Positions 1-47,709 of a stretch of 47,709 bases of DNA are shown piece by piece. How positions within the stretch are numbered: the first letter of the stretch is position 1; each line of letters opens with the position of its first letter. The stretch spans positions 1 to 47,709 of the forward strand of contig JAIUPL010000013.1 in assembly GCA_020160935.1 (NCBI GenBank). Direction: 5' to 3'. The notes beneath the pieces were generated by a model that worked only from the letters and a program-made list of their open reading frames with translations, had not been told where the DNA came from and did no database searches. Both the position numbers and the translations under genes were made by a program. This DNA is from Bacteroidota bacterium. GTDB lineage: Bacteria; Bacteroidota; Bacteroidia; Chitinophagales; Saprospiraceae.

Positions 1-108
1 TATGGAATGCCGGGGTGGCAGTCTATTTGGGCTGGCTGGAATTACTTCCAAAACTTAGTAGATGGTTTCAATATGTCAATGAACTACACTTTTTTCAAAT
101 CCCCCTGA
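1..108 (+). CDS. C-terminal end of an unidentified protein (partial)
   Basis: An open frame runs from the first base to a TGA at 106-108 and gives 35 residues ending in NMSMNYTFFKSP. The tail is rich in aromatic residues and has alternating hydrophobic positions, which would fit the last strand of an outer-membrane beta-barrel. This is inference from composition only. The gene starts before the window, so the family cannot be named. A short inverted repeat and an A/C-rich tandem repeat follow it. A chance open frame of this length cannot be excluded. Confidence 0.45.
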   Translation, partial: YGMPGWQSIWAGWNYFQNLVDGFNMSMNYTFFKSP

Positions 109-122
109 CTTATGGGTTAACC

Positions 123-207
123 TCACCCGTTGGAGAGGGGGCCAGGGGGTGAGACCTCCAAAACCCAAAAACCCAAAAACACGAAAACCCAAAAACACGA
201 AAACACC
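123..207. repeat. GC-rich inverted repeat followed by a 9-bp-like tandem repeat
   Basis: TCACCC (123-128) and GGGTGA (147-152) can pair around a G-rich loop. From about 160 to 207 the sequence repeats variants of AAAACCCAA and AAAACACGA. The stretch is open in the frame of the following FKBP gene, but the translation is low-complexity Lys/Pro/Thr and precedes a good lipoprotein signal, so it is read here as non-coding leader. Confidence 0.55.
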
Positions 208-253
208 TTTATACACACCAATTCACACATTTCGCTCATTCATTTCTAACGCA

Positions 254-1105
254 ATGCGCCAATTATTTTTCCTGGCAATGATCGCCATCCTGGCTACCCA
301 GATTGCCTGCAAAAAAAACACCATCACTACAGAACACGGCTACCAATTCACCAACCACACGGATAAAGGTGGCGTCAAACCGCAACCTGGTGAAACCGTT
401 TTGCTGCAAACGTATACCTACATCGGCGACTCGCTGATGGCCAGCACACAGAAAAACTACGGCGGACCACGCGAGTTTGCCCTGTTTGAAAAAGACAAAT
501 TGCCTAAACGCGTGCCCGCTATCTATGACGCCTGCCTGCTGATGGGCGAAGGCGACAGTGCTACCGTTGTGGAAGTAATCGACTCTTTCCTGCAAAAATT
601 CATCCCGCCCACACTCAAAGACGCCAAAGAAGTGCGTTATGAAGTAGTGATTGTTGACATCATCACCGCCGATGAGAAGAAAAAAGCAGAGGAAGCCGCC
701 AAAGCGCAGTTCTCCACCGTTGAAGGTGCTGTTAAAGGCATTATCACCGACTACAACTCCGGCGCACTGAATGCCAAACTGACTACCACTGCTTCCGGCC
801 TGAAAGTGCTGATCGTCGACAAAGGCAGCGGCGCCGCCCTCAAAACGGGTGAAGCCATCAAGACAAACTATTACGGCGCCCTGAAAACAGGCGCTATGTT
901 CGATAACTCCTACGAACGCGGCGAACCGCTGGGATTCCCGGTCGGTGTGGGCCAGATGATTCCGGGCTTCGACGAAGGCGCCATGCTGCTCAACCACGGT
1001 GGCAAAGCCTACTTCTTCATTCCGCCGGCACTTGGTTACGGACAACAGGAAAATGGCCCAATTCCGGCCAATTCGGAATTGATTTTCTACGTAGAAGTGC
1101 TGTAA
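254..1105 (+). CDS. FKBP-type peptidyl-prolyl isomerase, lipoprotein
   Basis: Catalyses cis-trans isomerisation of Xaa-Pro bonds and probably assists folding of envelope proteins. The C-terminal ~100 residues are a clear FKBP domain: MFDNSYERGEP, VGQMIPGFDEG and FIPPALGYG carry the usual FD, I-P-G and Y-G positions, with Phe replacing the common Trp in IPGWDEG. The N-terminal half (about residues 35-150) has a similar order of motifs (GETV, MGEGDSATV) and may be a degenerate second FKBP-like domain. A Lys/Glu/Ala-rich helix joins the two. The ATG at 254 gives a lipoprotein signal with Cys19 in TQIAC; the frame is open back to a GTG at 149 but that part is repeat. The next gene is a paralogue, separated by a strong hairpin. 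283 residues. Confidence 0.9.
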   Translation: MRQLFFLAMIAILATQIACKKNTITTEHGYQFTNHTDKGGVKPQPGETVLLQTYTYIGDSLMASTQKNYGGPREFALFEKDKLPKRVPAIYDACLLMGEGDSATVVEVIDSFLQKFIPPTLKDAKEVRYEVVIVDIITADEKKKAEEAAKAQFSTVEGAVKGIITDYNSGALNAKLTTTASGLKVLIVDKGSGAALKTGEAIKTNYYGALKTGAMFDNSYERGEPLGFPVGVGQMIPGFDEGAMLLNHGGKAYFFIPPALGYGQQENGPIPANSELIFYVEVL

Positions 1106-1112
1106 GATTTTC

Positions 1113-1160
1113 GAGGCTGTTTCATAAGTACTGCATATTGGATACTTATGAAACAGCCTC
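1113..1160 (+). terminator. Perfect 18-bp stem hairpin between the two FKBP genes
   Basis: GAGGCTGTTTCATAAGTA at 1113-1130 is exactly complementary to 1143-1160, with a 12-base loop. It begins 8 bases after the first FKBP stop and ends 15 bases before the second start. There is no T-run, so it may act as an mRNA end or stabiliser, or uncouple expression of the two paralogues. Confidence 0.7.
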
Positions 1161-1175
1161 ATAAATCTATATAAA

Positions 1176-2054
1176 ATGATCGCAAACGTCATGGTACACA
1201 CCTTCAAGTTGAACCACCCGGCGCTACTTTTTTTCATTATGCTGCTGCCGGCCCTCCTCTCTGCTCAGTCGCGCAGTATCCCGACCCCGCACGGCTACCG
1301 TTTTATCAACCATACCAATAAGCGCAGCAAAAAGCCCCAGATCGGCGAAACAGTATCCACTTACGTCGATGTATGGGTAGGCGATCAACTGCTCAGCAGT
1401 TCGCGCAAATCAGGTTCGGGACTTTACCTATATGATCTTCCGGACACGACAACCAACCACGTAACGCCCGTCATTGAAGCCGCCCTGATGATGAGCGTAG
1501 GCGACAGCGCCACGATATACCAGAAGATTGACGACTACATGCGGCAATTTATTCCCGAAGGCAAACGCAATGAAAAGGAACTTGCTTTTAACATTGTGCT
1601 GGTTGGTATTCAGAGTGTAGAAGACAAACAACGTATGGCGCAGCGGGCACGCGAACGTGCCATTCAGGTGCGCACCAAGGTTGAAACCGTCGTACAGGAT
1701 TACACCCTTGGCCGACTCGATAGTCGCATTACCACAACGGCTTCCGGCCTCAAAATACTGGTGGAAGAACCCGGAAATGGCGCGCACGTAGTAGCGCAGG
1801 AAGCAGTGCAGGTGCACTACTTTGCTTTTCTGACAGATGGCAGTACATTCGATAATTCGTTCGAACGACGCGAACCGCTTGCTTTTCCGGTGGGCGTCGG
1901 CCAGATGATTCCAGGTTTTGATGAAGGTGTGCTGCAATTGCGCCATGGCAGCAAGGCTTATCTTTTTGTGCCCCCTGCTCTCGGATATGGTGAAGAAACG
2001 CCGCCAACAATTCCCAAGGATTCGGAACTTATCTTTTACGTCGAAGTGCTGTAA
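1176..2054 (+). CDS. FKBP-type peptidyl-prolyl isomerase, exported
   Basis: Paralogue of the preceding gene with the same layout: an N-terminal FKBP-like half (HGYRFINHT, GETVSTYVDVW, MSVGDSATI), a basic helical linker (about residues 150-175) and a canonical C-terminal FKBP domain (TFDNSFERREP, VGQMIPGFDEG, VPPALGYG). It has a hydrophobic signal peptide ending in LLSAQS but no lipobox, so it should be soluble in the periplasm while its neighbour is membrane-anchored. The ATG at 1176 is used; an ATG at 1191 would also leave an intact signal. 292 residues. The pair looks like a local duplication that diverged in localisation. Confidence 0.9.
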   Translation: MIANVMVHTFKLNHPALLFFIMLLPALLSAQSRSIPTPHGYRFINHTNKRSKKPQIGETVSTYVDVWVGDQLLSSSRKSGSGLYLYDLPDTTTNHVTPVIEAALMMSVGDSATIYQKIDDYMRQFIPEGKRNEKELAFNIVLVGIQSVEDKQRMAQRARERAIQVRTKVETVVQDYTLGRLDSRITTTASGLKILVEEPGNGAHVVAQEAVQVHYFAFLTDGSTFDNSFERREPLAFPVGVGQMIPGFDEGVLQLRHGSKAYLFVPPALGYGEETPPTIPKDSELIFYVEVL

Positions 2055-2180
2055 TGGCGGCATAATGCTCGTTTCACCCTTCAAATCCGGGCATTCAATC
2101 GTTTGGACACATGCCGGCACACACTTGTCGGCTTATCCGCTTATTTTTGCCCCCTTCAAACGAGTAAGCACTAAACAGTT

Positions 2181-3179
2181 ATGAATCGTCGTACATTGCT
2201 TTTAGCCGCCCTGTTTCTGGTACTCGGAGCAGGCGCCTGGTATGCCTGGTCTGTTCGGAAAAACCAGTCGGGCACCCACAATACCCCCGATATGGATTTT
2301 GCCGTGCGGAACACCGATGATATCGGTAAAATATTCATTGCCGACCGTACCGGCCAGAGCGCCACGCTGGTTCGCAAAAATGGCTACTGGGAATACAATG
2401 GCAAATTCAGGGCACGCGCCACGGCCATGCAGATACTGCTGGAAACGATTCAGCGTATCAACGTGCTGACCATCCCCACCAAACTGTCGGAACCATCCAT
2501 GATACGTGAAATTGCCTCTGACGGCCTCAAGGTGGAGATATACGATAAAAAAGGAGAACGCATAAAATCCTACTACATCGGCGGCGTTACGAACGATGAG
2601 CAGGGCACCATTTTTATCATGGACGGCGCTGAAAAACCATATATCTGCCACATTCCAGGGTTTGTGGGCACGGTGCGCGTGCGCTACATGCTGGGCGACG
2701 ACGCCTGGCGCGACCGAACTGTATTTGAAGAAAAACCGGAAGATATACAGGCCATTACCGTGGAATATCCGCGCACCAAAAGCGAGTCGTTCCGACTGGA
2801 AAAACAGGGAGAAGGAGCCTACACAGTGGTACCATTTTACAGTACCACCACGCGATTTAATACGGAAATCCGAAAAGGAACCGTTGAGTCCTATCTCCTT
2901 CAGTATGAAAGAAAAGGCGCTGAAGCATTCGAAACCCAAAATCCTATGCGCGATTCCATTACCCGCCTTGTTCCATTCGCTATCATCAACCTCAAAAAAA
3001 CGGATGGCTCGGAAAAAGTGGTGCGTTTCTGGCCTATCGAGACAGGCTATACCACCATTAATAATGCGGAATACGTGCACCGCTACCTTACCGACTACAA
3101 CAACGGGGAAGCGTTTTTGCTGACACAACACACGGTGTTCGGCCCGCTGTTCAGGGGGTATTCTTTCTTTTATAAGTAA
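2181..3179 (+). CDS. DUF4340-like single-pass membrane protein
   Basis: 332 residues. It begins with a membrane anchor (about residues 5-24, LLLAALFLVLGAGAWYAW) followed by a long extracytoplasmic part. The pattern IGKIFIADR, SATLVRKNGYWEYNGK and TAMQILLETIQRINV resembles DUF4340 domains, in which short beta repeats precede a helix that measures out a polymer- or transport-associated domain. The biochemical role of the family is not established, and the assignment here is from motif memory. The gene follows the FKBP pair after 126 bases that hold no other recognisable feature, and it is followed closely by tcdA on the same strand. Confidence 0.55.
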   Translation: MNRRTLLLAALFLVLGAGAWYAWSVRKNQSGTHNTPDMDFAVRNTDDIGKIFIADRTGQSATLVRKNGYWEYNGKFRARATAMQILLETIQRINVLTIPTKLSEPSMIREIASDGLKVEIYDKKGERIKSYYIGGVTNDEQGTIFIMDGAEKPYICHIPGFVGTVRVRYMLGDDAWRDRTVFEEKPEDIQAITVEYPRTKSESFRLEKQGEGAYTVVPFYSTTTRFNTEIRKGTVESYLLQYERKGAEAFETQNPMRDSITRLVPFAIINLKKTDGSEKVVRFWPIETGYTTINNAEYVHRYLTDYNNGEAFLLTQHTVFGPLFRGYSFFYK

Positions 3180-3246
3180 AAATATGCTTCTTGCTTCTTA
3201 TAAATCATTGATTATCATTTGATAAAACTCCAACTTGCATTGACTT

Positions 3247-3999
3247 TTGATCGCAACTGATAAAACTTTCGAAGGCCCGCACTGGCTCCAGCGCACCGAA
3301 CTCCTGATTGGCTCCGAAGCGCTCGAGCGCCTGAACAACCTGAATGTCATGGTGATCGGACTGGGTGGGGTGGGCAGTTTTGCCGCTGAATTTCTCGCGC
3401 GTGCGGGCGTGGGCCGCATGACCATCGTCGATGGCGATACGGTCGACCTGACCAATACCAACCGGCAATTGCCGGCGATGCACAGCACCGTCGGCCGCCC
3501 CAAAACGGAAGTGATGGCTGAACGCATGCGCGACATCAATCCGAACCTGCAACTCAGCATCCGGGAGGAGTTTCTGACGCCATACACCGTGGCCGATCTC
3601 ATTACTACCGATTACGATTATGTGTTCGACTGCATCGATTCGGTACAGCCCAAGCAGTACGTCATCGTTACTTGCAAACAAAAAGGTATTCGCGTGATCA
3701 GCAGCATGGGCGCAGGCGGCCGCCTCGATCCTTCCAAGGTGCAGGTAGCCGATATTTCTGAGACGTACAACTGTCCTTTTGCCCAGCAAATGCGCAAGGG
3801 ACTGCGCCGGAAAGGCGTGCGCCGGGGCGTCACAGCCGTATTTTCCTGCGAACTGGTACACAAGGAAAATATGATGCTCACCGACGGCAGCAAGTATAAA
3901 AAGTCGTTTTACGGGACCATTTCGTACATCCCGGCCATTTTCGGGCTGTATATGGCGAGCGTGGTGGTGCAGGAAGTGGCGAAAGGGGAGGGGTATTAG
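3247..3999 (+). CDS. tcdA: tRNA threonylcarbamoyladenosine dehydratase (TcdA/CsdL, ThiF/E1-like)
   Basis: ATP-dependent enzyme that cyclises t6A37 of ANN-decoding tRNAs to ct6A. The E1/ThiF signature is complete: nucleotide loop VIGLGGVGSFAAE (about residues 36-48), IVDGDTVDLTNTNRQ with the adenylation Asp and Arg, GRPKTEVM and DYVFDCIDSVQPK. At 250 residues it is close to the usual length of about 270. The start is TTG at 3247, because an in-frame stop (TGA, 3241-3243) lies just upstream and no ATG occurs before the nucleotide-binding loop. It converges with the next gene across 15 bases. Confidence 0.9.
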   Translation: MIATDKTFEGPHWLQRTELLIGSEALERLNNLNVMVIGLGGVGSFAAEFLARAGVGRMTIVDGDTVDLTNTNRQLPAMHSTVGRPKTEVMAERMRDINPNLQLSIREEFLTPYTVADLITTDYDYVFDCIDSVQPKQYVIVTCKQKGIRVISSMGAGGRLDPSKVQVADISETYNCPFAQQMRKGLRRKGVRRGVTAVFSCELVHKENMMLTDGSKYKKSFYGTISYIPAIFGLYMASVVVQEVAKGEGY

Positions 4000-4014
4000 A
4001 TTTGGGGCTCCTTT

Positions 4015-6378
4015 TTATCGATAAAGCATGACATCACCTTTGAAAACTTTCACAATCCCATCAATAAATCGTACCTGCACAAAATAGACGAATACAGCTG
4101 GTGGTAAGTCGTTTCCTCTAAAGCTGCCATCCCATCCCGATAACTCCACTTTGTTTTTTTCTTCATGCAACAAACTTCCATACCGGTCAAACACCTGAAA
4201 AATTTCTACTTCTTCAACTTGGGCTTGATCAAAAAATGGCTTTATCCGTTTGTTCGCCTCCATTGTACTACCCGGAGAAAATACGTTGGGCAGGTACACC
4301 TTGTAATTTTTATTTACAATATATTCACTTTCAACTGTATCAGCACAACCAAAGCCATCTTTTCCAATAATACTCATGGTATCTGAATTACCGGGAATGC
4401 CCTGAAATTGCCAATTATCAGAACTAATGCCAATGAAAGAATCTTTGTATACCCATTGAATTTCGCTCGGCGGAACATTAAAATTCAAATGAATAGAAAC
4501 GGGATTACCCAAATCTACCTCCTGAGATAATGGGGTTGGAATAATAGAAAACGGCTCAGACTGTAAATCTATAATTTCTACACTATCAGTTATCTCACAT
4601 CCAAAACAACGAATGTCCAAATTATAAAGTCCGGAAACCAGACTAAAAAAAATGGAATCACTGCTAAAGTTCCCTCCCGATAAACTAAATTGATAAGGAG
4701 GGATACCTGTTTGAATTTGGATGGAAATTTCGCCTTTACTGTCGTTTATACATCCGTTATCCCTTTTTTGAATGGAGTATTTGAGAGTAGACACCTGTAC
4801 CGAATCGAGCACCTGACACCCATTTGTATCCTTAACCGAAACCTTGTATAAGCCTTCGCCCGACACCTGTGCAATTGATCCAACTTCACCATTAGACCAT
4901 GCCATTTGATAAGGAGGCGTACCTCCGCTTGCTGTGACTTCTACCTGGCCAGTTTCCCAGTCACGACAAAGTGGTAAACGAAGAATAGTCGTTTGAGGCA
5001 AAATGGCTGATGGTTCAGATACATTCATGTTAGCTGTCAAAGTGCAACCTAACTCCACAGTACTAATCGTCACAACATATGCTCCTGCGCCGATATCCTC
5101 TAAACAAGGTGTGTTTTGGCCTGTATTCCAGGCAAAAGTTACCTCTTGTTGCAAAGAGTCGGCTACTGCACAGATAGTACCATCTGTATACCCATTGCAA
5201 CTTGTAGAGGTGGTCGCTAGTGAATAACGGGGCAGTTTTATTTGCTCTACCCGAGCAGTATCTCGAAACGTACAATCACCTGAGTTCACACTGACTGTGT
5301 ATTCTCCCGCTTGAGACACTTCAATAGCAGGCGTTTCCTGCCCGTTGCTCCAGTGAAATATGCTTCCGGAAGGCGCATTTGTAACAACTTCAGCTGTAGT
5401 GCCTTCACAGAATTTGATGATGGACTGCGGTAAAATATCATGACCATCTGGAATTTTGAATTCCAGATAAGATTCGCACAAGCTCGTAAGACTAGAAAAA
5501 GGTTTAAATTTTACCCATACCATTTGACCGGGAATCGGGTCATAAATGGTCACATCTTTAGTGTTGGCCCCATTGCTCCATTCATAAACCCCGAATCCAT
5601 CCGGAGCAGAAAGTGTAATGCTGTCGCTTACTCCGGGACAAAAAGAAGAAGCACTAACTTTTGCCTCGATACATTTAATAGTGGTTGCTCCAAAACCAAA
5701 ATGTCCATCATGCGAGCAATCATACGCGGTAAACATAAATGTTACATCCGTACCAATTTGTGCAGTCAAATCGATCGATATTGGCTTCCACGGTAAATAC
5801 TCAATCGGTTTATTACTGGTACAAACATTTCCAGGTTGTACCTCAAATCCCGAAATGGCGTTCCCTGCCACTACTTTGAAATAACCACATGGAATGGCCT
5901 CTCCATTTGCATCCAAAATATTAATTTCAAATTTGGGCTGAACATCACTGCTATGGTCCTCTTCATACTCTAATGCCACAAACACATTCATTAAAATTAG
6001 TGAATTGGTAGAGTCTACGTGTAAGGTATACGCTGCCCGATCTACTTGCGAACCGACAGCCCTATTTCCTATTTGTAATGAGTAATCAAATCCGACCGGA
6101 ACCCAGGGTATATTTACCGAGCAGATTTCATTTGTATAAATAAATTCATTGTCAGTCGACGAATGAATGCGAATTCTATTCGAATTAGGGGGATTAACCG
6201 GTGTAAATACGCCTGTTGCACCACTGTAACTTCGATTGGCATACCAAAAGTCCCAGCCGGCGAGGGTGCCTGTTGATAAACTCAGGCCCTCACAACCCTG
6301 ACTTTTTAGTACGCCGTTAGATAGAAAAAAAGTGAAGATGAATGTGATGACATAATTGAATTGTTGCATTCGTAACAT
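4015..6378 (-). CDS. SprB-like repeat surface protein with T9SS type B (CHU_C/gliding) C-terminal domain
   Basis: 787 residues with an N-terminal signal (about 1-26, ends LKSQG). Residues ~30-240 form a lectin-like, Cys-containing domain. From ~240 to ~620 there are Ig/PKD-like and SprB-like repeats marked by EWSNGANT, HWSNGQET, AWNTGQNT and AWSNGEVG, with GTI and GxYxVxV segments. The last ~95 residues (YLPNVFSPGSTMEANKRI ... FKGDVMLYR) are the gliding-motility-associated type B domain that targets proteins to the type IX secretion system and the cell surface. Start could be Met1 or Met4. Base composition is more AT-rich than the neighbouring metabolic genes. The ligand is unknown; adhesion or gliding is inferred from the family. 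Confidence 0.87.
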   Translation of the reverse strand: MLRMQQFNYVITFIFTFFLSNGVLKSQGCEGLSLSTGTLAGWDFWYANRSYSGATGVFTPVNPPNSNRIRIHSSTDNEFIYTNEICSVNIPWVPVGFDYSLQIGNRAVGSQVDRAAYTLHVDSTNSLILMNVFVALEYEEDHSSDVQPKFEINILDANGEAIPCGYFKVVAGNAISGFEVQPGNVCTSNKPIEYLPWKPISIDLTAQIGTDVTFMFTAYDCSHDGHFGFGATTIKCIEAKVSASSFCPGVSDSITLSAPDGFGVYEWSNGANTKDVTIYDPIPGQMVWVKFKPFSSLTSLCESYLEFKIPDGHDILPQSIIKFCEGTTAEVVTNAPSGSIFHWSNGQETPAIEVSQAGEYTVSVNSGDCTFRDTARVEQIKLPRYSLATTSTSCNGYTDGTICAVADSLQQEVTFAWNTGQNTPCLEDIGAGAYVVTISTVELGCTLTANMNVSEPSAILPQTTILRLPLCRDWETGQVEVTASGGTPPYQMAWSNGEVGSIAQVSGEGLYKVSVKDTNGCQVLDSVQVSTLKYSIQKRDNGCINDSKGEISIQIQTGIPPYQFSLSGGNFSSDSIFFSLVSGLYNLDIRCFGCEITDSVEIIDLQSEPFSIIPTPLSQEVDLGNPVSIHLNFNVPPSEIQWVYKDSFIGISSDNWQFQGIPGNSDTMSIIGKDGFGCADTVESEYIVNKNYKVYLPNVFSPGSTMEANKRIKPFFDQAQVEEVEIFQVFDRYGSLLHEEKNKVELSGWDGSFRGNDLPPAVFVYFVQVRFIDGIVKVFKGDVMLYR

Positions 6379-6430
6379 TTGCCCGAAATTTTAATTCTAA
6401 AATTAGATTCATTGAATTACAAGTGATAAT

Positions 6431-6469
6431 ATTGGCTTATACCTTTAAAGGATAAAGGTATAAGCCAAT
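6431..6469 (-). terminator. 17-bp stem hairpin downstream of the FN3/T9SS gene's neighbour
   Basis: ATTGGCTTATACCTTTA (6431-6447) pairs perfectly with 6453-6469 around a 5-base loop. It lies between two minus-strand T9SS cargo genes, 62 bases after the stop of the upstream gene (6532) and 53 bases before the start of the downstream one (6378). A factor-independent terminator or mRNA 3' end is the simplest reading, although no long U-run follows. Confidence 0.7.
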
Positions 6470-6531
6470 TATGATCCCTCACGTTTTCAATTTTAAAAAA
6501 TGCGAAAGAAGTTTTCTCGGAGCATTAGCCG

Positions 6532-8949
6532 TCATTTTATTTTAATGAACAAGGCAGATTGAACAGACTGCTCTGTTGAAACCCGCAGGATATAATTACC
6601 ATCCGGCAAAGCGGATACGTCCAATGTCTCATTGATGCCGGCGTCGGTGGATTCTATATTATCCTGCTCTAACACCTGGCGGCCGTTTTGATCATATATG
6701 GAAATATTGGCTAGTGTATTCTCTTCCGATGGCATTTCAACATTTAGAATACTTCTGGCAGGTACCGGATATATCTTCAGAGCAGTTGCCGTACCTGTGA
6801 TTTCCTGGCTGCGTTCGACCAACGCCGTTTCATTATCCCTTAAACCTTCTCCGGTACCATTAGCCGCAAAACCGTTTACCGTTTGCACGCAAATATTGAA
6901 TGTCCCGGTAGCGCCATTGTACCCCCAAATGCGTAACCATATGTACTGCGAAGCACTGGTAATGGTAAAGTCGGGCATATAATCGCCATTCGAGGCATTG
7001 TCGTCTATACATCCAAAAGCGGTGAGAGCAGTACATCCAGTACCTGAGTATGCCGTCACAACAATGTCGTCCTGGGTTCCGGCAGTTGTAGTCACCAAAA
7101 TCTTTCCCGAAGCGGGCATCGGTATTTTTACCCAGATATCTTTCATATTTGCCGTGGAACAACCATCGAATATCGGGGCAGGAGGCAGCGTTGAAGCAGT
7201 AGCACCGATCGTGCTGAGCGATTGGTAAACACATGTGCTGGAAGGGTTTATGGTAGTTGCTCCACAGGGTTCATTATTAGAGAGGCTCGTAGCCGACAAT
7301 GTGGTGAATGTTGTGGACATCCAGGAACTCCATGCATTACCGCTGCTGCAAAATACACGAACCTGAAATTCGTATGTGGTGCCAGGTAAAAGCCCTGTAA
7401 TATTGGTATTGTTAAAGGTTGTATTCGGCAGATTGATCCAGGTAGAAGCGCCCAACTGGCGATATGCCCAACCGTAATTATATCCGATAGCCGCACAATT
7501 GAGGAGCGCACTGGTGGCGGTAACATTGGTGGCGAACAACTGGCTGACCGTTGGAGGATAACAGTAAGATGTGCATCCGCCGGTAGAAAAGTACTGAGAG
7601 GAAGAGAATCCGCTCACTCCGCCACCGGTGCATCCCAACTGGCATTGCACTTCATACGTGGTGCAAGGCTGCAAAGCCGTATACGTTCTGTTATTGGAAC
7701 TGGAAGCACTGGACTGCCATGACCAACCACCGTCTACACCTGCTTTGCGGTACCGAAAGCGGTAACTCGGGCCGGTTGCCGAGCAAGTTACTTTGGCAGA
7801 TGTATTGCTCAATAGTGTGACAGACAACTGATTAGCGGAAGGGGCGGTACAGGAGCCGGGAAGCGTGGTAAAGGATGCCGTAGCAAAGTATCCTGTCTGA
7901 CCACCCGAACAATTCGCCCGTACCCGCCATTGGTAGCCGGCGCCGGAAGCGAGACTTCCATTGATCTGATCCGTTCCAAGCGTCACGTATGTATTGCTGG
8001 TAGTGGAATAGGGTGTCCAGATTCCATTGGTGGGCCTGTATTCAACAGTGTAGTTCTGCGCGCCGTATACACCTGTCCACGTCAGAAAAGCCGTGTATTG
8101 CGTGATGTAATTACTTTGCAAACCGGAAGGTGTTCCACAGGAAGAAGGAGTCGAGCAGTTTAAGGACAACAGATAATTGCTAACGGCGCCCTGGTAGCCA
8201 TCAACAATAACCGTATAGGTGCCTGCATTGAGGGTAAGGAGGATCGTCTCGTTCTGGATGCCAGAATTCTCGCTTTTGGCCAGACCAAGCGTATTCCCGC
8301 ACTGACTCATTAGAAAAAGATCGAGGTCCTGCGACAGATTTTTAAGGGTCAGCTCCACAGTGGTCGACTGATCCAAAATAATGCGGTGAATTACTTCCTT
8401 TCCTGTCAAACCGGTCGACGTGACGCCTCCGATAGTGTAAGTGGTGTAATTGCTACTGCCATTGGTTGCATTGTTTCCACTATAGGGCGTGCCGCATTGC
8501 AGCGTAATCGGCGAAGCGCAACCGGAGCCCGTCCCTTCCGAACCTACGGAAAAATTGTAGGTAGAGAGCAAGGCATTAGTGTCCTTATTCCAAATCTTAG
8601 CGACATAGGTGCCGGCTTGCAGAGTGCCCAGTAATGCAGTCTGGGTAAAATTTGTGATGGCTGCCGGGCAATTCAGCGAAGGTGGCGTAAAATCAATATA
8701 GATGTTGATTGTATTTCCTGCCCAGGTACCCGAAGTGCCGGCAATGCTCCAGCAAGGATTTGGGTACCAGCCGTTCATGACTAATTTTACAAAAGATGAA
8801 GTCGTAGCCGGATCGGGCGTCATCGTGACGCTGCTGATACCCTGGCTGTGGACGGAAGTAGCCATGAGCAGTGCCAGCCCGACTAAAAGGTTGCGAAAAG
8901 ACAAAAGAGTGGCTTGGCCGCAACGGGCGGCAGTACGGAAGATTGACAT
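6532..8949 (-). CDS. Fibronectin III / PPC-domain secreted protein with T9SS type A sorting domain
   Basis: 805 residues. A signal peptide (about 20-36, LLVGLALLMATSVHSQG) is followed by a pre-peptidase C-terminal (PPC)-like beta domain (SPITLQCGTPYSGN ... LSQDLDLFLMS ... YTVIVDGYQG), then fibronectin type III modules (LTWTGVYGAQNYTVEYR, YQWRVRANCSGG, YEFQVRVFC), a second PPC-like region (IWVKIPMPASGKILVTT) and a final ~80-residue T9SS type A domain (ALKIYPVPARSILNV ... GNYILRVSTEQ). No catalytic domain was recognised, so it is probably an adhesin or binding protein on the cell surface. It is preceded by 210 bases with no other gene. Confidence 0.87.
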   Translation of the reverse strand: MSIFRTAARCGQATLLSFRNLLVGLALLMATSVHSQGISSVTMTPDPATTSSFVKLVMNGWYPNPCWSIAGTSGTWAGNTINIYIDFTPPSLNCPAAITNFTQTALLGTLQAGTYVAKIWNKDTNALLSTYNFSVGSEGTGSGCASPITLQCGTPYSGNNATNGSSNYTTYTIGGVTSTGLTGKEVIHRIILDQSTTVELTLKNLSQDLDLFLMSQCGNTLGLAKSENSGIQNETILLTLNAGTYTVIVDGYQGAVSNYLLSLNCSTPSSCGTPSGLQSNYITQYTAFLTWTGVYGAQNYTVEYRPTNGIWTPYSTTSNTYVTLGTDQINGSLASGAGYQWRVRANCSGGQTGYFATASFTTLPGSCTAPSANQLSVTLLSNTSAKVTCSATGPSYRFRYRKAGVDGGWSWQSSASSSNNRTYTALQPCTTYEVQCQLGCTGGGVSGFSSSQYFSTGGCTSYCYPPTVSQLFATNVTATSALLNCAAIGYNYGWAYRQLGASTWINLPNTTFNNTNITGLLPGTTYEFQVRVFCSSGNAWSSWMSTTFTTLSATSLSNNEPCGATTINPSSTCVYQSLSTIGATASTLPPAPIFDGCSTANMKDIWVKIPMPASGKILVTTTAGTQDDIVVTAYSGTGCTALTAFGCIDDNASNGDYMPDFTITSASQYIWLRIWGYNGATGTFNICVQTVNGFAANGTGEGLRDNETALVERSQEITGTATALKIYPVPARSILNVEMPSEENTLANISIYDQNGRQVLEQDNIESTDAGINETLDVSALPDGNYILRVSTEQSVQSALFIKIK

Positions 8950-9159
8950 GATGGAATAGTTTAGGTGAAGTGTATCGGTATTTCTATGAGCAGAAATTTG
9001 TTGATTGATACCCGATTAAAGGCTCCGGCCGGAAAATGGTACCCTCTTCGGGATAAAAAAATTTGCATTCACCTAAAAAAGTTGGGTTTCCGGAACGGAC
9101 AATTCCGAAAATACGATAGTATCTAATTGATTACCAATAATTTAATTGTTGTTGCGAAT

Positions 9160-12100
9160 TTATTCTACCAGAACGAATCCTGCCCACAAATACGGGTCCT
9201 TATATTTTGCCTGCATTTCCAGTTGCGTGGTTCGGAATGCATCGGGTATCGGCATGGCATCCGTGAGCCAGTGGCGGTAGAAGGTATTCATGAAGTCGAC
9301 AGCCTTCTGATCGTCCACAGGCCAGAGCGACATGACCAGATATTTTGCGCCGGCGATTTTAAAGGCACGTTGCAGACCGAAGACGCCTTCGTTGCCTTTA
9401 ATATCGCCCAGTCCGGTTTCACAGGCCGATAGCACCACCAGTTCGGTGCCGGAAAGGTTCATCTGACTGATTTCGTACGCCGTAAGTATGCCGTCTTCCA
9501 TATCTGGATGAACCGATTTGCCTGTTTTCCAGGCATAATTGCCGCCTGCCAGCACCAGTCCTGAGCGGATCATGGGATGTTCGCTTATTTTGAATACAGG
9601 TTCCTGATCGGAAAGTATCGTGCGGCTATCTGCCTTTATTTTGGGATCTTCAAAGAAAAACCCGTGGGTGGCCAGGTGCAGGATACGCGGGGAGGAAGCG
9701 TTTTTTCCTATGTTTTTAAATGCCTCTTCCGAAGCGGCATATCCTTTCAGGGTTGTGGTTTGAAAGCCATTTTTTTGTAGTAGCGGATCTAATTCATTCA
9801 CTTCTTTATCGGTTCCTGACAGGTAAGACCAGGCGCCGCCCCGTAGCGTGGAGTCGGAATAGGAGAAGAGGGTGAGGCCCCGGGTAGAATCTGTCGAAAC
9901 GCTTCTGTTAGCCTGTGCAAATGCCGTTGTATCCATATCGTACCGGATTCCGCCGAACAATACTGCGTCTTTCTTGCTCGTAGCAAAGCGAAGGGGCACT
10001 GCTACCTGCCGCGTGCTACCCAATTGCACCAGGTTGTACTTGTCTCCAAGCGTAGGCAAACTGATGCCATCCTCTTTGCGTACACCGGAAGAAGGAATAG
10101 CGCTCAGATTGATCCGGTGCAGCAAGCCGGAAGGAGAAAAATAGATCGTATTCACTCCCTCCAGTTCCTTTTCAAGCGGTTGCCAAAGTAAACGATACAA
10201 GGCAGGTGTATTCTCCGAAGGAGCTATTTCGTACAAGGATTTCGCATAGCCTTTTCTGGCAAGGCTTCGTTTTTGTATCAGCGCATTCAGTTGTCTTTCT
10301 TCAAACAAGGGGATAAATACGGGTTGCCTCGCGCCCGGCAACTGCACGAATGCGGCGTACATAATGCTGTCCTGCGGATCCGGGTTGTGGAATTGGTAGT
10401 GTACGAACTCGATAGCCGCTTCTCCGGGTTGAAGGGCGGCCTGCACGTCCTGCCAGTGTACCTGCTTCAAGGCTTCTCCGAAACCTGCCACGGTTCGCAC
10501 GAGTTCTTTTTCCAGGGTGTTGGATTTTTCTTCAAGATCGGCTACCCGGATGCTGTCGCGATCTGCAATGGATTTGGAATATTCGGCGGCCAGCCGGCGA
10601 CCGTAGGATTTCAGGAGGTTGTATTTTTCAGTGGTGAGAGAATCGGTGGTGGCTAAGCGTTTGATTTGGTTGGAGGAGTTGAGGAGGAAGCCTTTGAAGA
10701 AAAGGGTATTGTCGAGGGCAGTTTGGATGGATTGGGTGTTATAAGTGGTTTGGGAAAATGAAAGAGCTCTGGCTTGATTAACTGAAAAAGTTTTTAGATA
10801 ATCATTTAATTCCTGTTGTGATAGATGAAAAATAGATCTCATTAGTATCTCTTGGTTCAAAGTAGAACTTTCAACCACAAAGGAAGACGTTTTACCAAGA
10901 TCATTCAACTTCCAATACAAACAGGCCAAATTGTTTGAGACTGTGGCGTAAAAAGGATTTATTACTCCAATACTTTTTTCAACTATTCTCTTAGCATCTA
11001 AGTAACAAGACTTAGATGCTTCATATTTACCAATCTCACGATAGAGATTTCCTAAGTTATTCAAAATCATTGCATAGTCTCCATTTTCATGATTTGGTAA
11101 TTTCTCAAGTATTTGTTTAGATTCAAGACATAGACTTTCTGCTTTTATGTAATCGATAGTACATGTCAAGTATAAACTTGCTAAATTAAACAAACTAATA
11201 GCATAGTTTGTATTGTCCTTTCCAAATATTTTGTAATATATTTCTCTGGATTCGGCATATAGTTTTTCGGATTTGTCACATAAACACATTTCTTTATATA
11301 AATTTGCGAGATTGTTAATATTTTTAGCATAGTCTATATTCTCTTTTCCCAGATATGTATCTATAATTCCTATCGATTCAAGTAAAAGTGTTTCTGACTT
11401 CTTGTAATTTCCTAATTTCCAATATAATACAGATAAATTATTCAAAATTGCTGCAAAATAGGGATGTGATTTACCAAAGGACTGATCTATTATTATTAAA
11501 GATTCAAGATAAATTGATTCCGCCTTTTGATATTGTCCAGTATCATTATATATGTTTCCCAACAAAACCATTCCAGAAAAATAGTCAAGATCTTGCTTCC
11601 CAATTACTTTTTCAACTATGGACATAGATTCAATACAAAAGCGTTCCGCTTTTTCATAGAATCCCATTTCCCAGTATAAATGCGCTAAAAGATTGAGACT
11701 CTGCCCATAACTAGGACTATTTTTTCCTAATGTTTTTTCACTTAAATTTAACGCTTCAATACCCAAGGATTCCGACTTTTCGTAATCCTCCATCGCATTG
11801 TAAACTCTGGATAACGTATTCAAGGTTTTAATGTAATTAGGATGATTTTTGCCTATCGTTTTTTCTCTTAATGCCAATACCTCTAAGTATAGAGATTCAG
11901 ATTTTTTATATAAAGATGTCTGATAATAAACATTGGCAAGGTTATTTAAGGTGCTTATATATAGTGCATGTTCTTCACCTAGATTTATTTTATATAAAGT
12001 TAAGCATTCAAGATAATATAATTCTGATTCCTTATATTTAGCCATGTCAAAATATAATAATCCTAAAGAAAATAATACATTTGCATACTCAACGTGCCCT

Positions 12101-12423
12101 TTTCCTAAAACTTTTTCTCTTATAGATTTTGACTCAAGGCATGATTTTTCTGATTCAGAATAATCTCTTTTAAAATACAATATTCTCCCTCTACCAAGGC
12201 AACAACTCCCATACGCCTTCGACTCTCTCCCCACTCCCTCTATCGCAATTTTCTCCGCGATCTCGTTTATCTCCAATGCCTTTTCAAACTCCTGTTTCCT
12301 TGTAAGATCCCGCGAAATCTGTAACAAACTATCCACTTGTTTCTCTACACCAACCGTATCTACCGCTTGCGCAAAAAGCCAAACAGGCACAAAAAAAACA
12401 ACGAGTAAAAAAAGTTTTTTCAT
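9160..12423 (-). CDS. Exported TPR-CHAT caspase-like protein (module 1)
   Basis: 1087 residues from the ATG at 12423, chosen because it opens a clear signal peptide (MKKLFLLVVFFVPVWLFAQ); a longer open frame exists upstream. About eleven 42-residue kinesin-light-chain-type TPRs (YxxxLNNLAxLYxxxGxYxKAExLYLE) fill residues ~60-540. The C-terminal third is a CHAT domain, a clan CD (caspase-like) protease fold: the catalytic His is His920 in LHLATHGFF and the catalytic Cys is Cys1001 in LSACETGLG, followed by GVFGLQRAFKIAGA and SLWPVDD. It should act in the periplasm. It lies 149 bases downstream of an anti-sigma/sigma pair. The TPR region is strikingly AT-rich compared with both gene ends, which suggests recombination or a different origin for this part. 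Confidence 0.93.
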   Translation of the reverse strand: MKKLFLLVVFFVPVWLFAQAVDTVGVEKQVDSLLQISRDLTRKQEFEKALEINEIAEKIAIEGVGRESKAYGSCCLGRGRILYFKRDYSESEKSCLESKSIREKVLGKGHVEYANVLFSLGLLYFDMAKYKESELYYLECLTLYKINLGEEHALYISTLNNLANVYYQTSLYKKSESLYLEVLALREKTIGKNHPNYIKTLNTLSRVYNAMEDYEKSESLGIEALNLSEKTLGKNSPSYGQSLNLLAHLYWEMGFYEKAERFCIESMSIVEKVIGKQDLDYFSGMVLLGNIYNDTGQYQKAESIYLESLIIIDQSFGKSHPYFAAILNNLSVLYWKLGNYKKSETLLLESIGIIDTYLGKENIDYAKNINNLANLYKEMCLCDKSEKLYAESREIYYKIFGKDNTNYAISLFNLASLYLTCTIDYIKAESLCLESKQILEKLPNHENGDYAMILNNLGNLYREIGKYEASKSCYLDAKRIVEKSIGVINPFYATVSNNLACLYWKLNDLGKTSSFVVESSTLNQEILMRSIFHLSQQELNDYLKTFSVNQARALSFSQTTYNTQSIQTALDNTLFFKGFLLNSSNQIKRLATTDSLTTEKYNLLKSYGRRLAAEYSKSIADRDSIRVADLEEKSNTLEKELVRTVAGFGEALKQVHWQDVQAALQPGEAAIEFVHYQFHNPDPQDSIMYAAFVQLPGARQPVFIPLFEERQLNALIQKRSLARKGYAKSLYEIAPSENTPALYRLLWQPLEKELEGVNTIYFSPSGLLHRINLSAIPSSGVRKEDGISLPTLGDKYNLVQLGSTRQVAVPLRFATSKKDAVLFGGIRYDMDTTAFAQANRSVSTDSTRGLTLFSYSDSTLRGGAWSYLSGTDKEVNELDPLLQKNGFQTTTLKGYAASEEAFKNIGKNASSPRILHLATHGFFFEDPKIKADSRTILSDQEPVFKISEHPMIRSGLVLAGGNYAWKTGKSVHPDMEDGILTAYEISQMNLSGTELVVLSACETGLGDIKGNEGVFGLQRAFKIAGAKYLVMSLWPVDDQKAVDFMNTFYRHWLTDAMPIPDAFRTTQLEMQAKYKDPYLWAGFVLVE

Positions 12424-12572
12424 AAAAAAGGGTTTATGAACAGGTAAACAAATAACGCCTTCAAAGCGGCAAGGAACGTCCACTTTGACAGCATGGGTTG
12501 AATAAAAAGTTTATAAACGGGCTATGTCAGACTGACATGCGCCCACAAGTGTCGGATTTAGACGATATAGTC

Positions 12573-13550
12573 TTACAATACACCATCCGCTCTCAGTCTG
12601 GCTTCTAATTTTTTGGCCTCCCCATAGAATTCATGGCCGGGTTTACTCGTGATCTCCTTCAACAGCATACCTGCCTTAACGCCATGCTTTTGCATGTCGG
12701 CAGTGTAACATAAAAGCAGGTACCAATCTATCCTCGAGGCCTCATATTGTTCCTCTTCCTTGAGTTTCAGCAGCTCGGGTATGGCTGCTTCATACTTGCC
12801 CACATAAAAAAACACGTATGGGATTATATAAATCAGTTCTTCCCGTCTGGGGTCATCTTTGGGTATGGTGAGGATTAAGGCGTCCGCCTGTTTGAAATTC
12901 TGTGCGTTGTAGGCTTTTTTAATGTTGGTAATAAGAACATCATCGTCCCCCCTTGTATTATACTCTTTAAATGCCGGTACAAACAGTGCGGCGTATTGCC
13001 GGTTAGGTCTGTTGCCTTTGTTTTGCAGGACACGTATCTGCCGGTCTTTTTGTTCCAGTTCTTCCTGTAATAGCAGTAGGCGTACCTGAAGCAAGGAGTC
13101 CTCCGCTATCTTTGGCGCCGACATCAGGGAGTCGCGCTGGTCTTTCATCCGTTGAAACTCGGCAGTGAGTGCGATCAGCGAATCCTGGCTGTCAGTTTTT
13201 ACAGGACCTGTTTCTTTGTCCGGCCTCTGTTTTACAAGCAGCAATACCGCAACTGCCAGCAATGCCAGCAATCCGGTACTGATCCACTTCCACACATTAA
13301 ATGCCCTCGGCGTCGGAGCATTTCCCGGCGATTCCGTTGTATGGATTTCAGCCTCCCAGGTGTCGAATTTTTCTTTCAGGTCGAACGTCGCCAGGCGTTC
13401 GAGCCCGAGCAGGGCCAGGCGCTGCTTTTCCACCTGCGTTTTCAGCGCCGCATCATTTTCTATCTCCGCTTCGAAAGCCGTCGCCTCGTCAGGCGATAAT
13501 TCCAGGAGGAGGAATTGTTCTATTTTATCGTGCAGTTGTTCCTCACTCAT
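12573..13550 (-). CDS. Single-pass membrane anti-sigma-like protein with TPR-like periplasmic domain
   Basis: 325 residues. The N-terminal ~75 residues are acidic and helical (EEQLHDKIEQFLLLELSPDE) as in cytoplasmic anti-sigma domains, but no zinc-binding HxxxCxxC motif is visible. One membrane helix lies at about 88-106 (WISTGLLALLAVAVLLLV), followed by a coiled coil (~122-178) and a C-terminal TPR-like domain (AYNAQNFKQADALIL, FFYVGKYEAAIPELLKL). Its start overlaps the end of the sigma gene by 8 bases (ATGAGTGA), implying translational coupling. Function as an anti-sigma factor is inferred from topology and context. The gene in module 2 at 42324-43253 has the same design. Confidence 0.7.
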   Translation of the reverse strand: MSEEQLHDKIEQFLLLELSPDEATAFEAEIENDAALKTQVEKQRLALLGLERLATFDLKEKFDTWEAEIHTTESPGNAPTPRAFNVWKWISTGLLALLAVAVLLLVKQRPDKETGPVKTDSQDSLIALTAEFQRMKDQRDSLMSAPKIAEDSLLQVRLLLLQEELEQKDRQIRVLQNKGNRPNRQYAALFVPAFKEYNTRGDDDVLITNIKKAYNAQNFKQADALILTIPKDDPRREELIYIIPYVFFYVGKYEAAIPELLKLKEEEQYEASRIDWYLLLCYTADMQKHGVKAGMLLKEITSKPGHEFYGEAKKLEARLRADGVL

Positions 13551-14145
13551 AAAGCAGATACTTTAATTTTTTCTCTAAAACAGGGTGTTGAGCAAGATAA
13601 TTCTCGTATTTAGTCTGGCATTTATACTTTTCCTTTTTTGCCGTAACTTCATTTTCAAAGAGCATGGCGGCCGCTATTTCCTTCATGCTGTACTTATTCA
13701 TGAACAGGGTCAGTATTTTTTTACACCGATCTCCTATTTGCGATAGCGTTCGGTCCAACAGCATCGCCAGTTCGGTTTGTATCATCCGGTCGACTACGTT
13801 CTCGGCAAATGCAGTTACGTGCTCATCCTCGAATGAGAGCAGGTCTTTTTTGGACGAATTCATTTTTCTTACTTTCAACCACCTCAATAAAACACAGGTA
13901 GAGAAGTAAGTGCGCAACTGTGCTCTACCCGGCACAAAATCCGGTTTTATAATCCTTATCTCAAAAGGTCTGGCCACGTCGGCTATTGCCTCTAATGCTT
14001 CCAGTTCCGTGCCGCCTTTATTACAGATAAACCCGACCAGATAGTTTCTCCAGGTCTTGTACATGTATTCCCAGGCGAATTCTCTTTCGCGGCCTCCTTT
14101 CTGCAATGCTTGTATGATCTCTATGTCGGTGTATTCTTTCTTCAT
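13543..14145 (-). CDS. ECF-like sigma-70 family RNA polymerase sigma factor (module 1)
   Basis: 200 residues from the ATG at 14145 (MKKEYTDIEIIQALQKGG); the frame is open further upstream but that part is AT-rich leader. Region 2-like sequence is FAWEYMYKTWRNYLVGFI ... FEIRIIKPDFVPGRAQLRTYFSTCVLLRWLKV, and region 4-like sequence is LDRTLSQIGDRCKKILTLFMNKYSMKEIAAAM followed by a basic recognition helix (KKEKYKCQTKYENYL). Such divergent sigma factors are common in Bacteroidota next to anti-sigma genes. It is translationally coupled to the downstream membrane protein and probably directs transcription of the module, but no target promoter could be read from one window. Confidence 0.82.
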   Translation of the reverse strand: MKKEYTDIEIIQALQKGGREREFAWEYMYKTWRNYLVGFICNKGGTELEALEAIADVARPFEIRIIKPDFVPGRAQLRTYFSTCVLLRWLKVRKMNSSKKDLLSFEDEHVTAFAENVVDRMIQTELAMLLDRTLSQIGDRCKKILTLFMNKYSMKEIAAAMLFENEVTAKKEKYKCQTKYENYLAQHPVLEKKLKYLLYE

Positions 14146-14246
14146 ACTTAAAGGAGTGATCAAAAAAAAGGTACCCTGATTCGTCTGACTATTTGAAAAA
14201 ATTATCGGGTAAAAATAAAAAACTTCATGTTTTTGAAAATGATAAA

Positions 14247-14831
14247 TCATTCCCCCTCCTCCAACGCCTTCTCAATATTCCGATCCGGCACCAGCCACAA
14301 AACAGCCACCACCAGAAACAGCAGGCCCGATATTGCCGTATTAAAAAAAGCGAATACAATGGAAAGCAGGTACAGCACTAAAGAAAGCATGCCTTTCTTC
14401 TCCTGCACATGGAACAATTGCTCGCGGCGGGCATCGGGTTCATGGCCGGACTGAATGACTTTTTGCAAAATATAGTACGACAGCCCACAAATCATCAGCA
14501 TACAGGCATACAGAATGACGGTATTTTTGGCAAAGTGCGCTTCACCCATCCAGCCGGTAGCAAAAGGGATCAGCGACAACCAGAACAAGAGGTTGGAATT
14601 GGCCCAAATGATGCCCGACGACACCCGTTTGACCGTATGCAGCAGGTGGTGGTGATTGCCCCAGTAAATGCCCACGAAGATAAAACTCAGCAGGTAACTC
14701 AGGAATTTGGGCCATAAAGCGCTCAATTCTGCCCATTCCTCTCCTTTGGGCACTTTGATTTCCAGCACCATAATGGTGATAATAATGGCCAGAACACCAT
14801 CGCTGAAGGCTTCGAGTCGGTTTTTCCCCAT
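14247..14831 (-). CDS. TMEM175 family (DUF1211) potassium channel-like protein
   Basis: 194 residues with about six membrane helices. The family signature R-x3-FSDGV near the N terminus is present (RLEAFSDGVLAIIITIMVLE), followed by GIYWGNHHHLLH and WANSNLLFWLSLIPF. Prokaryotic TMEM175 proteins form tetrameric K+ channels in the inner membrane; a six-helix unit is the usual bacterial size. It stands alone, 100 bases from the sigma gene, and is followed on the same strand by a sugar porter across a repeat. There is no sign of a partner gene. Confidence 0.93.
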   Translation of the reverse strand: MGKNRLEAFSDGVLAIIITIMVLEIKVPKGEEWAELSALWPKFLSYLLSFIFVGIYWGNHHHLLHTVKRVSSGIIWANSNLLFWLSLIPFATGWMGEAHFAKNTVILYACMLMICGLSYYILQKVIQSGHEPDARREQLFHVQEKKGMLSLVLYLLSIVFAFFNTAISGLLFLVVAVLWLVPDRNIEKALEEGE

Positions 14832-14880
14832 TTTAGTTATCTGTTATTTGTTATCGGGGTGGGAAAGAGGCATTTTCAAA

Positions 14881-15018
14881 ATCCGTGTTGCAAATCCGTG
14901 CAATCTGCGTTCCCATCCGCGTAATCCGTGTTGCAAATCCGTGTAATCCGCGTTCCCATCCGCGTAATCCGTGTTGCAAATCCGTGTAATCCGCGTTATC
15001 ATCTGTGTGATCCGTGTT
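14881..15018. repeat. Tandem repeat of ~43 bp built from ATCCGTGT/ATCCGCGT units
   Basis: The segment repeats ATCCGTGTAATCCGCGTT-like blocks; a unit of about 43 bases occurs at least twice nearly unchanged and is itself made of 9-base sub-units. It begins about 50 bases upstream of the TMEM175 start and runs over the 3' end of the sugar porter, so that the porter's last residues (HGSHR) and TGA stop come from repeat sequence. Confidence 0.8.
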
Positions 15019-16345
15019 TCAGTTGCTTCTCCAGATCCTCCAGCGACACCCCCTTCGTTTCCGGCATCATTTTCCATACAAACAGCAACTGAAATACCAT
15101 CATCACCGCAAAAAAGGTGAAGATGGGGCCGCCGCCGAAACGCCCGGCAAACCAGGGGAAAATATTGGCAATAAGCGCCGCAAACACCCAGTGCGTAGCG
15201 CTACCCAGGGCATTGCCGTAGGAGCGAACAGCGTTGGGAAAAATTTCCGAAATGAACACCCAGATCACCGCGCCCTGCCCGATGGCATGTGCCGCAATGA
15301 AAACAAACAGCAGGATCGGCACCAGCAGGCTGTTGCTGGCCGCTCCGGAAAAAAACGCGTAGGCCACCAGCGACAGCGAAAAGATATATCCCCATGAGCC
15401 GATATACATCAAAAAACGCCGTCCCATGCGGTCGATAAGGGCCACGCCAAGCAGCGTAAACACCAGGTTCACCAGCCCGATACCGGTAGACGACAACAAG
15501 GCAGCGCTTTTGCCCATGCCCGTTTCGGCAAAAATGCGCGGCGCGTAGTAAATAACCGCATTGATGCCCGATACCTGGTTAAAAAAAGCAAACAGGAAAG
15601 CCAGCAGAATGGGTTTGCGGTATTTTCCGGAGAAAAACGAGGATGTCTGCGTCGAATCGCCAGTTGGTTGCATGCCTGCCCGAATGGCGTCGATCTGGCT
15701 TTGGGCGGTAGAAGGGTCGATACTTCGCAGGATGGACAATGCGCCTGCCTCATCGCCTTTTTTGACCAGCAGCCAGCGCGGACTCTCCGGAATGACCAGC
15801 ACGGCCAGCGAAAACAGCAGAGACGGCACCGTCACCCAGCCCAGCATCCAGCGCCAGGCATCGTCGCCACCGATGTCGCGCAACAGGTAGTTGGCGACGT
15901 AGGCAATCAGGATACCCAACACAATGTTGAACTGAAACAGGGCCACCAGGCGTCCACGCGACTGCGGCGGCGCAATTTCACTGATATACAACGGCGCTGT
16001 GACCGATGAGGAGCCGATAGCCAGTCCGCCCAGAAAACGGAAAATCATAAATACACCTACGCCAGGCGCCATGGCCGACCCCACAGAGGATACCAGAAAG
16101 AGGATACCAATAATAAACAGGGTGCGTTTGCGGCCCAGTACATCCGAGGGTATGCCACCCAGGATGGCGCCTACTACCGTACCCCAGAGTGCCATGGCTA
16201 CCGCTAGTCCGTGGGTGAAATTATCAAGGTTCCAAAGGCGCTGGATGGCTTGCTCGGCGCCGGAAATCACGGCCGTATCGAGTCCGAATAAAAAACCCGC
16301 CAGGGCAACCGAAATGGACCAGCGAAAAAGCAAAGAGGAATTCAT
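14999..16345 (-). CDS. MFS sugar porter (sugar:H+ symporter family)
   Basis: 448 residues from the ATG at 16345 (MNSSLLFRWSISVALAGFLFGLD); open frame extends further upstream but without coding character. Diagnostic sugar-porter motifs are all present: GRKRTLFIIG in the 2-3 loop, PESPRWLL after helix 6, QVSGINAVIYYAPRIF in helix 7, DRMGRRFLMY in the 8-9 loop and PETKGVSLEDLE after helix 12. It should import a hexose or pentose across the inner membrane; the exact sugar cannot be told. The last codons and the TGA lie inside a tandem repeat (14881-15018), so the C terminus has been altered by the repeat. Confidence 0.92.
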   Translation of the reverse strand: MNSSLLFRWSISVALAGFLFGLDTAVISGAEQAIQRLWNLDNFTHGLAVAMALWGTVVGAILGGIPSDVLGRKRTLFIIGILFLVSSVGSAMAPGVGVFMIFRFLGGLAIGSSSVTAPLYISEIAPPQSRGRLVALFQFNIVLGILIAYVANYLLRDIGGDDAWRWMLGWVTVPSLLFSLAVLVIPESPRWLLVKKGDEAGALSILRSIDPSTAQSQIDAIRAGMQPTGDSTQTSSFFSGKYRKPILLAFLFAFFNQVSGINAVIYYAPRIFAETGMGKSAALLSSTGIGLVNLVFTLLGVALIDRMGRRFLMYIGSWGYIFSLSLVAYAFFSGAASNSLLVPILLFVFIAAHAIGQGAVIWVFISEIFPNAVRSYGNALGSATHWVFAALIANIFPWFAGRFGGGPIFTFFAVMMVFQLLFVWKMMPETKGVSLEDLEKQLKHGSHR

Positions 16346-16533
16346 GTGCGAAAGGAAATTTGTGTCGGCTAAAGGTAGACGTAAATTTGATTTTGCATAC
16401 ATGAGTGGGTGTTGTAAACAATTTTGCAGGTTCTGTTGGAGCGGGAAGGCTATTTGTTGGGGCAGGATGGGAAAACGGCGGCGGCGGATTTTTCTGGCCT
16501 GGCACCATGATCGTACTGAAAATACGACTGTCC

Positions 16534-16635
16534 ACTCTACGCCTTGTGCCCTTTGTGAAACCTTTGTGAACCTTGTGGTAAAATTTTTAACCACAAAGAA
16601 CACCACGGTTTCACAAAGGACACAAAGCGTAGAGT
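16534..16635. repeat. Long inverted repeat of the ACCACAAAG/CACAAAG type
   Basis: The left arm begins ACTCTACGC (16534) and the right arm ends GCGTAGAGT (16635); in between, CACAAAG and TTTGTG blocks pair over about 45 bases around an AT loop. The same unit (AACCACAAAG...CACAAAGCGTAGAGTAC) occurs at 20943-21104 with the two copies facing the other way. It lies between the sugar porter and the small membrane protein. Confidence 0.8.
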
Positions 16636-16644
16636 ACTCCTGTT

Positions 16645-17139
16645 TTAAGAGTGCTTTCCCGCCAAAATATCCTGCACAAATGCATTGGCCGCTCTGTTCC
16701 CTGCCCGAAAGCCCGTCACAGCCAGGGTAATCATAAAAGCAGGCATAAAAATAATCAGCAGTATAGACCAGTCTAGCGCCCCTACACCTTCCCGAAACAG
16801 CAAGACAAGCGTCATAAACAGCATCAACGCAAAAGGGTAGCACCAGACCAGCAAAAAAGCCCAGACGCAGCCGCGCATTTGCAGGCGAATCTGGATGTCG
16901 TTGCCCATGTCCGTTTCCACGATGTTCGCCTTGATCATCGGTGAAAAGGAATTGCCGCCACTTCGGCGGTACACTTCCCACACTTCGAAGCCATCGGCTT
17001 CTACCACGCCATCAAATTCCTTCCGAGGCGTGTTATTTTCCGGAGAATCCAGTTTTTCCTGCACCCGGCGAAGAATTTCTGCTTTCGACAGGTCGGTTGG
17101 GAAGGAGAGACGAGTGGTGGGTATGAGTGTCCAGTTCAT
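16645..17139 (-). CDS. Two-helix membrane protein of unknown function
   Basis: 164 residues from the ATG at 17139; an upstream extension would encode only repeat sequence (STLSTSSTSS). A soluble N-terminal part (~1-100) contains FPTDLSKAEILRRVQEKL and EVWEVYRRSGGNSFSPMIKANIVE, then two membrane helices (~105-127 and ~136-156). No family was recognised. The C-terminal tail (GNRAANAFVQDILAGKHS) is cytoplasmic or periplasmic depending on topology. It lies between two intergenic inverted repeats. Confidence 0.65.
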   Translation of the reverse strand: MNWTLIPTTRLSFPTDLSKAEILRRVQEKLDSPENNTPRKEFDGVVEADGFEVWEVYRRSGGNSFSPMIKANIVETDMGNDIQIRLQMRGCVWAFLLVWCYPFALMLFMTLVLLFREGVGALDWSILLIIFMPAFMITLAVTGFRAGNRAANAFVQDILAGKHS

Positions 17140-17144
17140 GGTAA

Positions 17145-17285
17145 GGGTTGATGAGGTTGATGAGGTTGATAAAGTTGATAAGTGTTGATGAGGGTTGATA
17201 TGCATCGGCTCTATAAGGAGCAATTTTTTCGTATTTCGAGTGGCTGAATATCAACCCTCATCAACCCTCATCAACCCTCATCAAC
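17145..17285. repeat. GTTGATGAG array arranged as an inverted repeat with a shared core
   Basis: Repeats of GTTGATGAGG and GTTGATAA on the left are answered by ATCAACCCTC repeats on the right. The core is bounded by GTTGATATGCATCGGCTC and GAGTGGCTGAATATCAAC. The same bounded core, inverted, occurs at 23630-23763. The right arm supplies the TGA stop of the GMC oxidoreductase, and the left arm ends just upstream of the small membrane protein's ATG. Confidence 0.85.
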
Positions 17286-18873
17286 ACTTTCCCCGCACCT
17301 GCTCCATCGCCCGCTCCGCAATCGCCGTGATCGACAGTGCAGGGTTCACACCGGGGTTGGCCGAGATCATCGAGCCGTCGCACACCAGCATATTTTCATA
17401 ACCAAAAACGCGGTTATTGGCATCGATGACGCCCGTTTCCGGAGAATCGCCCATGACAGCGCCGCCCAGGATATGCGCCGTGCCGGGAATGCCCATCAGC
17501 GGGGTAAGGCCGAATGCCATGGCTTTTCCATGCATGATTTTTTCAAATTTCCGCGCCAGTTCAATGGCCCGGGGTATGAACGCGGTCGGTTTCTCCGCGC
17601 CTACCACGGTAGTGCGCATACCGCCCGAGCGTTTGCGGGTGAAAGTGACGGTACTGTCGAGCGTTTGCATAAACAGCATGACGGCCGAACTGCGCGCCCA
17701 GTCTTTCACCCACAGGTATTTCCAGTAAGTGCCCGGGTGTATCAGCACATCGGCGATCATTTTTCCAAAACGAACGAGTGCATTTTTGCCTTCTACAAAG
17801 GGTAAAAAACTGAGTTTCCAGGCGCCCGAACCAGCACCGTAGCGGCATATTTCGAGGTGGCTGTGTTCATCAGTATGCAAAATAGCGCCGATGGCAATGC
17901 CTTTCGAGAGGTCGGACGAACCATCGAGTTGGGTGACGCAGATCAGGCTTTCGTTGTTGGTGCGTACGTCGCGGCCCACCATGTCGGACAGGCCAGGCAG
18001 CGACGATTCTTTCAGTTTCAGCAGCAGCGAAACGGTGCCCAGCACGCCGCCGGAAAACACCACGCCGCGGGTGCGCAGCACCTGTTTTTGTTTGAAAAAA
18101 CGCGTCGAGGAGCGAATTTCCACCTCGTAGCCCTCCGAGCCGTCGGGTTTGCCGATGGGGCGCACGTCGGTCACCTCCTGTTCGGCCATGATCTGTGCGC
18201 CATGCTGCTGCGCCAGGTGCAGGTAGTTTTTGTCGAGGGTGTTTTTGGCGCCATGCCGGCAACCAGTCATACAGGCGCCGCAGTAGTTGCAGCCGATGCG
18301 CTCGGGGCCTTGTCCGTCGAAGTACGGGTCAGCCACGGATTTGCCGGCATCGCCGAAATAAACAGCCACATTCGTAGCATTCAGGTGTCCGCCCTGCCCG
18401 ATTTCCTGTGCCAGCGTTTCCAGGTGGCGCTCGCCATCGAAAAATCGCGGATTGGGGGCCGCGCCCAGCATGCGCAGCGCCCGGCGGTAGTACGGTTCCA
18501 GTTCCTGCTGCCAGTCGGCCAGCGCCGCCCAACTGCCCGAGCGGAAAAACGCGGTTTTGGGCACTGGCAAAGTGTTGGCGTACACCAGCGAGCCGCCGCC
18601 TACGCCTGTGCCTGACACAATGCCTACGTCCTTGAAAATGGTGATTTTCATGATGCCAAACCAGCGCAACGCTGGCAACCACAGCCATTTGCCCAACTGC
18701 CAGTTGGTTCGGGCAAAATCTTCGGGCCGGTACCATTTGCCTTTCTCAATCACGAGCACCTTGTAGCCTTTTTCCGATAGCCGCAAGGCACTGACGGAGC
18801 CGCCGAAGCCGCTCCCGATAATGATGTAGTCGAAAGAGCGGTGAGAGGTGGGAGATGAGAGGTGAGATGGCAT
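17281..18873 (-). CDS. ChoD-like GMC family FAD-dependent oxidoreductase (cholesterol-oxidase type)
   Basis: 530 residues. The FAD-binding loop IIGSGFGGSVSALRL is at about 18-32, followed by VLVIEKGKWY. GIVSGTGVGGGSLVYANT is the second GMC signature. The segment GCNYCGACMTGCRHGAKNTL contains a CX2CX2CX3C cluster that is characteristic of the ChoD-like subgroup. The C terminus has GMC-type MGIPGTAHILGGAVMGD and VCDGSMISANPGVNPALSITAIAERAM. Such enzymes oxidise sterol-like or other alcohols; the substrate here is unknown. The first ~12 residues (MPSHLSSPTSHR) are encoded by CACCTCT-like repeat, and the stop codon lies in a GTTGATGAG array, so both ends have been reshaped by repeats. Confidence 0.88.
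   Translation of the reverse strand: MPSHLSSPTSHRSFDYIIIGSGFGGSVSALRLSEKGYKVLVIEKGKWYRPEDFARTNWQLGKWLWLPALRWFGIMKITIFKDVGIVSGTGVGGGSLVYANTLPVPKTAFFRSGSWAALADWQQELEPYYRRALRMLGAAPNPRFFDGERHLETLAQEIGQGGHLNATNVAVYFGDAGKSVADPYFDGQGPERIGCNYCGACMTGCRHGAKNTLDKNYLHLAQQHGAQIMAEQEVTDVRPIGKPDGSEGYEVEIRSSTRFFKQKQVLRTRGVVFSGGVLGTVSLLLKLKESSLPGLSDMVGRDVRTNNESLICVTQLDGSSDLSKGIAIGAILHTDEHSHLEICRYGAGSGAWKLSFLPFVEGKNALVRFGKMIADVLIHPGTYWKYLWVKDWARSSAVMLFMQTLDSTVTFTRKRSGGMRTTVVGAEKPTAFIPRAIELARKFEKIMHGKAMAFGLTPLMGIPGTAHILGGAVMGDSPETGVIDANNRVFGYENMLVCDGSMISANPGVNPALSITAIAERAMEQVRGKC
18838..18871. repeat. Single-arm CACYTCT-type heptamer array
   Basis: GTGAGAGGTGGGAGATGAGA is a short run of the complement of CACCTCT with variants. 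It overlaps the first codons of the GMC oxidoreductase. No matching inverted arm was found nearby, unlike most arrays in the window. The same unit occurs at 21768-21809 and 32413-32463. Confidence 0.6.
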
Positions 18874-18962
18874 GGATGTGGTATGGTTGAAAATTGCTGA
18901 AAGGTATTGAAAATCGGAATCAGGATGGCATACATTCGAAATTCCTGGCCAAAAATCTTAAG

Positions 18963-18981
18963 AACTTGTATAATACAAGTT
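18963..18981. promoter_or_regulatory. Perfect 19-bp palindrome in a divergent promoter region
   Basis: AACTTGTATAATACAAGTT reads the same on both strands (nine bases each side of a central A). It sits between the divergent GMC oxidoreductase (start 18873) and the NTF2-like lipoprotein (start 19090). The size and symmetry fit an operator for a dimeric repressor that could control either or both genes. No regulator gene is adjacent. Confidence 0.5.
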
Positions 18982-19089
18982 GGAAGAGTATTTTGGTGGC
19001 GCTGAATGGCTTGATTATCAAAAATTTAAGAGCCTGACTCCATTCTTTTTTTACATCACATTTCAATTATTCAACAAACACCTACACCA

Positions 19090-19590
19090 ATGAAAACGAT
19101 CATTCCTCTATTAGGCATTTGTTTCTTGCTGGCCCATTGCACCCGGCAACAAACTGTGGTTGATTTCGAAAAAGAAAAATCTGCCATCCAGGCGGTAATT
19201 GCCAAAGAAACCGAATCCTACTACAAACAGGATTATGAAGCATGGAAAAGTACTTACCTGCAATCGCCCGCTTTTCGCAAATTTGGCTACTGGGAAGGAT
19301 ACCCCGAAAAAGTAATATCCAACATCGGTTTCGAATCCCTGGCAGCAGAAAAAAAGAAGCAGTTCGAAGCCAACGAAACGCTTTGGAAAGGATCAACAGA
19401 AGAGCGTCTGAACGAAAATTTTCGCATCTCCTCGGATATGGCCTGGTATACTTTTGAACAAAATTCCTACGAAAAAGACACGCATAAATTTCTCGGCAAG
19501 TCGCTCGAAACCCGCATCCTTGAAAAGGAGGACGGGGCGTGGAAAATTGCCTATTTGAGTTTCCATTATTACCCGGAACAGAAGGAGTGA
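19090..19590 (+). CDS. NTF2/SnoaL-like lipoprotein (DUF4440-type)
   Basis: 166 residues with a lipoprotein signal: hydrophobic helix then LLAHC, Cys17. The mature part, KSAIQAVIAKETESYYKQDYEAWKSTYLQSP, followed by AWYTFEQNS and a C-terminal GAWKIAYLSFHYYPEQ, follows the cone-shaped NTF2/SnoaL fold commonly labelled DUF4440. These domains bind small ligands or catalyse isomerase-type reactions; no catalytic role can be assigned here. It is divergent from the ChoD-like gene and precedes a patatin by 118 bases. Confidence 0.7.
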   Translation: MKTIIPLLGICFLLAHCTRQQTVVDFEKEKSAIQAVIAKETESYYKQDYEAWKSTYLQSPAFRKFGYWEGYPEKVISNIGFESLAAEKKKQFEANETLWKGSTEERLNENFRISSDMAWYTFEQNSYEKDTHKFLGKSLETRILEKEDGAWKIAYLSFHYYPEQKE

Positions 19591-19708
19591 GTCGATTATT
19601 TGTATTTTCCTCCCTTTTGTTGAAAACTCCCCGCACTTCGTTGAAAAACGCTGCTTGCCCTTTCCCGAAGACATATTTTTGAAGCCATCTTCAAAAAAAG
19701 CACTTGCT

Positions 19709-20917
19709 ATGTCTTCCATTTCAGCCACTTACACGAACCACCCGGAAGTTCGGACCATCATTGATACACTCCGCAGCCGGCGCCACCACCTGCAATTGTC
19801 CAACCTGCACGACGACGCTGGCAATCAATATGTCGACCTCGTCATGGAAGGTGGAGGTACACTGGGCGTAGCGCTGCTCGGCTACCTGTATGTGCTGGAA
19901 CAACTCGATATCCGGTTTTTGCGGCTCGCCGGCACCTCGGCAGGTAGCATCGTGGCCATGCTGCTGGCGGCGGGCGGCCCCATCGCACAGGCCAAATCGG
20001 AATGGCTGATAGAAAAAGTGGCTGCCAAGGACTTTTATGATTTTGTAGACGGCGACGAGCACATCCAAAAATTCCTCGATGCAGCGCTCGACCCCGACGC
20101 ACGCAAGGCCAAAAAAGTACGGTTCAGCACCAAAGTGCTCGACGACCTGAAAAACCACTACGGCCTGAATCCGGGTACCCATTTTCTGGAATGGATGCGC
20201 GAACTGCTGGCCGAACGCGGCGTACGCAGCACCGACGATATGTTTGCTGTGCGGGCCATTGCACCGCCACGACTGCACGATGTGCGCACGGGAGCAGTCT
20301 GTACGCCCGAGCGCTGGCGGCAAATTTCGGTGGTGACCGCCGACCTCACCACGGGTACCAAAACGGCCTTGCCCGATATGGCGCACCTGTATTGGAGCGA
20401 CCCGGGGCGTGTGAATCCGGCCGATTTCGTGCGGGCAAGCATGAGTGTGCCGGTATTTTTTTACCCGTTCACAGTAGAAAACCTGCCGGATGGTGATGCT
20501 GCCCGCGCCGCCTGGCAACGCGACGCGAACTATCGCGGTCCGATTCCGCCTAAAGTGCTGTTTGCCGACGGCGGCTCGATGTCCAACTTCCCGCTGTCCA
20601 TGCTGTACCGAAACGATGGCGCCGGAGACGCACCTTTGCTCGGTATCCAGATCGGCATTGGCCGCGATAGTTTTAATGCCTGCGATTCGTTCGGCGCCTA
20701 CGCCGGCGCCATGCTCGGCTCGATGATGGCTTTTTACGACAGCGATTTTTTGGTGCAACACCCTGAACTTCAGCCTTTTGTCGGCGTCATTGACACGGGC
20801 TCGTACAACTGGCTCGATTTTTCGATTTCAGAAGAAGGCAAACTCGATTTGTTTGTGCGGGGCGCCCGTGCGGCGCAGGTTTTTCTGGAAAGGCAATTGG
20901 AAGGAATGGAGGTGTAA
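19709..20917 (+). CDS. Patatin-like phospholipase
   Basis: 402 residues from the ATG at 19709 (a TTG at 19655 is in frame but less likely). It hydrolyses acyl esters of lipids by a Ser-Asp dyad. The oxyanion-hole glycine run is VMEGGGTLGVALLGYL (about 46-60), the nucleophile Ser77 is in GTSAG and the catalytic Asp is in FADGGSMSNFP. No signal peptide is visible, so a cytoplasmic or membrane-associated role is likely. Downstream is a 48-base inverted repeat before the next gene. Confidence 0.92.
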   Translation: MSSISATYTNHPEVRTIIDTLRSRRHHLQLSNLHDDAGNQYVDLVMEGGGTLGVALLGYLYVLEQLDIRFLRLAGTSAGSIVAMLLAAGGPIAQAKSEWLIEKVAAKDFYDFVDGDEHIQKFLDAALDPDARKAKKVRFSTKVLDDLKNHYGLNPGTHFLEWMRELLAERGVRSTDDMFAVRAIAPPRLHDVRTGAVCTPERWRQISVVTADLTTGTKTALPDMAHLYWSDPGRVNPADFVRASMSVPVFFYPFTVENLPDGDAARAAWQRDANYRGPIPPKVLFADGGSMSNFPLSMLYRNDGAGDAPLLGIQIGIGRDSFNACDSFGAYAGAMLGSMMAFYDSDFLVQHPELQPFVGVIDTGSYNWLDFSISEEGKLDLFVRGARAAQVFLERQLEGMEV

Positions 20918-20942
20918 CTTTGAGGGCGAAATGCCACTATTG

Positions 20943-21104
20943 TTTTTTTAATAAACCACAAAGAGCACCAGGGACACAAAGCGTAGAGTACGCTGTTTGG
21001 TGGCGTAACAAGCCTAATCCGTTAGGTGTCAGGCAAAGTTCAAGTGTAAAAAGGCGCACTCTACACTTTGTGTCCCTGGTGCTCTTCGTGGTTTATTAAA
21101 AAAA
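20943..21104. repeat. Long inverted repeat of AACCACAAAG units ending in GCGTAGAGTAC
   Basis: About 48 bases on the left (TTTTTTTAATAAACCACAAA, then GAGCACCAGGGACACAAAG, then GCGTAGAGTAC) pair with 21057-21104 with only a few mismatches. The loop is about 66 bases. It lies between patatin and the zinc-ribbon gene on the same strand. The outer ends carry T-run/A-run, so it can form a bidirectional terminator-like hairpin. Compare 16534-16635, where the same unit points outwards. Confidence 0.85.
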
Positions 21105-21172
21105 TAATGGTGCTTAGCAGAAACTTGACCACCCAGCCGCAGTGTTCTTCTTGGTAAAAAAACGATCAAATC

Positions 21173-21637
21173 ATGGAAACCCGTACCAAACACACCTACC
21201 ATACCAGTATATATCAGTTTGTCCGCGACATCTGGGTGGTCTGCCCGAATTGCAGCGAACAGGCATTTGTCCGCACCGGCAATTTCGAGCAGTTGAAATA
21301 CGATATTGAAGGCGTACGGGTGGTGTGCCCCCAGTGTGGATACAATAAAAACCTTCCAAAAGTATCGCGCCGCAACCCCCATCTGACGTTTGGCGCGCCC
21401 ATTGATCCGTTTTTTAAATTGCCGGTGTGGCTGCAAATCGCGTGTTGCGACAATTTGCTATGGGCCTATAATCCGGAACACCTGGAGTTTTTGCGGCAGC
21501 ACGTAGAAGCAAAACTGCGCGAACGAAACGTACCGGAATACCAGGGACGGAGCATTGGCGCGCGCTTGCCACGCTGGATGACTTCGGCTAAAAACCGGGA
21601 AGAGGTGCTGAAGTGCGTAGAAAAGTTGAAGGGATAA
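21173..21637 (+). CDS. Small zinc-ribbon protein
   Basis: 154 residues. A CxxC...CxxC zinc ribbon is clear: CPNCSEQAFV (about residues 24-33) and VCPQCGYNK (about 52-60). The rest is helical with basic patches (KLRERNVPEYQGRSIGARLPRWM). Similar Bacteroidota proteins are usually labelled TFIIB-type zinc-ribbon protein; the name reflects the ribbon only and does not imply a transcription role. No signal peptide, so probably cytoplasmic. Confidence 0.75.
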   Translation: METRTKHTYHTSIYQFVRDIWVVCPNCSEQAFVRTGNFEQLKYDIEGVRVVCPQCGYNKNLPKVSRRNPHLTFGAPIDPFFKLPVWLQIACCDNLLWAYNPEHLEFLRQHVEAKLRERNVPEYQGRSIGARLPRWMTSAKNREEVLKCVEKLKG

Positions 21638-21698
21638 GATAAGTACTTAAGGGTGGCGAATTGAATGTCTCGTTGAATTTATGGGAATATTTTTTTTC

Positions 21699-21744
21699 AC
21701 AGGGCGTTGCCCTGTGCTATCGAAAACGCCCTTTCAGGGCTTGC
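21699..21744. repeat. REP-like palindromic element (GGGCGTTGCCC / CGCCCTTTCAGGGC)
   Basis: AGGGCGTTGCCCT is followed by TGTGCTATCGAAAA and CGCCCTTTCAGGGCTTG. Two short GC hairpins can form. The arrangement resembles dispersed palindromes known from many Bacteroidota intergenic regions. It lies between the convergent zinc-ribbon and acyl-CoA dehydrogenase genes, next to a single-arm heptamer array. Confidence 0.55.
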
Positions 21745-21767
21745 ACGTTGGGAATGAGTGCTTGTTT

Positions 21768-21809
21768 TCTCACCTCTCACCTCTCACCTCTCACTTCTCA
21801 CCTCTATCA
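21768..21809. repeat. CACYTCT heptamer array abutting the acyl-CoA dehydrogenase stop
   Basis: Five to six copies of CACCTCT/CACTTCT lead directly up to the stop codon of the acyl-CoA dehydrogenase (TGA complement at 21807-21809). No inverted partner arm is visible here. Confidence 0.7.
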
Positions 21810-23612
21810 GTCCAACACCTCATCCCCTTCCACCTGCGTCAGTGCCCCTTCTGCCAGCAGAATATCCGAACACGCGGCGGCATGTGGCAGTTCGTAGCGG
21901 AAAAAAAACTGCATGGTGTGTACTTTGCCTTCGTAAAAAGAGCGGCTTTGCGTGCTGAAATCGGCTGCGTCCAGCGCTTTTTGGGCGACAATAGCCATTT
22001 TCAGCCATTGCCAGGCGATGATAACATAGCCGGCCATTTCCATAAAAATGGTGGCATCGGCGAGGTAGCGTTCGGTATCGCCCTGACGGGCAAACTCGCC
22101 CAACTGCCGCAGCGTTCGGCCCATGCGGTTCATTTCGATTTGCAAGGTATTGGCATAAGGTTGCAGGGCCGGGTGTGCCGCAGCCTGGCTGATGGTACTG
22201 CCGATGTGCTCCGCCAGTTGAAGCAACGCAGCGCCGTTTTCCATGGTCATTTTGCGGCCCAGCAGGTCGAGCGACTGGATGCCCGTGGTGCCTTCATAAA
22301 TCGCCATGATACGCAGGTCGCGGTAGTACTGTTGTTGCGGGAAATCGACCGTGTAGCCATAGCCGCCCAGCACCTGAATAGCCAATGAAGTGGCACGGTT
22401 GCCTTGTTCGGAGGAATAGGTTTTTACCACCGGCGTGAGAATTTCCAGCAATAGCCAGTGCGGTTTTTGCGCTTCGCCTTCGGTCACGTGCACGAGGTCG
22501 GCGAGGCGGTTACACTCCATTGCCAGCGAGAGCGCGCCTTCTACAATGGCTTTTTGGGTGAACAACATCCGCTGCACATCGGCATGGCGGATGATCGGAA
22601 TGGGCGGCTGCAAAGGGTCTTTTTCGCCGGGTTTGCGGCCCTGGCTGCGTTCGCGGGCATATTGCAGAGAAGCGAGGTAGGCGGCCATGGCCACGGAAGA
22701 GGCCGTTTGGCCGACGCCAATACGCGCTTCATTCATCAATTGAAACATGTACGAAAGCCCTTTGTGCGGTTCCCCCACGAGCCAGCCACGACAATTGTCG
22801 TTTTCCCCGAAAACAAGGTGGGTAGTGGCATAGGCACGCTGTCCGAGTTTCTGGTAGTCGCCCGCACAGAACACGTCGTTGTACTCCAGTCCGCCCTCGG
22901 CAGTGGGCCGGTGTTTGGGGATGATAAACAGCGACACGCCGCGCAGTCCCGGAGGCGCCCCGTCGATGCGCGCCAGCGTGAGGTGCACGAAGTTTTCGCA
23001 GGCCATGTGTTCGCCTGCTGAAATAAATATTTTCTGGCCCTTGATCTCGTAATAGCCTGATGCTGTGGGCTTTGCAGTGGTGGTAATATCCGTGAGCGAA
23101 CTACCCGCCTGTGGCTCGGTGAGTGCCATGGTGCCTTGCCAGCGCCCGTCGAACATCGGCGGCAGGTAGGTGGCTGCCTGCTCGGGCGTACCGTAGTTGT
23201 GTATCAGTCGCGCTGCACCGGTGGTCAGGCTGATATAGCCCTGGGTGCCGTTGTTGGCTGCCTGAAAAATGTGGTGTGCGGCATTGTACACCATTTGGGG
23301 CAGTTGGAGGCCGCCGAGGTCGAAAGGAAATTCGCCACTGATCCAACTCTGTTCGGCTGCATTCTGGATAATGGTTTTCAGTTGCGGGTGCGACCATACC
23401 ACGCCATCGCCGGCGTAATGCACGCCTTGCTCGTCCATTTCCCTGAAAAACGGATACATATCGCGATCGGCCAGCGCTTTGGCCGAATCAATCATCAGTG
23501 CCACCTGTTCGCGGTCGAGGTGGGAGAAATAGTCGTAGGAAAACAGATCCTGCACGCCGTGAACGTCGAAAAGAAGGAAGCGCAGGTGCTCGATGCTGGT
23601 GTAACGGGCCAT
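21807..23612 (-). CDS. Acyl-CoA dehydrogenase (long, ~600-residue form)
   Basis: Oxidises acyl-CoA to enoyl-CoA with FAD and passes electrons to ETF, in fatty-acid beta-oxidation. The N-terminal helical domain is followed by MALTEPQAGSSLTDITTTA (about 161-180) and a beta domain with IKGQKIFISAGEH; RSQGRKP and GGYGYTVDFPQQQYYRDLRI precede the catalytic-base segment IYEGTTGIQSLDLLGRK. A C-terminal extension of ~130 residues (YANTLQIEMNRMGRTLRQL ...) is typical of the long subgroup with an extra C-terminal domain. 601 residues. It diverges from GH30 across an array palindrome and converges with the zinc-ribbon gene. Confidence 0.93.
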   Translation of the reverse strand: MARYTSIEHLRFLLFDVHGVQDLFSYDYFSHLDREQVALMIDSAKALADRDMYPFFREMDEQGVHYAGDGVVWSHPQLKTIIQNAAEQSWISGEFPFDLGGLQLPQMVYNAAHHIFQAANNGTQGYISLTTGAARLIHNYGTPEQAATYLPPMFDGRWQGTMALTEPQAGSSLTDITTTAKPTASGYYEIKGQKIFISAGEHMACENFVHLTLARIDGAPPGLRGVSLFIIPKHRPTAEGGLEYNDVFCAGDYQKLGQRAYATTHLVFGENDNCRGWLVGEPHKGLSYMFQLMNEARIGVGQTASSVAMAAYLASLQYARERSQGRKPGEKDPLQPPIPIIRHADVQRMLFTQKAIVEGALSLAMECNRLADLVHVTEGEAQKPHWLLLEILTPVVKTYSSEQGNRATSLAIQVLGGYGYTVDFPQQQYYRDLRIMAIYEGTTGIQSLDLLGRKMTMENGAALLQLAEHIGSTISQAAAHPALQPYANTLQIEMNRMGRTLRQLGEFARQGDTERYLADATIFMEMAGYVIIAWQWLKMAIVAQKALDAADFSTQSRSFYEGKVHTMQFFFRYELPHAAACSDILLAEGALTQVEGDEVLD

Positions 23613-23629
23613 GAGTGGAGGATTTGATG

Positions 23630-23763
23630 GGGGTTGATAAGAGTTGATGAGGGTTGATGAGGTTGATAGGGTTGATATTCAGCCACTCTAAAACCGGAAC
23701 CATTGATCATACCCGAGCCGATGAATATCAACCCTCATCAACCCTCATCAACTCTTATCAACC
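23630..23763. repeat. GTTGATGAGG array palindrome between divergent genes
   Basis: GGTTGATGAGGTTGATAGG-type repeats on the left and ATCAACCCTC repeats on the right flank a core that, in reverse, is bounded by GTTGATATTCATCGGCTC and TTAGAGTGGCTGAATATC. This matches the core at 17145-17285 in inverted orientation, with a different middle. Located between acyl-CoA dehydrogenase (starts 23612) and GH30 (starts 23828), so both genes read away from it. Confidence 0.85.
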
Positions 23764-23827
23764 ACATAAATTTCTGACGTAAACATACGACATTTGGCCT
23801 GTCATGAAATCAACCAACTCATAGTAG

Positions 23828-25285
23828 ATGAAAAAGATACTTACCCTGAGCGCGGCCATGCTGGCGCTCTTCGCCTGTGGCGGCCCACGCAAATCCGCTG
23901 CTACGCTCGATCCGTTCAATGCCGGAAAAAAAGTGATGGTGTACACCACTGCCGAAAAAACCACTGATCGCCTGAGTTTCCGCGATTCGCTGTCGTTCAA
24001 AAAAATGGGGCAGCCGCTGGAAACCCAGATTTGTGTGTTTGTCGATCCTTCCAAAACCTTTCAAACCTATATGGGCATTGGCGCGGCGCTCACCGACGCG
24101 TCTGCCGAAACGTATGCCAAACTGCCGCTCAACAAGCAGCAGGAGTTCATGGAGGCCCATTTCGACAAAAAACGAGGCATCGGCTACACCATAGCACGCA
24201 CCAATATCAACAGTTGCGACTTCAGCAGCGATAATTACACGTACGTCAAGGACGGCGACAAAGACCTGAATTCCTTCAATATCGAGCACGACCGGAAGTA
24301 CAAAATTCCGTTTATCAAACAGGCCATGGCTGCTGCAGGTGGCAAACTGACGCTGTTTGCCAGTCCCTGGAGCCCGCCTGCCTGGATGAAAGACAACAAC
24401 GACATGTTGCATGGCGGCAAATTGAAACCCGCGTACTACAACAGTTGGGCACGCTATTACACCAAATTTATCCGTGCCTACGAGCAGGAAGGTATTCCGA
24501 TCTGGGGCATTTCCGTTCAAAACGAACCCATGGCCACCCAGCGCTGGGAAAGTTGCATCTACACCGCTGAAGAAGAACGCGATTTCCTGAAAAACCACCT
24601 CGGTCCGGTGATGAAAAAGGAAGGCCTGGGCGATAAAAAAATCATCGTGTGGGACCACAACCGCGACCTGATTTACCAGCGCGCACAAACCTACTTCAGC
24701 GACCCGGAAGCCGCTCAGTACATCTGGGGTATCGGTTTTCACTGGTATGAAGACTGGAGCGGGGGCACACCCATGTACGATAACATGCGCCGGGTACACG
24801 AATCCTTCCCGGATAAAAACATCTTCTTCACGGAAGGTTGCGCCGAAAGTTTCGACCCCAAACGCTACAATGCCTGGTCGCTGGGTGAAGAATACGCACG
24901 TTCCATGATCAACGATTTTAACAACGGCATGGTGGGTTTCACAGACTGGAATATCCTGCTGGACGAAAACGGCGGCCCCAACCACGCCAAAAACTTCTGC
25001 TTTGCTCCCGTTCACGGCGACCTGCGCACTGGCCAGTTGATCTACACGAACGCCTACTACTACATCGGTCATTTCTCCAAATTTATCGACCCCGGTGCAC
25101 GCCGCATCAGCGCCGCAGCCAGCCGCAGCCAACTGCTCACCACGGCCTTTCGCAACCCGGATGGCAAAACGGTGGTCGTCGTCATGAATCAGAGTGACGC
25201 CGCTACACCTTTTTATCTTTGGGTAAATGGCGATGCCGCGTCGTGGACGATCGAAGGACATGCGATAGCAACGCTTGTTTTTTAG
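23828..25285 (+). CDS. Glycoside hydrolase family 30 lipoprotein (glucosylceramidase/beta-1,6-glucanase type)
   Basis: 485 residues. Lipoprotein signal with Cys17 (LALFAC). GH30 is a (beta/alpha)8 retaining hydrolase. The acid/base Glu233 is in ISVQNEPM and the nucleophile Glu336 is in IFFTEGC. Other family features are GIGAALTDASAETY (82-95), LFASPWSPPAWMKDN and GIGFHWYEDW. A C-terminal beta side domain (KTVVVVMNQSD) closes the protein. It probably hydrolyses beta-linked glucan or a related polysaccharide at the cell surface; no SusCD pair is adjacent. Its last codons (CTTGTTTTTTAG) are part of the following inverted repeat. Confidence 0.94.
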   Translation: MKKILTLSAAMLALFACGGPRKSAATLDPFNAGKKVMVYTTAEKTTDRLSFRDSLSFKKMGQPLETQICVFVDPSKTFQTYMGIGAALTDASAETYAKLPLNKQQEFMEAHFDKKRGIGYTIARTNINSCDFSSDNYTYVKDGDKDLNSFNIEHDRKYKIPFIKQAMAAAGGKLTLFASPWSPPAWMKDNNDMLHGGKLKPAYYNSWARYYTKFIRAYEQEGIPIWGISVQNEPMATQRWESCIYTAEEERDFLKNHLGPVMKKEGLGDKKIIVWDHNRDLIYQRAQTYFSDPEAAQYIWGIGFHWYEDWSGGTPMYDNMRRVHESFPDKNIFFTEGCAESFDPKRYNAWSLGEEYARSMINDFNNGMVGFTDWNILLDENGGPNHAKNFCFAPVHGDLRTGQLIYTNAYYYIGHFSKFIDPGARRISAAASRSQLLTTAFRNPDGKTVVVVMNQSDAATPFYLWVNGDAASWTIEGHAIATLVF

Positions 25286-25553
25286 AGCGTGAGAGCGTGA
25301 GAGATGTGAGAGCGTGAGAGATGTGAGAGGGTGAGAGCGTGAGAGATGTGAGAGCGTGAGAGATGTGAGAGGGTGAGAGCGTGAGAGTTTTTAGAGTACA
25401 CCGCTCCGTTCTTGGAATTTTTAGTGCGGAGCGGTGTACTCTAAAAACTCTCACCCTCTCACATCTCTCACGCTCTCACTCTCTCACATCTCTCACATCT
25501 CTCACACTCTCACGCTCTCACATCTCTCACTTCTCTCACGCTCTAAAACAAGC
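25273..25553. repeat. GTGAGAG array palindrome incorporating the end of the GH30 gene
   Basis: Left arm: GH30 3' end (GCTTGTTTTTTAGAGCG) then GTGAGAGATGTGAGAGCG-type repeats of 8-9 bases. Core: TTTTTAGAGTACACCGCTCC (25388-25407) pairs with 25428-25447. Right arm: complement of the array ending CTCTAAAACAAGC. So GCTTGTTTT(TT)AGAGCG is present in both arms, although only the left copy is coding. The rest of the 25286-25643 gap holds a promoter-like sequence. Confidence 0.88.
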
Positions 25554-25580
25554 ATCAGCCTCCACACTATCAAATATCAT

Positions 25581-25610
25581 TTTTGTAAATACCGCAGGGG
25601 CGGACCTTTG
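25581..25610 (+). promoter_or_regulatory. Candidate Bacteroidota-type promoter
   Basis: TTTTG (25581-25585) and GACCTTTG (25603-25610) are 17 bases apart, close to the -33 TTTG / -7 TAnnTTTG consensus with one mismatch at the -7 box. It would start transcription about 25-30 bases before the ATG at 25644. Confidence 0.4.
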
Positions 25611-25643
25611 TAGCATGTGCTGGAATATTAAAAAACCAATACC

Positions 25644-26735
25644 ATGTTACGACTTGTATTTGCTCTTGTCTTGTTGTTCCACGGCCTCATTCATTTGATG
25701 GGGTTTGCAAAAGCATATAAATACGCAGAAATCAGCCAGTTGACGGGCACCTACTCGCGTGCTGCAGGAGCGCTTTGGTTGTTTAGCGCCCTGTTATTGC
25801 TGGTATCCGCCGGATTGTTCCTATGGGAAAAGGAAATATGGTGGATGCCTGCAATTGCGGGTCTCCTGTTGTCACAAATGCTGATTTTCAGTCAATGGCA
25901 AGATGCGCGTTTCGGCACCATCGCCAACATCATCTTGTTGTTAGGGGTGCTACCGGCATACGGGCAATGGCAGTGGAACCGCATGGTAAACGCTGAAACG
26001 AAAGCATTTTTACCTGTTGGATTGCCTGAATCCAGCGTGCTCACCCGCGAAATGATAGCAGGCATGCCCCCTGTGGTGCAAAAATGGATGGAACGCTCGG
26101 GCGTCATCGGTCGAAAAATGACCCGCCAGGTACATCTCGTACAGACCGGTCGCATGCGCACCAAACCCGACGGCAAATGGATGCCGGTCACGGCGACCCA
26201 GTATTTCACCATACATCAACCCGGATTTTTGTGGACCGCTGATGTGGAAGCAGCACCGTCTGTCGTGTTGAAAGGCCGCGACCTGTACCAGAACGGTCAG
26301 GGGCACATGCTTATCAAGGCATTGGCACTGTTTCCAGTGACGGATGCCAAAGGCGCTACCACCGACCAGGGTTCCCTGTTGCGCTACCTGGCCGAAATAT
26401 GCTGGTTTCCGGATGCCGCTCTCCATGCCTTCATCCAGTGGGAACCCATTGATGACCATTCCGCCAAAGCCACCCTGCGCTATGGCAAGGCAGAAGGCAG
26501 CGGCATTTTTACGTTCGATGAAAATGGTGACATCCGCAGTTTTGAAGCCATGCGGTACTTTAGTCAGAAAAAAGGCGACACCCTCGAAAAATGGTACATC
26601 GATATGGATCCTGCCAGTTTCGAAGTATTCGAAGGCGTCCGAATCCCTACTCGTTCCACTGTTACCTGGAAACTGGCTGAAGGGGACTTTTCGTGGTTTG
26701 AAGTGGAAATCGGGGAAGTGAGGTATGAGTTATGA
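25644..26735 (+). CDS. Membrane protein with DUF6544-like domain
   Basis: 363 residues. Four hydrophobic helices fill residues 1-120 (LFHGLIHLMGFAKAYKYAEI, LWLFSALLLLVSAGLFLW, IAGLLLSQMLIFS, NIILLLGVLPAYG). The soluble C-terminal part has MPPVVQKWMERSGVIG, VHLVQTGRMRTKPDGKWMPVTATQYFTI, PGFLWTADVEAAP and GRDLYQNGQGHM, a pattern I associate with DUF6544/DUF6920-type proteins; function unknown. A Bacteroidota-type promoter may lie just upstream. The last four codons (YEL and TGA) come from a TGAGTTA array, and GGGGAAGTGAG in its 3' end is repeated inverted at the end of the convergent response-regulator gene. Confidence 0.7.
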   Translation: MLRLVFALVLLFHGLIHLMGFAKAYKYAEISQLTGTYSRAAGALWLFSALLLLVSAGLFLWEKEIWWMPAIAGLLLSQMLIFSQWQDARFGTIANIILLLGVLPAYGQWQWNRMVNAETKAFLPVGLPESSVLTREMIAGMPPVVQKWMERSGVIGRKMTRQVHLVQTGRMRTKPDGKWMPVTATQYFTIHQPGFLWTADVEAAPSVVLKGRDLYQNGQGHMLIKALALFPVTDAKGATTDQGSLLRYLAEICWFPDAALHAFIQWEPIDDHSAKATLRYGKAEGSGIFTFDENGDIRSFEAMRYFSQKKGDTLEKWYIDMDPASFEVFEGVRIPTRSTVTWKLAEGDFSWFEVEIGEVRYEL

Positions 26736-26889
26736 GTTATGAGTTATGAGTTATGAGTTATGAGTTATGAGTTATGAGTTATGAGTTATGAGTTATGATG
26801 CTGTACTCATGGCTTTTTTATTAGAGTAGCCAAAAGCAGCGTGAGAAAAACTCATAACTCATAACTCATAACTCATAACTCACTTCCCC
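26712..26889. repeat. TGAGTTA heptamer array palindrome between convergent genes
   Basis: GGGGAAGTGAG (26712-26722) in the DUF6544-like gene is complementary to 26879-26889 in the response-regulator gene. Inside lie about ten left-arm copies of TGAGTTA and about four right-arm copies of TAACTCA. The core has GCTGTACTCATGGC and TTAGAGTAGCCAAAAGCAG, which pair imperfectly. The palindrome therefore reaches into both coding sequences and provides both stop codons. Confidence 0.9.
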
Positions 26890-27638
26890 ATCCACTCTTT
26901 AAACGCATCTACTTTTTCCCGGCTGATCAGGATGTCTTCGTTGTTCAGGGGGGCGTTCAGGATCACTTTCAGGCGGCTGTTGGAGTAGGCAGTAGCGTTT
27001 TTGATGGCATCGAGGGGAGTGATGTATTGCCGATTGATGCGAAAAAAAAGTTCAGGGTTCAGCAAATCTTCCAGTTGTTCAAGGGTATAGTCGATCACAT
27101 ATTTTCGGCCATTGCGATGGCGGAGCCAGACCACCTTGTTTTCTCCGAAAAAATACTCCACATCCCGGACGTCGATGCTGCTGAGGGTGTCGCCAATTTT
27201 TACCATAAAACGGTTTTTAAATCGATTGGGCCGGATGGTTTCCATCATGTTCCGAATCAGGTCGGCGTCCACAAGCGGCGCCCCGCGCAGGGTTCGTAGT
27301 TTGGAAAATGCCTGAGCGAGGTCTTCTTGCGATACAGGTTTCAGCAGGTAATCCACACTGTTGACTTTGAATGCTTTCAGTGCATAGGCATCGTATGCGG
27401 TTGTAAAGATGACCGGACAAGTCACTTTTACCTGTTCAAATATTTCAAAACTCAAGCCGTCAGCCAACTGTACATCGAAAAACGCCAGGTCGGGCATGGG
27501 ATTGGCTTGTAGCCAGCCTATGGCCGCTTTTACCGAATCCAGCGTGGCCACTACCTCGATGGATGGATCCACCCGGGGAAGTTTCGACAGGAGGCCCCAG
27601 GCGGCCAGGTCTTCGTCTTCGATGATGATAACGCGCAT
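26880..27638 (-). CDS. LytTR-family response regulator
   Basis: 252 residues. The receiver domain has acidic pocket EDED (7-10), phosphoacceptor Asp55 in AFFDVQLADG, the Thr/Ser in FTTAYDAYALKAF and the Lys in DYLLKPVS. The C-terminal LytTR DNA-binding domain includes FMVKIGDTLSSIDVRDVEYFFGENKVVWLRHRNGRKYVIDYTLEQLEDLL and FFRINRQYITPLDAIKN. Partner of the LytS-type kinase upstream. Its ATG lies directly next to a TGATGAA array and its TGA stop in a TGAGTTA array, so it is flanked by two different arrays. Confidence 0.95.
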   Translation of the reverse strand: MRVIIIEDEDLAAWGLLSKLPRVDPSIEVVATLDSVKAAIGWLQANPMPDLAFFDVQLADGLSFEIFEQVKVTCPVIFTTAYDAYALKAFKVNSVDYLLKPVSQEDLAQAFSKLRTLRGAPLVDADLIRNMMETIRPNRFKNRFMVKIGDTLSSIDVRDVEYFFGENKVVWLRHRNGRKYVIDYTLEQLEDLLNPELFFRINRQYITPLDAIKNATAYSNSRLKVILNAPLNNEDILISREKVDAFKEWMGK

Positions 27639-27640
27639 GG

Positions 27641-28843
<1,203 letters not shown>

Positions 28844-28862
28844 GACTGCAATGTTAACCAAT

Positions 28863-29504
28863 TTACTTCTTACTCACCTGTTCCAGAAAATAGGCATTGG
28901 TTTCTTTTCCCCAGAAAGGCATGAGTTCTGCTACCGATTGCTGCCCGTATAATGCTGCCGCTTTTTCAAAAAACGGTTTGGCACGATCGGCGCCACCGCC
29001 AAAGAATTCAGGCATATTCATCGTGTACATGCCTTGCAAAAACGGTGCGCGCGGATTTTGGGGGTTGAGTGCAGCGGCTTTGCCCAGTTCGGCAAAAACC
29101 TGCCCGCTCAGTTCCTGCCCTTTCACCATCGGATTTTCCGACACGCGCGCAATCAGGATATATGCCTGCATGACAGCCACTTCCGATTCGTTGGGCGCCA
29201 GCGCTTTGGCTTTGTCCAGACTCGCCTGAGCAGCATCAACGATTTCCAGGGCCTTGGCCGGATTTTCTTTCAACAGGTTGAAAGCAGCCGATAACTGGCT
29301 GAACGCAGCATAGTATGCCGGAAGCCATTCTTTGGGCTCTGCCGATGCAATGCGAGCAAAACTGTTGGCAGCCTCCAGTTGCCGATCGCTCGTTTTGGCG
29401 GAATCCAGTTGTGTGATGGCTTTTTTCATCGCACTGATGTATTTGGCATTTTGAGCGGAAAGGGAAGCACTGGTAAGGAGTAGGAGAAAGAGGAGGTTTT
29501 TCAT
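28863..29504 (-). CDS. Exported TPR-like protein of a two-component operon
   Basis: 213 residues from the ATG at 29504, chosen because it opens a signal peptide (MKNLLFLLLLTSASLSAQ). The frame is open upstream through the array but encodes only SSFIIHH repeats there. The mature part is alpha-helical with TPR-like features (YISAMKKAITQLDSAKT, AFNLLKENPAKALEIVDAAQASLDKAKALAPNESEVAV, LGKAAALNPQNPRAPFLQGMYTM, FFEKAAALYG). It is followed by the LytS kinase after 19 bases, so it may be the periplasmic input component, which is inference. The 5' leader consists of a TGATGAA array. Confidence 0.75.
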   Translation of the reverse strand: MKNLLFLLLLTSASLSAQNAKYISAMKKAITQLDSAKTSDRQLEAANSFARIASAEPKEWLPAYYAAFSQLSAAFNLLKENPAKALEIVDAAQASLDKAKALAPNESEVAVMQAYILIARVSENPMVKGQELSGQVFAELGKAAALNPQNPRAPFLQGMYTMNMPEFFGGGADRAKPFFEKAAALYGQQSVAELMPFWGKETNAYFLEQVSKK

Positions 29505-29506
29505 AG

Positions 29507-29722
<216 letters not shown>

Positions 29723-29724
29723 CC

Positions 29725-30663
29725 TTGTCCACTCAACGCCATACCGATCTTATCCGTGCCGAGGCCCACAGGCTGGGCTTCGAATTTGTGGGGTTTGCGC
29801 GGGCTGAACGGCTGGACGAGGAGGCGCGGCGACTGGAGCAGTGGCTGCAGCAGGGAGCCCACGGGCGTATGTCGTACATGGAAAACCATTTCGACATGCG
29901 GGTCGACCCTACCCTGCTGGTGCCGGGTGCAAAAACAGTTATTTGCCTGACATTCAATTATTTCAATCCGGAAAAGCAAGAGGATGTGGAAGCGCCCAAA
30001 ATTGCTTCCTATGCGTATGGTGAAGATTATCACCATGTGGTAAAAGACAAATTGAAGGCACTGCTGGCTTATATGCAGGCGGAAATCGGGCAGATAGATG
30101 GCCGTTGTTTTGTCGACTCAGCGCCCGTCATGGAGCGCGAATGGGCTCAACGCGCCGGGCTCGGCTGGAATGGCCGCAACACCCTCACCATTCACCCCAA
30201 ACGGGGTTCTTTTTTCTTTCTGGCAGAAATTATCTGCGACCTGCCGCTGGTGTACGACGACCCCATGCGCGACCACTGCGGCACCTGCCGGCGCTGTATT
30301 GATGCCTGCCCAACGGATGCCATCGCACCCGAAGGTTATTTTCTGGATGCATCCAAGTGCATTTCCTACCTCACCATCGAATTGCGCGATCAGATTCCCC
30401 ATGAATTTCGCGGTCAAATGGACAACTGGATGTTCGGCTGCGACATTTGCCAGGATGTGTGTCCCTGGAATCGTTTCGCTCAACGGCACAACGAACCTGC
30501 CTTCGAGCCGCACCCCGATTTGTTGCAAATGACCCGCCGCGACTGGCAGGAACTCACCGCCGAGGTTTTTGGTAAAGTTTTTAAAAAATCGGCTGTAAAA
30601 CGGGTAAAATGGGAAGGGCTGAAAAGGAATATGGATTTTTTGGGAGTGGTGAGTGGTGAGTAG
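29725..30663 (+). CDS. queG: Epoxyqueuosine reductase QueG
   Basis: Cobalamin- and Fe-S-dependent enzyme of the last step of queuosine tRNA modification. Two [4Fe-4S] motifs are present: CGTCRRCIDACP and CDICQDVCPWN. DSAPVMEREWAQRAGLGWNGRNTL carries the catalytic Asp and the cobalamin-contact region. About 312 residues from the TTG at 29725; no ATG is available, and a GTG at 29680 would need translation through the heptamer array. It is shorter than E. coli QueG because the C-terminal HEAT-like part is absent, as in many Bacteroidota. The terminal VVSGE and TAG are encoded by a GTGAGTR array. Confidence 0.93.
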   Translation: MSTQRHTDLIRAEAHRLGFEFVGFARAERLDEEARRLEQWLQQGAHGRMSYMENHFDMRVDPTLLVPGAKTVICLTFNYFNPEKQEDVEAPKIASYAYGEDYHHVVKDKLKALLAYMQAEIGQIDGRCFVDSAPVMEREWAQRAGLGWNGRNTLTIHPKRGSFFFLAEIICDLPLVYDDPMRDHCGTCRRCIDACPTDAIAPEGYFLDASKCISYLTIELRDQIPHEFRGQMDNWMFGCDICQDVCPWNRFAQRHNEPAFEPHPDLLQMTRRDWQELTAEVFGKVFKKSAVKRVKWEGLKRNMDFLGVVSGE

Positions 30664-30752
30664 TGAGTAGTGAGTGGTGAGTAGTGAGTGATAAGCCAAG
30701 GGAAACCCTACTCACTACTCACCACTCACTACTCACCACTCACCACTCATAA
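30646..30752. repeat. GTGAGTR heptamer array palindrome between convergent genes
   Basis: GTGAGTG/GTGAGTA units on the left, CACTCAC/TACTCAC units on the right, with a short core (ATAAGCCAAGGGAAACC). The left arm supplies the queG TAG, the right arm borders a TGAGTTA-like unit that supplies the TGA of the RibD-like gene. No TAGAGT motif was found here. Confidence 0.9.
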
Positions 30753-31307
30753 CTCATACCTCACAACTGCTATTCCGCATTCAAACGCTTTCGCTTCCAC
30801 CAGTTTCAGGTTCAGTTTTTGTTCCAGTCCCTGAAAAATAGGCATGCCTTGGCCGATGGCGGTGGGATTGACGAACAGAAAAAACTGATCGATCAGGCCG
30901 TGCTGAATGAGGCTGGTCACAAATTTACCGCCACCATAGACTATTATATCACCACCGGGTTGTTGTTTCAGGGCTGTCACTTCTTCTACCAGATCGCCAT
31001 GGGCCAGTGTGGTATGTGCCCAGGAATGCTCGTGAAGAATATGGGTAAAAACCACTTTCGGCGTTTCATGGAATTTCCGGGAAATGGCGTCGGAAGTATC
31101 GGGATTGGTAGCGAGTCCGGCCCAGTGATCGATAAAACCCTGTGCCAGCACGCGGCCCAGCAGGATGGTGTCGATGGGTTCGGTGAGCGCGCCGACGTAT
31201 GATTTGAGGGCTTCATCCCAGTTCCAGGTCATCCAGTCCATTTCGCTGTTGGGGCCGGCGATAAAACCGTCGATTGAGATTTGTACTTGCAGTTTAAGTT
31301 TTCGCAT
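30747..31307 (-). CDS. RibD C-terminal/DHFR-like reductase family protein
   Basis: 186 residues. The fold is that of the dihydrofolate-reductase-like C-terminal domain of RibD: MRKLKLQVQISIDGFIAGP at the start, TILLGRVLAQGF, TPKVVFTH and GGDIIVYGGGKFVTSLIQHGLIDQFFLFVNPTAIGQGMPIF. Small stand-alone members are common and act on unknown substrates, so riboflavin synthesis should not be assumed. It is the last gene of a DoxX-VOC-RibD-like operon with short spacers. The C-terminal YEL* comes from array sequence. Confidence 0.85.
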   Translation of the reverse strand: MRKLKLQVQISIDGFIAGPNSEMDWMTWNWDEALKSYVGALTEPIDTILLGRVLAQGFIDHWAGLATNPDTSDAISRKFHETPKVVFTHILHEHSWAHTTLAHGDLVEEVTALKQQPGGDIIVYGGGKFVTSLIQHGLIDQFFLFVNPTAIGQGMPIFQGLEQKLNLKLVEAKAFECGIAVVRYEL

Positions 31308-31325
31308 GATTAGGTTATTGTAAAA

Positions 31326-31736
31326 TTAAGGATTTTGAGGAATGGCAGTTGCATCCAGGAACATCACTTCCCACTGGTGGCCGTCGAGGTCGGCAAAACT
31401 GTGCTGATACATCCAACCGTAGTCCTGCGGGTCGGCGTAGGTGGTGGCGCCGGATTCGAGCGCTTTTTTCACCATCGTATCTACCGCTTCGCGGCTGGGC
31501 AGTTCGATAGCCAGCAGGACTTCTGTGGTTTTGTGGGCGTCGGAAATTGCTTTTTTGGTGAATTGAGCAAACTTCGGATGCGTCAGCAGCATGGCGTAGA
31601 TCGTGTCCGACATGATCATACAGGTAGCCGTTTCATCGGTAAATTGCGGGTTGAAGGTAAATCCGAGGTGGGTGAAAAACGCGATGGATTTTTGAATGTC
31701 CTGAACTGGGAGGTTGACAAATATTTTGTTTACCAT
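31326..31736 (-). CDS. VOC (glyoxalase/bleomycin-resistance) superfamily protein
   Basis: 136 residues from the ATG at 31736 (MVNKIFVNLPVQDIQKSIAFF). VOC features: N-terminal beta strand and helix (QDIQKSIAFFTHLGFTFNP), a mid-chain TEVLLAIELPSREAVDTMVKKALESGA and a C-terminal DYGWMYQHSFADLDGHQWEVMFLD. In Bacteroidota such proteins are often annotated as lactoylglutathione-lyase-like or YaeR-like, without known substrate. The gene lies 18 bases upstream of the RibD-like gene and 62 bases downstream of DoxX. Confidence 0.85.
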   Translation of the reverse strand: MVNKIFVNLPVQDIQKSIAFFTHLGFTFNPQFTDETATCMIMSDTIYAMLLTHPKFAQFTKKAISDAHKTTEVLLAIELPSREAVDTMVKKALESGATTYADPQDYGWMYQHSFADLDGHQWEVMFLDATAIPQNP

Positions 31737-31798
31737 GACTTTTAATGTTATGCAATGAAGAGTTTGTTGTGTAATCTGTGGGGCAAGAATCCCCTTTA

Positions 31799-32182
31799 TC
31801 AGGCTGGCACTACCTGAAATGCTTCCTGTTTTTTGTGGTATTGTACATAAGAAACGGCAAGAATGCCCAGGAGTACCAGCGGAAAAATAGTTTGGCCGCT
31901 GAAACCATCCACTGCCCAGTGTGAAACCGCGGCAGCAATGAAGGTGATGCCGAAGCCTGCATAGGCCCACTCCTTCACCCGTGCCGGAGCCGCCGGTAAA
32001 ATGAGCGCCAGTGCTCCAATGACTTTAAAAACGGTGAGCATCACCCGAAAGTAGTCGGGATAGCCCAGGTGGCGAATTCCGTCGATGGCCAGTTGGGTGT
32101 TGGAGGTGAGCGCAGGCATCACACCTTCCCAGAGAAAAATCAGGCCGGTTGTAGTCCAGTATGCGATATTTGCTTTTTTCAT
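31799..32182 (-). CDS. DoxX-like four-helix membrane protein
   Basis: 127 residues from the ATG at 32182. Four membrane helices: IAYWTTTGLIFLWEGVMPAL, YFRVMLTVFKVIGALALILP, WAYAGFGITFIAAAVSHWAV and IFPLVLLGILAVSYVQY. The pattern follows the DoxX_2 subgroup; the molecular function is not established. It heads the small operon with the VOC and RibD-like genes and diverges from the aldolase gene. Confidence 0.85.
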   Translation of the reverse strand: MKKANIAYWTTTGLIFLWEGVMPALTSNTQLAIDGIRHLGYPDYFRVMLTVFKVIGALALILPAAPARVKEWAYAGFGITFIAAAVSHWAVDGFSGQTIFPLVLLGILAVSYVQYHKKQEAFQVVPA

Positions 32183-32412
32183 GGCAGAGCGTTTTGTTGA
32201 TGATGGGATGATACCCGTTGTTGTTGTTTCGTTTTGTAATCTGATGGATGATACAAAAGTACGGGCTGATTCCGCCACGCCGTGAGTGGCTAATCCGACA
32301 ATAGAAGTGGGCTATCGCGACATATTTTGTTTTGAAAATAAGCAAAGGCTTTCAAAATACACCCAAAAAAGGGCATTTGCGTCACCCATACGGGGCAATT
32401 ACGCCATTTTTT

Positions 32413-32463
32413 GTTTCACCTCTCACTTCTCTCACTTCTCACTTCTCACCTCTCACCTCTATA
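32413..32463. repeat. Single-arm CACYTCT heptamer array upstream of the aldolase gene
   Basis: CACCTCTCACTTCTCTCACT and further copies lead to within a few bases of the aldolase ATG at 32467. No inverted arm was found. Same unit as 18838-18871 and 21768-21809. Confidence 0.65.
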
Positions 32464-32466
32464 TCC

Positions 32467-33111
32467 ATGCGCGCCCACGTCTACCAAACCTTTCGCACCT
32501 CCCGCATCATCCCTTTGTTTTATCACCCCGATCCGGAAACAGCCTGGCAGGTGGCAGCCGCCTGTTACCGCGGCGGGGCGCAGGTACTGGAATTTACCCA
32601 CCGGGGGGTCTTTGCACATGAGGTATTTGCTGAATTAAAAAAACGTGCCCGCCGCAATCTGCCCGGCCTGCTCATCGGCGCTGGCTCCATACAGGATGCT
32701 GGCACTGCATCGCTGTACATCAATATGGGCGCCGATTTCATCATCACGCCGCTGCTGCGGGAAGACGTTATTCTGACCTGCAACCGGCGCAAAGTGGCGG
32801 TGTTGCCGGGTGTGTCTACTTCATCGGAAATAGGCCGGGCAGAAGAATTGGGTGCCGAAATAGTAAAAATTGCGCCGGGAGAAGTGCTGGGCCCCGCTTT
32901 TCTAAAGGCCCACCTCGGCCCTTGCCCCTGGACGGAAGCCATGATTTCCGGCGGCGTATCGACCGATGCGGAAAACCTGAAGAGTTGGTTTGACGCCGGG
33001 GCTGTTTGTGTGGGTTTGGGATCGAAGTTGATTTTAAGGGAGGTGATGGATAAGCAAGACTGGTCGGGGTTGGAAGCGAGAGTTAGGGAAGTTATGAGTT
33101 ATGAGTTATGA
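32467..33111 (+). CDS. eda: KDPG/KHG aldolase family (Entner-Doudoroff-type aldolase)
   Basis: 214 residues from the ATG at 32467. Cleaves 2-keto-3-deoxy-6-phosphogluconate and/or 4-hydroxy-2-oxoglutarate to pyruvate and an aldehyde through a Schiff base. Class I active-site residues are Glu42 in VLEFTHRG and Lys134 in IVKIAPGE; GADFIITPLL, PGVSTSSEIGRAEELGAE and PCPWTEAMISGGVS match the Bacteroidota branch. No other Entner-Doudoroff gene is adjacent. The final residues EVMSYEL and the TGA are encoded by the array palindrome, so the C terminus differs from a typical family member. Confidence 0.9.
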   Translation: MRAHVYQTFRTSRIIPLFYHPDPETAWQVAAACYRGGAQVLEFTHRGVFAHEVFAELKKRARRNLPGLLIGAGSIQDAGTASLYINMGADFIITPLLREDVILTCNRRKVAVLPGVSTSSEIGRAEELGAEIVKIAPGEVLGPAFLKAHLGPCPWTEAMISGGVSTDAENLKSWFDAGAVCVGLGSKLILREVMDKQDWSGLEARVREVMSYEL

Positions 33112-33203
33112 GTTATGAGTTTTACGCACTTTTCTTTTGGCTTCTCCAATTGTGTGGCAGAAAGCAACGTGCGTAAAACTCATAACTCATAACTCCCTAA
33201 CTC
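33080..33203. repeat. TGAGTTA heptamer array palindrome reaching into the aldolase gene
   Basis: GAGTTAGGGA (33080-33089), inside the aldolase coding sequence, pairs with TCCCTAACTC (33194-33203). Inside are TGAGTTA units and their complements. The core is GAGTTTTACGCAC ... GTGCGTAAAACTC with CTTTTGGCTTCTCCAAT between, which resembles the reversed core of 26712-26889. Converges with the M36 protease, whose TGA stop follows. Confidence 0.9.
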
Positions 33204-33208
33204 ATCAC

Positions 33209-36200
33209 TCACCGAATCACTACCTTCCTCGCCCCTACACCCGCTGCATTTTCCAGGCGCACCATATACACGCCGGCAGGCACTTGCTGCACGTCGAGGG
33301 TGAGCAACTGGCCTTCTGACAAGCCGTTGACAGAGCGGGTGAGCACGACCCGACCGTCGGCGGCCACAAGGGTGGCACGCACGTCGCCGCTCAGGGCCTG
33401 ACTCGTGCTCAGGTGCAGCAGGTCGTCGGCCGGGTTGGGCTGGGCAACGAGGCCGAGTGCATTGGCGGCAATTACGTCCTGAGTGCCCACAATGGCTGGC
33501 TGCACGATCACGCCGCGTTCTTTGGCTACAGCGCAGGCGGAGTTGCTGCCATCGGCCGTCACACAAGCCTGGCTGTTGTAATTCAGCATATCAAGCACTT
33601 CCACTTCATCCACTAACCAGGCGTCGCCCGGGTTGGCGGTGTTGTCGTCGGTAGCAAAACGGAAACGGATGGTGACTTCCTCGCCAGCGTAGTCGCTGAT
33701 GTCAAAATACGATTGAAGCCAGCCGTTGGAATTGCCGGAGAAAGCGCTGAGGTAAGGGATGCCGAAGGTCGAATACTGCACAGACGCCGGGTAGGAATTG
33801 CGGAACACCTTCTCAGGAGTGAACCGACGCCAGTTCACATCATCTATTTTCTTGATTTCCAGGATACCTGCATCAGCCGATTTTTCGGTGTTGTAGCGGT
33901 GCCAGAAGCGCAGCACGGGCTGGTTGCCGCTGACTACAAAACTCTGGAACGGCGTTTCCAGGGTAAAATCGCTCACTTCTGCCAGGCTGTTTGCTTTCCA
34001 TGCGCTCGGCCCAACAAGGCTCTCCGCCGATTGCAGGCTGAAATACTGATTGCCGTCGAGGGCCAGCGAAATCCAGTTTTCATCCGTATCCATCGGGTCG
34101 CGGAACTGGCGCTGGGAGCCTACACCTTCGGCGCTTTTGGCCGTGTAAGTAAGTTCGCGTGACTGCCCGGCAGGCACCGAACCCAGGTTCCAGGTAATAA
34201 CACCGTTGCTGAACGTGCCGCCATTGGACGCCGAGAGGAAAAAGAGTCCGTCGGGCAGTTCGTCCGTCACGATTGTATTTACCGTGGCTTCTTCGCGGTG
34301 GTTAATGACCGTAATTTTGAAAGAAACCTCCTCGCCTGGTTCGATCAGAGGCGTAGTGGTTTCTTTTTTGATTTTCAGTTCCTTGATGCAATACGGAATC
34401 GGGTCGAAATTTTCCACCCCGTCGGTATCTTCCATGGCAGAGCCCTGGCTGGCGCCCACGCCCAGGCCGCGGCGCGCAAAAACGTCCATGATGAGGCAAG
34501 TATCCACGCCTTCGTAGTTCAGCAGGTCGGCCAGTACAATCGCATCGCGGCCGTCTACAAAGCCCGGATCGCAGGGTTGAATTTTCATGCCATCGATGAC
34601 CAGTTGAAGGGCACGCGCGTTGCCACTGTTGGCATTGTTGATATCGGCATCGTAGCCATATTTTTCCACCATGGCCCAGTAAAGATCCCACAGCATTGAA
34701 GTCCAGATTTCTCCTTTCTGGTGCGGGAACTGCTGGGTAGGGTCGCCTGTAACGGCAGGCGTGAGCGCTACCCAGGAGTATGTTTGAGGGTTGATCGACA
34801 TATCGGTGGAGTACGCGTAGCGGCGAATACCACGGCCGTCATTGCCCTGGCGCTGCACATAGGTACCGATGCCACGCTTCTGACCGGCCACGTCGCCGGG
34901 GCGGATGGTGGTAGCGAGGGTAAAGAAATCGCTCCAGCCTTCACCCATTTGTTCTTCATTGGTAAGGCAATCTGCCGTGGAAGGGCCGCCCGTCAGTCGG
35001 TTACTGATGCCGTGGGTGTATTCGTGGGCAATGATGCCGTTGTCGAAATCGCCGTCGAGTCGTTCCGGGCCACTCACCGGCGGCACTACAATCGATGCGT
35101 TCAGGGAAATGCCGGTGAAAGGTTTGAGCAGGTCGCAGTCCGATTTTTTCAGCATAATGATCGGGAAGTTATTGACGCCCGAGCCGCCCATCGGAATAAC
35201 GTCTTCTTCAAAATTGCAGACGATACAAGCGACAGCGCCCGCCTGCTGTGCTTTTTGGGCTTTTTGTACAAAGGTGCAATCGCCACGGTCTACCATGACA
35301 ATTTTACCAGCCAGGCTCACAGTGTAGTCGCCGCAGCCCTGAGCAGATGTTTCAGCGCCGCTTCCGTCGTCGGCCAGCACCACATCACCTGTAAATGGAA
35401 CGCTGCCAATGGTAGCCCCCCAGCCAGAAGAAGTGCCGACGGAATACGTGCCGGAAATGGCTGCCGGTGCATTGACCGTGAGCAGTTTTCCGCCCTGACG
35501 GTTCCATTTGTACATCTGCATCCTGCCGGAAAAGCCGTCGGGTGTAGGCACGAAATTGGCATTATCTACCCCCGAGCCATCCAGTGCTTCGGCCATTACG
35601 GGGTCGCCTTCGTTGCCGCCCCGGCCAAAGTTGTTTGCCTGATAATTGCCTGCATCCTCATCAAAACCAAAGCGATACGAGATGTCGTGCATCTTGTTGG
35701 TCATGTAAAACAGGTTGGTAATGGCGGCACTTCGGTTGCTTTCGGGTTCGAGATTCGGATCGAAAGGGAAATTAAAAACGCCGTTGCTGCCCTGGGCCGA
35801 TTCAATTGGAGAACCATTGTTGTCGTTGGCACTGTCTTCGTACGCCCAGGCGTTGTTGCCACGCGTATACGTGTATTCGGGTCCGGGCACACCGTCCACA
35901 TCCAGCCAGCCGAAAGGCGAGGCTGCGGGATCGGCGGGATTCAGCAGCAGTTCACGGCTGCCATGTGAAGGACTTTCCGCAGGCAAAGGGAAAACGTTGT
36001 AGGTTTCATCGTTTTCATTGAGGGTTGAAGATGCAGTTGCAGGAGCATCCACCTGATCTTCGCAGTCGGCCGCTTCATCGCTACCGCTGTGCGCATGGCC
36101 CGCCTGGCAGTACACCGTACGGTTGTGTTTGCTCAGGATCAGGCCCGTTTGTGCATCCACACGCATGCTCCACACATCGGAAGTATTGGCCTGGGCAATG

Positions 36201-36754
36201 ACCAGCATCCAGGCCAGTCGGACGGAGCCGTCGCGTTGGGGTTCATAGCAGGCATTTACCGGAATATCCATGCTGGAAATAGCGCCGCCTTCGAACAACC
36301 AGTTGCGTTCGTTGGTCTTTTCTTTTAAGTTGGGCGTGGTAAATCCCCCAAAACCCAGGTTAGCCATCGCCAGTTCCAGCGCCTTGTAAGCCGACAGGGA
36401 TGGCGCCGTCAGGTTGATTTTCTGTGCCAGATTGGCCACCAGGCGATGTGATACGTATTTCACATTTCCATTCGGCAGCACATGCAGGCCGATGAGCGCA
36501 TTGTACACCGGAATGCCAGCATGCTGTTGTTGAATCCACACGTGCGTCACACCATTGTTTTTGCTGCGGTATTCGTCCGTCACTTTCAAATCGGCCACAT
36601 CCTGAACGGAAAGGCCCATGTCGGCAGCATGTTCTTTTAAATAACGAAGCGCCGTTTCGTGCGGCGCAGTACTGGTTTGTGCAAGGAGTTGGACAGCCCA
36701 AAAGGCCATCAGAGACAGCGTCAGGCAACGCCGGATGACGTACATCAGGTTCAT
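33209..36754 (-). CDS. Fungalysin-type (M36) metalloprotease with PA, DUF11-like and T9SS domains
   Basis: 1181 residues. Signal (~1-25, ending LAQTS), an FTP propeptide region (~30-150), then the M36 catalytic domain with the zinc motif HEYTH at 577-581 and the third-ligand region EEQMGEGWSDFF. A PA insert (QGCGDYTVSLAGKIVMVDRGDCTFVQKAQKAQQAGAVA) lies before the zinc motif. A DUF11-like domain (TTTPLIEPGEEVSFKITVINH ... NTIVTDELPDG) and a jelly-roll-like region follow, and the last ~80 residues (QPNPADDLLHLS ... GVYMVRLENA) are a T9SS type A sorting domain. A secreted protease or proteolytic adhesin is likely. Start Met1 or Met4. Confidence 0.93.
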   Translation of the reverse strand: MNLMYVIRRCLTLSLMAFWAVQLLAQTSTAPHETALRYLKEHAADMGLSVQDVADLKVTDEYRSKNNGVTHVWIQQQHAGIPVYNALIGLHVLPNGNVKYVSHRLVANLAQKINLTAPSLSAYKALELAMANLGFGGFTTPNLKEKTNERNWLFEGGAISSMDIPVNACYEPQRDGSVRLAWMLVIAQANTSDVWSMRVDAQTGLILSKHNRTVYCQAGHAHSGSDEAADCEDQVDAPATASSTLNENDETYNVFPLPAESPSHGSRELLLNPADPAASPFGWLDVDGVPGPEYTYTRGNNAWAYEDSANDNNGSPIESAQGSNGVFNFPFDPNLEPESNRSAAITNLFYMTNKMHDISYRFGFDEDAGNYQANNFGRGGNEGDPVMAEALDGSGVDNANFVPTPDGFSGRMQMYKWNRQGGKLLTVNAPAAISGTYSVGTSSGWGATIGSVPFTGDVVLADDGSGAETSAQGCGDYTVSLAGKIVMVDRGDCTFVQKAQKAQQAGAVACIVCNFEEDVIPMGGSGVNNFPIIMLKKSDCDLLKPFTGISLNASIVVPPVSGPERLDGDFDNGIIAHEYTHGISNRLTGGPSTADCLTNEEQMGEGWSDFFTLATTIRPGDVAGQKRGIGTYVQRQGNDGRGIRRYAYSTDMSINPQTYSWVALTPAVTGDPTQQFPHQKGEIWTSMLWDLYWAMVEKYGYDADINNANSGNARALQLVIDGMKIQPCDPGFVDGRDAIVLADLLNYEGVDTCLIMDVFARRGLGVGASQGSAMEDTDGVENFDPIPYCIKELKIKKETTTPLIEPGEEVSFKITVINHREEATVNTIVTDELPDGLFFLSASNGGTFSNGVITWNLGSVPAGQSRELTYTAKSAEGVGSQRQFRDPMDTDENWISLALDGNQYFSLQSAESLVGPSAWKANSLAEVSDFTLETPFQSFVVSGNQPVLRFWHRYNTEKSADAGILEIKKIDDVNWRRFTPEKVFRNSYPASVQYSTFGIPYLSAFSGNSNGWLQSYFDISDYAGEEVTIRFRFATDDNTANPGDAWLVDEVEVLDMLNYNSQACVTADGSNSACAVAKERGVIVQPAIVGTQDVIAANALGLVAQPNPADDLLHLSTSQALSGDVRATLVAADGRVVLTRSVNGLSEGQLLTLDVQQVPAGVYMVRLENAAGVGARKVVIR

Positions 36755-36830
36755 AATATTCAGAACAGTAACAAGTTTGATTTGATACGGAGAAAAATAC
36801 AGTTAAACGGGGGCTCCCAAAGGTATGGTA

Positions 36831-37058
36831 AAGTCGACAGTTGGCAGTCGACAGTTATTGGTCTTTCCAGGCAAATGCTTGCAATTGACAGTAAATAGTC
36901 GGCAGTCGACAGTTGTCAGTCAACAGTCGACAGTCGGCAGTCGACAGTCAACAGTCCGTAGAGTGTACCTGGTAAATATCGGCTTCTTGGTTAAAGTTGC
37001 CGAAAGTAGGTAGGTACACTACACGGACTGTTGACTGACGACTGTTGACTGTTGACTT
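36831..37058. repeat. GTCRRCA heptamer array palindrome upstream of prs
   Basis: GTCGACA/GTCGGCA/GTCAACA units on the left, complementary units (TGTTGAC, TGACGAC) on the right. The junction CGTAGAGTGTACC (36957-36969) pairs with GGTACACTACACGG (37013-37026). The core is AT-rich. It lies between the divergent M36 protease and prs; the right arm overlaps the promoter region of prs. Confidence 0.88.
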
Positions 37059-37071
37059 TTTCTTACCTTTG
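37045..37071 (+). promoter_or_regulatory. Probable prs promoter with TACCTTTG -7 box
   Basis: TACCTTTG (37064-37071) matches the Bacteroidota -7 consensus TAnnTTTG exactly. A TTG at 37045-37047, inside the repeat arm, is 16 bases upstream. Transcription would start near 37078, about 32 bases before the prs ATG. The array thus contributes the upstream promoter element, which is inference. Confidence 0.6.
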
Positions 37072-37109
37072 CACATCCTTTCATTTTAAGACCGTCTCGG
37101 CTTAACTAT

Positions 37110-38036
37110 ATGCCCGAAGTTAAACTATTTTCCTGCTCCGCTTCCAAAGCGCTGGCAACCGACATTGCCTATCATTTCGACGCGCCGCTGGGTGATACCA
37201 CGCTGGCCCGTTTCAGCGATGGCGAAATGCAAACCATTCTGAATGAAAGTGTACGCGGCGCCTACACTTTTTTTATTCAAAGCACTTGCCAGCCCCACGA
37301 CAACCTGATGGAATTGCTGCTCTGGATCGACACGGCCAAACGTGCTTCTGCGGGTTACATCACGGCCGTGATTCCGTATTTCGGTTATGCCCGACAAGAC
37401 CGGAAAGACAAGCCGCGGGTACCGATCAGCGCCAAATTAGTAGCCAACCTGCTCACGGCCGCCGGCGCCGATCGCATCATGACCATGGACTTGCATGCCG
37501 ACCAGGTGCAGGGCTTTTTCGACATTCCGGTCGACCACCTGCGCTCTGAAGCCATTTATTCGCAGTACCTGGAAAGCCAGGATTTGTCGAATGTCATTTT
37601 TGCCAGCCCGGACGTAGGCGGTGTAAAACGTGCCCGCCAATACTCCGTGTTTTTCAAACGGGAACTCGTCATTTGTGATAAATACCGCACCAAAGCCAAC
37701 GAAGTGTCGGCCATGACGGTCATCGGCAACGTCGACGGCGCCGACGTCATTCTGGTAGATGATATGGTGGATACGGCCGGCACGCTCTGCAAGGCTGCCG
37801 ATGCGCTCATGGATAAAGGCGCCAAATCGGTACGCGCTATTTGCACACACCCCGTGCTGTCGGGAAAAGCCTACGACAACATCGAAAAATCACAACTGTC
37901 GCAAATGATCGTCTGCGATACGATCCCGCTCACCCGCGAATGCTCCAAAATTCAGGTACTGTCTACCGCTAAGTTGTTCGCGCGCGCTATCCGGAATACG
38001 GTGGAGCATAAGTCGATTGCGGCGCTGTTCCATTGA
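37110..38036 (+). CDS. prs: Ribose-phosphate pyrophosphokinase (PRPP synthase)
   Basis: 308 residues. Makes PRPP from ribose-5-phosphate and ATP for purine, pyrimidine, histidine, tryptophan and NAD synthesis. DLHADQVQGFFDIPVDHL includes the catalytic His; ICDKYRTKANEV is the flexible catalytic loop, with Tyr where many enzymes have Arg but Lys and the second Arg kept; VILVDDMVDTAGT is the PRPP loop. FSDGEMQTILNESVRG is the N-terminal signature. Typical length ~310. A strong -7 box lies upstream and the stop codon joins directly to a GTGAGAGR array. Confidence 0.96.
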   Translation: MPEVKLFSCSASKALATDIAYHFDAPLGDTTLARFSDGEMQTILNESVRGAYTFFIQSTCQPHDNLMELLLWIDTAKRASAGYITAVIPYFGYARQDRKDKPRVPISAKLVANLLTAAGADRIMTMDLHADQVQGFFDIPVDHLRSEAIYSQYLESQDLSNVIFASPDVGGVKRARQYSVFFKRELVICDKYRTKANEVSAMTVIGNVDGADVILVDDMVDTAGTLCKAADALMDKGAKSVRAICTHPVLSGKAYDNIEKSQLSQMIVCDTIPLTRECSKIQVLSTAKLFARAIRNTVEHKSIAALFH

Positions 38037-38180
38037 GAGAGGGTGAGAGGGTGAGAGAGTGAGAGGGTGAGAGAGTGAGAGAGTGAGAGGGTGAGAGAGT
38101 GAGAGAGTGAGAGAGTGAGCGTTCGTAAAGTATGTGTACTCTACGAACTCTCACCCCTCTCACTCTCTCACTCTCTATCA
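38034..38180. repeat. GTGAGAGR octamer array palindrome between convergent genes
   Basis: It starts at the prs stop codon with GTGAGAGG/GTGAGAGA 8-base units (38037-38118). The core GTTCGTAAAGT...ACTCTACGAAC (38121-38147) forms a short hairpin with one mismatch. The right arm of CACTCTCT units ends at the TGA complement of the surface-protein gene (38178-38180). Confidence 0.9.
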
Positions 38181-40844
38181 TTGTTTCGCAAACGTACCTT
38201 CCACCCGGCCGGCTTCGCCCGACACCGAAATGCGATACATTCCGGCCGGCAAATTCGACACATTCAACTGGAAGTTGCCGCCATTGGCCACGATTTGTTG
38301 CAGCACCAGGCGACCGTCGGCGCTGAATACGCGCACATCGCTTTGACCGGCCTGCAGGCCATTTTCCCACTGAATGGAAGCCTGGAGCCAGTCGCCGGCA
38401 GGATTGGGCGACAGGAGCATGGAGCCCGTATTACCCGGATCTACTACGGGCGTCATACACACCACTTCACCCATTTCGAACACATCCTGGCAATCGGGGT
38501 GCAGGTGATCGCGCACCACAAACTCATAGTTGGTGCCATCGCCGGGCAGCGGGCCAAGAATGATGGGCTGCGGGTGGCTGTATTCAAAGTTGCCGTAGTT
38601 GTGGCCATTCCCCACAATATCAAATCCGCCGCCGCCGACATTGTCAAACTGGAAGTTGACCACTGCAAAAAACTGTCCGCACAGGCAAGGCGTGTGCAGC
38701 ACTTGCAGGTCGTAAATATGGCATGGATTGCCGTTCAGACAAGGAGGAACAGGGAATTCCAGCGTTTTGCAGCATTCCGTTTGTCCGGTAGCGATGCATA
38801 TTTTGATAACATCGTTGGCGCCGCCGTTGTACGGGAAATTCGGAATCATGAGCGGCAACTGGCTCATCGGGAAGCGCCCGAAGAAAACGCCGTTGGCAAA
38901 CACATTAAATGAGTCGACTGGCGTTGCCGAAACCAACTGGAAGTTGACAAACAACTGATAGGTCGTGTTGGAAGTGCACTGGCCGGTTTGCACCGTCAGG
39001 TTGAATATTTCGCAGGGACCGCTCGGGTCGAAGCAATCAGGCGCAGCAAATTCCAGCGTACGGCAGCACCCGCCGGTAGCCGTGTTGTTGCCTACACATA
39101 CCGTAATGACATCGTGTGCATTACCGCTCCAGGGGAAATTGTGAATGGTGAGCGGCAACTGGTTGGTACCGAAAGTGCCCAGGAAAGTATTGTTGTTGGC
39201 ATACACCCGGAAAGAATCGGGCAGGCTGATGCCGGCTACACCAAAATTAATGATGATGTTGTAGGTGCCGTTGTCGTGGCATTCGCCCGGATCGACCACC
39301 AGTTGGGTAATTTCACATGGCCCACCGCCAATACAAGTAGGCACCGGGAATTCCAGGATGCGGCAGCACTCGGTTTGTGCCGTAGCGATGCAAATTTTGA
39401 TCACATCATTGGCGCCGCCATTGTACGGGAAATTCGGAATGGTGAGCGGCAACTGGTTCATGCCATAGCGCCCGAAGAAAGCGCCATTGGCAAATACACT
39501 GAACGAGTCGACCGGCGTGGTGGATGCCACCTGGAAATTGACGTGCAACTGATACGTGGTATTGGAAGTGCATTCGCCGGTTTGAACCGTCAGGTTGAAC
39601 ACTTCGCAGGGAGAGCCGGGGTTGAAACAATCGGGCACGGCAAATTGCTGGGTGCGGCAGCATCCGCCGGCGGCTGTGTTATTTCCGACACAAATCGTAA
39701 TCACATCGTTGGCACCACCGCTCCAGGGGAAATTGTGGATGGTGAGTGGCAATTGATTGGTACCGAAGGAACCCAAAAAAGTGTTGTTGTTGGCATATAC
39801 CCGGAAAGAATCGGGCACACCGATGCCGGCTACGCCAAAATTGACCAGCAGGTTGTAGGTGCCGTTGTTATGGCATTCGCCCGGGGTGAGCACCAGTTGC
39901 GTGATCTCGCAAGGCGTACCATTGAGGCAGGCAGGCACCGGGAATTCGCGCGTAGAGCAGCATCCGAGGTCTTCATTTCCAATGCAAACTTTAATCACGT
40001 CATTGGCGCCACCATTGTACGGGAAGTTTGGAATGGTGAGTGGCAGTTGGTTGCTACCATATTTCCCAAAAAAGGCACCATTGGCAAACACGCGGAACGA
40101 GTCGACCGCCGTTGGGTAAATTGCTGTAAAATTCACCGTTACCTGATACGTAGTATTGGAAGTACACTGTCCGGTTGTTACCGTTAGTCCGTCGATGAAG
40201 CAAGTAGGCGTCGTGTTGCAATCCGGTGCGGGGAATTCTTTCACCTTGCAGCAGTTGTCGCTGTCGTTGATACAAACCTTGATCACATCATTGGCATTTC
40301 CGCTGGCGGGGAAATTGTTGATTTGTACGGGTAGTGCGCTCAATGCGTAGGTGCCCAGAATTTGTCCGTTGGCAGCAAACACGTCGAACAAGGCATTGGT
40401 AGGCGACGTCACCTGAAAATTCAGCATCAGATTGTAGTTATTGCTGCCAGGAACGCAGTCGCCAGGCGTCACCACCATGTCGTAAATGCTACAAGGCGTC
40501 ACTGCCGAGCAGGCAGGGATGTTGACCACGACAGAGGCAAAGCAGCCTTCAAAAACAGCGTCGCGCACGACAAATTCGCGGGTAGTAGCCGCATTACCTG
40601 CCGTAAAAGGCCCAAGTGTTACAGGTACGCTGCTGTACGGAAAAGTGCCATAGTTATTGCCATTGCCATGCACCGTGTACTGATTGGTGGTACCCGTGTG
40701 CTGAAAATTCAGCACTACCACGTACTGGCAAGAGGCAGGATCGATCGGAGAAACCGTAGCAGTAAGGCCGGTGATGTGACATTCCACCTGGGCCGACAGC
40801 ATGGTGGCCAGGAAAAACACCGGTAAGAAGGATAATAACCGCAT
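38178..40844 (-). CDS. Modular Cys-rich surface protein with T9SS type A domain
   Basis: 888 residues. A signal peptide (LLSFLPVFFLATMLSAQ) is followed by eight ~100-residue modules, each starting with a Cys (C[EH]I...) and ending in a P-x-C motif. Modules 3-7 alternate in an A-B-A-B-A pattern; A has SFRVFANGAFFGKYGSNQLP and NFPYNGGANDVIK, B has SFRVYANNNTFLGSFGTN and NFPWSGGANDVIT. The last ~80 residues (LLSPNPAGDWLQASI ... AGMYRISVSGEAG) are a T9SS type A sorting signal. No catalytic motif was seen, so an adhesin or structural coat protein is the best guess. At DNA level the AB pairs repeat every 594 bases. Confidence 0.87.
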   Translation of the reverse strand: MRLLSFLPVFFLATMLSAQVECHITGLTATVSPIDPASCQYVVVLNFQHTGTTNQYTVHGNGNNYGTFPYSSVPVTLGPFTAGNAATTREFVVRDAVFEGCFASVVVNIPACSAVTPCSIYDMVVTPGDCVPGSNNYNLMLNFQVTSPTNALFDVFAANGQILGTYALSALPVQINNFPASGNANDVIKVCINDSDNCCKVKEFPAPDCNTTPTCFIDGLTVTTGQCTSNTTYQVTVNFTAIYPTAVDSFRVFANGAFFGKYGSNQLPLTIPNFPYNGGANDVIKVCIGNEDLGCCSTREFPVPACLNGTPCEITQLVLTPGECHNNGTYNLLVNFGVAGIGVPDSFRVYANNNTFLGSFGTNQLPLTIHNFPWSGGANDVITICVGNNTAAGGCCRTQQFAVPDCFNPGSPCEVFNLTVQTGECTSNTTYQLHVNFQVASTTPVDSFSVFANGAFFGRYGMNQLPLTIPNFPYNGGANDVIKICIATAQTECCRILEFPVPTCIGGGPCEITQLVVDPGECHDNGTYNIIINFGVAGISLPDSFRVYANNNTFLGTFGTNQLPLTIHNFPWSGNAHDVITVCVGNNTATGGCCRTLEFAAPDCFDPSGPCEIFNLTVQTGQCTSNTTYQLFVNFQLVSATPVDSFNVFANGVFFGRFPMSQLPLMIPNFPYNGGANDVIKICIATGQTECCKTLEFPVPPCLNGNPCHIYDLQVLHTPCLCGQFFAVVNFQFDNVGGGGFDIVGNGHNYGNFEYSHPQPIILGPLPGDGTNYEFVVRDHLHPDCQDVFEMGEVVCMTPVVDPGNTGSMLLSPNPAGDWLQASIQWENGLQAGQSDVRVFSADGRLVLQQIVANGGNFQLNVSNLPAGMYRISVSGEAGRVEGTFAKQ

Positions 40845-40934
40845 AAGAAGGATGGGTTTGGTGAAATAAATATGTTACGGGGGATTTTTCCGGAAGATAC
40901 CGTGAGGACAGTTTTCGCTCCCCGGAGTGTCCGC

Positions 40935-41294
40935 TTATTTGAAAAAATATGGCAGGAAGATAAGGGCGCCGACAACTGCCGCACCGATGGCCGTAATCAG
41001 CACAGCCGCAGCCGCTACATCTTTCGCTTTGCCTGCCAGCGGGTGGTATTCGGGAGAAGCCAGATCGGTCAGGAATTCCAGCGCCGTATTCACGGCTTCC
41101 ATAGCCAAAACCATAGTGATACAGAACGAAATACAGACCCATTCCAGTCGGCTGATATGACACCACAGACCCAGCAAAATGGCTGCGATCGAAGCCAGTA
41201 TGTGGATACGCGCATTGGGCTGGCTGCGAAACAGTTCGGACAGGCCCTGAAAGGCGTATCGGAAACTGAGCAGGCGTTTTTGTACAAAGCCCAT
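40935..41294 (-). CDS. Diacylglycerol kinase family membrane protein (DgkA-like)
   Basis: 119 residues with three membrane helices. The family signature is complete: ARIHILASIAAILLGLW, then AMEAVNTALEFLTDLASPEYHPLAGKAKDVAAAAVLI with the metal/ATP-binding Glu and Asn. These enzymes phosphorylate diacylglycerol or undecaprenol at the inner membrane and recycle lipid carriers. Normal length. It follows the next gene (41332-41670) by 37 bases on the same strand, so the two are probably cotranscribed. Confidence 0.93.
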   Translation of the reverse strand: MGFVQKRLLSFRYAFQGLSELFRSQPNARIHILASIAAILLGLWCHISRLEWVCISFCITMVLAMEAVNTALEFLTDLASPEYHPLAGKAKDVAAAAVLITAIGAAVVGALIFLPYFFK

Positions 41295-41331
41295 GATTAT
41301 GAATTGTTTACGAGTAGAAAAAACCAGGAGG

Positions 41332-41670
41332 CTACCCTGGAAACGAACAGATTTCCTTTGGAGTTTGTAAAAATCCTTGTTCTATGGGAGGAGGGGCGCC
41401 TGGCATGGGCATCCGATCGTCGAGGGCTTCATTTTTAAAAAAGCAGATAGCAGCGCTACATCCCAGGCACACAAACATCAGCCGCGGATTGTCGATAATG
41501 AGAAAAAACAGGCCGAATAGCAGGTATCCCAATGCAATAAAAAATGCCTGATCGGCCCACCACTGGAATGCTGGCTGCCGGGGCGGAAAAATACAAAGCA
41601 AGGTGCCGGATAACAGGCTGATCGTCAGCACCTGTCGTACACGGGCATGGTCGAATACCGAGAAAGTCAT
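41332..41670 (-). CDS. Small membrane protein of unknown function
   Basis: 112 residues from the ATG at 41670, chosen because a -7-like box lies just upstream; an ATG at 41766 would add 32 residues. Three hydrophobic segments are visible (VLTISLLSGTLLCIFP, AFFIALGYLLFGLFFLII and RLMFVCLGCSAAICFF), followed by a hydrophilic tail with MPMPGAPPPIEQG. No family was recognised. It precedes the diacylglycerol kinase gene. Confidence 0.6.
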   Translation of the reverse strand: MTFSVFDHARVRQVLTISLLSGTLLCIFPPRQPAFQWWADQAFFIALGYLLFGLFFLIIDNPRLMFVCLGCSAAICFFKNEALDDRMPMPGAPPPIEQGFLQTPKEICSFPG

Positions 41671-41678
41671 TTCAGCGG

Positions 41679-41686
41679 CAAAGATA
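41679..41686 (-). promoter_or_regulatory. Candidate -7 box (TATCTTTG) close to the small membrane gene
   Basis: On the minus strand TATCTTTG matches TAnnTTTG. It ends 9 bases before the ATG at 41670, so a leaderless or very short 5' UTR transcript is implied. The -33 element is not convincing. Confidence 0.4.
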
Positions 41687-41767
41687 TGTTTTGCCGTCAG
41701 TTTTCCATGTTGGAGGGCTATAATCGCAGAATTTGCCAGGAAGTAAAAAAACTCTCCACACTCCATA

Positions 41768-41798
41768 TTGGATTTTGCGGAAGGTATTGTTATCTTTG
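41768..41798 (+). promoter_or_regulatory. Probable promoter of the tRNA-Ser pair
   Basis: TTG at 41768-41770 and TATCTTTG at 41791-41798 are 20 bases apart, matching the Bacteroidota -33/-7 arrangement. Transcription would begin near 41805, 20 bases before the first tRNA. Confidence 0.6.
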
Positions 41799-41824
41799 CC
41801 GCCGCTTTTGAAAAAGCCTTATCT

Positions 41825-41912
41825 GGAGAGATGTCCGAGTGGTTTAAGGAGCACGCCTGGAAAGTGTGTATACGCCTAAAGCGTATCCGGGGTTCGAATC
41901 CCCGTCTCTCCG
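41825..41912 (+). tRNA. tRNA-Ser (anticodon GGA)
   Basis: Acceptor GGAGAGA (41825-41831) pairs with TCTCTCC (41905-41911); discriminator G at 41912. The anticodon loop CTGGAAA gives GGA. A long variable arm (GTGTGTATACGCCTAAAGCG region) and the T arm GGGGTTCGAATCCCC are typical of class II serine tRNA. No encoded CCA. Confidence 0.95.
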
Positions 41913-41916
41913 CTTC

Positions 41917-42035
41917 ACCCGCCGTAGCCTTTGGCGTAGGCGGGTAATACTAAATACAATATCCGCCGTAGCCTTTGGCGAAAGCGGGTAAATATAAGGG
42001 AATAACCCGCCTACGCCCTGTGGGCTACGGCGGGT
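41917..42035. repeat. REP-like GC palindromes (three copies) between the tRNA-Ser genes
   Basis: ACCCGCCGTAGCC-TTT-GGCGTAGGCGGGT at 41917-41945, a shortened copy at 41962-41990 (TCCGCCGTAGCC...GCGGGTA) and a reverse-orientation copy at 42005-42035 (ACCCGCCTACGCCC-TGT-...GGCGGGT). Stem positions are nearly but not fully complementary in the middle. Confidence 0.85.
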
Positions 42036-42038
42036 AAA

Positions 42039-42126
42039 GGAGAGATGGCAGAGTTGGTTTAATGTACCTGATTCGAAATCAGGCGTACCTTCACGGGTAC
42101 CGGGGGTTCGAATCCCTCTCTCTCCG
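42039..42126 (+). tRNA. tRNA-Ser (anticodon CGA)
   Basis: Acceptor GGAGAGA (42039-42045) pairs with TCTCTCC (42119-42125), discriminator G at 42126. Anticodon stem CCTGA/TCAGG encloses TTCGAAA, anticodon CGA. Long variable arm and T arm GGGGGTTCGAATCCC. Class II serine tRNA. Confidence 0.95.
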
Positions 42127-42130
42127 CTTC

Positions 42131-42167
42131 ACCCGCCGTAACCCGCAAGGCGTAGGCGGGTTTTTTA
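42131..42167 (+). terminator. REP-like hairpin with T-run after the second tRNA-Ser
   Basis: ACCCGCCGTAACCCGC with AAGGCGTAGGCGGG is followed by TTTTTT (42161-42166). A factor-independent terminator for the tRNA transcript. This is a fourth copy of the REP-like element. Confidence 0.7.
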
Positions 42168-42246
42168 TTTCCCAAAGCGCATCTGTCATGCTATGGCTGA
42201 AAGATGCGCTTTTACTTGACTGTAGAGGTTGTAGTTATGTGGGCGG

Positions 42247-42276
42247 CCCGCCTTCGCCCTGCGGGCTATGGCGGGT
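42247..42276. repeat. Fifth REP-like palindrome
   Basis: CCCGCCTTCGCCCTGCGGGC followed by TATGGCGGGT; reverse-type copy of the element seen around the tRNA-Ser genes. It lies 48 bases downstream of the anti-sigma-like gene of module 2 (that gene ends at 42324 on the minus strand). Confidence 0.8.
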
Positions 42277-42323
42277 GAAGCGGGTAAAATAAAAGCAAAG
42301 GCCAGTAAACACTTTTTACTTCC

Positions 42324-43253
42324 TTATCGCAGTTTTTCCATCAATATGCTCGCCTGGTCTTTTTTTGCTTTGGGAAAAGCCCCGGAAACAACCTCGTCCA
42401 AAATACCCTTCAAGCGCTCTTTTTGTGTGGCTCCGGCAGCATACAGACTCAATGCCTCTTTCCATTTCGGTTCTTTGGAGTAGGCCCCCGTGGCCGCTAC
42501 GGCTGCAAAAGTATCGGCAGCGGCTTCAAATCGGCGCGCCTTGAACAAGGCATACCCTTTCAGATACGTGACATCGACACCCAGTTTACCTGTGGCCTTG
42601 ATTTGATTGAGCCGTGTAACAACCTCTTGATATTCACCTGGATTCCTGGCATTTTGGTATGCCTGCAATGCATCCGCAAATAATTGTTGATCGGGTGTAC
42701 TGTCATCCACGCCCCTGAACACACTCATATTTGCATCAAACATACTACTGGCTTCCTCTGCATACAAGGCAGCCATTGCAGTATTTTGCCGGTCGCGTTG
42801 CCTTTGGCGCGTCGGTTCAGGACTTTCTTCTGTTTGTTTTTGGGTGCTGTTTTCTACGACGGCTTTGGGTATACGTTGTTTTTCAACAGAGTCCGCAGGC
42901 CGGGAATTGGGAACGACCTGCTCGGGTGTTTCTGAAGACGGCGTACTTGCATCGGACGACCTAAATACCCAGACCAGCAGCCCCAAAAGCAACAAGAACA
43001 ACAGGAGTGCAAGTACCGGCAGGTAGCGCCGGCATCCCAATGAAGCCGGCGGACGAGCCGTCCATTCCCGAAACTCCGCGCTCGCTTTTTTATCCTTCAA
43101 GATGTCCAGGGCCTGCCTTTGAAGTGCATTCAATCGCACTTCTCTGGCCAGTGCCGTATCCTGTGCTATAGCCTCCTCCATCGCCAGCCGCTCTTCCGTA
43201 GAAAGCAGGCCATCCAGAAATGCATCTATTTTGTTGTACCAGTTCTGTTCCAT
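42324..43253 (-). CDS. Single-pass membrane anti-sigma-like protein (module 2)
   Basis: 309 residues, same design as 12573-13550. The cytoplasmic N-terminal ~75 residues (NKIDAFLDGLLSTEERLAMEEAIAQD) resemble anti-sigma N-terminal helices, one membrane helix lies at about 78-97 (LPVLALLLFLLLLGLLVWVF), then a Ser/Pro/Gln-rich linker and a TPR-like C-terminal domain (LKGYALFKARRFEAAADTFAAVAATG, WKEALSLYAAGATQKERLKGILDEV). It starts 24 bases after the sigma stop. The anti-sigma role is inferred from context. Confidence 0.7.
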   Translation of the reverse strand: MEQNWYNKIDAFLDGLLSTEERLAMEEAIAQDTALAREVRLNALQRQALDILKDKKASAEFREWTARPPASLGCRRYLPVLALLLFLLLLGLLVWVFRSSDASTPSSETPEQVVPNSRPADSVEKQRIPKAVVENSTQKQTEESPEPTRQRQRDRQNTAMAALYAEEASSMFDANMSVFRGVDDSTPDQQLFADALQAYQNARNPGEYQEVVTRLNQIKATGKLGVDVTYLKGYALFKARRFEAAADTFAAVAATGAYSKEPKWKEALSLYAAGATQKERLKGILDEVVSGAFPKAKKDQASILMEKLR

Positions 43254-43277
43254 ATTCCCAAAGCCTGTTTACGAATG

Positions 43278-43940
43278 TTAAAAGTTGTTGGAGAGAAGAT
43301 CAAGCAGTTTCTGTCGAGCCCTTTGCACGCGAACCTTTGTGTAGGGTTCTGTCCACAAATGCTTTTCTGCCGATTTAAGTTTCGCTTTTTTTGTAGCCTC
43401 CGCGATACGTGCATAGTGTTCTTGCATGTGTAAGGCGATTTCCGCCATTTTGTACTGTTCCGCCACGCAAGCCAGTATTTCCTGCTCTTCCGGGTGCAGT
43501 TGCTGGAGCAGGCGTTGCAGTTTTTCATACTGCTCGCCGTCTTCCAGTTTGGTATGTGGTGTGGCGGTTTCTGCCTGTTCGTGTTGCACGGCGTCGAAGG
43601 ATTCTATTTGTTTTTCGGAGCGTTTGAACTGCCGGTACATGACCCGAAGGGAAATTCTAAAAATATAGCCGCACATATCTTCTTTGTAGAACTGGAAGCC
43701 GGGCATGGCAGTATTTCTGCAAAATGCCAGGTAAGCATCTGTACAGGCATCTGTGATATGCTCCTCGCAGTAATTCTTCCACTCTTTCCTTTTTGCGTAT
43801 GCACGCACGGCCTTGAAAATGTGCTGGTATGCGCTTGTTACAAATTTTTGCAACGCGCGTTCGCGTTGATAGCCGACAGCAGAGCAGATTTCCTGTGCCA
43901 AAAGCCGGTCCGTACAAATTGCAGGCGATGCGTTCGTCAT
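43278..43940 (-). CDS. ECF-like sigma factor (module 2) with an extended region 4
   Basis: 220 residues. Region 2-like HITDACTDAYLAFCRNTAMPGFQFYKEDMCGYIFRISLRVMYRQFKR is followed by region 4: LHPEEQEILACVAEQYKMAEIALHM and then VRVQRARQKLLDLL as the recognition helix. Between the two helices of the HTH lies an extra ~28-residue basic segment (KKAKLKSAEKHLWTEPY), which is unusual for ECF factors. It is divergent from the zinc-finger and CHAT genes of the same module. DNA-binding by this altered HTH should be tested before assuming normal function. Confidence 0.8.
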   Translation of the reverse strand: MTNASPAICTDRLLAQEICSAVGYQRERALQKFVTSAYQHIFKAVRAYAKRKEWKNYCEEHITDACTDAYLAFCRNTAMPGFQFYKEDMCGYIFRISLRVMYRQFKRSEKQIESFDAVQHEQAETATPHTKLEDGEQYEKLQRLLQQLHPEEQEILACVAEQYKMAEIALHMQEHYARIAEATKKAKLKSAEKHLWTEPYTKVRVQRARQKLLDLLSNNF

Positions 43941-44014
43941 ATCGTATAGTATAGTGCAATAAAGGATCTTGCAGGAATCATTTTATCCGTATTTATTTTT
44001 TAATGACTATCCGC

Positions 44015-44245
44015 TTATGGTACACCAATGTTGAATTGTGAGCCACCTGAACAGCGCCTGACATATCTCGCAACTTTGGCCGCTTTGCAGTTTTTTTCAA
44101 CCGTAAAAAATGGAGAGGATACGATATACAGATAGTCATTTAATTTTTTTTCAAAAAAATCGGCTCCGCCTGATTCTTTTTTGAAAGTGCTGCCCACTAT
44201 ATCATCAAACGGGTTCAGAAAGATATTGCGACCCACCCATTTCAT
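44015..44245 (-). CDS. Candidate small gene upstream of the module 2 sigma factor
   Basis: 76-residue frame from the ATG at 44245 to the TAA at 44015 (MKWVGRNIFLNPFDDIVGST ... GGSQFNIGVP). Codon choice looks natural rather than random, and the residues are not repeat-like. It would be the first gene of the sigma/anti-sigma transcript, ending 74 bases before the sigma start. No family recognised; a chance frame or a gene remnant cannot be excluded. The 43941-44270 interval otherwise holds only AT-rich sequence. Confidence 0.3.
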   Translation of the reverse strand: MKWVGRNIFLNPFDDIVGSTFKKESGGADFFEKKLNDYLYIVSSPFFTVEKNCKAAKVARYVRRCSGGSQFNIGVP

Positions 44246-44270
44246 TTCAAACTTTCTAAATATCACTATT

Positions 44271-44744
44271 ATGAAACGTATTCTCACGATCGCATTCCTG
44301 CTGGCAGCATTTCTTCAAGTGTCCTCTGCACAACAATACCATGCGCACAAAACTACCGCGAATACACACACTACCTACCAAAAAACCAGCGCCAAAAGCA
44401 CCAAATCCAGCAGCCACGCATGCACCCATTGCCGAAATGGCTACATGGATTGCCCCTGCGACAAACCTTATACTTACTGGCTGGATGGCTACGGCAATAT
44501 TGTTGAAAGCACTTGTAACTTGTGCAGCGGTTTGGGTATTGTCATGTGCCCCTATTGCCAACCTTACAGCGGCAATAAAAACAACGCGCCATCCAAATCC
44601 GCTTCCGATACCAAACGTGCCCTGGATAACATTCTGGAAGAACACAACAAAAGGTCGACAGAAAGCATGAAAACATTCGGCCGTTTGTGGAATTCCAATG
44701 CCAGCCCTGCCGATGCATATAACGCCTTTTATCCCAAGCAATAA
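44271..44744 (+). CDS. Secreted DnaJ-zinc-finger-like small protein
   Basis: 157 residues from the ATG at 44271, which opens a signal peptide (MKRILTIAFLLAAFLQVSSAQ). The mature part has a Ser/Thr/Lys-rich stretch, then Cys pairs CTHCRNGYMDCPC and CNLCSGLGIVMCPYC spaced like the zinc-binding repeats of DnaJ (CxxCxGxG), and a helical tail (ALDNILEEHNKRSTESMKTFGR). Secreted proteins with this finger are found in Bacteroidota; their roles are unclear. It is 6 bases upstream of the TPR-CHAT gene and surely cotranscribed with it. Confidence 0.75.
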   Translation: MKRILTIAFLLAAFLQVSSAQQYHAHKTTANTHTTYQKTSAKSTKSSSHACTHCRNGYMDCPCDKPYTYWLDGYGNIVESTCNLCSGLGIVMCPYCQPYSGNKNNAPSKSASDTKRALDNILEEHNKRSTESMKTFGRLWNSNASPADAYNAFYPKQ

Positions 44745-44750
44745 TTTTTT

Positions 44751-47709
44751 ATGAAACTACACCTTTTCCTCCTGTTCATCATTGCCTTTTGTATGCAGGT
44801 GCAAGCACAGGATACGCTCTGCTCCGGTACCATCCTCGATACACTCGTTGCCAGGGAATACCTGAATCGCTCGAAAACAGCATGGGATCACAACGATTAC
44901 AGCAAGGCCTATACCTATGCGCTCCAGTCGCGGCAAATTTATGAGCAATATACCGGCCAGCAGTCCTGGGATTACGGTGTAGCAACCTACCACCTGGCAA
45001 CGGCAACCATGAACCTCGGCGATCATGTAAAGTCAGAACAGTATCTCCAGATCGCGCTGTCGACACTGGTTGCTGCTGCGGGTGAAAACAACAAATACGT
45101 GTCCGATACTTACGAAGCGCTGGGCGCATGCATTCGGGATGCCCGGCCTTCCGAATCCATTGCCTTGTTTAAAAAATCGCTGGCTATCAGAACTACTCTT
45201 TTCGGGGAAAACGATACCCGACTGGCGCCTTCCTACCTGAACCTGGGTGGGGCGTACCAAATCATGGGCAACTGGCAGGAGGCGCGCCGGTATTACGAAC
45301 GATGTATAGAAACAGGTGCAGATGATCCCATGACCCTGGGGCGCGCTTACAGAAATCTGAGCGGTATTTTTTCTAATACCGGCGACAAACCAAAGGCAAG
45401 GGAATATGTGCAAAAAGCCATTCAACTTCAGTCCTCCTACAACCTGTATGAAGACCTGATTCAATCCTACACGGCATCCTGTTACCTGGAAGCAGAACTA
45501 GGCCATTGCAAAGAGGGCATTCAGGATGGCTTGAGGGGTTTGCAGACCATCGACCAAAGCGGCATCAAACACGGCATTCTGGATGTGCAGATGTACCACG
45601 CCCTGGGAAATGCTTACCTCTGCAAAGAAGATTTTGAGCAGGCTCAGCAGTCATTTACCCAATGCTACAATATGCTCAAGCAAACAGACGGCCCCAACAG
45701 CCCCTTGCTCGCCATTCCGCTCAATTCGCTGGCCACCTCCTGCGCTACCGGACCGGCGCATGCACAGGAGTACCTGCTGGAAGCCCTTGATATTTTTAAA
45801 AAGAACAAACAGGAAGCCGATTGTGTAACCCTGGGAAACCTCGCAGAATGTTATTTTATACAGAAAAACTTTCATAAAGCCATCGAATATGGGAAAAAAG
45901 CGCTGGAAACAGCCAAAAGGAACCCTCTGCTGAAACACCAGGAAATCATGCAGTTGTCCGTAAATCTTGGCAACTACTACCTCGAAAACAACCAGCCCGA
46001 TGCAAGCCTGCCCCACTACGAACTGGCCGAAAAAATGTACCGCAATACCCATAGAGAACCGGACGATTACCTGGCCTTGCTGTGGTACAACGAAGGCAAC
46101 TGTCTGTATCGCCAGAACAACCTCGAAGAGGCAACGACCCTCCTGCTGCAGTCGCTGAACCTGCTGGAAAAAACCGGCAAAAACCAAAAAGCCAAAAATG
46201 CCGTGCTGACTTGCCTGGCCCAGATAGAAACCCAAAAAACGAATTGGAACAAAGCCATACAGTATGCCGATGCGGCAGTATTGTCATCTGCCGACCATAT
46301 CGGACAACAGGATGTGGAAATTTTTATCGACGCTTTATTGCTGAAAGGAAAAATTTACCGGGCATTGTACGAAGCATCGCATGATGCTCTTGCACTGGAA
46401 CAAGCCCGTATCGCCTTTGATGAAGCAGACAAAACCCTGCAAAATGCGATCGATCATTGTTTCAGAGACCTCGATCAGTTTCTACTGTTGCAACGCTCGG
46501 AGGAAATTGCAGAACAACGCATTCAGGTGGCGTGCAAACAAAACGGTCTTCATTCCACGTTTGCATTTGAAATTTCAGAACAGGCAAAAGCAAGGCTGCT
46601 GCATGCCGCTTTCCAGAATTCGAAAGCCCAAAAAATTGCTGGCGTACCCGACTCTCTGTTGCGCGCCGAACACGATATCGAAGTGGAGATAGCGCGTTGT
46701 GAATCAAACTTTTATCATTCGGGGAAAAGTACGCCTCCTGCTCCTTCCGGCGAAGCAACAGGCAACATTTTTGACCTGCGCCTTCAGCGCGACCGGCTGA
46801 TAGCACACATCGGAACGCTGTACCCCGCCTATCAGCAACTCAAATATGAACGCAACTACGAAACCGTCGAGGCCGTGCAACAAAAACGCTTGCACCCCGG
46901 CCAAACGCTTCTGGAATATTTTACAGGCGACAGCAGCATTTTCATTTTTGTGGTGCAACCCAATCACTACGAAATCGTGGAGGTTAAACGTGATTTCCCT
47001 CTGGAAGACTGGGTACATGAAATGCGGTCGGGGATTACAGACTGGTATGCAGGCAAAATGCAAAACATGGATTACCAGGCATCCGTACAACTGTATGCCT
47101 CGGCTGCCCACCAACTGTACACCAAACTGGTAGCCCCTGTAGCAGCCCTTCTTACACCAGGCGCCCCCGTGATGGTGGTACCACATGGCGTACTTATCAA
47201 TGTGCCATTTGAAGCGCTGCTGACTCAAATGCCGACCCGGCCGGATGACCTCACCCGGTATGATTACTGGCTCATGGAGCACAACATCAGTTACTGCTAT
47301 TCGGCCTCCTTACTCGCTGAAATGCAGGATAGAACGCATGCCCATCCGCCAACCGGCTTGTTTCTGGGCGTAGCACCTGCTTACAATTCCAGTATGTCTG
47401 CTGCGACATTCGGCAGCAATCGACAACGGTTCCGACCGCTGGACTACAACCAACCGGAAGTAGACACCATTCGGAAAATGATCGGCGGCGAAGTGCTCGC
47501 AGGAACCGATGCCACCAAAAAACGATTCGTAGACACTGCCCTGTATTTCCGTATCCTGCACCTGGCGCTTCATGGAGAAGCCAATGACCGATTTGGCAAC
47601 TATTCCTACCTGGCATTTTATGAAAAACAGGACACCGATGCAGCCCATGTGTGCCTGTTTGCAAGTGAAGTGTACAACCTGCGCCTCTATGCCGATTTGG
47701 TGGTACTCA
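44751..47709 (+). CDS. Exported TPR-CHAT caspase-like protein (module 2, cut by the window end)
   Basis: 986 complete codons from the ATG at 44751; no stop before the window ends. Signal peptide MKLHLFLLFIIAFCMQVQAQ. TPR-type helices fill about residues 30-560 (SKAYTYALQSRQIYEQYTGQ, TLGNLAECYFIQKNFHKAIEYGKKALETAK, ALLWYNEGNCLYRQNNLEEATTLLLQSL). The CHAT domain starts near 680 (RLHPGQTLLEYFTGDSSIFIFVV, MVVPHGVLINVPFEAL). The catalytic His941 is in LHLALHGEAN. The last residues are ADLVVLS, exactly where SACETG with the catalytic Cys would follow. Base composition is even here, unlike the TPR part of module 1. Confidence 0.92.
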   Translation, partial: MKLHLFLLFIIAFCMQVQAQDTLCSGTILDTLVAREYLNRSKTAWDHNDYSKAYTYALQSRQIYEQYTGQQSWDYGVATYHLATATMNLGDHVKSEQYLQIALSTLVAAAGENNKYVSDTYEALGACIRDARPSESIALFKKSLAIRTTLFGENDTRLAPSYLNLGGAYQIMGNWQEARRYYERCIETGADDPMTLGRAYRNLSGIFSNTGDKPKAREYVQKAIQLQSSYNLYEDLIQSYTASCYLEAELGHCKEGIQDGLRGLQTIDQSGIKHGILDVQMYHALGNAYLCKEDFEQAQQSFTQCYNMLKQTDGPNSPLLAIPLNSLATSCATGPAHAQEYLLEALDIFKKNKQEADCVTLGNLAECYFIQKNFHKAIEYGKKALETAKRNPLLKHQEIMQLSVNLGNYYLENNQPDASLPHYELAEKMYRNTHREPDDYLALLWYNEGNCLYRQNNLEEATTLLLQSLNLLEKTGKNQKAKNAVLTCLAQIETQKTNWNKAIQYADAAVLSSADHIGQQDVEIFIDALLLKGKIYRALYEASHDALALEQARIAFDEADKTLQNAIDHCFRDLDQFLLLQRSEEIAEQRIQVACKQNGLHSTFAFEISEQAKARLLHAAFQNSKAQKIAGVPDSLLRAEHDIEVEIARCESNFYHSGKSTPPAPSGEATGNIFDLRLQRDRLIAHIGTLYPAYQQLKYERNYETVEAVQQKRLHPGQTLLEYFTGDSSIFIFVVQPNHYEIVEVKRDFPLEDWVHEMRSGITDWYAGKMQNMDYQASVQLYASAAHQLYTKLVAPVAALLTPGAPVMVVPHGVLINVPFEALLTQMPTRPDDLTRYDYWLMEHNISYCYSASLLAEMQDRTHAHPPTGLFLGVAPAYNSSMSAATFGSNRQRFRPLDYNQPEVDTIRKMIGGEVLAGTDATKKRFVDTALYFRILHLALHGEANDRFGNYSYLAFYEKQDTDAAHVCLFASEVYNLRLYADLVVL

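Follow-up and report, generated by a model that had tools for sequence, protein, structure and literature searches.

The 47,709-nt window, by which we mean the whole stretch of DNA that was analysed, carries between its genes a series of array palindromes, in which short tandem repeats form the two arms of an inverted repeat, together with arrays having a single arm. An Rfam search at gathering score returned one tRNA and nothing else. The elements are given below; no strand is assigned to any of them, and F numbers denote repeat families.

14880..15018: single-arm array of AATCCGTGT/AATCCGCGT, found by TRF, not among the paired elements
16534..16635: palindrome ACTCTACGCYTTGTG..AACCACAAAG, arms of about 46-50 nt, weak array
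17146..17285: F3 palindrome with GTTGATGAGG arms
18836..18867: single-arm array of GAGAGGT, found by TRF, not among the paired elements
20935..21112: inverted repeat AACCACAAAGAGCACCAGGGACACAAAGCGTAGAGT, 64-nt arms, 89%, no TRF array
21768..21805: single-arm array of TCTCACC, found by TRF
23622..23771: F3 palindrome, arms of 48 nt, 92%
25273..25553: F5 palindrome, GTGAGAG arms of 139 columns, core GTACACCGCTCCG
26702..26896: F1 palindrome, TGAGTTA arms, apical GGC-N15-GCC
27641..27810: F8 palindrome with GATGAAT arms, separating a response regulator gene from a histidine kinase gene
29507..29722: F8 palindrome, TGATGAA arms of 14.1 and 4.6 copies
30644..30768: F9 palindrome, GAGTAGT/GAGTGGT arms, containing the QueG stop codon
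32416..32460: single-arm array of TCACCTC, found by TRF, not among the paired elements
33072..33228: F1 palindrome, AGTTATG arms
36832..37060: F12 palindrome, AGTCGAC arms, core CGTAGAGTGTACC, apical GGC-N15-GCC, paired part 36922-37060
38037..38176: F5 palindrome, GAGAGAGT arms, core TTCGTAGAGTA

All twelve palindromes named in an earlier note on this DNA were found near the places it gave for them, with arms of 32-139 nt and 82-100% complementarity in the eleven that were delimited. The strong inverted repeat at 20943 is missing among these because it contains no TRF array, and the element at 16534 is likewise weak when judged as an array (TRF score 43 for 2.4 copies at period 11), so that ten of the twelve are clear array palindromes. 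Where three single-arm arrays had been claimed, four without a listed partner were found (14880-15018, 18836-18867, 21768-21805 and 32416-32460). Convergent, tandem and divergent boundaries all carry palindromes, as had been described, and so do boundaries between co-directional genes. The window is more densely occupied than the genome, in which 76 of 314 intergenic regions of at least 100 bp have a palindrome (0.85 Mb sample). A different hairpin, CACAGGGCGTTGCCCTGTG.., was seen by eye at about 21695-21745, beside an array and not inside it.

The arrays are a feature of the whole genome (G000). At a TRF score of at least 50, 63 were found in 300 kb of contig and one in a single Markov-random sequence of 300 kb. 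At a score of at least 40 the leading periods were 7, 14 and 21 (67, 35 and 23 of 252 arrays), and 207 of the 252 were intergenic according to gene calls made with our own simple scripts. A reverse-complementary partner within 250 bp was present for 152 of the 207 intergenic arrays and for two of the 45 genic ones (0.85 Mb sampled); with a partner score of at least 36, 154 of 252 arrays had one, compared with 10 of 252 when the flanks of other arrays were used. None of 199 palindromes in G000 and the sister genome G028 overlapped gene calls by more than half, though many extend as far as a stop codon; this result speaks against a random scatter inside genes. For 124 of 170 arms the mate was the best match among all 170. 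The inverted pairing within loci is real and specific, and the units of 6-10 nt, the mainly intergenic position and the complementary arms are those of short tandemly repeated repetitive (STRR) sequences and heptamer hairpins. Apparent palindromes of genome G047 were runs of N and were left out.

The view that each locus has its own unit did not stand, as the units belong to dispersed families, about ten when grouped by eye, which recur at many loci. At E<=1e-2, 238 of the 252 palindromes of G000 and the sister genome have a relative at another place in their own genome, and at 1e-5 this is true of 235. The pattern of three TGAGTTA units occurs 91+59 times in the genome. TGAGTTA arms facing inward gave 71 matches in G000 and arms facing outward none; these matches overlap, so the loci are fewer than 71. 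This uniform polarity of F1 speaks for dispersal of whole elements. An apical tip was shared in 23 of 85 cases, compared with 70 of 1700 after shuffling. The F1 array and tip pattern, searched in G047 and G023, gave a single match, in G023, with a different core. Outside this genome, two-armed TGAGTTA is present in named members of the Bacteroidota and in a small number of further phyla, and the genome itself encodes Por_Secre_tail domains, which we take to be of Bacteroidota type.

The two arms of a locus tend to vary together. Of 135 unit positions compared between the two arms of 41 F2 loci from both genomes, 104 had the same variant (41/47 in G000, 63/88 in G028), against a mean of 0.449 (45%) and a maximum of 0.608 in 5000 permutations of mates, the within-locus agreement being inflated by the detection of palindromes through their symmetry. 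Among 32 F2 loci having at least three comparable units, 16 had the identical unit order in both arms; a stricter F2 pattern gave three matches only in G000 and was left out of the analysis. In the cores of F1, nine pairs had changed on both sides at 14 loci, compared with 4.1 after shuffling (0/500), where the rows were chosen by the tip pattern and a match at 11 or more of 18 stem positions, which inflates within-locus agreement, and L055, an F2 member, was excluded from the original 15. The clean case of an orthologous element whose arms diverged in concert is a single locus, 36831, where G000 has GTCRACA units with GTAGAGTGTACC and G028 has mostly GTCTTCA units with GTAGCGTGTACC, in both arms. 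At most boundaries concerted change of the F2 type is not traceable because the families differ. The 41 F2 loci have 27 distinct codes, so some codes are common to several loci, and mirrored variants could be mimicked by many master copies. Mirrored copying into unique flanks (>=14) was seen in 23 of 242 cases (9.5%, control 4.4%), hardly above chance; templated extension is therefore not general. General outward copying into unique flanks was accordingly rejected, and the mirrored flanks seen at 25273 and at 26712, though suggestive, are isolated instances.

Comparison between species showed that positions can be kept while the elements change. At 26 boundaries shared by G000 and G028, a palindrome was present in both genomes at 11, in one at four (three and one) and in neither at 11 (Fisher p 0.0005), and the families frequently differ; in the family comparison, two G000 palindromes (C17 6728, 7018) map onto one in G028. 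Position is strongly kept only in the comparison with G028: towards G006, one boundary had a palindrome in both genomes and three and one had it in a single genome. At the 36754 boundary every one of the four species compared has an array palindrome, each with different units. In G028, the counterpart of the element at 17146 is a AATCAGGATT-type palindrome, that at 21768 a short TCTCACC array, that at 25273 a different inner palindrome between GAGGTGAGAG outer arms, and that at 27641 a nested GTGAGTAG palindrome. No palindrome was found at the G028 boundary corresponding to 16534 (best score 14), and none comparable at that of 20935 (best score 23). The palindrome at 23622 is absent in G016, and at 30644 G006 has an empty site. 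Two of the 11 AATCAGGATT palindromes of the G028 sample are flanked by F6 arms on both sides.

The position at gene ends raises the possibility that these are RNA structures of the 3' end, either bidirectional terminators or guards of the mRNA, in which pairing is selected, sequence is free and families turn over. Such a role would agree with a median distance of 4 bp to the stop codon (n=99), with the occupation of 26 of 57 convergent and 12 of 83 divergent regions, and with the palindromes often kept at orthologous boundaries despite a change of family. However, beyond the place next to the stop codon the features of intrinsic terminators are missing. A U-tract after the stem was not enriched (12/170, control 189/2000), and the sense-strand mismatches of the G000 and G028 palindromes, counted without those containing N, comprised 117 G-U and 139 A-C, against 21 G-U and two A-C in ordinary hairpins with a U-tract from the same genome, which served as positive control. 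The earlier opinion that simple intrinsic termination does not suffice as explanation is upheld by this. Elements also occur where genes diverge, and in the gap separating response-regulator from histidine-kinase genes. The pairing thus bears no sign of selection at the RNA level, and since the arms vary together without an excess of G-U, their symmetry looks DNA-made rather than RNA-selected, although G-U equal to A-C would equally come from neutral decay of perfect palindromes. On the whole we consider selected RNA structures unlikely.

An origin as MITE-like elements, non-autonomous and belonging to an unrecognised IS, with the palindromic form inherited and the arrays as long terminal inverted repeats, would fit the species-specific bursts (the AATCAGGATT palindromes number 11 in 0.74 Mb of G028 and one in 0.95 Mb of G000), the presence or absence at orthologous sites and the uniform F1 polarity. 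It is nevertheless improbable, as the families have apical modules in common and not ends, and the order of variants is mirrored locus by locus. The empty sites are too diverged for a target duplication to be read. REP/REPIN elements moved by a RAYT (Y1 transposase) are likewise dispersed intergenic palindromes, without tandem arrays. The transposase search, which covered Y1_Tnp, gave two matches in the genome, and no transposase or other enzyme could be tied to the elements; the palindromes L071 and L072 beside these matches in G000 are separate families of other hairpins (CACAGGGCGTTGCCCTGTG.., GTTGGCGAGGACGCC..) without tandem arrays and unrelated to the arrays, which makes this origin very doubtful. 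Equally doubtful is that each array arose and inverted at its own locus by slippage: arms do resemble their mates more than they resemble the arms of other loci, but many loci share units, cores and tips, and the dispersal of shared cores, together with the F1 polarity, contradicts independent origin. Loss of the hairpin nuclease SbcCD was also considered as a cause. TIGR00619 had no match in G000 and matched in 38 of 42 genomes searched (E<=0.001, five above the curated cut-off). G028 is among these and is about equally rich in palindromes, so loss of SbcCD is not required.

The reading that we favour, with some reserve, is that of STRR-like dispersed palindromes in which slippage sets length, hairpin-templated copying sets symmetry, and families replace one another at gene ends. 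It takes up the dispersal of families, the F1 polarity, the mirrored variation, the 3'-end position and the turnover at kept positions, all of which are observed. Each copy can fold into a long DNA hairpin consisting of a unit-specific array and an inner stem, to which several families add the conserved apical hairpin GGC-N15-GCC. Palindromes would spread as wholes and come to rest at new loci, for the most part directly beside stop codons, and the array may itself provide the stop codon. Slippage would then shift the length of the arms, and hairpin-templated (quasi-palindrome) DNA synthesis, the probable cause of arm symmetry, would copy the variants of one arm onto the other, resulting in concerted change. 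One family would replace another at a boundary, sometimes as a palindrome inside the old family's arms, which suggests that new families come in by inserting into hairpins already present. A bolder and rather unlikely version regards the palindromes as selfish DNA hairpins, where a new core enters the loop of an existing hairpin, the old arms erode as flanks and fold-back synthesis maintains symmetry. If true, it would account for kept positions with changing families, for nested arms, for GGC-N15-GCC tips under different arrays and for symmetry without selection at the RNA level.

One of the closest counterparts is the P6b stem of the trnL intron of Nostoc and Calothrix, described in the available text of PMC4476775 as complementary arms of heptamer repeats (Class I TDNGATT, Class II NNTGAGT), in which copy number varies by 7 nt and, at a constant site, one class has taken the place of another. 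By inspection, the F1 unit conforms to NNTGAGT when it is written TATGAGT. The earlier note had not recognised inverted pairing of this kind; the pairing is real, but complementary heptamer stems with class replacement were thus already known (PMC4476775). That stem is a single RNA structure of a self-splicing intron, whereas here about ten families occupy many dispersed intergenic loci, and a tip common to different repeat classes, as found here, is not mentioned in the part of PMC4476775 available. Cyanobacterial STRRs, in the text available of PMC2670836, are usually 7-bp tandem repeats between genes, capable of forming hairpins, with a function called unknown, and one such hairpin lies near the 3' end of a gene in filamentous cyanobacteria. 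They differ from the present elements, which have two explicit arms around a core, mirrored variants and replacement between species, and in host group, since the Por_Secre_tail domains here point to Bacteroidota. The TAACTGA direct heptamer repeats, as far as the text seen of MacGregor 2015 (PMC4679880) goes, are largely intergenic, have a patchy distribution over phyla with five Bacteroidetes among the hosts, differ from one close relative to another and have a suggested role in rearrangement. Unlike here, the genome on which that study centred holds 169 direct sets and a single indirect repeat, and most lie immediately upstream of start codons (PMC4679880). Quasi-palindrome correction by template switching is a mutational process studied in yeast according to the portion of PMC3820800 available, and is here proposed for whole repeat families. 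A search of one library of open-access papers returned nothing on heptamer, palindromic or tandem repeats in Bacteroidetes or Saprospira, nor on RAYT in Bacteroidetes. The array palindromes thus resemble cyanobacterial repeat hairpins and go beyond them, paired heptamer stems being already known from Nostoc; what the earlier note observed is confirmed, and its interpretation is partly supported.

Catalogues of short tandem arrays between bacterial genes go back to the cyanobacterial STRRs, and no mechanism has been agreed on. Their complementary and covarying arms call for caution, as intergenic arm complementarity and covariation need not imply a selected RNA structure, and the count of G-U versus A-C distinguishes RNA selection from other symmetry within one genome. 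This genus offers a natural experiment, in which sister species can carry different array hairpins at one boundary, with arms that tend to agree. It raises the question whether the hairpin itself is wanted at gene ends, and hairpin-templated concerted evolution is therein open to a direct test by strain sequencing.

Array-armed palindromes, that is intergenic hairpin-forming inverted repeats whose arms are mostly short tandem arrays, are a real, genome-wide class in G000, the genome holding the window (5.84 Mb in 51 contigs). In a sample of 847,709 bp, window included, 252 arrays were detected (TRF score of at least 40), with 207 being intergenic and 45 genic according to our own gene caller. 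At a TRF score of at least 50, a real 300-kb contig held 63 arrays versus 1 in one Markov-random 300 kb. The scan for arrays lying at random in genes showed paired arrays to be overwhelmingly intergenic: 152 of 207 intergenic versus 2 of 45 genic arrays had a reverse-complement partner no more than 250 bp away (local score of at least 36), as did 10/252 when flanks came from a randomly chosen other array. The 85 paired elements delimited had a median arm of 58 nt, identity of 0.92 and total length of 152 nt.

All twelve window palindromes named in the earlier note were recovered by TRF and inverted-repeat searches; its single-arm arrays were found too, four in number instead of three. Ten of the twelve are clear arrays, while 16534 and 20943 are inverted repeats with weak or absent tandem structure. 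Arm complementarity within the locus held at 82-100% in eleven delimited palindromes, and the claimed placement at all three boundary types was borne out by ORFs, gene calls and Pfam matches:

Elements at convergent boundaries: 26702, 30644, 33072, 38037
Elements at tandem boundaries: 17146, 27641
Elements at divergent boundaries: 29507, 36832

The array at 29507-29722 marks a synteny break towards the sister species G028 (L074, L106, L107), where its neighbours lie on separate contigs, each adjoining a short TGATGAA repeat, as if by recombination between arrays. At about 21695-21745 a REP-like hairpin (CACAGGGCGTTGCCCTGTG..), by eye a separate repeat class, adjoins an array and resembles a palindrome that L071 has next to a Y1 transposase match.

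Among the 82 of 85 elements placed in intergenic regions, a preference for gene ends was visible. Regions of at least 100 bp carried an element in 26/57 convergent, 38/174 tandem and 12/83 divergent cases. The median distance was 4 bp to a flanking stop (n=99) and 56 bp to a flanking start (n=65), with overlap of 39/99 stops and 2/65 starts. Where at least 150 bp of space was free, the stop was the nearer end for 30 of 42 tandem elements, and the median smaller distance in convergent regions (n=26) was 18 bp versus about 134 under even placement. The QueG stop lies inside the array at 30644, and the relative G006 has no element there. On L257 two TGAGTTA elements each lie 3' of a stop, one after a reductase-like gene and one after a ferredoxin-like gene (named by eye), the second overlapping the stop of the latter. 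Beside QueG in a close species pair (L076 of G060 and L081 of G021; 92.7% over 2478 nt), the stem shows a compensatory change, and alleles of a bulge are exchanged between arms, both seen by eye.

About ten unit families were assigned by eye among the 85 elements, those beyond the following nine being rarer:

F1: TGAGTTA
F2: AGTCCTR
F3: GTTGATGAGG
F4: TTTCCCGCAGA
F5: GTGAGAG
F6: GTTATTGG
F7: GTGTTTTG
F8: TGATGAA
F9: GTGAGTAG

Single-linkage clustering of arms gave eight groups of at least two and seven singletons, the largest group mixing several by-eye families. The units had been thought locus-specific, which proved wrong, since these families recur and 238 of 252 palindromes in enlarged samples (G000, 0.95 Mb, 140; G028, 0.74 Mb, 112) have a relative elsewhere in their own genome. 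The whole of G000 has 91 forward and 59 reverse matches to TGAGTTA x3, and 0 to the backward-read control. In G000, F1 arms face inward in 71 matches and the opposite way in 0, as expected if dispersal is by whole palindromes. Common to several families is an apical hairpin of the form GGC-N13..17-GCC, lying close to the centre (23/85 elements versus 70/1700 shuffles). In L105:5230-5740 of G028, orthologous to 38037, the array and a GTAGAGTGTAC core stand in higher-order repetition on both arms of one palindrome. Samples of G022 (L157-L158), G021 (L144-L146) and G009 (L148-L151) each hold one palindrome with outer parts like GAGGCTGTCTC/GGGGTTGTCTC/GAGGTTGTCTC and repeats within, an arrangement resembling arrays enclosed by IS-type ends.

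At 26 orthologous G000/G028 boundaries, drawn from stretches selected for G000 elements and not for G028 ones, a palindrome was present in both species at 11, in G000 only at 3, in G028 only at 1 and in neither at 11 (Fisher p 0.0005); at one G000-only boundary (23612) the G028 palindrome is barely below the cut-off (score 48). Families at shared boundaries are often unlike: F3 versus AATCAGGATT in G028 at 17139 and 13879, F5 versus F2 at 11525, and, at 27638, F8 versus a nested palindrome whose outer part is GTGAGTAG. Two boundaries, 6726 and 25285, have outermost arms of one family in both species and a different inside. The G028 sample has 11 AATCAGGATT palindromes, two flanked on both sides by F6 arms, versus 1 in G000. 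Mapped window boundaries gave, for the more distant G016, both 5, G000 only 2, G016 only 1 and neither 2, and for G006 both 1, G000 only 3, G006 only 1 and neither 0. Several G028 contigs (L103, L105, L106, L107) terminate at such boundaries or close by; assembly of relatives may be interrupted by the repeats, so that element counts may be lower bounds.

Of 59 relatives searched alongside G000, 10 have the F1 array (TGAGTTA x3): nine of the 36 congeneric genomes and one genome from another family; the backward-read control matched in G053 alone (4+7), which indicates another heptamer array there. Two-armed, inward-facing TGAGTTA occurs in at least 81 stretches of named genomes and is rare in an even phylum draw (2/395, G000 counted). 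The 80 matches listed are mostly from Bacteroidota, with single ones titled Cyanomargarita, Chloroflexi, Armatimonadetes, Calditrichaeota, Anaerolineae and Patescibacteria; by eye, their cores are mostly unrelated between species, and a TTGGC-N15-GCC tip is common to a few of the listed Saprospiraceae-titled or Bacteroidota matches. SbcD (TIGR00619) had no match in the whole of G000 and an at least weak one in 38 of 42 genomes searched.

As had been proposed, arms resemble their mates at the same locus more than they resemble arms of other loci: the mate was the best match for 124 of 170 arms. For F2, variants of the 7-nt unit were compared one by one, starting at the core, in 41 loci (15 in G000, 26 in G028; 27 distinct codes), and arms agreed at 104/135 positions (G000 41/47, G028 63/88), versus a mean of 0.449 and a maximum of 0.608 in 5000 permutations of mates; where three or more units could be compared (32 loci), the order was identical in both arms at 16. 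In 14 F1 cores, chosen with a symmetry condition and, like all the palindromes, detected through symmetry, 9 base pairs had changed on both sides versus 4.1 (sd 1.2) when shuffled, 0/500 shuffles reaching 9; several are A-U to U-A swaps without wobble intermediate. The 36831 element, orthologous in G000 and G028, shows change in both arms together. Fifteen of 142 G000 palindromes could be placed at a boundary covered by the G028 sample. Thirteen of these meet a G028 palindrome, one of which is met twice, and the arms are closer within species than between in 11 of the 13 pairs. Templated copying is the likely source of this symmetry.

Selection for pairing at the transcript level would predict more G-U than A-C mismatches on the sense strand. 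With the sense strand taken from our gene calls, G-U and A-C numbered 117 and 139 in tandem elements, 83 and 105 in the 71 elements with an upstream stop no more than 60 nt away, 79 and 85 in convergent and 35 and 33 in divergent ones, versus 21 and 2 in a positive control of 29 U-tract hairpins within 140 nt 3' of G000 genes, located with both mismatches scored equally. U-tracts are lacking at the elements as well (12/170 versus 189/2000 in the control). Simple terminator function is thus inadequate as an explanation, in agreement with the earlier note, and it does not look as if sense-strand RNA selection keeps the symmetry. Equal counts are also predicted by neutral decay of perfect palindromes; that symmetry is being renewed rests on the comparisons of arms given above. 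DNA-level upkeep of the palindromes is well supported.

Inverted pairing with different units had been called unrecognised. Excerpts of earlier accounts describe heptamer arrays (PMC4679880), hairpin-forming STRRs of cyanobacteria (PMC2670836) and the P6b stem of the Nostoc trnL intron, whose complementary arms consist of heptamers and where one repeat class replaces another (PMC4476775), the last two being direct precedents for the G000 hairpins. The scale, the tip-sharing modular families, variants mirrored in order between arms and a G-U test are not described in those excerpts. As far as these excerpts go, the array-armed palindromes are a variation on already known heptamer-repeat hairpins.
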